Assembly: GCA_002747875.1 (NCBI GenBank)
Contig: PDQT01000288.1
Coordinates: 1 to 32,936, forward strand
From: a bacterium DOLZORAL124_64_63
Lineage (GTDB): Bacteria > Krumholzibacteriota > Krumholzibacteriia > LZORAL124-64-63
Direction: 5' to 3'
Length of the DNA: 32,936 nt
Every line of letters begins with the position of its first letter. Position 1 is the stretch's first letter. The translations under genes were made by a program, and so were the position numbers. Below, one piece after another: positions 1 through 32,936 of this stretch. The notes under the pieces were generated by a model that did no database searches, was not told the DNA's origin, and worked only from the letters and a program-made list of their open reading frames with translations.

Positions 1-696
1 TCGGCGGTGGTTTATCTGCGCCGGGCCGTGGATTCGGACCGTGCCAACCCGCGCCACCGCTTCAATCTGGCCAACGCCCTGGAGGTGGTCGGCCAGTTCC
101 ATGAGGCCGAGAAGCATTTTCTCTATTTCCTGGCGGCCCAACCCGATGACGTGGTGGGCCACTTCAATTACGGCATCCATCTGGACAAGCAGGGCAAGCC
201 CGTCGAGGCCCTTTACCACATCAACCGCACCATCGCCCTGGACGGGGGCATGGTCTCGGCCCGGGTGGTCAAGGTGCAGCTGCTGGAGAAGATGGGCCAG
301 TTCGATGAGGCGATCGCGGAAATTCAGCACCTGAAGGGGATGGACCCGGAGGCCTCCCCGGAATTGCTCAGCTGGGAGGAGCGCCTGGTCCGCGCCCGGG
401 ATGTGGCTTCCGGCAAGCGGGAAGAGGGCAAGCAGCATCTGCTGCACATGGTCCTGCCGGACGAAGCCCTGGTGCGCCAGGTACAGGATTATCTGGATTC
501 AGGAGCGGATTTCGGCAGTCTGGTCCAGCAGTTCAGCATCGGCCCGGCAGCGGTTCGGGGCGGGGATATCGGCTGGATTGATCCGGCGGAGATGGTGCAG
601 GAGATGCGGGAAGCCATCGAAGGGCTGGAAATATATGAGATAAGCCCTCCGATTGAATCGAGAGGGCTATATCACATTTTCAAAAGGCTCCCCTGA
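1..696 (+). CDS. TPR-repeat protein with C-terminal parvulin (PpiC) domain, 5'-truncated
   Basis: The reading frame is open to the left window edge, so the true start lies upstream; a GTG at 7 is only the first in-window start-like codon. Residues about 1-130 (counted from 7) are helical tetratricopeptide-like repeats, e.g. NPRHRFNLANALEVVGQF and the GKPVEALYHINRTIALD unit. Residues about 140-229 match a parvulin-type peptidyl-prolyl isomerase: HLLHMVLPDE, then GADFGSLVQQFS, GGDIGWIDPAEM, and a final GLYHIFKRLP in place of the usual GYHII. Parvulins catalyse prolyl cis-trans isomerisation, often in periplasmic folding of envelope proteins; the TPRs would bind client or partner proteins. Whether it has a signal peptide cannot be seen. 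It ends 32 nt from the convergent rpmB, with no convincing terminator between them. The family call is good; the biological role is unknown. Confidence 0.75.
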   Translation, partial: SAVVYLRRAVDSDRANPRHRFNLANALEVVGQFHEAEKHFLYFLAAQPDDVVGHFNYGIHLDKQGKPVEALYHINRTIALDGGMVSARVVKVQLLEKMGQFDEAIAEIQHLKGMDPEASPELLSWEERLVRARDVASGKREEGKQHLLHMVLPDEALVRQVQDYLDSGADFGSLVQQFSIGPAAVRGGDIGWIDPAEMVQEMREAIEGLEIYEISPPIESRGLYHIFKRLP

Positions 697-728
697 GCGA
701 GGTCGCGCCCGACTGGAGAGGCGTCTTC

Positions 729-920
729 TCAGACGACCTTCTTCACGTTGCCGGTGCGGATGCAGCGGGTGCAGACGTAACCGCGCTGAACCTTGCCGTC
801 CTGCTCGAAGCGGATCTTCTGCAGGTTGGGCAGCCAGCGATGGCGGGTCTGGTTGTGGGCGTGGCTGACCCGGTTGCCGTACTGGGGGCCCTTGCTGCAG
901 ACAGAGCATTTCCTGCTCAT
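729..920 (-). CDS. rpmB: 50S ribosomal protein L28
   Basis: A 63-residue protein beginning [20 protein letters not shown], the hallmark of L28, a large-subunit protein needed for late 50S assembly. Cysteine pairs C5/C8 and C50/C53 (CSVC, CTRC) make this the zinc-binding C+ form. The frame extends upstream to 1061, but the start at 920 is chosen because homology begins there and a GGAGG-type Shine-Dalgarno sits 8-13 nt upstream on the minus strand (plus-strand complement about 928-933). It is monocistronic here, divergent from recG and convergent with the TPR-parvulin gene. L28 next to recG is a common arrangement. Confidence is very high. Confidence 0.96.
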
Positions 921-1019
921 GATCGAATCCTCCATCTTGCGCGAATAATGAGATATTTCGCGGGTTCCAAGTATGTTTCCGCGAGCTCTCTCCCGCGAGT
1001 TGAAATCCAAGGCAGAGCA

Positions 1020-1047
1020 ATTTAACATCCTCTGGTCTTTCCAGCAA
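1020..1047 (-). promoter_or_regulatory. Possible sigma70-type promoter for rpmB
   Basis: Read on the minus strand, TTGCTG (1042-1047) is followed after 16 nt by TTAAAT (1020-1025), about 100 nt upstream of the rpmB start. Both boxes are imperfect matches to TTGACA/TATAAT. Position in the divergent rpmB-recG spacer (921-1072) supports it. No equally good forward promoter for recG was found in this spacer. Confidence 0.35.
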
Positions 1048-1072
1048 GAAATTTCCCCCACCGGCGGAGAAG

Positions 1073-3205
1073 ATGAAAAAGGAATTCAACACTACCACCT
1101 CCGTGCAGTTCCTCAAATCCGTGGGCCCGGCTCGGGCGCGCAACTTGGCCCGGCTGGGCATCGAGACGGTGGGGGATCTGCTGCAGCACTACCCGCGGCG
1201 TTACTTCGACCGCAGCCACAGCCTGCCCGTGGCTCAGGTGCGGCCCGGCCAGGAGGTGACGGTGCAGGGAGAGATCCTGACCGTGGGGGAGCGGGCCACC
1301 GGGCGGGGCCGCACCGTGCAGACCATCAGCATCGGCGATGACACGGGGGTGCTGTTCTGCGTCTGGTTCAACCAGCGTTTCCTGCTGAAGCAGTTCCGAT
1401 CCGGGCGCCGCATCATGATCAGCGGCCTGGCGCAGCAATTCCGGGGGCGTCTGCAGGTGGCGCATCCGGATTTCGAGGTTTTCGAGCCGGTGAACGCCCC
1501 GGTCGCCGATGGGGGCGCCGATGGGGCCGCCGATCCGGCCGCCGCCTCCCTGCACACGGGCCGCATGGTGCCGGTCTACGGACTGACCGGGGGCATCGGG
1601 CAGCACTGGCTGCGGGCCCTGGTGCACCAGGCCCTGGAGAAGCTGCCGTCCTCGCGGCAGGACGCCTTGCCGGCGGATCTGCGCCGCCGGCGGGGGCTGC
1701 TCACCTGGGACGAGGCCGTGCGCGCGGTGCATTTCCCCGCCAACCAGCAGGCCCTGGCGGGGGCCCTCAAGCGCCTCAAATACCAGGAGGGTTTCCTGGT
1801 GCAGACCCTCATGGCCCGGCGCCGGAACGGTTACGGCCGTCGACAGGGGCTGATGCTCAGCAAGCCGGGAGACCTGACGCGGGATCTGGTGCGGTCGCTA
1901 CCCTTCGCCCTGACGGGGGCGCAGCGACGGGTCCTGGCAGAGATCCTGGCGGATCTGCGCAGCGGCCGGGTCATGCACCGGCTGGTGCAGGGGGATGTGG
2001 GCTGCGGTAAGACGCTGGTGGCCTTCATCGCCTGTCTTTTCGTCATCGAGCAGGGGTACCAGGCCCTGTTGATGGCTCCCACGGAAGTTCTGGCTCGGCA
2101 ACACGGCCAGAGCCTGGCCCGGCTGGCGGAACCGCTGCAGGTGAACGTGGCCACCCTGACGGGCAGCACCCCGGCGGCGGAACGCCGGGCTGTCCTGGCG
2201 GCCCTGGCGGATCGGGAAATCGATCTGCTGGTGGGCACCAACGCGGTGATCCAGGACGGAGTGTACGTGCCGGACCTGGGCTTGTCGGTGGTGGATGAAC
2301 AGCATCGTTTCGGGGTGCGCCAGCGGGGGCTTTCCGGCCGTGGCGGGCAAGATGAGCGGCAGAGCCATGTGCTGGTCATGAGCGCCACGCCCATCCCGCG
2401 CAGCCTGGCGTTGACCCTGTACGGGGATCTGGACCTGAGCGTCATCGACGCTTTGCCCGGGGGACGGCAGCCCATCCGCACCGACATCGTCCCGGAAAGG
2501 GATGAGGCCCGCGTCTGGGAGCATTGTCGCGCCGAGGTGGCGGCCGGGCGGCAGGTCTACGTGGTGCATCCGGTCATCGAAGAGACGGCGGGGCAGGATC
2601 TGAAGGCGGCCACCGCCGAATTCGAGCGTCTGCGGGGCGAGATTTTTGCGGACCGGAACGTGGCGCTGCTGCATGGTCGCCTCAAGGCGCGGGAAAAAGC
2701 GGCCGTGATGGAGGCTTTCAACCGGGGCGAGGTCTCTGTCCTGGTGGCCACCACGGTGGTGGAGGTGGGGCTGGATGTGCCCCGGGCCACGGTGATGGTG
2801 ATCCACAACCCGGAGCGTTTCGGGCTGGCCCAGCTACACCAGTTGCGGGGGCGTATCGGGCGCGGCGAGCATGCCTCCCGCTGTTTCCTGGTGTGCGACG
2901 GCCATCTGGCGGGCGAAAGCCGGGAACGGATCCGCTTCTTTGCCAGCCATCTGGATGGTTTTGCTCTGGCGGAGCAGGACCTGCGCGTGCGCGGTCCGGG
3001 AGAGGCCTGGGGAGTGAGGCAGAGCGGTTTGCCGGGCTTCCGGCTGCTGAACCCGGTGACGGATGCGGATCTGATCAGGTTGTGCCGCGAGGACAGCCGG
3101 GCCTTTCTGGAGCGGGACCCGGATCTGGACAGCCCGGCAGGGCGCCGCCTGGGTGTGCTGCTGGAGCAGGTTTTCGGCTCGGTGGCGGGCACCATGGCGG
3201 GCTGA
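1073..3205 (+). CDS. recG: ATP-dependent DNA helicase RecG
   Basis: A 710-residue superfamily 2 helicase that remodels stalled replication forks and branch-migrates Holliday junctions. The N-terminal wedge/OB-fold region (about 1-200) includes the HhH-like [14 protein letters not shown] and the usual PRRYFDRS. The helicase core has Walker A GDVGCGKT (307-314), DEQHRFGV (408-415), [18 protein letters not shown] (from 437), the HGRL segment (534-537), the [12 protein letters not shown] segment (559-570) and LRGRIGRG (591-598), ending with the RecG-specific [17 protein letters not shown]. The Walker A carries Cys where RecG usually has Ser, probably harmless. A short Ala/Gly/Asp-rich insert lies near 143-160. 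GGAGA at 1065-1069 is close to the ATG; no upstream in-frame alternative is better supported. Followed by a 189-nt spacer carrying the rimP promoter. Family assignment is certain. Confidence 0.97.
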
Positions 3206-3268
3206 TTCCGCGGGCTCCGCGTACCCTGGTGATTTCCCCTCTAAACCCCAAAATTCCGGGTTTTTCGC

Positions 3269-3297
3269 TTGCACCAGGGCACGGCGGCCGGTATATT
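3269..3297 (+). promoter_or_regulatory. Sigma70-type promoter of the rimP-nusA-infB operon
   Basis: TTGCAC (3269-3274), 17-nt spacer, TATATT (3292-3297): near-consensus boxes at ideal spacing. The start point would be about 3303-3305, giving a leader of about 90 nt before rimP. The same architecture (TTGCCC, 17 nt, TATATT) lies ahead of rpsO. Confidence 0.75.
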
Positions 3298-3313
3298 GGG
3301 CGCATCTCAATGC

Positions 3314-3370
3314 GTCCCCTTTAATACAGGGGGACTTGGTGAGGTGGGCAGAAGTCCACTTCTTTTTTTT
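3314..3370 (+). promoter_or_regulatory. Candidate transcription attenuator in the rimP-nusA leader
   Basis: Three overlapping helices can form. (i) GTCCCC (3314-3319) pairs with GGGGAC (3330-3335). (ii) GGACTT (3332-3337) pairs with AAGTCC (3352-3357). (iii) GAGGTGG (3341-3347) pairs with CCACTTC (3356-3362), with one G-U pair and an 8-nt loop, followed directly by eight T (3363-3370), an intrinsic-terminator form. Helix ii excludes both i and iii, so the layout is anti-antiterminator, antiterminator, terminator. It lies between the promoter and the rimP start. The pairings are seen in the sequence; the regulatory role is inferred. Leader attenuators ahead of rimP are known in enterobacteria, but no homology to that RNA is claimed. 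Confidence 0.6.
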
Positions 3371-3394
3371 CATGGAGCGAAGGCGGATCACGCC

Positions 3395-4048
3395 ATGGCC
3401 GCACGCGGCGACCTCAAACAGATGTCCAGCCAGGTGCTCTCGTTGCTGGAGCCCGAATTGGCCCGGGATGGCTTCGAGATCCTGGATGTGCGCGTCTTTC
3501 AGGGCGGCGGGCGCTTGCAGGTGCGCATCTATGTGGACCTGTATCCGGACGGGGGGATCACCCTGGACGCGTGCGCCCGCGCCGGCCGCACCGTGAACAT
3601 GCTGATGGAAGAGGCCGACATCTTCGCCGGGCAGTATGTGCTGGAGGTCTCGTCCCCGGGTATCCGCCGCCCCTTGCGCCTGCCGCGCCATTTCGCGGCG
3701 GCGGTGGGTCGGAAGGTGGATCTGAAACTTTCCGCCCCGTCGGGGCGGGAGCGCCTGCGGGGGATCCTGGTGGATTTCGATGGGCAGCGGCTGCGGGTGC
3801 GGCCTCCCGCCCCAGGCCGTGGGGATGAAGACACCGCGGAAGCGGAGATCATCGCGGTGGAACTGGGGCGTATCCAGGAAGCCAATCTGGATCCCGAATT
3901 CGACGCCCGGGCCCTGATCAACGCCGATCGCCGCCGCAAGAAGCAGGAACGACGGCAGAAGCGGCAAAGCCGCAAGAAGACCAAGAGGAGTCGGCCCCGG
4001 GCGGATCGCCTGGCCAGGAATGACCGTTCCTCCCACGACGAGTCCTAG
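3395..4048 (+). CDS. rimP: Ribosome maturation factor RimP
   Basis: A 217-residue cytoplasmic protein that aids 30S subunit assembly. Typical RimP features are GFEILDVRVFQGGG, LQVRIYVDLYPDGGITLDAC and the strongly conserved YVLEVSSPGIRRPL, followed by an Sm-like C-terminal domain. The frame runs back to 3269, but that would cross the leader hairpins and T-run; the ATG at 3395 follows AAGG-containing sequence and gives the usual N-terminus. An ATG at 3422 lacks a ribosome site. The last 35 or so residues are an unusually basic tail (RRRKKQERRQKRQSRKK) absent from most RimP proteins, which suggests extra RNA contact. The stop is 9 nt before nusA, whose GGAG site overlaps the rimP end, as expected for one operon. 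Confidence 0.93.
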   Translation: MAARGDLKQMSSQVLSLLEPELARDGFEILDVRVFQGGGRLQVRIYVDLYPDGGITLDACARAGRTVNMLMEEADIFAGQYVLEVSSPGIRRPLRLPRHFAAAVGRKVDLKLSAPSGRERLRGILVDFDGQRLRVRPPAPGRGDEDTAEAEIIAVELGRIQEANLDPEFDARALINADRRRKKQERRQKRQSRKKTKRSRPRADRLARNDRSSHDES

Positions 4049-4057
4049 GAGACACGC

Positions 4058-5554
4058 ATGGATCACAACGTTCTGAACGCCCTGAGTGAGATCACCAGGG
4101 AGAAGAGCATCGACAAGGCCATCATCATCGAATCCCTCGAGTCGGGCCTACAGTCCGCGGCCCGCAAGAAGCTGGGTGCCGAGGCCAATATCGACGCGCG
4201 CGTGGATCCCGACACGGGGGCCATGGTGGTGGAGCGGGTGATGACCGTGGTCGAGGAGGTGGATGATCCCGACACGGACATGTCCCTGGAGGACGCCCAG
4301 ATCGAATTCGGCGACGAGGTGGAAGTGGGCGACGAGGTGCGTTTCGAATTGCCCTTGGGCGACTTCGGCCGCAACGCCATCCTGGTGGCCAAGCAGATCC
4401 TGGTCCAGAAGGTGCGCGAGGCCGAGCGGGCCCAGATCTTCGAGGAATACAAGGATCGCGTGGGCCAGATCATTGTCGGGACGGTGCAGCAGGTGGACCG
4501 CGGCAACGTCCTGGTGAACCTGGGGCGCACCGAGGCCCTCATGCCCTACCGTGAGCAGATCAAGGGCGAGCGCCTGGGGCAGGGCAAGACCGTGCGCGCC
4601 TTCATCATCGAGGTTTTGGACACCGTCAAGGGTCCGCAGGTGATCCTGTCCCGCAGCCATCCGGGTTTCCTGAAGGCCCTGTTCGAACAGGAGGTGCCCG
4701 AAATCCAGGAGGGCATCGTCAGCATCAAGGCCGTGGCCCGGGAACCGGGCACCCGTTCCAAGATCGCCGTGACCAGCAACGACGACCGTGTGGATCCCGT
4801 GGGCAGTTGCGTGGGCATGAAGGGCAGCCGGGTGCAGGCCGTCACCCGGGAGTTGGCCGGTGAGCGGGTGGATATCGTGCCCTGGAGCGCGGAGCCCAGC
4901 CTGCTGATCACCCGCGCCCTGAGCCCGGCCATCGTCAGCAACATCATCCTGAACCGGGACCGGGGCGAGGCCACGGTCATCGTCAATGACGATCAGCTGA
5001 GCAAGGCCATCGGCAAGGAGGGCAAGAACGTCCGCCTGGCCGCCAAGCTGACCGAGTGGAAGATCGACCTGATCAGCGCCCGTGAGCACGGCGTGCGCCA
5101 GCGGGTTTCCGACGAGATCAAGATGAGCCTGTCGGATCTGCCGGGTGTCACGGAGGACCTGTTGGTCCACCTGGAGGCTTTCGGCATCATCACCATCGAT
5201 GATCTGGCCGATGCCCCGCTGGATCGATTGGCGGCCCTGGAAGGGCTGGACGAGGACAGTGCGGACACCCTGTTGGCCACCGCTCAGGCCACCCGTAACG
5301 AGCTGAAGAAGATGATCGAAAAGACCGTTAAGGAAGAGCTGGAAAGGGATGCCGCCGACGGTGGTGACCTGTTCAGCGAGGATGTCTTTACGACGGATGC
5401 CGAGAATGTCGCGGAGGACCAGGACGAAGTCGCGACCTCCGACCGTGGGGAGCTTTTCAAGGACTTCCCCGTCGAGAGCGAGGAGGAGGCCGCCGCGGCC
5501 GCTGAGGAGACGAAGAAGATTGATCCCTTCGCCAACACCGAGCTGGACGACTGA
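4058..5554 (+). CDS. nusA: Transcription termination/antitermination factor NusA
   Basis: A 498-residue RNA polymerase-associated factor acting in pausing, intrinsic termination and rRNA antitermination. Domains in order: N-terminal polymerase-binding domain (1 to about 125); S1 domain (about 135-200, beginning GQIIVGTVQQVDRGNVLVN); KH1 with loop GMKG (253-256); KH2 with loop GKEG (319-322); a helix-hairpin-helix/acidic-repeat-like region (about 355-415, DLPGVTEDLLVHLEAFGI); and an acidic tail rich in Glu, Asp and Ala to residue 498. The ATG at 4058 has GGAG 7 nt upstream. It sits between rimP and the L7Ae-like gene in the classical order. Because NusA promotes hairpin pausing, the terminator-like leader upstream of rimP could give feedback control (inference). 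Confidence 0.97.
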   Translation: MDHNVLNALSEITREKSIDKAIIIESLESGLQSAARKKLGAEANIDARVDPDTGAMVVERVMTVVEEVDDPDTDMSLEDAQIEFGDEVEVGDEVRFELPLGDFGRNAILVAKQILVQKVREAERAQIFEEYKDRVGQIIVGTVQQVDRGNVLVNLGRTEALMPYREQIKGERLGQGKTVRAFIIEVLDTVKGPQVILSRSHPGFLKALFEQEVPEIQEGIVSIKAVAREPGTRSKIAVTSNDDRVDPVGSCVGMKGSRVQAVTRELAGERVDIVPWSAEPSLLITRALSPAIVSNIILNRDRGEATVIVNDDQLSKAIGKEGKNVRLAAKLTEWKIDLISAREHGVRQRVSDEIKMSLSDLPGVTEDLLVHLEAFGIITIDDLADAPLDRLAALEGLDEDSADTLLATAQATRNELKKMIEKTVKEELERDAADGGDLFSEDVFTTDAENVAEDQDEVATSDRGELFKDFPVESEEEAAAAAEETKKIDPFANTELDD

Positions 5555-5565
5555 GCGGGCCCGGC

Positions 5566-5892
5566 GTGAGTGAAGTGGATAACCAAAAACTGCTGGCCCT
5601 GCTTGGGCTGGCGCGACGGGCCGGGAAGCTGGCCCTGGGATTCAGCGCCGTGGAGCAGTTGGTGCGCAAGCCCGGCCGGACCATGGTGATCGCCGCCTCG
5701 GACATGGGTGCGGCTCAGAAGAGCAAGGTGCAAAGATTTGAGAACCTGGCGGGGCTCGTGGACGATGCCCTGACGGGGCGGCAGATGGCCGCGGCCTTCG
5801 GGCGGGAGAAGCTGGTCATCGCCGGTGTGAACGATCCCGGATTCGTCAAGGGGATCAAGAAGTTGCTGGACGCGCCGTCCGGGGGGGCGTAA
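5566..5892 (+). CDS. ylxQ: L7Ae/YlxQ-family RNA-binding protein
   Basis: A 108-residue protein of the L7Ae/L30e/S12e/Gadd45 fold: LLALLGLARRAGKLALGFSAVEQLVRK is the typical N-terminal signature, followed by an AASDMGAAQKSKV strand/helix. Members between nusA and infB (YlxQ) are thought to bind structured RNA; their cellular role is poorly defined. The start is GTG at 5566, 11 nt after the nusA stop, with only a weak G-rich ribosome site, so translational coupling to nusA is likely. The YlxR gene that often lies between nusA and this gene is absent. The symbol rests on family plus position. Confidence 0.85.
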   Translation: MSEVDNQKLLALLGLARRAGKLALGFSAVEQLVRKPGRTMVIAASDMGAAQKSKVQRFENLAGLVDDALTGRQMAAAFGREKLVIAGVNDPGFVKGIKKLLDAPSGGA

Positions 5893-5923
5893 GCGTCGGC
5901 ACGCAATCAGAGCCTCACGGCTT

Positions 5924-5928
5924 GGAGG
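5924..5928 (+). promoter_or_regulatory. Shine-Dalgarno that fixes the infB TTG start
   Basis: GGAGG is followed after 8 nt by TTG at 5937. In-frame TTG codons at 5922 and 5931 overlap or crowd this site, and the IF2 consensus N-terminus (SKNLRVYELGRHYGV) begins right after the codon at 5937. Confidence 0.75.
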
Positions 5929-5936
5929 TATTGGGT

Positions 5937-8900
5937 TTGTCGAAAAACCTCAGGGTCTATGAACTGGGCCGCCATTACGGGGTGGATAGCAAGCAGATCA
6001 TCGCGCTTCTGGAGAAGATGAAGGTGACGGTCAAGAGCCACATGAGCGTGGTGGAGGACGCGGACGTGGATCGTGTCCATGCCGTTTTTCAGCGCAAGCG
6101 TGAGTTGGCGCGGGAGAACTACGCCAAGGCCCATGGTCTGAACCCCGATCAGCTGAAGAATGTGGCGGCTCTCAAACCGCTGGAGCGGCCTCAGCCCGAG
6201 GGGGAACCCGAGAAGCCCAAGAAGAAAAGCCCCAAGAAGAGGGCCGCCAAGAAGAAGGCTCCCGCCAAGCCCAAGGTGGTGGTCATCAAGAAGGCCGGCA
6301 CCATGACCAAGGTGGCCAAGGAAGCCCAGGCCAAGAAGGAAGCGGAAAGGGCCGCCGCCGAGGCCAAAGCGGCCCGCCGGCGGGAGGAAGAGGAGCGCCA
6401 GGCCGAGGAACTGGCCCGCAAGCGGGAAGAGCATGCCCGCGCCCGCATCGTCAAGGGCGCCGCCAAGCTGGTCAAGAAGAGCGATATCGCTGCGGGCGAG
6501 GGTGAAGGCGCAGGCGAGGAAGCTCCCGCCGCTGTCGAGACTTCCGCCGCGGCGACCGGCGACACCGCCCCCGAGGTCCCGGCCACCGGCGGGCTCCAGA
6601 GCGAGACCAAGACCTCTTCCGATATGCCCGCGGTCGTCCCCGAGGCCCCGGAAGACACGGCCGCGGCCACCGTGGAGGCGCCCGCCGTGGAAGAGTCCGC
6701 ACCGGCTGCCGAAGCTGAGGGGTCCGCTGCCGACGAAACGTCGCAGGAAAGGCGGGACGCGGATCAGAGCGGGCTCCCGGGTGGGGTGCAAGACGTGACC
6801 GGAACGGTCGCGGAAACATCGCCGACGGAGGAAGCCGCCAAAACGGAGGATGCCAAGACCTCGGACACTGGAATTGCCGAAGGCGGGATTTCCGATACCG
6901 GGGTTTCCGGTACCGGGACTTCCGAGAGCAAGGTTTCCGAGACCAAGGCGTCGCCCGCCCCCGTCGTGGAACCGCCTCGCCCCAAGGACCGCCTCGATAG
7001 GGTGGGCACCAAGAAGAACGACGGGTTCAAGGTGGGCGATATCATTCGCCCCGCGCCGGCCCGTCCGCGGACTCAGCCCAAGACCGAGGTCAGCAGCCGG
7101 GACGTGCGCGAAAATATCGAGGCCGCTTTGCGGCGTCGGAAGGATCAGGCGGCGGCCGGCCCGGAGACGCCCTCGCGCCGCAAACGGACACGCAAGAAAA
7201 AGCAGAAGGTGGATCAGCAGGAAGTGGAACGTCAGATGAAGCAGACCCTGGCCGAGATGTCAGGCGGCGGCGGCAAGAAGAAGCGTCGCAAGGGCGGTGG
7301 CAGCGGCAACGTCGAAGCCGAGGAACAGGCCCCCGTGGCCGAGGTGCTCAAGGTCACCGAGTTCATCACCGTGCAGGAGTTGGCGGACAAGCTGCTGGTC
7401 AAGCCCCAGGAGTTGATCGGCAAGCTCTTCATGCTGGGCATCATGACCACCATCAACCAGCGCCTGGAGAAGGACAACATCGAGTTGCTGGCCGGCGAGT
7501 ACAATCGTGAGGTCGAGTTCCTGGACGAGTTCGGCGAGGACGTCCTGGAAATCGAAGAGCCCGCCGAGGGCGAGCTGACGATCCGCCCGCCGGTGGTGAC
7601 GGTCATGGGCCATGTGGACCACGGCAAGACCTCGTTGCTGGATGCTATCCGCAACACCAACGTGATCGCGGGCGAGGCCGGCGGCATCACCCAGCACATC
7701 GGCGCCTACAAGGTGGAGACCGACGGCGGGCCGGTGACCTTCCTGGATACCCCGGGTCACGCCGCGTTCACGGCCATGCGCGCCCGTGGCGCCCAGGTGA
7801 CGGATATCGTCATCCTGATCGTGGCCGCCGATGACCAGGTCATGCCCCAGACGGTGGAGGCCATCAACCACGCCCAGGCGGCGGAAGTGCCCATCATCGT
7901 GGCCATCAACAAGATCGACAAGCCCGGCGCCCGGCCGGATCTGGTCAAGCAGCAGCTGCTGCAGCACAACATCACCGTCGAGGAATACGGCGGCGACACC
8001 CAGTGCGCCGAGATCAGCGCCAAGCAGGGAACGGGCATCGAGCAACTGATGGAATTGATCCACCTGCAGAGCGAGATGCTGGAGCTGACCAGCACCACCG
8101 AGGGGAATTCCCGCGGCGTGGTGGTCGAGGCCAAGAAGGAGCAGGGCCGTGGCGTTCTGTTCACCGTGCTGATCGAGCGCGGCACTCTGAAGGTGGGGGA
8201 CAACTTCCTGGTGGGTCTGCAGGAGGGTAAGGTCCGTGCGCTGCTGGACGAACGCGGCAAGAAGGTGGAGAAGGTGCTGCCGGGTGAACCGTGCGAGGTG
8301 CTGGGCGCCGCGGACGTGCCCGAGAGCGGCGACCGCTTCTACGTCCTGGACAGCGAGCGCGAGGTGCGCGAAATGGCCGCCAAGCGCCGCAACGTGCACC
8401 GTCAGCAACAGCTGATGGGGCCCAAGCAGACCATCGATCTGGACAACCTGGCCAGCCTGATGGAGACGGGCGATCTGAAGGAACTGCCCATCATGATCAA
8501 GGGTGATGTGGCCGGTTCGGTGGAGGCCCTGGCGGATCAGTTCATGGAACTGAATACCGAGGAAGTGGTGGTCAAGGTCGTGCACAAGGCCGTGGGCGCC
8601 ATCAGCGAGTCGGACGTGCTGCTGGCGGCCAACACCGGCGCCATGATCATCGGTTTCCACATGCGTCCGGGCGCGGCCATCCGCGATCTGGCCAAGAAGC
8701 ACCATGTGACCATCGAGGTCTTCGATATCATCTACGAGGCCGTCGACACCATGCGCAAGGCCATGGCCGGCTTGCTGGGCAGCATCCAGCGTGAGGTCTC
8801 GACGGGGCGCGCCGAGGTGCGCCAGGTCTTCACCATTCCCAAGACCGGTCAGGTGGCCGGTTCGATGGTCATCGAGGGCGTCATCAAGCGCAAGAGCCTG

Positions 8901-9092
8901 GCCCGCCTGATCCGCGACGAGGTCGTGGTTTACGAGGGCAAGGTCAACAGCCTGAAACGCTTCAAGGACGACGTGCGGGAAGTGGCCACCGGCTACGAGT
9001 GCGGTATCGGCCTGGAGAACTTCTACGACATCCAGGAAGGCGACCATCTGGAGACCTTCGAGATCGAGGAGATCGAGCGCACCGAGCTGTGA
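5937..9092 (+). CDS. infB: Translation initiation factor IF-2
   Basis: A 1051-residue GTPase that places initiator tRNA on the 30S subunit and promotes subunit joining. The start is TTG at 5937, set by GGAGG at 5924-5928. An IF2_N helix bundle opens the protein (SKNLRVYELGRHYGVDSKQ). A linker of several hundred residues follows: first Lys/Ala/Glu-rich, probably coiled (about 80-185), then acidic Ala/Pro/Glu/Thr-rich, with a short Gly-Thr-Ser repeat near 315-340. A second IF2_N domain starts near 473. The GTPase domain has G1 GHVDHGKT (558-565), the GGITQHIGAY switch, G3 DTPGH (604-608), G4 NKID (658-661) and SAKQGTG. The C-terminal translation domains are intact to EEIERTEL. It is longer than E. 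coli IF2 (890) because of the linker. An intrinsic terminator follows 25 nt after the stop. Confidence 0.96.
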   Translation: MSKNLRVYELGRHYGVDSKQIIALLEKMKVTVKSHMSVVEDADVDRVHAVFQRKRELARENYAKAHGLNPDQLKNVAALKPLERPQPEGEPEKPKKKSPKKRAAKKKAPAKPKVVVIKKAGTMTKVAKEAQAKKEAERAAAEAKAARRREEEERQAEELARKREEHARARIVKGAAKLVKKSDIAAGEGEGAGEEAPAAVETSAAATGDTAPEVPATGGLQSETKTSSDMPAVVPEAPEDTAAATVEAPAVEESAPAAEAEGSAADETSQERRDADQSGLPGGVQDVTGTVAETSPTEEAAKTEDAKTSDTGIAEGGISDTGVSGTGTSESKVSETKASPAPVVEPPRPKDRLDRVGTKKNDGFKVGDIIRPAPARPRTQPKTEVSSRDVRENIEAALRRRKDQAAAGPETPSRRKRTRKKKQKVDQQEVERQMKQTLAEMSGGGGKKKRRKGGGSGNVEAEEQAPVAEVLKVTEFITVQELADKLLVKPQELIGKLFMLGIMTTINQRLEKDNIELLAGEYNREVEFLDEFGEDVLEIEEPAEGELTIRPPVVTVMGHVDHGKTSLLDAIRNTNVIAGEAGGITQHIGAYKVETDGGPVTFLDTPGHAAFTAMRARGAQVTDIVILIVAADDQVMPQTVEAINHAQAAEVPIIVAINKIDKPGARPDLVKQQLLQHNITVEEYGGDTQCAEISAKQGTGIEQLMELIHLQSEMLELTSTTEGNSRGVVVEAKKEQGRGVLFTVLIERGTLKVGDNFLVGLQEGKVRALLDERGKKVEKVLPGEPCEVLGAADVPESGDRFYVLDSEREVREMAAKRRNVHRQQQLMGPKQTIDLDNLASLMETGDLKELPIMIKGDVAGSVEALADQFMELNTEEVVVKVVHKAVGAISESDVLLAANTGAMIIGFHMRPGAAIRDLAKKHHVTIEVFDIIYEAVDTMRKAMAGLLGSIQREVSTGRAEVRQVFTIPKTGQVAGSMVIEGVIKRKSLARLIRDEVVVYEGKVNSLKRFKDDVREVATGYECGIGLENFYDIQEGDHLETFEIEEIERTEL

Positions 9093-9116
9093 TCCTTGGC
9101 TGAGCGTCGAGAACGG

Positions 9117-9160
9117 CCGGGCCTTTCCGGAGCGGCATGCTTCCGGGGGCCCGGTTTTTT
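9117..9160 (+). terminator. Intrinsic terminator between infB and rbfA-nrnA
   Basis: CCGGGCC (9117-9123) pairs with GGCCCGG (9148-9154), with an inner CCGGA/TTCCGG stem, followed at once by six T (9155-9160). This is a strong rho-independent terminator form. Only 29 nt separate it from the next start codon, with no evident promoter there, so downstream genes rely on read-through or a promoter inside infB. Confidence 0.85.
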
Positions 9161-9189
9161 GTCAGGACCTTTTGAGAAACGGATGAACG

Positions 9190-10593
9190 ATGGATCCCTA
9201 CCGTACCAATAGATTGAGCCAGTCCATCCTGGAGGTGCTCAGCCGGATGCTGCAGGTCAGCGTCAAGGACCCGCGCGTGGGCTTCGTGACCATCAACAGC
9301 GTGGAGCTGAACCGGGACCACAGCGTGGCTCGGGTCTTCTGGTCCGTCCTGGGTGATGAAGAGGATCGCAAGAAAAGCTTTGCCGGTCTGAAGAAGGCCC
9401 GCGGCTTCATGCAGAGCAACCTGGTGCGCACCCTGGGGTTGCGCGCCGCGCCGGAGCTGCGCTTCGAGTACGACGACACCGTCGAGCGCAGCGTGAACCT
9501 GGACCACGTGCTGGACGACCTGGCCGAGCAGGGCGAATTCAAATCCGAGGCCGACAAGAAACGGGAGATGGACCTGGAGGACCTGGAGGTCCCCGCGGAT
9601 CTCATCGCCGGTTTGCGCGCCGCGGAATGCCTGTGGATCGTGCCCCACTTCAATCCCGACCCCGACGCCATGGGCAGCGCCCTGGCCCTGCGCGAGGCCC
9701 TGGCGGCCACCGGCCGCGAGGCCACCGTCGTCAGTTATCCGGATCCCCCCGCGGGTTTTTCGGATCTGCCCGGCTTTGACGGCGTCGTGACCAGCGACGA
9801 GGCCGAGGAGCTGTACCGGACCCAGGAACCCGATACCCTGGTGCTGGTGGATTGCCACCGCATCGACCGTTGCGGCCCCCTGGAGGATGTGCTGGCTCGT
9901 TTCGAGACGCGCTGGTGCGTGGACCATCACCTGGTAAGCGGGCGCAAGGCCCCGGAGCGGGGCTGGATCGAGGCCCGCAGCTGCTCCACCTGCACCCTCA
10001 TCTACCGCGTGAACACGGTTCTGGGCCAAGGCGATGCCTCCGGCGATGAACCCGCCTTCGATCTGACCCGCGGCATGGGGACCAATATCTACGCCGGGCT
10101 GATCAACGACACGGGCGGCTTCCGTTTCAGCAACACCATGCCCCTGACCTTTGAACTGGCCCGGCGCCTGTCCGCCATGGGCGTGGACACTGCGGCCGTC
10201 TCGCGCCAGACCATGCACCGCTACCGCCCCGAGGGTGTGGCCGTGCTGCAGCGCGTGCTGGCCTCCTTCGAGTATCACCGGAGCGGCCAGATCCTTACCC
10301 TGCGCGCCACCCGGGAGATGCTGCGCGACACGGGCGCGGCTCTGTCCGACACCGAAGGTTTCGTGAACGTGGCCACCGCCGTGGACGGCGTGAAATTCGT
10401 GGCCTTCATGAAGGAAGTGGAAGACGGCGTGTGGCGCGTCAGCCTGCGCGTGCGCGGCGAAGGCGATGTGCAGCAGATTGCCGCCCGCCATGGCGGAGGG
10501 GGGCACAAGCAGGCCAGCGGCTGCACCATGACCGGCAGTGCCGAGGATGTCACGGCCGAACTGGTGGCCGAGCTGGGGGCGGTCCTGTCCTGA
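9190..10593 (+). CDS. RbfA-NrnA fusion: ribosome-binding factor A joined to a DHH/DHHA1 phosphoesterase
   Basis: One 467-residue frame encodes two proteins that are normally separate neighbours. Residues 1 to about 112 are RbfA, a KH-like 30S maturation factor (YRTNRLSQSILEVLSRMLQ, KDPRVGFVTINSVELNRD). A charged linker (about 113-140) leads to a DHH/DHHA1 phosphoesterase of the NrnA type (141-467), which degrades oligoribonucleotides and pAp. Its metal motifs are intact: HFNPDPDAMGS (153-163), VDCHRID, the DHH triad (245-247), INDTGGFRFSNT, and GGGGHKQASG (435-444). Family knowledge predicts a Mn-dependent nuclease tethered to a ribosome-assembly factor. The stop overlaps the truB start (TGATG). 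The ATG at 9190 gives the RbfA consensus N-terminus; the ATG at 9183 is out of frame. The fusion is plainly seen; its functional meaning is inferred. Confidence 0.93.
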   Translation: MDPYRTNRLSQSILEVLSRMLQVSVKDPRVGFVTINSVELNRDHSVARVFWSVLGDEEDRKKSFAGLKKARGFMQSNLVRTLGLRAAPELRFEYDDTVERSVNLDHVLDDLAEQGEFKSEADKKREMDLEDLEVPADLIAGLRAAECLWIVPHFNPDPDAMGSALALREALAATGREATVVSYPDPPAGFSDLPGFDGVVTSDEAEELYRTQEPDTLVLVDCHRIDRCGPLEDVLARFETRWCVDHHLVSGRKAPERGWIEARSCSTCTLIYRVNTVLGQGDASGDEPAFDLTRGMGTNIYAGLINDTGGFRFSNTMPLTFELARRLSAMGVDTAAVSRQTMHRYRPEGVAVLQRVLASFEYHRSGQILTLRATREMLRDTGAALSDTEGFVNVATAVDGVKFVAFMKEVEDGVWRVSLRVRGEGDVQQIAARHGGGGHKQASGCTMTGSAEDVTAELVAELGAVLS

Positions 10594-11666
10594 TGCGGGA
10601 CGCCATCCAGGCAAGCAGCGGCCTGCTGCTGGTGGACAAGGCGGCAGGCATGACCAGCCACGACGTGGTTGCCCGGGTACGCCGTCAGTTGTTGCGCGCC
10701 CATCCCGGCTGGGACCCGCGCCGCCGGGCGGTACCTTCCGCGGGCCGGGCCCGGGGGCGGAGCGGAAGCCGCGGCAAGGACCTGGGCAAGGGCTCGCGCC
10801 CACCCCGCTTCAAGTGCGGCCACGCCGGCACACTGGACCCCATGGCCACGGGCCTGCTGCTGGTTCTGGTGGGCAAGGGCAGCCGCCTGGCGCCTTTCCT
10901 GCTGGGCATGGACAAGACCTATCTGGCCACCCTGCGCCTGGGCGTGGCCACCGACACCCTGGACGCCGATGGCCAGATCTGCGCCACCGCTCCACTGCCT
11001 GCCGGCCCGGAGGCGCTGCTGGCACGGTTGCCGGAATTCACGGGTGATATCCTGCAGGTTCCGCCCGCCGTCAGCGCCCTCAAACACGAGGGCACTCCCC
11101 TTTACAAGTTGGTTCGCCAGGGCCGGCCGCTGCCGGAGCTGAAGGCTCGGCCCGTCACCATCCACCGGCTGGAGGTGACGGCGGTGCGCTGGGAGACGCA
11201 AGAGGTGGACCTGCGCGTGGACTGTGGCAGCGGTACCTACATCCGCTCTCTGGCCCGGGATCTGGCCCAGGCCGCAGGCACGGAAGGCCATCTGACGGCC
11301 CTGCGCCGCACCCGGGTGGGCCCTTTCGGTGTGCGGGACGCGCTGGACGGCATCATGGAGCAAGACGGTGCGGCCATGGCGGCGGCCCTGCGCCCCTTGG
11401 CGCAAGCTTTGCCCCATCGGCCCAGCCTGCTGCTGGATATGGAGCGCGCGGCCTTCGTGCGGCAGGGGGGGCAACCGGATGCCGGTTGGCTGGATGGCCC
11501 CTGGGAAACCCCTTTCCAAGAGGGCCGAGCCGAGGGTATCTTCCGCATGGTGGATACCGAGGGGAACCTGGTGGCCGTGGGTCGGCGGGAAACGGATCCA
11601 CCGGGCGCGCGCTGCGTGGCTGTCATCCCCGCCGCGGCCGAACCTTCGCGGGAGCAGGACCCATGA
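10593..11666 (+). CDS. truB: tRNA pseudouridine(55) synthase TruB
   Basis: A 357-residue enzyme converting U55 of the T-loop of tRNA to pseudouridine. Motifs: GLLLVDKAAGMTSHDVV (10-26); the catalytic loop GHAGTLDPMATGLL with nucleophile D82; the KTYLATLRLGVATDTLD segment; QVPPAVSALKHEG; and CGSGTYIRSLARDLA. A compact C-terminal region is probably a small PUA-like RNA-binding domain. About 30-35 extra residues rich in Arg, Gly and Ser (about 38-73) sit between the N-terminal strand and the catalytic loop, where most TruB proteins have a short stretch. The start overlaps the preceding stop by one base and the stop overlaps ribF by 4 nt (ATGA), so the three genes are translationally coupled. Confidence 0.95.
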   Translation: MRDAIQASSGLLLVDKAAGMTSHDVVARVRRQLLRAHPGWDPRRRAVPSAGRARGRSGSRGKDLGKGSRPPRFKCGHAGTLDPMATGLLLVLVGKGSRLAPFLLGMDKTYLATLRLGVATDTLDADGQICATAPLPAGPEALLARLPEFTGDILQVPPAVSALKHEGTPLYKLVRQGRPLPELKARPVTIHRLEVTAVRWETQEVDLRVDCGSGTYIRSLARDLAQAAGTEGHLTALRRTRVGPFGVRDALDGIMEQDGAAMAAALRPLAQALPHRPSLLLDMERAAFVRQGGQPDAGWLDGPWETPFQEGRAEGIFRMVDTEGNLVAVGRRETDPPGARCVAVIPAAAEPSREQDP

Positions 11667-12760
11667 GGCTGATCCGCCTGACGGAACCGTACATCCAGGA
11701 AATCATCGCGGGACGTCTGGGGGTGCGTGGACCCCAGCTGGCCTCCTGTGCCTTGACCCTGGGCAGCTTCGACGGCCTGCACGGCGGCCATCGCGCTCTG
11801 TTGCGGCGCACGCGCGAGGCCCGCGACCGTCTGAACCTGGCCGAGAGCGTCGTCTTCACCTTTCGCCAGCACCCGCGCGAGTTGCTGGATTCCGCCTGTG
11901 AACCCTTCCTGCTGACCACCTGGCGCGAGAAGCTGAGCCTGCTGGAGGATGGCGGCTGCCGGGTCATCGTGGCGGCGGATTTCTGCCCCGCCCTGGCGGA
12001 GCTGGACTACCGCGCCTTCGTGGAGAAATTCCTGGTGGGGTATCTGGGCATGAAGCATCTGGTGGTGGGGCACGATGCCCACCTGGGGGCCGACCGCATG
12101 GGAACGGCCACCACCCTGGCCGCGCTGGGCCGAGAGTTGGGCCCGGAGCGGGGCTATAGCCTGGAAGCCCTGACGCCGGTGAGGAAAGGGGGCGCGGTGG
12201 TCAGCAGCTCGGCCATCCGCGTCGCTCTGCGCGCCGGCGACATGGAGCGCGCCAACATCATGCTGGGGCGCCCTTATGCCCTTTGGGGTGAAGTCTGTCC
12301 GGGCGACCGCCGGGGCCGGGAAATCGGCTTTCCCACGGCCAACGTGGAGCCCCTGGATCCGCTCAAGCTGCTGCCCCGGTCAGGAGTTTTCGCGGCGCGG
12401 GTGCAGGTCCCCGGGGACGCGGTGGGAGCGGATTGCCGCGAGATCCTGGGCCGTGTCACCGAGAGCCTGCCCGAGGTGGACGCGGACGGCGTGCCCCTGG
12501 GCACGGGGGCCGGCGAGTGGGTGGTTTTCGGCGGCATGCTGAATTTCGGGCACGTGCCTACCTTCCACGGAGAGGGGCTGCCCAGCCCGCGCATCGAAGC
12601 CCATCTCTTTGGGTTTACGGGGGATTTGCGCGGTCGCAACGTGAAGGTGGAGTGGGTGCGCCGCCTGCGTGGCGAGCGGAAATTTGCCGGAGCGCGGGCC
12701 CTGGTGGCGCAACTGGAAAAGGACCGGCGCATGGCCAAGGGAGTCCTGGAACAGGATTGA
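11663..12760 (+). CDS. ribF: Bifunctional riboflavin kinase / FAD synthetase
   Basis: A 365-residue enzyme making FMN from riboflavin and FAD from FMN. The N-terminal nucleotidyltransferase domain has LGSFDGLHGGHRALL and VVSSSAIRVALRAGD. The C-terminal flavokinase domain has GRPYALWGEVCPGDRRGR followed by EIGFPTAN and GVFAARV, then LNFGHVPTFHGEG and an RIEAHLFGF strand with GRNVKVEWVRRLRGERKF. Compared with usual RibF there are about 30-40 extra residues in the kinase domain, between GVFAARV and the GGMLNFG segment. GGAG and AGGA elements precede the ATG at 11663, which overlaps the truB stop. It is the last gene of the operon before the polysaccharide island; its stop lies 25 nt from the convergent oxidoreductase gene, with no T-run terminator. 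Confidence 0.95.
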   Translation: MRLIRLTEPYIQEIIAGRLGVRGPQLASCALTLGSFDGLHGGHRALLRRTREARDRLNLAESVVFTFRQHPRELLDSACEPFLLTTWREKLSLLEDGGCRVIVAADFCPALAELDYRAFVEKFLVGYLGMKHLVVGHDAHLGADRMGTATTLAALGRELGPERGYSLEALTPVRKGGAVVSSSAIRVALRAGDMERANIMLGRPYALWGEVCPGDRRGREIGFPTANVEPLDPLKLLPRSGVFAARVQVPGDAVGADCREILGRVTESLPEVDADGVPLGTGAGEWVVFGGMLNFGHVPTFHGEGLPSPRIEAHLFGFTGDLRGRNVKVEWVRRLRGERKFAGARALVAQLEKDRRMAKGVLEQD

Positions 12761-12785
12761 GGATTCGCTCGGATCGATCGGCGGA

Positions 12786-13754
12786 TCAGCCCTTGGCCTG
12801 GGCGTGCTTCTCCATCTCCTCGGCAATGGTCTGGTTGATCTTGAGGGCCAGCTGCAGGGCGTTCAGCCCGTCCAGGCCACTGACGGCGGCCGGTTGCTGC
12901 TGCCGGATGGCCCGCACGAAGGAGCGGATCTCTGCCAGCAGATTGTCCGCGGGCCCGTGTTCCACCTCTTGGGGCAGGGCAAGGTCCTGCGCGCCGGCGG
13001 GCTTGCGGAATATCTGGTTCTGCCGGCTGGCGCAATCGGCCACCACATAGCCTCTGGTGTGGATCACTCGGAAACGCCGCATATCCTTGAAACTGAGGCG
13101 GCTGGCCGTCAGGTTGGCCGTGCACCCATCCGCGAAGCTGAGCCGCGCGTTGGCCAGGTCCACGTTGGGGGTCACCACGGGCACACCCGTGGCGCGGATC
13201 TCCACCAGCGGGGCCTTCACCAGCGACAGCAGGATGTCCAGATCGTGGATCATCAGATCCCGCACGATATCCACATCCGTGGCCCGACCGCTGAAGCGGC
13301 TCAGGCGGTGCGCCTCGACGAAGAGTGGCCTCCGGACCTCCTCGCGCAAGGTCTGCACGGCGGGATTGAAGCGTTCCAGGTGGCCCACCTGCAGCAGGAC
13401 ACCGGCCTTTTCCGCGGCCTGCAAAAGCTCGCGGGCTTCGGTTTCCGTGCTGGTGATGGGCTTTTCCACCAGGACGTGGATACCCGCTGCCAGCAAGGGC
13501 AGGGTCACGGCATGGTGGGTGACGGTGGGGGTGGCGACGCTGGCCAGATCCACGCGGCCGGGCAGGTCATCCAGGCTGGTGGTATGGGGCACGCCTAATT
13601 CAGCGCCCATGGCCGCGGCGCGGTCCGGGTCGCTGTCCACCACACAGACAAGGTCGACATCCGGCAGGGCGGCGTATTTCTGGGCGTGGAAGCGGCCCAG
13701 GTAGCCGGTGCCGATGACGGTGGCGCGGAGTTTGGTTTGGGAGTTTTTCATCAT
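12786..13754 (-). CDS. Gfo/Idh/MocA-family NAD(P)-dependent oxidoreductase, probable sugar-nucleotide dehydrogenase
   Basis: About 322 residues. The Rossmann domain starts RATVIGTGYLGRFHAQKYAA; the catalytic-region signature HVLVEKPIT follows, and GHLERFNPA and the RATDVDIVRDLMIHDLDI segment resemble UDP-N-acetylglucosamine 3-dehydrogenase (GnnA-like) and related enzymes. Such enzymes oxidise a sugar hydroxyl to a keto group that an aminotransferase can then aminate; a DegT-type aminotransferase lies in this island at 26700-27854, so a link is possible but unproven. The start is uncertain: tandem ATGs at 13754 and 13751, and an ATG at 13775, all lack a clear Shine-Dalgarno. It is divergent from the export operon and shares its regulatory spacer. 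The family is certain; the substrate is a guess. Confidence 0.85.
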   Translation of the reverse strand: MMKNSQTKLRATVIGTGYLGRFHAQKYAALPDVDLVCVVDSDPDRAAAMGAELGVPHTTSLDDLPGRVDLASVATPTVTHHAVTLPLLAAGIHVLVEKPITSTETEARELLQAAEKAGVLLQVGHLERFNPAVQTLREEVRRPLFVEAHRLSRFSGRATDVDIVRDLMIHDLDILLSLVKAPLVEIRATGVPVVTPNVDLANARLSFADGCTANLTASRLSFKDMRRFRVIHTRGYVVADCASRQNQIFRKPAGAQDLALPQEVEHGPADNLLAEIRSFVRAIRQQQPAAVSGLDGLNALQLALKINQTIAEEMEKHAQAKG

Positions 13755-13813
13755 GGGAGAAAAATACGTCGGCATCGGCCCGTGATACAGAAAATTCTCT
13801 TGTTTTCTCCGTG

Positions 13814-13829
13814 CGGCCAGACTTGGCCG
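13814..13829. repeat. Perfect palindrome in the exopolysaccharide regulatory spacer
   Basis: CGGCCA (13814-13819), a 4-nt spacer GACT, then TGGCCG (13824-13829). It lies in the 226-nt divergent spacer between the oxidoreductase and export genes and could be an operator for either direction. No T-run follows on either strand, so it is unlikely to be a terminator. Confidence 0.5.
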
Positions 13830-13870
13830 TTCCTGCAATCTGCGGGTTGATCGGGCGGGAATCCCGCAAC

Positions 13871-13896
13871 GGGATATCACCTTGGAGGGATATCAC
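13871..13896 (+). repeat. Two perfect 10-bp direct repeats abutting the export promoter
   Basis: GGGATATCAC occurs at 13871-13880 and again at 13887-13896, a 16-bp repeat period, with the second copy ending directly against the -35 box. Tandem same-orientation half-sites in this place are typical of activator binding sites, for example response regulators. The repeats are seen directly; the binding protein is unknown. Confidence 0.7.
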
Positions 13897-13925
13897 TTGA
13901 CGACAAAGCGCGGCGGACCAATACT
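13897..13925 (+). promoter_or_regulatory. Sigma70-type promoter of the exopolysaccharide export operon
   Basis: TTGACG (13897-13902), 17-nt spacer, AATACT (13920-13925). The -35 is one base from consensus and the -10 is weaker, consistent with an activator-dependent promoter. Transcription would start near 13932, excluding upstream in-frame start codons and favouring the ATG at 13981. Confidence 0.6.
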
Positions 13926-13980
13926 CTGGATGAATACAATCTTCCGTCAACTTCGGTACCAGGCCAAGGAGGGCCTGAAT

Positions 13981-16398
13981 ATGCGTGTTTTGAGAAAGCA
14001 TCTCCGTGCGGCCGTTCCGGTCCTTTTCCTCCTTGTGTCGGCCTCCATTTTGGGGTGGCCCCTTTGTGTCTCCGCCCAGGAACAGCTTTCCTCCCAGCAA
14101 TTGACACCGGAGATGCTGGCAGAGGCGTCCCGGCGTACCGGGCTGAGTCAAGAGGAATTGCTGCGCCGCTACCAGGCCCGCGCGGGAGAGGCGGACACAC
14201 CTGCCGCAGAAACGGTGAATCAGCCGGGGCGGACATCTCTGGAAGGTGTTGACGACAGCACTGTGGAGCAACCTTTCGTGGATTCGGATCAGGAAGTGGC
14301 TCTTCCTTTCAGCAATCTGCTGACCGAAGAAATGGCCGATATTTTTGCCGACAGTTTGCTTGCCCAGAGTGTCGCGGAAGACAGCATCGCCTTTTTCGGG
14401 ACTGATTTTTTTCAGCTGGACGACGGCGTGTTCAGCCCGCCTTCCTTCGGCCCCGTGCCCCAGGATTACCGTTTGGGCGTGGGGGATGAAGTCATCGTCA
14501 ACGTGTGGGGGGCCATCGAGTACCAGGAAACCCGCCTGGTGGATCGGGATGGCAGCATCATTCTGCCTGGGGGCGGCAAGATCATGTGCGCCGGACGGCG
14601 GCTTGCCGAAGTGGGCAATGCGGTGCGCCAGTCCCTGGCGCGGAGCCATTCCACCATCGACACGGGTGATGGGGGCGACACGGAGGTCGAGGTCACCCTG
14701 GGTAAATTGCGCTCCATTCGGGTATACGTGGTGGGGGCGGTGCAACGTCCCGGTAGCTACGAACTGAGCAGTGTTTCCCGCATGCTGACGGCCCTTTACG
14801 CCGCCGGCGGCCCTACCGTGGATGGCTCTTTCCGGTCGGTGCGGCTGGTTCGGGGAGGGGAGAAAATTGCGAATTTCGATCTCTATCGCTACCTGCTGAG
14901 CGGTGACCGTTCCGCCGACGCCCAATTGCGGGAAGGGGACACGGTCTTCGTGCCCGACGTGGGGCCCATTGTGCGTATCAGCGGGGAGGTCAAGCGGCCT
15001 CTCTACTACGAAATGCTACCCGGCGAAACGCTGAGAGATCTGCTGACCTTCTGTGGAGGTTTCACGTCCCGAGCCGCCACCGAGGCGGTCCATATCCAGC
15101 GGATCCTGCCTCCGGAAGAACGTCGGTCGGGAGAGTCGGATTACACCTTCGAGGATGTGCCCTTCGATGCCGAAGCCATGCATTCCCGGCAGGGCCCGGT
15201 GCCGATTCTGGACGGGGATGTCGTTCTGGTCGATACCATCAGCGAGCGTATGGGGAACTTTGTGGAGGTGATGGGCCGGGTGAAAAGACCGGGCCGGTAT
15301 GAGTTGGAACCTGGTATAACGGTCGGGGACTTGGTGCGTGTGGCCGGCGGCCTTTGGCCGGATGCCCTGCTGGAAAGCGCGGTCATTGATCGAACCAGCC
15401 GGGAAGGGGGGTTCTTCGCCCTGAGTGTCCCTCTGGGGAAGATCCTGGATGGATCCAGTGCTGATGTTGCCCTTCAGGACGGTGACATCCTGGAGGTTTT
15501 CACGCGCTGGGATATTCAGGACCGCCCCATGGTGTATATCTCGGGAGAGGTGCACGAGGCCATGTCGGTGCCTTGGCGCGAGGGTATGACCTTGCGCGAC
15601 CTGGTGCTCAAGGCGGGGGGGCTCAGCGCCCACGCCGACTGGTTGCACGCCGAGATCGCCCGTCTTCTGGATGCCGCGGTCAGGAGCCATGATCTGAGGC
15701 GGCAGCCGGAGCAGACGGTGGAGGTACTGGAGGTCAGCCTCGGGAATGATTTTTTGCTTCGTCAGGATATTCCTGTCCTGCAACCCTGGGACCGGGTCTA
15801 CATCCGCAAGCTGCCCTGGTGGCAAAACCAGCGGACGGTACAGATTTTCGGTGAGGTGTTCTACCCCGGAACGTTCAGCCTGGAACGGCAGGACGAGCGT
15901 CTGTCTTCGGTGATCGCCCGGGCGGGTGGATTGAAACCGGATGCTTACCTGCTGGGGGCGCGGATCGTGCGAGAGCAGGAGGATGTGGGGAACATCGCCA
16001 TCGATCTGAAAAAGGCCCTGGAAGATCCCGGTAGCGAGCAGGACATCATTCTGCAGGACGGCGACCGGCTGGTCATCCCGGACCGTATGTTCACCGTCAC
16101 CGTTCGGGGCGAAGTGGGCTTCCCCACCAGCCTGGTTTTCCAGGACGGTCTGAAGATCGATGACTATGTGGATATGGCCGGCGGGTATCTGGAGAAGGCC
16201 GACAAGGGCCGGACCCGGGTGGTATGGCCCAACGGCCTGAGCTTGCCCAACAAAGGCAGCAGCAAGGTGGTGGCGGGGGCCACTATCATCGTGCCGGTGG
16301 AGCCCCCGCCGGAAGGCCGGGATACCTGGGAAATCATCCGTGATATCAGCAGTGTCGTGGCCAGTCTGGCTACGGTGTGGTTGATCGTGGACAAATAG
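13981..16398 (+). CDS. Multi-SLBB polysaccharide export protein (Wza-like)
   Basis: An 805-residue exported protein. The ATG at 13981 is preceded by AGGAGGG (13967-13973) and opens a classical signal peptide (basic MRVLRKHLR, a hydrophobic core, cleavage probably after VSA at residue 32). A poly_export domain follows, with YRLGVGDEVIVNVWG from residue 163. Six SLBB-type repeats start near residues 250 (VVGAVQRPGSYEL), 333 (ISGEVKRP), 430 (VMGRVKRPGRYEL), 520 (ISGEVHEA), 622 (IFGEVFYPGTF) and 708 (VRGEVGFP). The C-terminus is a membrane-spanning segment, DISSVVASLATVWLIVDK. Known relatives form the periplasmic/outer-membrane channel for capsule or exopolysaccharide; the extra SLBB units and end anchor make it about twice the size of E. 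coli Wza. It is first in the forward operon, 15 nt from the Wzz-like gene. Confidence 0.9.
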   Translation: MRVLRKHLRAAVPVLFLLVSASILGWPLCVSAQEQLSSQQLTPEMLAEASRRTGLSQEELLRRYQARAGEADTPAAETVNQPGRTSLEGVDDSTVEQPFVDSDQEVALPFSNLLTEEMADIFADSLLAQSVAEDSIAFFGTDFFQLDDGVFSPPSFGPVPQDYRLGVGDEVIVNVWGAIEYQETRLVDRDGSIILPGGGKIMCAGRRLAEVGNAVRQSLARSHSTIDTGDGGDTEVEVTLGKLRSIRVYVVGAVQRPGSYELSSVSRMLTALYAAGGPTVDGSFRSVRLVRGGEKIANFDLYRYLLSGDRSADAQLREGDTVFVPDVGPIVRISGEVKRPLYYEMLPGETLRDLLTFCGGFTSRAATEAVHIQRILPPEERRSGESDYTFEDVPFDAEAMHSRQGPVPILDGDVVLVDTISERMGNFVEVMGRVKRPGRYELEPGITVGDLVRVAGGLWPDALLESAVIDRTSREGGFFALSVPLGKILDGSSADVALQDGDILEVFTRWDIQDRPMVYISGEVHEAMSVPWREGMTLRDLVLKAGGLSAHADWLHAEIARLLDAAVRSHDLRRQPEQTVEVLEVSLGNDFLLRQDIPVLQPWDRVYIRKLPWWQNQRTVQIFGEVFYPGTFSLERQDERLSSVIARAGGLKPDAYLLGARIVREQEDVGNIAIDLKKALEDPGSEQDIILQDGDRLVIPDRMFTVTVRGEVGFPTSLVFQDGLKIDDYVDMAGGYLEKADKGRTRVVWPNGLSLPNKGSSKVVAGATIIVPVEPPPEGRDTWEIIRDISSVVASLATVWLIVDK

Positions 16399-16413
16399 CA
16401 AGAGAGCGGAGCA

Positions 16414-17421
16414 TTGGCTGAATATCAGGATTCGGGCAGCCAGATGAAGACCGAAAGTATAGACCTGCTGGACACTTTGCTGATTCATCGCAAAATGTTT
16501 CTGGTGCTGGTGTTGCTAGGGGTCCTGGGAGCTGCCGCTATTTTCTGGACCCGGGTCCCGATTTACAAGGCAGAGGTGACCATCCTGCCCCGTGGCGGGG
16601 CGTCCAGCACGGGGCTGCTGGGGCGGTTGACCGGCTTCAGTGACATCTTGCCCCAGGGCGATACCAACCTCGAAGACCTTTACGGCAAGATCGTGATTTC
16701 CGATGCCGTTCTGGATTCTCTGAGTCTGCGCGAATGGTCCGTGGGAGATCCTCCCGAGCAGGGAACTCTCGTTCGCTGGCTGGAATTGGATGATGAGAAC
16801 GCTTCCCGGGAAGTTCAACTGCTGCGGACCAAGCGAGAATTGCGTAGCGAAGTGATCCGCTTTCATCGGGATTTTCAAACAGGTTTCATGGTGTTGACCG
16901 TGTCCGTGCCGCGCTACCCTCGGCTGGCACGGGACTTGGCCAATGGTATCGCCGACTATCTGAACCGATTCAACATTGAGTATCGCACCAAGAAATCCCG
17001 GGATAAACGCGCTTTTATCGAAGAACGTCTCGCCCATGTCGATGTGGCCCTGGAGCAGGCGTCCGCCCGGATAGCCGATTTTCGGCAAAAGAACCGGAAT
17101 TTCCACTCTTCACCGGCATTGCAGGCTCGCCACGGGGAACTGGAACGTGAATTGAGGGCCCAGGAAACCATCTGGGTAGAGTTGAAACGCCAGTACGAAT
17201 TGGTGAAGATAGAGGAGAATCGGGAGACTCTCACGGTCGATGTCCTGGACCGGGCTTTATTACCCCTGGGACCTTCCGGGCCCGGACTGATTATTTTTCT
17301 GATCTTCGGCGGTATTGTCGGGTTCATCGTGGCGTTGGTGGTTCTGGGTGGACGCTGGCTGCGGCAGGACATCCGGCAGAGGATGGCAGGCAGGGAGCGT
17401 ATGGTTAAGGACCGGGCCTGA
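16414..17421 (+). CDS. Wzz-type chain-length determinant / polysaccharide co-polymerase
   Basis: About 335 residues with the polysaccharide co-polymerase topology: a short cytoplasmic N-terminus (IDLLDTLLIHRKMF), a first membrane helix (about 27-46), a periplasmic domain with coiled-coil-forming helices (about 190-270), and a second membrane helix (about 288-312). It controls the number of repeat units added by Wzy. No tyrosine-kinase (BY-kinase) domain is fused, unlike Wzc. The start is either TTG at 16414 (GAGAG about 7 nt upstream) or ATG at 16444; TTG is kept, with doubt. The stop overlaps the next ATG by one base. Confidence 0.82.
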   Translation: MAEYQDSGSQMKTESIDLLDTLLIHRKMFLVLVLLGVLGAAAIFWTRVPIYKAEVTILPRGGASSTGLLGRLTGFSDILPQGDTNLEDLYGKIVISDAVLDSLSLREWSVGDPPEQGTLVRWLELDDENASREVQLLRTKRELRSEVIRFHRDFQTGFMVLTVSVPRYPRLARDLANGIADYLNRFNIEYRTKKSRDKRAFIEERLAHVDVALEQASARIADFRQKNRNFHSSPALQARHGELERELRAQETIWVELKRQYELVKIEENRETLTVDVLDRALLPLGPSGPGLIIFLIFGGIVGFIVALVVLGGRWLRQDIRQRMAGRERMVKDRA

Positions 17422-18683
17422 TGAAGAAAGGGCTGGTCTGGATCCTGGGTCTCATCATGTTGCGTCCGCACCCGGAGATATTGGGGAGCCAACTGGCTGT
17501 TTATCTGGGCGATCTTCTTTTGCTCGGCTTCTTGTTGTTCATCGTGGCGCGTAAGAAGAGTTTGGTGCTTGTTCCCGCCAGCCGAACCGGCTTGCTGATC
17601 GGGGCCGTGTTTCTTGTTGTGGATTGGTGGTTGGCTCTTTTCAATTTGCATCTGGGCGGCATCCAGCCGGATGTTGTGCGCTTCACTTTGCTCGGGCTTT
17701 TCCTGGTTCTCCTGCTGGATTATTTCCATACTGAGGTGGAGGACAGCCGGTGGCGATCTGTTCTGGACGGGTTCTTCTGGGTCATGCTGGGCATTGTGCT
17801 GTTGCAACTGCTGAATCCCCCTGTTCTGGGCGATCTGGTGCGTATGATCTGGGGTAGTGTCAAGTTGCGGGATATCTGGCATGGCTATCCTCGGGTTTAC
17901 GGCGCCTTTTATAACGCCAACTGGTTTGGTATTTATCTCGTTTTCATGCTTTCCGTATGGGTCAGTGAATTGAAGGACTCTCGTGATTTCCGGATGCGGG
18001 ACATGGCGCGTTTCGGAGCCCTGATGGTGATGTTTTTTCTTTCAGGTTCGCGCACCGCACTGGTGGGGGCTGGTATCGTGGTCATGCTGGCGGTCTGGCC
18101 CTTGGGGATTTTCCTGGTCCGGATGGTTCGTAAAACCAGGTTCCTGGTGGCTTTGGCCGTACTGTTTGTGCTCCTGGGTTGGGGATCTCAGTACCTGGAG
18201 ATTTTCGGCAAGCTGGTGGATCGGTATCTCTCGTTTCAGGCCGTGCTCCTCGATGGTCAGGCCGATAACAGCATGGTCGGTCGTATCAGTCTGTGGCGGG
18301 AAGGATTCACCTGGTATGAGATGAGGCCCGCTCTAGGGTATGGCACCCTGCCCGGCGACTACTTACCGCACAATAGTTACCTGTCGGTGGCTTTGGCCAT
18401 GGGGTGGCCGGGCTTGGTGGGGTTGTTGGTCTTCGTGGGGTGGTTCTTTTTTCAGGCGCTGATACGCTATTTGCGCTTTGGGCATTCTCCAAGTCTGGGG
18501 TTTTGCTTGTTCACGGCGGCCCTGGCGGTGATGTCTCTGTCCGGTGAGTACTTCTTTGCCGGTCAGGTCATGCTCTTGTGGCTATTGGCGCTTGTCTGGG
18601 CTCTGGGGCCTGCCTGCCCGGGGATTCGTTATTCACAAGAAATTTCGGAACCGGGTGGTCTCGTGGGAGAGGTGAGTGTTTGA
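17421..18683 (+). CDS. Wzy-like O-antigen/exopolysaccharide polymerase (O-antigen ligase family)
   Basis: A 420-residue, highly hydrophobic protein with about ten to twelve membrane helices. Features of the Wzy_C/O-antigen ligase family: the RVYGAFYNANWFGIYL helix start, SGSRTALVG, and a large periplasmic loop with GRISLWREGFTWYEMRPALG leading to YLPHNSYLSVALAMG, where the His-Asn-Ser-Tyr pattern is typical. It would join lipid-linked repeat units in the periplasm or ligate glycan to an acceptor; pairing with Wzz and Wzx in the same operon favours polymerase. It overlaps the Wzz stop by 1 nt and ends 2 nt before the GT2 start. Base composition is visibly more T-rich than the flanking translation genes. 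Confidence 0.85.
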   Translation: MKKGLVWILGLIMLRPHPEILGSQLAVYLGDLLLLGFLLFIVARKKSLVLVPASRTGLLIGAVFLVVDWWLALFNLHLGGIQPDVVRFTLLGLFLVLLLDYFHTEVEDSRWRSVLDGFFWVMLGIVLLQLLNPPVLGDLVRMIWGSVKLRDIWHGYPRVYGAFYNANWFGIYLVFMLSVWVSELKDSRDFRMRDMARFGALMVMFFLSGSRTALVGAGIVVMLAVWPLGIFLVRMVRKTRFLVALAVLFVLLGWGSQYLEIFGKLVDRYLSFQAVLLDGQADNSMVGRISLWREGFTWYEMRPALGYGTLPGDYLPHNSYLSVALAMGWPGLVGLLVFVGWFFFQALIRYLRFGHSPSLGFCLFTAALAVMSLSGEYFFAGQVMLLWLLALVWALGPACPGIRYSQEISEPGGLVGEVSV

Positions 18684-18685
18684 AG

Positions 18686-19630
18686 ATGAATGGGCCGCCG
18701 ACCATTTCTCTGGTAGTTATCGGATGCAATAGCGAAAATACGCTGCGGTCCATTTATCACGGGCGGTATCTGGAAGTTCTGCGTGAAATGTGCGGGGAAC
18801 TGATCTATGTCGATTCCGCTTCTCGGGATGATTCGGCGGCATTCATGGCCGCCGCTGGTTTCGCTGTGCGGAGGTTGTGCCCCGATGGGGTCATGAATGC
18901 GGCGGCCGGTCGCGCCGTCGGTACCGCGGCCAGCCAGTCCCACCTTATTCTGTACCTGGATTCGGATATGGAACTGGAACACCCCGAAAAGGTGGGTGAA
19001 CTGGCGGCCCAGGTTTTGGAATCACCTTTTTGTGGCGTCGTGGGGGAGGTGGTGGACGTCTTGCCGGATGGTACACGACGTTTGCGTGTGCGCAAGGTGG
19101 GGCCCCGGCATGAGGCCACCTCGTTCGGGGGCTTTCTGATAATCGAGCGGGAGGCGGTCCTGCAGGCGGGTAACTGGAATTCCGGACTCTGCGCCAATGA
19201 AGAGCTGGAGTTGCATTGCCGTCTGACTCGAAAAGGCCAGCGGGTTCTCTACCGCCGGGAGTTTCGTGTTTTTCATCATACAGGCTTTCACTCTTCGCCT
19301 TTGAACCAACTGGCGGCGTTGTACATACCGTGGGTGGCACCGCGTCGTTACGGAGCCTTTGGCAAAGTTATCCACTCCAGTTTGCGGGGCGGTTTCCTGG
19401 GGGCTGTGATACGGCATTTTCCGGAACCCTTTTTGTTGCTGTTGGCACTGCTGGCCTTCTTCGGGCTGCGGACTCCCTGGCCGGGTGTCGCTTTGTTGCT
19501 TTTCTATGAAGGTGTTTTGCTACGCCGGCGCAGCTGGAAATTCAATGCGGTGGTTCCCGGAGTTTTACTTTCCGCCCCCTATGGCTTTCTCGCCTATCGT
19601 CAGAAGCAGGCCCGGGAGCTTTCTGAATGA
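18686..19630 (+). CDS. Family 2 glycosyltransferase with C-terminal membrane segments
   Basis: 314 residues. A GT-A fold is indicated by TISLVVIGCNSE at the N-terminus, IYVDSASRDDSA, the metal-binding DxD in LYLDSDMELEHP (DSD at 92-94), and an acceptor-side acidic motif in ANEELELHCRLTRKG (171-184). A C-terminal hydrophobic pair (about 246-280) should tether it to the inner membrane, where it would add a sugar to the lipid-linked repeat unit. The ATG at 18686 has GAGGTGA 10 nt upstream; a TTG at 18680 is a less likely start. The stop overlaps the next gene by 4 nt. Donor and linkage cannot be read from the sequence. Confidence 0.88.
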   Translation: MNGPPTISLVVIGCNSENTLRSIYHGRYLEVLREMCGELIYVDSASRDDSAAFMAAAGFAVRRLCPDGVMNAAAGRAVGTAASQSHLILYLDSDMELEHPEKVGELAAQVLESPFCGVVGEVVDVLPDGTRRLRVRKVGPRHEATSFGGFLIIEREAVLQAGNWNSGLCANEELELHCRLTRKGQRVLYRREFRVFHHTGFHSSPLNQLAALYIPWVAPRRYGAFGKVIHSSLRGGFLGAVIRHFPEPFLLLLALLAFFGLRTPWPGVALLLFYEGVLLRRRSWKFNAVVPGVLLSAPYGFLAYRQKQARELSE

Positions 19631-20829
19631 AGGTCCTCCTGGCTTCTCTTTCTTACTTGCCATCCGTCGGAGGGTTGGTTTCCTATCTGGAAAATTTCGG
19701 CCGGTTTTTGAATCGCTCGGAGCATGAGGTACGGATTGTCTGCTCCAACAGGCCAGCCCATGATCTTCCTGATTCTGAAATAATGGCCGGTATTCCCGTC
19801 CGGCGTGTCCATGCCATGCGCAGTAATGTTTTCGATGCGCTTTTCAAGCCTTTCGTGGCGGTGGCGCGGTTGGTTCGGGGTTTGAGGACCGAGGAAACGG
19901 GAGCGGATCTGGTCCTGGTGCGCCATCTCTATCTGGCGGCGGCTCTCCTGATCGCGGGGGCGGACCCTGCGCGGGTGGTGTATCTGGTTCCCTTGGCCGC
20001 GTCCCGCCTCATGTGGATCAATCGTGATGACGCGGGCTTCTTGCGCAAGCTTTACACCCTGTGGCTTATCCCCCAAGTCTATCTGCTGGAATGGTGGGTG
20101 TTGCGGCGCTTGGACCATGTGGCCGTGCTCAGCGAAAGCAAACGAAACGAAATTCAGGATTATTATCGTCTGTCCCGGAAGCCAGAGGTGATCCCGCCCG
20201 GTATTGACCTCGATGTCCACACCCCGGTGAAGGATCCGGTACATCGCCGGGCTATTTTGACGGAACTCGGTCGGCCAGAGGACGCTGATCGGAAAATAAT
20301 ACTGACGGTCTGTCGACTCGTGGCCGAGAAGAACACGGCAATCTTGCTGGAGGCTCTGTCCCGGTGCCAGGATTCAGAGACCGTCCTGTACGTGGTCGGT
20401 GACGGACCGCTGGCCCCTATGCTGGCCAAGCAGGCCGTGGATCTGGGGCTTACCGAGCGGGTGGTCTTTTTCGGGTACGTTCCCGATCCCACCGATCATT
20501 ACCGGGTGGCGGACCTGTTCGTCCTGCCTTCTACCTACGAGGGGTTCGGCCATGTCTTTCTCGAGGCTCTGGCTTGTGATGTCCCCGTGGCGGGTCTGGG
20601 GCACAATCCTCCGGAGGTGATCACCGCCACGGATGAAATTATCAGCCCGGAAGTGGGATATGTTGTGCGCGACAATACCGCGTCGACCTGGGCGGCGATG
20701 ATGGATGACCATTTTCGGGATGGTGGGGGTATCCCGGCCGGACGGTGTCGGGAATATGCCCGGAAACGTTTCTCTTGGGACCAACATCTGCGTCACCTGC
20801 TCGATGTCGTGGAGAGAGCCCATGTATAG
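19627..20829 (+). CDS. Family 4 glycosyltransferase
   Basis: 400 residues with the GT-B fold of retaining GT4 enzymes. N-terminal SLSYLPSVGGLVSYLENFG includes the glycine-rich acceptor loop. The C-terminal donor domain has ILTVCRLVAEKN (Arg230, Lys235), YVVGDGPL, VVFFGYVPD, and STYEGFGHVFLEALACDVPV with the E-x7-E pair at 305 and 313. It adds a sugar from a nucleotide donor to the growing lipid-linked glycan on the cytoplasmic face. It overlaps the preceding stop by 4 nt and the following flippase start by 8 nt, so translational coupling is likely. Specificity is unknown. Confidence 0.9.
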   Translation: MKVLLASLSYLPSVGGLVSYLENFGRFLNRSEHEVRIVCSNRPAHDLPDSEIMAGIPVRRVHAMRSNVFDALFKPFVAVARLVRGLRTEETGADLVLVRHLYLAAALLIAGADPARVVYLVPLAASRLMWINRDDAGFLRKLYTLWLIPQVYLLEWWVLRRLDHVAVLSESKRNEIQDYYRLSRKPEVIPPGIDLDVHTPVKDPVHRRAILTELGRPEDADRKIILTVCRLVAEKNTAILLEALSRCQDSETVLYVVGDGPLAPMLAKQAVDLGLTERVVFFGYVPDPTDHYRVADLFVLPSTYEGFGHVFLEALACDVPVAGLGHNPPEVITATDEIISPEVGYVVRDNTASTWAAMMDDHFRDGGGIPAGRCREYARKRFSWDQHLRHLLDVVERAHV

Positions 20830-22216
20830 GCACCTCTTTCGTGGCATATTCTGGGGTTTGACGTCTTCTGTGGGCGTTATTCTCATCCAGTTGCTGATGA
20901 CTCTCGTGGTGGGCCGGCAATCGTCGGCAATGCTGGGCTTGCTCAATACCCTGGAAGTGGTGGTGGGGGGGTATCTGGCCTTCTGTTTCGTGGGCGGCAG
21001 TGTTTCCCTGGCCAACCATATGAACCGGAACCCCGAACGGAGTGTTCTGCCTCAGATAGTCGCCAATCTGGGTGGGGCCGTCGTGGTGACGGTTGTTGGC
21101 ATTTTGCTCATGTTCGGACTGGGGTGGGGTGATAGCCTGGGCAGGGGACAGCTGTTGCTCCTGGCAGGCTGTGGATTGGCCGGGCTGGCGGCCAACCAGT
21201 TCGCGGCGGAGCGGGCCGCTCTCCTGGATTTCCGTTTCAGCAATTTTCAGGAAAAGGGCGGTTTTTTCTTTCTGGCAGTGGGGATGATCCTGCTGACTTG
21301 GGCGGGGCTTCTTACTAGCCTAGCCATACTGGTTCTGGCTCTGATCCTTTTCGGTCTGGTGGCCTTGCTGGGGTTCTGGAAGATTCGGAAACCGTCGGCT
21401 CACGACTGGTCCCGACTGAAATCTTATTACACCCGACCAGTTTTTTATTATACCGCCACTTACGCAATGATCTTTTTTTACGAGCGGATCGACCAGATTC
21501 TCATTCTGCACTACTTCGATCTGGCAACTTTGGGCATTTATTTCGTTTGCTACAAAATGTCCTTCAGTGTCCGATTGCTGTCCTCTATCATCGTCAAAGC
21601 GGCTTATCCTATCATGAGTCGGATGGAGCAAACCGGTGGTGGTGGGCAAGGGGATATCGAAATATTCCTTTTACGGATCAATTACATCATCGCGGTGGTG
21701 TCGGCCGTGGGGCTCTGCTTGGGGGCTGATTTTCTGCTGGGATTGTATGGGGAGCCGTATCTGGCTCTCAAAAGCGTCTTGATGATCATGGCTGTCACCC
21801 GGGTCGCGGGCGTGGTGAATCTTGTTCTGGCAAACACGATCAATGCTCGTGGGGAGGGGGCTACGTTCTTCGGGATTTCCACTACCACGGTCATGCTGCA
21901 AGTGGCGATCATGGCGCTTACGGTGGATTCGCAGGGTATAAAGGCCATGGCGCTTTCCCGGCTCGGAGCAGTGTTGCTGGGCAATGTCACGACTATGATG
22001 GCGGTGCGGAAGATGGGGAAGCTTGACCCCTTGATCATGAAGATGTCTCTGAAATTTACGACCTTCGCCGCTCTCATGGCGTGGGCTTATTTCTATCGTC
22101 CATCTCTGGTCGTGGCACTGGCCATCGTTGGTGGGCTGGGGCTTGTCCTGTTTGCTGAATTCCGGCAACTGTGGAGTTTGTGGCTTCAGTATCAAAGGAA
22201 GAAGCCAGTGGCCTGA
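20822..22216 (+). CDS. Wzx-like polysaccharide repeat-unit flippase (MOP superfamily)
   Basis: A 464-residue polytopic membrane protein with about twelve to fourteen helices and short loops, in the pattern of MATE/MOP exporters: LFRGIFWGLTSSVGVILIQL at the N-terminus, the FFYERIDQILILHYFDLATLG loop-helix in the middle, and LLRINYIIAVVSAVGLCLGADFLLGLYG in the second half. It would flip undecaprenyl-linked oligosaccharide across the inner membrane for Wzy. The frame extends to 20705, but the ATG at 20822 is preceded by GGAGAG and starts the first amphipathic segment. It overlaps the GT4 gene by 8 nt. A 46-nt spacer follows. The family is clear; the substrate is unknown. Confidence 0.85.
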   Translation: MYRHLFRGIFWGLTSSVGVILIQLLMTLVVGRQSSAMLGLLNTLEVVVGGYLAFCFVGGSVSLANHMNRNPERSVLPQIVANLGGAVVVTVVGILLMFGLGWGDSLGRGQLLLLAGCGLAGLAANQFAAERAALLDFRFSNFQEKGGFFFLAVGMILLTWAGLLTSLAILVLALILFGLVALLGFWKIRKPSAHDWSRLKSYYTRPVFYYTATYAMIFFYERIDQILILHYFDLATLGIYFVCYKMSFSVRLLSSIIVKAAYPIMSRMEQTGGGGQGDIEIFLLRINYIIAVVSAVGLCLGADFLLGLYGEPYLALKSVLMIMAVTRVAGVVNLVLANTINARGEGATFFGISTTTVMLQVAIMALTVDSQGIKAMALSRLGAVLLGNVTTMMAVRKMGKLDPLIMKMSLKFTTFAALMAWAYFYRPSLVVALAIVGGLGLVLFAEFRQLWSLWLQYQRKKPVA

Positions 22217-22262
22217 CCCGCCGGTGGCTCTGCGACTTGAGGTTTGATGGAGTTGATGTCTA

Positions 22263-23663
22263 GTGAAAAAATCATTGGCGGCCCTGTACTGGAATCTCCC
22301 CGAACCCTGTAAGGATCTTCTGGGTGCGGGTCTGCGTCGAGTTCCCCGTTTTCAGGTGAGGCCGGGGACCGAGGAAGTGGCTTATCATACAGAACTTCAG
22401 AAGACGCAAGGCTGGAGCGCGGAACAGCTGCGGGAATTGCAATCCGAACGTCTTCATGATCTCATGGTCCATTGCCATGAGCACGTGCCTTATTACCGGG
22501 ATCTCATGCTGGAGCGTGACCTGCGGCCCGCTGATTTCACTCAGCCTGAGGACCTTGCCAAGTTGCCTCTGCTGACCAAGGACATCATCCGGAAAGCCCC
22601 GCGGTGTTTTCTGAGCACGGCCCCTGACCAGGGGAGACGCATCACAGTGAGTACAGGAGGCAGTACGGGCACTCCCATGGAGTTCGTTTTCGATGCCCGG
22701 ATGGACGGTGTGCGCCGAGCGCACTGGTGGCGTTGGTCGGATATGGCGGGAGTGGATCTGTATCGGGATCGGATGGTGTACTGCGGGGGGATTCCGTACC
22801 AAGGGGGGCGACGAGCGGTGGTGGACCGGGGAGTCCTTTCTCCGACCCGGGATCGCTTGCACCTGGGCACGACCAAGATGACGGACGCGGTTCTGGATCG
22901 CTTCCTGAAGGATCTTCGCCGGTTCGGAGCCGATTACATGCGCGGGTATGCCTCCGGGTGCTATCTGCTGGCGCGTCGTCTCCTGGACCGTGGTGAGACC
23001 TATCCCTTGAAAGCGGTCCTGACTTCCTCTGACACCCTGTATCCTCAGTACCGAGAGGCCATGACTGAGGCCTTTGGTTGTGGTGTGTTTGATCACTACG
23101 GACAGAACGAAGACAGTCTGACAGCCAATGAATGCGTCGCGCATACCGGCATGCATATCAACGTCGAGAGCTGTATCCCCGAGACGGTGGATGACGCTGG
23201 GGAATCTGTCCAGGCCGGGGTGGGGCGTCTTGTCAGCACCCATCTCATGAACACGACCATGCCTCTGATCCGGTATGCGGTGGGGGATCGCGGCGAACTG
23301 GGGCCTTTCGACGCGGACTGCCCATGCGGTCGTCATCATCAGAAGTTGCTGAACCTGGATGGACGGGATGATGAAATCATCGAGACACCCGAAGGGGCTC
23401 GGGTGGGGTGCGGTTCCCTGAATCAGCCGATGAAGCACATGGCGGGACAGGTGGGGGCCAGCCAGTATATTCAGAGGGCGGATGGGGGGCTCACGTTGCG
23501 TATCGTTCCCGGACCGGATTTTCAGAAGGATGCGACCTGCGCGGCATTGGCCCGAGCGGTGCAAGAGCATCTCGAATCGGCCATCGCCGTGGATGTGGAA
23601 GTGGTGGATCGTATTCCCACTCGGCCCAATGGGAAGTTCCAGTTCATCGTTCGGGAATCATGA
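22263..23663 (+). CDS. CapK/PaaK-like adenylate-forming enzyme
   Basis: 466 residues related to phenylacetate-CoA ligase and coenzyme F390 synthetase (COG1541), the CapK type common in capsule clusters. The phosphate-binding loop STGGSTGTP is at 130-138, the adenine/substrate region is DHYGQNED (277-284), AVGDRGE is at 339-345, and the C-terminal lysine loop IPTRPNGKFQFIV carries K458 at the usual catalytic place. A CPCG cysteine motif lies at 353-356. The enzyme should activate a carboxylate as acyl-AMP, perhaps to modify the glycan; the real substrate of cluster CapK proteins is unknown. GTG start at 22263 with GGAG at 22249-22252. The next gene starts 33 nt downstream. Confidence 0.82.
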   Translation: MKKSLAALYWNLPEPCKDLLGAGLRRVPRFQVRPGTEEVAYHTELQKTQGWSAEQLRELQSERLHDLMVHCHEHVPYYRDLMLERDLRPADFTQPEDLAKLPLLTKDIIRKAPRCFLSTAPDQGRRITVSTGGSTGTPMEFVFDARMDGVRRAHWWRWSDMAGVDLYRDRMVYCGGIPYQGGRRAVVDRGVLSPTRDRLHLGTTKMTDAVLDRFLKDLRRFGADYMRGYASGCYLLARRLLDRGETYPLKAVLTSSDTLYPQYREAMTEAFGCGVFDHYGQNEDSLTANECVAHTGMHINVESCIPETVDDAGESVQAGVGRLVSTHLMNTTMPLIRYAVGDRGELGPFDADCPCGRHHQKLLNLDGRDDEIIETPEGARVGCGSLNQPMKHMAGQVGASQYIQRADGGLTLRIVPGPDFQKDATCAALARAVQEHLESAIAVDVEVVDRIPTRPNGKFQFIVRES

Positions 23664-23696
23664 AGACATCGGTTTGGATTCGTATGACCAGAAAGG

Positions 23697-24920
23697 ATGA
23701 TCACCTTGGGATGGAAACACAGGATCCTGGCCTTTGTGAATGCTCCGGAAGACGGCGTCCGCAGTTCCCAGACTCTTTATGAGAGCTTGTTCTATCTGCT
23801 GGAGAGGGCTCAGGCTCAACCCGCCGAGTCTGTGCGGGACGAGACCCGCCGGGTCGCCCATCTCATCGTGGCGAGTCAGCTGCCGGATGGGGGCTTTGAT
23901 ATCGGCTACAACTTCCGGTTTGGCCGGGGTATGGAGAAGAGCCATTCCAAGGAGGGGACCACGCCGGAGGTCCTTTCGTTGACCGCCCTGGCTCTTTATT
24001 ACCAGCGCTATGAGGATGCCGATGTCCTTGAGGCTCTGCGCCGTGGTTACGACTGGATCAGGAGCCACATGGTGTCGGCTGCCGGTGGCTACGCCGTTCC
24101 GTACGCGCCCCTGACTTCTCGGGAAGTTCATATTACCAATGCCACCAGCTTCGCTCTGTCCGCCCTTGCGTGTTGTGCCGAGGTGCTGGGCTGCCGGGCC
24201 GAGGTGGAGCAGGAGATCCAGGGCATGGTGACCTTCATGCAGGGCCAGCTGCAAAGGGCCGAAGTTGGCGGTGCCTACTGGCCTTACTTCCACCAGACCG
24301 ATGCGGTCCTCGCCAGCGAACCGGGTGCGGACAAGATCGACAATTACCATATCGGCCAGCAGTTGTATCATCACTGCCTGGCGCACAAGGTTTTCCCTCT
24401 GGAGGAGAACGCGGCCATCATTCGCGCGGTGCTGGACTACCTGATCAGCCTACAGGATGAGGATGGTTTCATCCCGTACACCATCAAGTCGGGAAAGGTC
24501 TCGGACGCGGTGGATACATGGGGATTCTCGTCTACCATAACCGGTTTTTTGTCAGCGGCGGAAATCTGTGGCGATGAGCGCGGGAAGGTGGCGGCCGGTC
24601 GTGTCGCGGATTATCTCTGGCGTCATGCCTGGTCGGGCGAGCATTTCTACCCCATTGTCTCTCATGCCTCGGGCCAGCCCCTTGATACCCATTTCTATCC
24701 CCGTTCCGACGCCTGGGTGCTCCATGCCCTGGCCATGGAGCAGGCTCAACTCCCGGATGGGGATGCCTCCCGCTGGGATGACCTGCGACGTTGTTATGAG
24801 AAGATGGCGGTGAACGATTTCCGCGGGCTGGAAAACCACACACTGACGCCCCGCAAGCGCCTGTTTGGGTGGGCGGTGATGCTACCCCTGGCCTTGCGGG
24901 CTCGTCTCAGGAAGCGCTGA
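23697..24920 (+). CDS. Helical toroid ((alpha/alpha)6-type) protein of unknown function
   Basis: About 407 residues, soluble and without a signal peptide. Repeated helix-turn units with Gly-Phe turns (VASQLPDGGFDIGY, LISLQDEDGFIPYT) resemble squalene/terpene-cyclase or prenyltransferase-type alpha-toroids and many glycan-active (alpha/alpha)6 enzymes. Conserved-looking polar/aromatic patches include DNYHIGQQLYHH and DTHFYPRSDAWVLHALAM. No DXDD cyclase motif is evident, so hopanoid synthesis is not supported; acting on a glycan or lipid-linked sugar is a guess from context. The start may instead be TTG at 23706, which has AAAGGA 8 nt upstream, better spaced than for the ATG at 23697. It overlaps the convergent GT4 gene tail to tail by 14 nt. 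Confidence 0.72.
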   Translation: MITLGWKHRILAFVNAPEDGVRSSQTLYESLFYLLERAQAQPAESVRDETRRVAHLIVASQLPDGGFDIGYNFRFGRGMEKSHSKEGTTPEVLSLTALALYYQRYEDADVLEALRRGYDWIRSHMVSAAGGYAVPYAPLTSREVHITNATSFALSALACCAEVLGCRAEVEQEIQGMVTFMQGQLQRAEVGGAYWPYFHQTDAVLASEPGADKIDNYHIGQQLYHHCLAHKVFPLEENAAIIRAVLDYLISLQDEDGFIPYTIKSGKVSDAVDTWGFSSTITGFLSAAEICGDERGKVAAGRVADYLWRHAWSGEHFYPIVSHASGQPLDTHFYPRSDAWVLHALAMEQAQLPDGDASRWDDLRRCYEKMAVNDFRGLENHTLTPRKRLFGWAVMLPLALRARLRKR

Positions 24921-26022
24921 GTCCCATGATGTTCAGGATATCCTGGTTCACCTTGTGGACGTCAAATCGATCGCGGGCCAGGCGACGGGAGGCTTGGCCC
25001 ATGGTCGCGATGGTCTTGGGGTTTCGACAGAAAGCGATCATGGCTTCGGCCAGAGCCGGGGCGGAACCCACCGGAACCAGATAGCCATTCTCGCCGGGAA
25101 TCACTGTTTCCCGGCAACCGGGCGCGTCGGTGGTGATCACCGGGCGCCCCATGGCCATGGCCTCCAGCACCGTCCGCGGCAAACCTTCGCGATAAGATGG
25201 CAGGACGTAGATGGAGGCGTCTCGGAGAGCCGGCCGTACATCGTCCATGCGACCGGCAAAGTTTAGGATACCGTTTTTCTGCCAGCTTTCTACTTCGGTG
25301 GCGGGAATGTTGGAGATGTGGTCTTCGTGGTATCCCACTAGGTTGAAGGTAGCGCCGGGAAATTCCTGGCGAACCTGACGGGCGGCGGCGGCGTATTCCC
25401 GCACTCCTTTTTCCCGGATCAGGCGGGCAATGGTCAGAAAGTGCGGGCCGTCGGGCAGGGGAGCTTCCGCGTAATGAGCCAGGTCCACCCCGGAACCTGC
25501 CACGAGATGGGTGCGTTCGGGTTTGGCCAGACGATGCTCCAGGAATAGAGCCCTATCGTCCGGGTTTTGGAAGATTACGGACTGGCATTTTCCCAGGGCT
25601 TTCCGATACAACAACTTGACAAGCACATGCAGGGCCTTGCGGCTGGGGCTGGCCCCCTGGAAGGCCGTACCGAGCCCGGTGATCAAGGCATGCCGGTGGG
25701 GCACGTTGGCCCGTTCCGCCGCGATGCTGCCGTAAATAACGGGTTTTATCGTGTAGGATAGAGCGTGGTCGGCCTGGAAATCGCGCAGGATTCTCGTGAG
25801 TACGGAAACGGTCTGGATGTCGGCCAGCGGAGACAGTCCGGTGCGTTGCAGAGGGAAGGCCTGGTGCTGGATGCCCAGCCGAGAGATCTGTTCCAGAGAC
25901 GATGTATCAGGCTCGGGCGACAGGGCGATAACCTGATGGCCATCTTTGACCAACCGTTGTAAAAGATGACCCCGGAAGTTCATCAAGGACGGCGTATAAC
26001 TGGCGATGATGGCTATTCTCAA
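24907..26022 (-). CDS. Family 4 glycosyltransferase, PglA/WbnK-like
   Basis: 371 residues, GT-B fold. The N-terminal domain carries SYTIKPVIYGSIAA and ITGLGTAF, a pattern seen in GT4 enzymes that add the second sugar to an undecaprenyl-diphospho-N-acetylamino sugar (PglA and similar). The donor domain has FLTIARLIREKG (Arg200, Lys205), FNLVGYHED, and PSYREGLPRTVLEAMAMGRP with the E-x7-E pair at 279 and 287. The start is TTG at 26022 with AAGAGAG upstream. It is the third gene of the minus-strand block aminotransferase-GNAT-GT4. That context fits transfer onto an amino sugar started by the phosphoglycosyl transferase at 28224, but specificity is inferred. Confidence 0.87.
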   Translation of the reverse strand: MRIAIIASYTPSLMNFRGHLLQRLVKDGHQVIALSPEPDTSSLEQISRLGIQHQAFPLQRTGLSPLADIQTVSVLTRILRDFQADHALSYTIKPVIYGSIAAERANVPHRHALITGLGTAFQGASPSRKALHVLVKLLYRKALGKCQSVIFQNPDDRALFLEHRLAKPERTHLVAGSGVDLAHYAEAPLPDGPHFLTIARLIREKGVREYAAAARQVRQEFPGATFNLVGYHEDHISNIPATEVESWQKNGILNFAGRMDDVRPALRDASIYVLPSYREGLPRTVLEAMAMGRPVITTDAPGCRETVIPGENGYLVPVGSAPALAEAMIAFCRNPKTIATMGQASRRLARDRFDVHKVNQDILNIMGLSAS

Positions 26023-26058
26023 CGGGAGCTCTCTTTTGCAAATCTCATGGCAGGTGAT

Positions 26059-26703
26059 TCAGATTCTGAATGATTTGTAGTATTCACGCATGGGTTTTCC
26101 ATGGCTCTGGAAAACCCGTTGGGGTGTGAAGCCACAGGATTGGTAGAAGCCGTTGGAGCGCTCATCCGTACCGTGGGTAACGACAAAGTATCCGGGCGCA
26201 TCATTGTTCCTTAATTCCTGATCCAGCGCAGCCACCAGCAGTTTCCCCACACCCTTTCCGCGTGCCTGGGCGGAAACAGCCATACTGAGCAGTTCGGATC
26301 TTTGCTTATGGAGCGTGGCGGAAGCCTCGGCTCTCTCAGATTGCTGGGATCTGGACTGACGCATGGGATAGGTCAAGGTTTCGAACATTTTGCGGCATCT
26401 GGAGGGATGGAAAAAACTGGGCAACAAGCGGATCATCAGGCGAAACCCGTGGCGGCGCAGCACTTCCCGGTAGCAGGCTTTCACGTCCTGGGTGTAGGAG
26501 ATGTAGCCCAGGACCTTCTCGCCCTCCCGGGCAATGAAAATACCGCTGTTGGGGGCTTCGTTGATGGCCTGATAAAGGGCGGTTAGAAACGACGCGCCCA
26601 GGATGGAAAGAAAACCCGAAGTGATGCTGTCGATATGCAGAAGAGCGATGGCTCGGAAGTGGGTCGCCTGGTCGGGGCGCGATAGGATCACAGGGGAACT
26701 CAT
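26059..26703 (-). CDS. GNAT-family N-acetyltransferase
   Basis: 214 residues. The acetyl-CoA pyrophosphate-binding motif A is SMAVSAQARGKGVGKLLV (QARGKGVGK near 146-154), followed by THGTDERSNGFYQSCGF, the usual motif B with its buried tyrosine and glycine. The ATG at 26703 overlaps the aminotransferase stop (ATGA) and has AGGAG about 8 nt upstream, so the two genes are coupled. That pairing suggests it acetylates the amino group made by the aminotransferase, as WecD does for WecE (family knowledge; inference here). An insert of about 35 residues rich in Arg, Ser and Gln precedes motif A (about 110-136). Confidence 0.85.
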   Translation of the reverse strand: MSSPVILSRPDQATHFRAIALLHIDSITSGFLSILGASFLTALYQAINEAPNSGIFIAREGEKVLGYISYTQDVKACYREVLRRHGFRLMIRLLPSFFHPSRCRKMFETLTYPMRQSRSQQSERAEASATLHKQRSELLSMAVSAQARGKGVGKLLVAALDQELRNNDAPGYFVVTHGTDERSNGFYQSCGFTPQRVFQSHGKPMREYYKSFRI

Positions 26704-27854
26704 GAGGAGGACTCCTGACAGGAAGATCTTGGGCGGGGGCGGGCCACTCGGCCCAGAAAATTGACGGTACGCCGTATCTCGGCCTCCGAAAAACGGTGGT
26801 CGGTGGGGATGTTGATGACCTCCCGGGAGGCCTGCTCCGCCACCGGGCATGTGCCGGGGCGATATCCCGCCAATTCCCATTTTTCCAGATTGGGGTGAAT
26901 GGGAGATAGGAACCAGTCGCCAAGCTGCACCCTTTCCTTGCGGGCGGCCGTCAACACTTCCTCCTTGTTCGCCACCGGAACGGGGTAGCGCAAAAATACC
27001 ACATCGGTCTCGGACGGTTGCTTCACGGTGGGAAGATTGTGCCGCACCAGTTCCTGCTCGATGATCGACTTATTCCTCCGGCGAATCTCAATATGATGGT
27101 CCAGATTGTTCAGCAGTTGCCGCAGGCGCCGGCTTTGTAGTCGGTGCATGCCGAGCTGGTAGTCCTGTGGCAACGCACATGCCAACTCTTCCAGGCTGGA
27201 AGAACCAATGGCTAGGCCCATGGCACCGAGGGTGCGGTACAGGCTCTGGATCAGCCAGTAAAGCCGGGGTGAACTGAGAGCGTTGTAGGCCAGGAACTGG
27301 ATTTCCAGGATCAGGGCCTTCAGCATGGGGGGGGCAGGATACTCGTTCTGGATCTGCAGCACCTGAGCCCGTAGCTCGGGATCATTAATCTGAGCCCAGC
27401 CACCCAGCCCCGTGGTGACGGGTTTCGACCACTGACTGCTGAAGAAGGCGGCATCTCCCCAGCTGCCGACGGGTTTGCCCTGCCAAGTGGAGGAAAGGGC
27501 GTGGCAGGAGTCCTCGATGACGAGGAGTTCGTACTTACGGGCGAAGGCCAGCAATCGTTCCACATCCGCGGGAATACCGTAGGTGTGCTGGATGATGAGG
27601 GCGCGGGCTTTTCCCGGGACCCAGGTCTGTCCTTTGTGACTTTCCAGACGGGTGCTGTCCAGATTATAAGTCTGGTTTTCGATATCCAGAAAAACGGGGG
27701 TTGCACCGGTGTACTGGATGGCATTGGGTACCACCACGCAGGTATAGCCCGGCAACAGCACTTGATCTCCAGGACCAATACCGGCGGCTCGGAGAATAGC
27801 GTGCAGTGCCACCCGACCTTTGAAAAAGGGAATGATGGTTGGGGGGGCCGTCAT
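26700..27854 (-). CDS. DegT/DnrJ/EryC1/StrS-family sugar aminotransferase
   Basis: A 384-residue PLP enzyme of the sugar aminotransferase family, which converts keto-sugar nucleotides into amino sugars. GDQVLLPGYTCVVVPNAI is the usual N-terminal substrate loop. VIEDSCHAL (113-120) supplies the PLP-ring aspartate (D115) and the following His-Ala. The FFSSQWSKPVTTGLGGWA segment carries the Schiff-base lysine K144 in the usual place. The C-terminal part is more divergent, with a long helical middle (about 175-260), and the last residues are Arg/Ser-rich. The ATG at 27854 has only a weak GAGGAAAG about 12 nt upstream. It leads the minus-strand block and is divergent from the phosphoglycosyl transferase across a 369-nt spacer. 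Substrate unknown. Confidence 0.88.
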   Translation of the reverse strand: MTAPPTIIPFFKGRVALHAILRAAGIGPGDQVLLPGYTCVVVPNAIQYTGATPVFLDIENQTYNLDSTRLESHKGQTWVPGKARALIIQHTYGIPADVERLLAFARKYELLVIEDSCHALSSTWQGKPVGSWGDAAFFSSQWSKPVTTGLGGWAQINDPELRAQVLQIQNEYPAPPMLKALILEIQFLAYNALSSPRLYWLIQSLYRTLGAMGLAIGSSSLEELACALPQDYQLGMHRLQSRRLRQLLNNLDHHIEIRRRNKSIIEQELVRHNLPTVKQPSETDVVFLRYPVPVANKEEVLTAARKERVQLGDWFLSPIHPNLEKWELAGYRPGTCPVAEQASREVINIPTDHRFSEAEIRRTVNFLGRVARPRPRSSCQESSS

Positions 27855-28223
27855 AGGTGGCTACGCTTTCCTCGCTCGTCAACCAAGGGCGCTTTGATGT
27901 TGGGCCCGGTGCCCGGAACCTTTGCGGAAGAACACCACATAATACTAAGGATTTACAAGCTTCTAACGATAAGTGGTTTTTCGGATGGCCGATTGGAGCA
28001 ACATACGGCTTTTCGAGATAGCGATAAAGGGAAAGTTTATAAAAAAAGTGGCTACTTTCTGAAAATTGTGCATATTTTTTGCGTTCACAGATAAAAGCGT
28101 ATTCTGTTCCGCTCATCATGAGACACATGACAACACGGGAAACGGACGGAATGTGTCACCGGATCACGAGTTTGGGGCCGTTTTGTTTTCAAACCTGAGA
28201 GTATTTCTTCGAGGGGGATTTTC
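27855..28223. other. AT-richer divergent intergenic spacer
   Basis: This 369-nt stretch has no credible gene; the longer frames across it run into flanking genes in the wrong frame. It is clearly richer in A and T than the rest of the window, especially 27940-28110. It must hold promoters for the minus-strand aminotransferase block and the forward phosphoglycosyl transferase. Toward the left, TATTAT on the minus strand (complement near 27940) is a possible -10. GACACAT (28122-28128) and ATGTGTC (28151-28157) form a 7-bp inverted repeat in the probable forward leader. Confidence 0.6.
28066..28095 (+). promoter_or_regulatory. Possible promoter for the phosphoglycosyl transferase gene
   Basis: TTGTGC (28066-28071), 18-nt spacer, GATAAA (28090-28095), in the AT-rich spacer about 130 nt upstream of the start codon. 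The match is moderate, and other pairs in this AT-rich tract cannot be excluded. Confidence 0.3.
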
Positions 28224-28910
28224 TTGCTCAAGCGATCTCTTGACCTTGTAGGTGCATTTTTGGGTCTGGTTCTGCTGGCCCCACTGTTCACTGCAGTGGC
28301 CATCGGAGTAAAACTCTCCAGTTCGGGGCCGGTTTTTTTTCGGCAAGAACGGGTGGGTAAAAATGGTGTGCCTTTTTGGATTTATAAATTCAGGACCATG
28401 ACCCACAACCCTCGTGGCAAAGGCGCTCTTGTCACATCCCAGACCGATAACCGGGTCACGCCTCTGGGGGGATTCCTGAGGCGGAAGAAGCTGGATGAGT
28501 TGCCGCAGCTGTTCAATGTCTTGCTGGGGCAGATGTCCCTGGTGGGGCCCCGACCTGAAGTCCCCCGGTATGTCCAGTACTTTCCTGATCACTTTGCCAA
28601 GGTCAATCGCCAGAAGCCGGGCATGACCCACCGCGTTTCTCTCTTGTTGCGCCATGAGGAGAAGATTCTGGCTGCCAGCTCTGATCCTGAGGCCATGTAT
28701 GTAAAAGAGGTGTTGCCCTGGAAGCTGGGGTTGTATCTGGAAAACGATACACCCGACTCGCTGGCCGATGATATCATCACCATCTGCCGGACTATCATAC
28801 CCCAGGGGCAGGATGAACTGACGCAGGATCCCTTTGTCGATTCGCCGCTGGTGGCCCATGAGACCGCAGGTGGTCCCGCTACTCAAGAAGTTGCCGCCGC
28901 CGCCAGTTGA
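28224..28910 (+). CDS. Polyprenyl-phosphate sugar-1-phosphate transferase (bacterial sugar transferase, PglC/WcaJ core)
   Basis: 228 residues, the small monotopic form of the family that transfers a sugar phosphate to undecaprenyl phosphate and starts glycan assembly. An N-terminal re-entrant hydrophobic helix (LKRSLDLVGAFLGLVLLAP) is followed by FFRQERVGKNGVPFWIYKFR, the catalytic Asp-Glu dyad in KLDELPQLFNVLLGQMSLVG (D91, E92), GPRPEV (108-113) and KPGMTH. The C-terminus, LPWKLGLYLEND and beyond, ends in a variable Ala-rich tail. The start is TTG at 28224 with GAGGGGG (28211-28217) 6 nt upstream. It is divergent from the aminotransferase block and the last island gene before the rpsO promoter, 23 nt downstream. 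Confidence 0.93.
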   Translation: MLKRSLDLVGAFLGLVLLAPLFTAVAIGVKLSSSGPVFFRQERVGKNGVPFWIYKFRTMTHNPRGKGALVTSQTDNRVTPLGGFLRRKKLDELPQLFNVLLGQMSLVGPRPEVPRYVQYFPDHFAKVNRQKPGMTHRVSLLLRHEEKILAASSDPEAMYVKEVLPWKLGLYLENDTPDSLADDIITICRTIIPQGQDELTQDPFVDSPLVAHETAGGPATQEVAAAAS

Positions 28911-28933
28911 GCGACGCTGGAAACCGAAAAACC

Positions 28934-28962
28934 TTGCCCGTGTTCCGTGGATGATCTATATT
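28934..28962 (+). promoter_or_regulatory. Sigma70-type promoter of rpsO-pnp
   Basis: TTGCCC (28934-28939), 17-nt spacer, TATATT (28957-28962). The start point would be near 28968, giving a long leader of about 220 nt before rpsO. The -10 and spacing are identical to those of the rimP promoter. Confidence 0.7.
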
Positions 28963-29097
28963 CTGCCCAAGCCACCCGGTCCGGGCCTGAAGGCCTTGGT
29001 CCCGGTGAGTCTGTGTGTTTTTCACCAGCGGGTCGGTTACGCCGCGCATTGGCACCGGAAATTGCTCCGGCCAAGCGGTGACCTGAACAACCCAGCT

Positions 29098-29128
29098 CCG
29101 GAATGCGAACCCTTATCGGGCATTCCGG
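29098..29128 (+). other. 9-bp-stem hairpin in the rpsO leader
   Basis: CCGGAATGC (29098-29106) pairs perfectly with GCATTCCGG (29120-29128), with a 13-nt loop. It lies in the long rpsO leader, about 65 nt before the start codon. S15 mRNAs often carry structured sites for self-repression, so this is a candidate regulatory element; no known S15-site sequence was recognised. Between it and rpsO, CGTGACG occurs twice (about 29149-29169), flanking a short ACGC-GATA-GCGT hairpin. Confidence 0.45.
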
Positions 29129-29191
29129 CAGCCGCCGGCCTGCGGCCATCGTGACGCGATAGCGTGACGGTTTTTTTGGAGGTTCTCGACG

Positions 29192-29461
29192 ATGGCACTG
29201 ACCAAGGATCAGAAGCAAGCGGTTATCGATCGCTTCAAGAAACACGAGGGCGACTCCGGTAGCCCGGAAGTCCAGATCGCCCTGCTGACCGAGCGGCTGA
29301 ATACCCTCGGCGACCACTTCAAGGCCCATGGCAAGGATCACCACAGCCGGCGCGGCCTGCTGAAGATGGTGGGGCAGCGCAAGCGCCTCCTGGCCTACCT
29401 GAAGAAGAAGGACCTCGAGGGCTATCGCAAGCTCATCAAGGAACTTGGAATCCGCGGTTGA
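29192..29461 (+). CDS. rpsO: 30S ribosomal protein S15
   Basis: An 89-residue primary 16S rRNA-binding protein, full length for the family. [60 protein letters not shown] and [20 protein letters not shown] match S15 throughout, including the HHSRRGLL rRNA-contact helix. GGAGG precedes the ATG at 29192. It has its own promoter after the polysaccharide island and is followed 200 nt later by pnp, the classical rpsO-pnp pair. In many bacteria it would instead follow ribF directly. Assignment certain. Confidence 0.98.
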
Positions 29462-29488
29462 TGCAACTTGCCGGACTGCCAGTGATTT

Positions 29489-29532
29489 GAACGATGATGG
29501 CCGTGGCGTCTGTGGCGTTGCGGCCATCGTTC
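29489..29532 (+). other. Long imperfect hairpin between rpsO and pnp
   Basis: GAACGA (29489-29494) pairs with TCGTTC (29527-29532) and TGGCCG (29498-29503) with CGGCCA (29521-29526), separated by a 3-nt bulge. No T-run follows directly, so it is a weak terminator candidate. In E. coli a stem-loop at this place is the RNase III site for pnp self-control; a similar role is possible here. A TATTAT at 29540-29545 could be a -10 box, with TTGCGG 16 nt upstream inside the hairpin. Confidence 0.45.
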
Positions 29533-29661
29533 GTATGGATATTATTTCGGTTTCGGGCGCCATAGGGGCGTCTGTCGAAGGGTAGCCGGGCGGAATTCGC
29601 CGCCGGTCTGCCGCAAGCCCCGGACTGACCGGGCAGATGATGATGAGAGGAAAGCAAGAAA

Positions 29662-31884
29662 ATGAGCAACCAGGTTGAAATGACCAAGCACGTCGTCAGT
29701 ATGGAAATGAATGGAACGACCTTCTCCCTCGAGACCGGTCGTATGGCCAAGCAGGCCAACGGCTCCTGCATCGTCCGCATGGGCGACACCATGAGCCTGA
29801 TGACCGTGACCGCCGACAAGAACCCCAGCGACCGGGACTTCCTGCCCCTGTTCGTCGAGTACCGCAACAAGACCTACGCCGCGGGCAAGATCCCCGGCGG
29901 GTTCTTCAAGCGGGAGGCCCGGCCCACGGAGCGTGAGACCCTCAGCTGCCGCCTGATCGACCGGCCCCTGCGCCCCATGTTCCCCAAGGGCTACCGTCAC
30001 GAGACGCAGATCGTGGCCTTCGTGATCAGCGCGGACACCGATTTCCATGCCGACACCCTGAGCATCACCGGCGCCAGCATGGCGTTGAATCTTTCGGACG
30101 TGCCCTTCACCACCTTGGTCAGCGGTGTGCGCGTGGCCGAGGTCGATGGTGAGTTCATTCCCAACCCCAGCTTCGACCAGCTGGAGGAAAGCTCCATGGA
30201 CCTGGTCGTCGCCGGCACCGACGACATCGTCTGCATGATCGAGGGCGAGTGCCTGGAGGTCAGCGAGGATCGCCTGCTGGACGCCATTGAGTTCGCCCAC
30301 GTCTGGATCAAGAAGCTGAACAATCTGCAGCGTGAACTGATCGAGAAGGCCGGCGCCAAGACCAAGTGGGAGTTCGTCGAGCCCGTCGAGAACACCGAGC
30401 TCATCGACAAGGTGGAGACCTTCGTCGGCGCCAAGCTGCGCGAGGCCATCGTCGTCAAGGGCAAGATGGAGCGCGCCGAGGCTCTCAGCGCCGTGAAGGA
30501 CGCCGTCAAGGCCGAGTTCACCACCGAGGACGGCGACGCCGATCCCGAGGCCCTGGAGGCTCTGGGCAAGGTGGAGAAGAAGACCATGCGCGAGATGATC
30601 CTCAGCGAGGGCACCCGCACCGATGGCCGGGATCTGAAGACCGTGCGTCCCATCACCGTGGAGTGCGGCGTCCTGCCCCGGGCCCACGGTTCCTGCCTGT
30701 TCACGCGCGGCGAGACCCAGAGTCTGGGCACCGCCACGCTGGGCAGCAAGCAGGCCGAGCAGCGCATCGAGCCCCTGAACAGTGACCAGTACTGGAGCAA
30801 GTACTACCTGCACTACAACTTCCCGCCCTTCAGCGTGGGCGAGGTCGGCCGTTACAGCGGCACCGGCCGGCGTGAGATCGGCCATGGTAAGCTGGCCGAG
30901 CGCGCCATCCGGCCCATCCTGCCGGATCTGGACGACTTCCCCTACACCATCCGTCTGGTCAGCGACATCCTGGAGAGCAACGGCTCCAGTTCCATGGCCA
31001 CCGTGTGCTCCTGCTGCCTGGCCATGATGGACGCGGGCGCGCCCCTGAAGGCTCCGGTGGCCGGTGTGGCCATGGGCCTGATCAAGGAAGATGACCGGGT
31101 GGCCGTCCTGACGGACATCCTGGGCGTGGAAGACCACCTGGGCGACATGGACTTCAAGGTCACCGGCACCCGCGAGGGCATCACCGCCTTCCAGCTGGAC
31201 ACCAAGATCGCCGGCATCAGCCGCGAGATCATGACCGAGGCTCTGACCGACGCGAAGAACGCCCGGAATCACATCCTGGACGTCATGCAGGAGGCCCTGC
31301 CCGAGTCCCGCACCGAGATGAGCCCCTACGCTCCGAAGATCGAGACCATCCAGATCCCGGTGAAGAAGATCGGTCAGCTCATCGGCCCGGGCGGCAAGGT
31401 CATCAAGAAGATCCAGGAAGACACCGGCGCCACCATCGAGGTGGATGACGACGGTCTCGTCTTCATCAGCAGTATCGACCAGGCCGGCGGCGAGGCGGCC
31501 ATGAAGTTCGTCGAGGGCCTGATGGCCGAGCCCGAGGTGGGCAAGGTCTACAAGGGTGTCGTCAAGACCATCGTGGACTTCGGCGCCTTCGTGGAGTATC
31601 TGCCGGGCAAGGACGGTCTGCTGCACATCTCCGAACTGGAGCATTTCCGCGTGGGCAACGTGGAGGACGTGCTGCAGCTGGGCGATGAAGTGGAGGTCAA
31701 GCTGGTGGAGGTGGACAGCCGCACCGGCAAGGTGCGCCTCAGCCGCAAGGCCTTGCTGCCCGTTCCCGAAGGCATGGAGAACATGCCCCAGGACGACGGC
31801 GGCCGGCGCGACGGCGGTCGGCGTGATGGCGGCCGCGGAGGCGATCGTCGGGGTGGCCGCGGCGGCCGTGGTGGCCGACGCTAG
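29662..31884 (+). CDS. pnp: Polyribonucleotide nucleotidyltransferase (PNPase)
   Basis: 740 residues; phosphorolytic 3'-5' exoribonuclease of the RNA degradosome. The first RNase PH-like domain includes GSCIVRMGDTMSLMTV and FFKREARPTERE; an alpha-helical linker domain follows. The second RNase PH domain holds the active site (GTRTDGRDLKTVRPI, then SNGSSSMATVCSCCLAMMDAG and MDFKVTGTREGITAFQLDTK). The KH domain has loop IGPGGK (574-579), and the S1 domain runs from GKVYKGVVKTIVDFGAFV (627) to about 695. The C-terminus is a Gly/Arg/Asp tail (about 713-740) of GGRRD and RGGRGG repeats, a likely flexible RNA-binding extension. The ATG at 29662 follows GAGAGGAAAG. The M16 peptidase gene starts 17 nt later, as in many genomes. 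Confidence 0.97.
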   Translation: MSNQVEMTKHVVSMEMNGTTFSLETGRMAKQANGSCIVRMGDTMSLMTVTADKNPSDRDFLPLFVEYRNKTYAAGKIPGGFFKREARPTERETLSCRLIDRPLRPMFPKGYRHETQIVAFVISADTDFHADTLSITGASMALNLSDVPFTTLVSGVRVAEVDGEFIPNPSFDQLEESSMDLVVAGTDDIVCMIEGECLEVSEDRLLDAIEFAHVWIKKLNNLQRELIEKAGAKTKWEFVEPVENTELIDKVETFVGAKLREAIVVKGKMERAEALSAVKDAVKAEFTTEDGDADPEALEALGKVEKKTMREMILSEGTRTDGRDLKTVRPITVECGVLPRAHGSCLFTRGETQSLGTATLGSKQAEQRIEPLNSDQYWSKYYLHYNFPPFSVGEVGRYSGTGRREIGHGKLAERAIRPILPDLDDFPYTIRLVSDILESNGSSSMATVCSCCLAMMDAGAPLKAPVAGVAMGLIKEDDRVAVLTDILGVEDHLGDMDFKVTGTREGITAFQLDTKIAGISREIMTEALTDAKNARNHILDVMQEALPESRTEMSPYAPKIETIQIPVKKIGQLIGPGGKVIKKIQEDTGATIEVDDDGLVFISSIDQAGGEAAMKFVEGLMAEPEVGKVYKGVVKTIVDFGAFVEYLPGKDGLLHISELEHFRVGNVEDVLQLGDEVEVKLVEVDSRTGKVRLSRKALLPVPEGMENMPQDDGGRRDGGRRDGGRGGDRRGGRGGRGGRR

Positions 31885-31901
31885 CCCGGCGACCGACCGT
31901 C

Positions 31902-32936
31902 ATGAATATCGATCTCTACAGGAACGAGCAGCCGCCCCACCGGGAAGTCCTTCCCGGTGGGGCGGTCCTTCTCTCCACACCCATACCCACGGCCCACGCC
32001 GTGACCCTGGGCGTCTGGCTGCGCACCGGCAGCCAGGACGAGCCCGACGGTCTGGGCGGCATCTCCCATTTTCTGGAGCACATGGTCTTCAAGGGAACCC
32101 GGCACCGGGTGGCCTACGAGATTGCCCGTGAGTTTGACGGCATGGGTGTGGTGGTCGACGCCTTCACCACCAAGGACACCGTCGCCTTCACCGTGAAGGT
32201 GTTGCCGGAGTACTTCATCCCGGCCATGGAATTGCTGGGGGAGATGCTTCTGGAGCCGGCTTTCGCGCCCAAGATGGTCTCTCTGGAGCAGGGGGTGGTC
32301 ATCGAAGAGATCCAGGAGGCCCTGGACACGCCGGACGACCGCCTGCACGACGCCTTCGCGGCGCGTCTGTACGGCCGGCATCGGCGGGGCCGGCCCATTC
32401 TGGGCACCCCCGGGGCGGTGCGTAGCTTCCAGCCCGATGTGCTGCACAACGCCCACCGGAGACTTTTCTGCGGGCCCAACATGGTCATCTCCATGGCGGG
32501 CAATATCCAGGACGGGTTCCGGGACGCGGTGGCGCGGCGCTTCGATGTGGGGCCGGCGGATCCGGATCCCGGGGCGCGTTTCCAGGCGGAGGATCCGGCC
32601 ATCAAGGCCGCCTTCGTGGACATTAGCCTGGAAAATCTTGATCCCTTCCGGCTGGAGATCATCAGCCCCATTATCCAGACCTACTTCGAGATCGGGAACC
32701 TGGGAGTGGCCCTGGGGCATCCGGATCGCATCCCCGTCTTCTTGCTGACGAATATTCTGGGCGGTGGCATGAGCAGCCGCATCTTCCAGGCCGTGCGCGA
32801 GCGCGAGGGGCTGGCCTACTCCATCTACAACTACAACGACATGGGCCGCGACACGGGGCTGGTCAGCTGCGCGGGTAGCTGCTCGCCGGAAAATCTGGAG
32901 CGCATCACCGAGGTGATCAGCGTGGAATACGATCGT
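31902..32936 (+). CDS. M16-family zinc peptidase (mitochondrial processing peptidase-like), 3'-truncated by window edge
   Basis: 345 codons are visible, with no stop before the window end. The inverted zinc motif HFLEH is at residues 56-60 and the third ligand is E136, exactly 76 residues after the last histidine, in VVIEEIQEALDTPDD; GVWLRTGSQDEPDGLGGISH and GGMSSRIFQAVREREGLAYS are also M16B signatures. Active members cleave short peptides or act in envelope quality control; the second, inactive half should lie past the window. The ATG at 31902 is chosen because the conserved N-terminal strand (LPGGAVLLSTPIPTAHAVTL) starts soon after it. No strong ribosome site is seen, so coupling to pnp is possible. 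A perfect hairpin lies within its first 21 codons. Confidence 0.92.
   Translation, partial: MNIDLYRNEQPPHREVLPGGAVLLSTPIPTAHAVTLGVWLRTGSQDEPDGLGGISHFLEHMVFKGTRHRVAYEIAREFDGMGVVVDAFTTKDTVAFTVKVLPEYFIPAMELLGEMLLEPAFAPKMVSLEQGVVIEEIQEALDTPDDRLHDAFAARLYGRHRRGRPILGTPGAVRSFQPDVLHNAHRRLFCGPNMVISMAGNIQDGFRDAVARRFDVGPADPDPGARFQAEDPAIKAAFVDISLENLDPFRLEIISPIIQTYFEIGNLGVALGHPDRIPVFLLTNILGGGMSSRIFQAVREREGLAYSIYNYNDMGRDTGLVSCAGSCSPENLERITEVISVEYDR
31932..31965 (+). repeat. Perfect 16-bp inverted repeat in the 5' coding end of the M16 peptidase
   Basis: CCGCCCCACCGGGAAG (31932-31947) and CTTCCCGGTGGGGCGG (31950-31965) are perfect reverse complements separated by 2 nt, and a G-U pair can extend the stem. 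The following TCCTTCTCTCC is pyrimidine-rich but not a clean T-run. It begins 31 nt inside the peptidase frame and 48 nt after the pnp stop, so it may act as a pnp 3'-end/terminator or as a translation-control structure. Confidence 0.8.

What the first reader, a model, noticed from the sequence alone, without database searches (positions are those of the whole stretch)
12786..28910. Exopolysaccharide island sits precisely between ribF and rpsO of the translation-factor operon
The order rimP-nusA-(ylxQ)-infB-rbfA-nrnA-truB-ribF-rpsO-pnp-M16 peptidase is near-contiguous in many bacteria. Here every member is present and in order, but about 16 kb of glycan genes separate ribF from rpsO. The island genes look less GC-rich than their neighbours, especially 17.4-22.2 kb and the 27.9-28.2 kb spacer. 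No integrase, transposase or flanking repeat was seen, so entry by homologous recombination, or an old rearrangement, is more likely than a recent mobile element.
Basis: partly seen in the sequence, partly recalled or inferred. Interest (0 to 1): 0.7.

Follow-up and report, generated by a model that had tools for sequence, protein, structure and literature searches.

The report
Coat-sugar locus inside translation operon
In one order of uncultured bacteria, the gap between two protein-synthesis genes holds a changing set of sugar-polymer genes that likely build the outer coat, and in this genome most of that set was likely swapped in from elsewhere.

Summary
In detail: 16,431 bp of mostly glycan genes separate ribF from rpsO in an otherwise intact translation operon. 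It is not a one-off insertion. In all 17 genomes of this order with both flanks on one contig (this one included) the gap is 2.4-31 kb; in 20 of 20 fetched outgroup genomes of the class it is 111-310 bp. Contents differ: 207 called interval genes form 85 clusters, 56 in one genome only, around a recurrent skeleton (SLBB exporter towards ribF; priming transferase, CapD or APS kinase CysC towards rpsO). One deep branch has RmlA-RmlC-CysC there and its SLBB polysaccharide cluster elsewhere; in the other branch that cluster sits in the gap. The gap likely opened once with a small module, then captured the cluster, and now works like a cps/K locus. Here, slbb to the priming transferase is low in GC3 while gfo beside ribF looks native, and 7 of 13 genes occur in no other sampled interval: replacement is likely but not proven (AU test p = 0.17). 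The kind is known; site, lineage and history appear new.

The parts
11663..12760 (+). ribF, left flank of the locus
   Evidence: FAD_syn and Flavokinase Pfam domains; start chosen by the gene caller
12786..13754 (-). Gfo/Idh/MocA dehydrogenase, convergent with ribF; native composition; predicted UDP-GlcNAc 3-dehydrogenase-like
   Evidence: PF01408; NF040723 175 bits, below its cut-off of 450; 7bvj 201 bits, there named only an NAD-binding oxidoreductase; GC3 at 46th percentile; cluster in 7 genomes' intervals
13930..16398 (+). SLBB/Poly_export outer-membrane exporter (Wza/EpsE-like)
   Evidence: PF02563, PF10531; TIGR03028 163 bits, below cut-off; on the ribF contig in 14 of 16 branch B genomes that have it
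16414..17421 (+). predicted chain-length regulator (Wzz/GNVR-like, no kinase domain found)
   Evidence: PF13807 at E 5e-5, below cut-off; 2 predicted TM segments
17421..18683 (+). Wzy-type polymerase / O-antigen ligase family
   Evidence: PF04932 54.9 bits; 8 predicted TM segments
18680..19630 (+). weak GT2-like glycosyltransferase
   Evidence: PF00535 E 3e-4, below cut-off
19627..20829 (+). GT4-type glycosyltransferase
   Evidence: PF00534 97.8 bits
20870..22216 (+). predicted Wzx-like flippase
   Evidence: 10 predicted TM segments and position only; no Pfam, NCBIfam or PDB sequence match
22275..23663 (+). PaaK/CapK-like AMP-dependent ligase
   Evidence: NF045666 136 bits, below cut-off 300
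23697..24920 (+). 407-aa (alpha/alpha)6-barrel protein, predicted sugar epimerase/hydrolase-like cargo gene
24907..25953 (-). GT4-type glycosyltransferase
   Evidence: PF13692 109.5 bits
26059..26691 (-). GNAT acetyltransferase, likely acting on the DegT product
   Evidence: PF00583 49.6 bits on the longer ORF 26059-26880; DegT-GNAT fusions of 586 aa among homologs P0158, P0172
26700..27761 (-). DegT/DnrJ aminotransferase (perosamine synthetase-like)
   Evidence: PF01041 174.5 bits on the longer ORF 26700-27854; homologs up to 63% identical
28224..28910 (+). Bac_transf phosphoglycosyl transferase (priming enzyme)
   Evidence: PF02397 166.9 bits; on the rpsO side in several relatives
29117..29200 (+). 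conserved rpsO leader; upstream GCCATCGT is complementary to the start-codon region ACGATGGC
   Evidence: full motif absent from 70 rpsO loci of the named records
29192..29461 (+). rpsO, right flank of the locus
   Evidence: PF00312

Best explanation
In this bacterial order the ribF-rpsO interval is a fixed site filled with variable, mostly glycan genes (2.4-31 kb in 17 of 17 genomes that can be judged, against 0.1-0.3 kb in 20 of 20 fetched outgroup genomes), and in this genome the 13 genes there are predicted to make a Wzx/Wzy-type surface polysaccharide. Likely working order: the Bac_transf enzyme primes the lipid carrier, the glycosyltransferases extend the unit with an amino sugar made by DegT and GNAT (and possibly Gfo), a Wzx-like protein flips it, Wzy polymerises, the GNVR protein sets the length, and the SLBB protein exports. 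Likely history: the gap opened once at the base of the order with a small sugar-nucleotide/APS-kinase module (still the whole content in the branch A genomes that were read); at the base of branch B the cell's SLBB polysaccharide cluster moved into the gap; afterwards cargo turned over while anchor genes next to ribF and rpsO persisted. In this genome slbb-to-Bac_transf was probably replaced as a block, by recombination in conserved neighbours (inferred). rpsO keeps its own leader directly downstream of the gap, which would let S15 control survive whatever lies upstream (inferred).
For: Gap sizes: 15 genomes of the order plus G003 (about 29.1 kb) and G004 (about 30.9 kb); 20 outgroups 111-310 bp; 15 further outgroups not fetched show the two matches within 0.45 kb in the tables. 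Glycan, sugar-nucleotide or APS-kinase genes in the sequenced part of the interval in 34 of 38 genomes of the order (by clustering with representatives scanned); of the other 4, G013, G017 and G027 have next to no interval sequence on the flank contig and G026 has three called genes that I did not scan. The order is one clade (100/99), split into branch A (8 genomes, 100/99) and B (30, 98/92) on RibF+RpsO+PNPase. All 8 of branch A have gaps of 2379-2553 bp; RmlA-RmlC-CysC order seen in 7 (RmlA is broken in two calls in G021), CysC in all 8. Stand-alone CysC at 64% identity or more: 18 of 18 hits lie in this interval, 10 of them in branch B (36 of the 38 genomes searched). SLBB relatives (E up to 1e-40) lie on other contigs in 7 branch A genomes but on the ribF contig in 14 of 16 branch B genomes that have one; branch A's clusters elsewhere carry Wzz, AsnB, WecA-like and GT genes resembling branch B interval genes, AsnB at 53-54% (G037 and G035). 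SLBB tree repeats the A/B split at 100/100. Replacement here: GC3, 7 of 13 genes in single-genome clusters, 407-aa gene in 1 of 78 genomes though relatives are named in Vibrio, Shewanella, Oleiphilus and Bacillus, and SLBB/flank distance ratio 2.6-2.8 to its own genus against a median of 1.1 over 190 pairs, exceeded by two other pairs.
Against: AU test does not reject that this genome's SLBB belongs with its genus (p = 0.17), so replacement of slbb is not shown. Two other pairs (G035-G036, G013-G027) have higher SLBB/flank ratios, so the ratio is noisy. The GC3 background may be biased and 10% of neutral background windows are as low. Branch A lacks SLBB in the gap, so the ancestral content could have been larger and then lost. 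G031 has ribF and rpsO on two contigs that each run over 61 kb into the interval side without meeting, with PPDK-type genes beyond CapD: there the locus was broken by rearrangement. Short branch B intervals (G029: CapD only) show that the site is not always a whole polysaccharide locus. HNH and PAS genes lie there in one genus. Wzx is called from TM count alone. On broken contigs, called genes were assumed to lie in the interval. All genomes are MAG-like, many fragmented. No product has been measured.
Confidence: 0.82

Rival explanations
1. A single, purely ancestral glycan insertion at the base of the order that has only degraded and diverged vertically; low GC in this genome is relaxed codon selection, not import.
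For: Shared anchors (CysC, SLBB, Bac_transf, Gfo) and SLBB tree congruent with flanks at deep nodes; AU test does not reject vertical descent of slbb here; genus mates' loci are 48-54% GC.
Against: 56 of 85 interval clusters occur in one genome; the 407-aa gene is found in 1 of 78 genomes of the phylum yet has relatives named in Vibrio, Shewanella, Oleiphilus and Bacillus; gfo inside the same interval has native GC3.
Confidence: 0.15
2. A one-off genomic island recently inserted into this genome by a mobile element.
For: Low-GC block that starts and ends near gene borders.
Against: 16 of 16 relatives that can be judged have a filled gap at the same place; no tRNA, integrase, transposase or flanking repeat; the skeleton is shared with G010.
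Confidence: 0.02
3. Assembly or binning chimera.
For: MAG-like assembly of 374 contigs with 6% contamination.
Against: Both junctions lie inside one contig; Gfo-SLBB order next to ribF and Bac_transf on the rpsO side recur in relatives' assemblies; SLBB groups inside the order.
Confidence: 0.03

Closest known systems
Pneumococcal cps locus (PMC5850285, abstract and outline read)
   Same: Polysaccharide locus as an evolutionary hotspot with elevated recombination; its fixed flanks and conserved export/regulatory genes around variable transferases, Wzx and Wzy are recalled, not read here.
   Different: Flanks here are translation genes (ribF, rpsO); the exporter is of SLBB/Wza type; the comparison is between species and genera, not strains; within-species exchange could not be observed here.
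Acinetobacter baumannii K locus and Klebsiella K locus (PMC9676051, PMC4453057; search listing only)
   Same: Polysaccharide gene clusters at a named chromosomal locus with variable content (details recalled).
   Different: Different flanks and lineage; here intervals can shrink to one gene (G029) or a 2.4 kb precursor module.
Sulfated capsule locus of Vibrio sp. KMM 8419 (PMC11641403, passages read)
   Same: A second cysC copy with PAPS genes, dTDP-Rha genes and sulfotransferases in a capsule locus; compare CysC plus RmlA/RmlC in branch A and sulfotransferase plus CysC in G010 and G028.
   Different: ABC-transporter capsule in Vibrio; this window itself lacks CysC and sulfotransferase.
S15 autoregulatory rpsO leaders (PMC4137082, PMC7247131; passages read)
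   Same: Conserved structured leader at rpsO that can cover the start codon.
   Different: This leader matches no Rfam family, its full motif is absent from 70 rpsO loci of the named records, and S15 binding is untested.

Membership tests
cps/K-type variable polysaccharide locus | Constant flanking genes | tested here: met
   ribF and rpsO flank it in 17 of 17 genomes of the order with both on one contig; G031 is a rearranged exception on two contigs
cps/K-type variable polysaccharide locus | Variable gene content between the flanks | tested here: met
   207 interval genes in 85 clusters, 56 single-genome
cps/K-type variable polysaccharide locus | Export, chain-length and priming genes as a recurrent skeleton | tested here: met
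   SLBB in 12, Bac_transf in 12, Wzz in 8 genomes' intervals by cluster; present in this window; not in branch A intervals nor in G029
Wzx/Wzy-dependent pathway | Wzy polymerase and Wzx flippase | tested here: inconclusive
   Wzy_C Pfam hit; Wzx only by 10 TM segments and position, no profile match
cps/K-type variable polysaccharide locus | Exchange among strains by recombination in the flanks | not testable with these tools
   one genome per species held
cps/K-type variable polysaccharide locus | Product is a surface polysaccharide | not testable with these tools
   needs mutants and chemistry
Integrative mobile element / genomic island | Integrase, att repeats or tRNA target | tested here: not met
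S15 autoregulatory leader (rpsO leader, in passing) | Conserved structure upstream of rpsO with covariation | tested here: inconclusive
   7-bp start-codon helix in the consensus of 43 of 53 sequences; 1 of 7 pairs changed on both sides

The most novel reading that the evidence does not exclude
The gap in this translation operon is the coat-switching locus of a whole order of uncultured bacteria: essential, highly conserved ribF and rpsO-pnp act as recombination anchors, rpsO's own start-codon-clamping leader insulates it from the cargo, and entire polysaccharide cassettes (including genes from other phyla) are swapped there, starting from an ancient RmlA-RmlC-CysC seed that still marks the site.
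Probability: 0.4. Interest if true: 0.6.

Novelty: new member of a known kind. Interest (0 to 1): 0.45.

Why it matters
It gives an uncultured lineage a predictable address for surface-polysaccharide genes, so coat type might be read from any genome or metagenome by looking between ribF and rpsO. It also offers an example of how a cps-like locus may start: a small precursor module in an operon gap, then capture of a full cluster, then cargo turnover with anchors left behind.

Tried and rejected
One-off insertion: rejected by the survey of relatives. Mobile element: nothing found. A clean phylogenetic proof of replacement through slbb: tried and not obtained (AU p = 0.17); a second AU test in the same call, holding G010 together with the window's genus, was rejected by the data (p 3e-5) but was a loosely chosen question and is not used. 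Donor search: the DegT homologs are diffuse (best 63%, 120 of 1222 listed); the 407-aa protein's best relative (63%) and a DegT homolog (56%) are both listed on a contig of 923,694 bases (P0002, P0131), which I could not fetch. Promoter and terminator scans gave no more than shuffled sequence (6 against 6.4; 17 against 17.5). Wzx: no PDB sequence match. Bac_transf over 38 relatives, 23 of them of this order, showed 3-7 copies per genome in those 23, so the gap is not the only polysaccharide site. Literature: searches for ribF + rpsO + exopolysaccharide + locus (1 paper, unrelated by its title and abstract start), five of rpsO/pnp/polysaccharide biosynthesis/island/insertion/infB (2, likewise) and Krumholzibacteriota + polysaccharide (11 papers, 10 listed, titles and abstract starts only) showed no description of this locus; most subscription papers are not covered. 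Lineage: one relative of the RbfA-NrnA protein (P0218, 69%) is named Candidatus Krumholzibacteriota; the phylum is therefore likely but not established. Rows dropped: L143 (same region as L033) from gene tables; G011 and G012 from the automatic gene calls because the caller failed on them (G012 read by ORF list; G011 judged by gap size and CysC hit); G005 and the second slbb piece of G033 from the SLBB tree, and G015 also; six G031 genes beyond the breakpoint; 10 of 53 leaders from the alignment.
Full report
What is there. The window is one whole contig (G000:C255) of a metagenome-like assembly of 3.36 Mb, 374 contigs, 93% complete, 6% contaminated. Pfam confirms the operon recG-rimP-nusA-(small ORF)-infB-rbfA/nrnA-truB-ribF ... 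rpsO-pnp-M16. Between ribF's stop at 12,760 and rpsO's start at 29,192 lie 16,431 bp with 13 predicted genes: a Gfo/Idh/MocA dehydrogenase pointing at ribF, then an SLBB exporter, a GNVR chain-length protein, Wzy, two glycosyltransferases, a 10-TM protein that is probably Wzx, a PaaK/CapK-like ligase, a 407-aa barrel protein, then on the other strand a GT4, a GNAT and a DegT aminotransferase, and finally a Bac_transf priming enzyme. No tRNA, long repeat, integrase or transposase marks the edges.

The site in relatives. The order holds 38 genomes, all of one family. rpsO was found in 34 and ribF in 33 of them. In 17 both lie on one contig, and the gap is 2,364 bp or more in every one: 2.4 kb (G024, G029, G005, G021, G011, G012), 2.5-2.6 kb (G034-G037), 4.9 kb (G032), 7.2 kb (G023), 13.7 kb (G008), 16.4 kb (here), 17.9 kb (G010), about 29 kb (G003) and about 31 kb (G004). 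In 20 of 20 outgroup genomes of the same class that I fetched, the gap is 111-310 bp, and the tables show the two genes within 0.45 kb in 15 more that I did not fetch. The gap is thus a feature of the order, not of this genome. In the remaining 21 genomes a flank is missing or on another contig; in G031 the two contigs are long and do not meet, which I read as a rearrangement.

What fills it. Clustering the called interval genes gives 207 genes in 85 clusters, 56 found in one genome only (G011 and G012 not included, and genes on broken contigs assumed to lie in the interval). Recurrent clusters are CysC (16 genomes), SLBB (12), Bac_transf (12), GT4 (11), CapD (8), DegT (8), Wzz (8), Gfo (7), RmlA and RmlC (6 each). 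The called gene beside rpsO is most often CysC (12) or CapD (7); the one beside ribF is most often RmlA (6), SLBB (5) or Gfo (4). Representatives were confirmed by Pfam: APS kinase, CapD-type epimerase, RmlC, RmlA, UDP-glucose dehydrogenase, AsnB, WecA-like transferase, Wzx, Wzy, heparinase-like and sulfotransferase proteins. Not everything is glycan-related: genus g2 has an HNH nuclease and a PAS protein on the ribF side, and several representatives have no Pfam match.

History. A tree of RibF, RpsO and the start of PNPase makes the order one clade and splits it into branch A (8 genomes) and branch B (30 genomes). Branch A gaps are 2.4-2.55 kb and carry RmlA-RmlC-CysC in the 7 genomes read and CysC in all 8. 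In a search of 78 genomes of the phylum (36 of the 38 of this order), the 18 best hits of this stand-alone CysC, at 64% identity or more, all lie in the ribF-rpsO gap, in both branches; everything else is at 59% or less, mostly inside longer frames, with shorter stand-alone ones in some outgroups. CysC therefore looks like an original resident. The close SLBB relative lies on other contigs in 7 branch A genomes; two of these neighbourhoods, read in G037 and G035, hold Wzz, AsnB, WecA-like and GT genes, and a shorter one in G021 similar pieces. In branch B it lies on the ribF contig in 14 of the 16 genomes where it was found; in the other two (G027, G013) it sits on contigs of its own. The SLBB tree shows the same A/B split at full support. 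The simplest reading is that branch B moved its polysaccharide cluster into the gap that CysC already marked. A larger ancestral content lost in branch A is not excluded.

This genome. GC3 of gfo lies at the 46th percentile, while each of the 12 genes from slbb to Bac_transf is at or below the first percentile of 134 background genes (the background may be biased towards GC-rich genes). With neutral 1-kb windows the island mean of 0.583 is reached by 10% of background windows but by none of the seven stretches over 11 kb. In 11 relatives with complete intervals the interval matches its flanks within 0.035. Seven of the 13 genes are in clusters seen nowhere else among the sampled intervals, and the 407-aa gene is in 1 of 78 genomes of the phylum although relatives are named in Vibrio, Shewanella, Oleiphilus and Bacillus. 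The SLBB distance to its own genus is 2.6-2.8 times the flank distance, against a median of 1.1 over 190 pairs; two other pairs are higher. Against this, an AU test does not reject vertical descent of slbb (p = 0.17). I take block replacement as likely, not shown.

Likely product. Wzy, a probable Wzx, GNVR, SLBB and Bac_transf together suggest a Wzx/Wzy-type polysaccharide (established pathway knowledge). DegT and GNAT probably make an acetylated amino sugar: DegT-GNAT fusion proteins exist among homologs (P0158, P0172). Gfo resembles UDP-GlcNAc 3-dehydrogenase models below their cut-off and entry 7bvj. The 407-aa protein is modelled with high confidence as an (alpha/alpha)6 barrel of the cellobiose 2-epimerase fold, so it probably acts on sugar, with unknown substrate. 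In G010 and G028 a sulfotransferase accompanies CysC (the G010 one by clustering), as in the sulfated capsule locus of Vibrio sp. KMM 8419, which carries a second cysC (PMC11641403, passages read); sulfation is thus plausible in those relatives, not in this window.

A fixed right edge. Directly upstream of rpsO lies a conserved leader: CTGC-N-GCCATCG, 28-70 bases before the start codon, complementary to the start-codon region CGATGGC. CCATCG facing the start is present in 52 of 53 genomes tested (33 of the order and 20 outgroup); G049 is the exception and has a TCATCG/CGATGA variant visible. RNAalifold returns this 7-bp helix as the only consensus structure of 43 of those sequences; one pair shows changes on both sides. 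The full motif is in none of 70 rpsO loci from the 80 named records, two of which have a bare CCATCG, and Rfam has no match. It is a candidate new S15 leader, and may explain why rpsO tolerates any cargo upstream.

Verdict. A cps-like, lineage-wide variable polysaccharide locus inside a split translation operon. The kind is known; the place, the lineage (likely Krumholzibacteriota, from one named relative) and the stepwise origin are new to me and were not found in the searches.

Noticed in passing
window 29117-29200 (+), and upstream of rpsO in 53 genomes examined: Conserved rpsO leader, in 52 of 53 genomes of the class, whose GCCATCG arm is complementary to the start-codon region; no Rfam match, full motif absent from 70 rpsO loci of other named records. 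Candidate new S15 autoregulatory leader.
   Followed up: partly
window 9190-10593 (+): RbfA and NrnA are one 467-aa ORF; the same domain set is on the 120 listed of 453 homologs (where much shorter proteins are not candidates) and aligned over most of its length in the order's loci that reach it.
   Followed up: partly
L142:1924-3015, and by clustering L141, L133, L139 (genus g2): An HNH endonuclease gene lies near ribF, on the island side, in four genomes of one genus (G001-G004).
   Followed up: no
G031 C15 and C95 (L012, L126): ribF and rpsO are not joined although both contigs run over 61 kb further; the locus seems split by a rearrangement, CapD left with rpsO and SLBB with ribF (about 20 kb of each side read).
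   Followed up: partly
L018, L032, L012, L126, L125, L127 against window: Genus mates' loci have 48-54% GC while this genome's flanks are near 66% and sampled background near 62%: a large GC shift within one genus.
   Followed up: no
window 23697-24920: 407-aa (alpha/alpha)6-barrel family with 38 invariant columns in 40 aligned sequences; relatives named in Vibrio, Shewanella, Oleiphilus and Bacillus; no significant Pfam match for this protein.
   Followed up: partly
G022 C84 and C94, G027 C84 and C34: Contigs break just inside the interval on both sides, as expected if the locus varies among co-occurring strains; not tested statistically.
   Followed up: no
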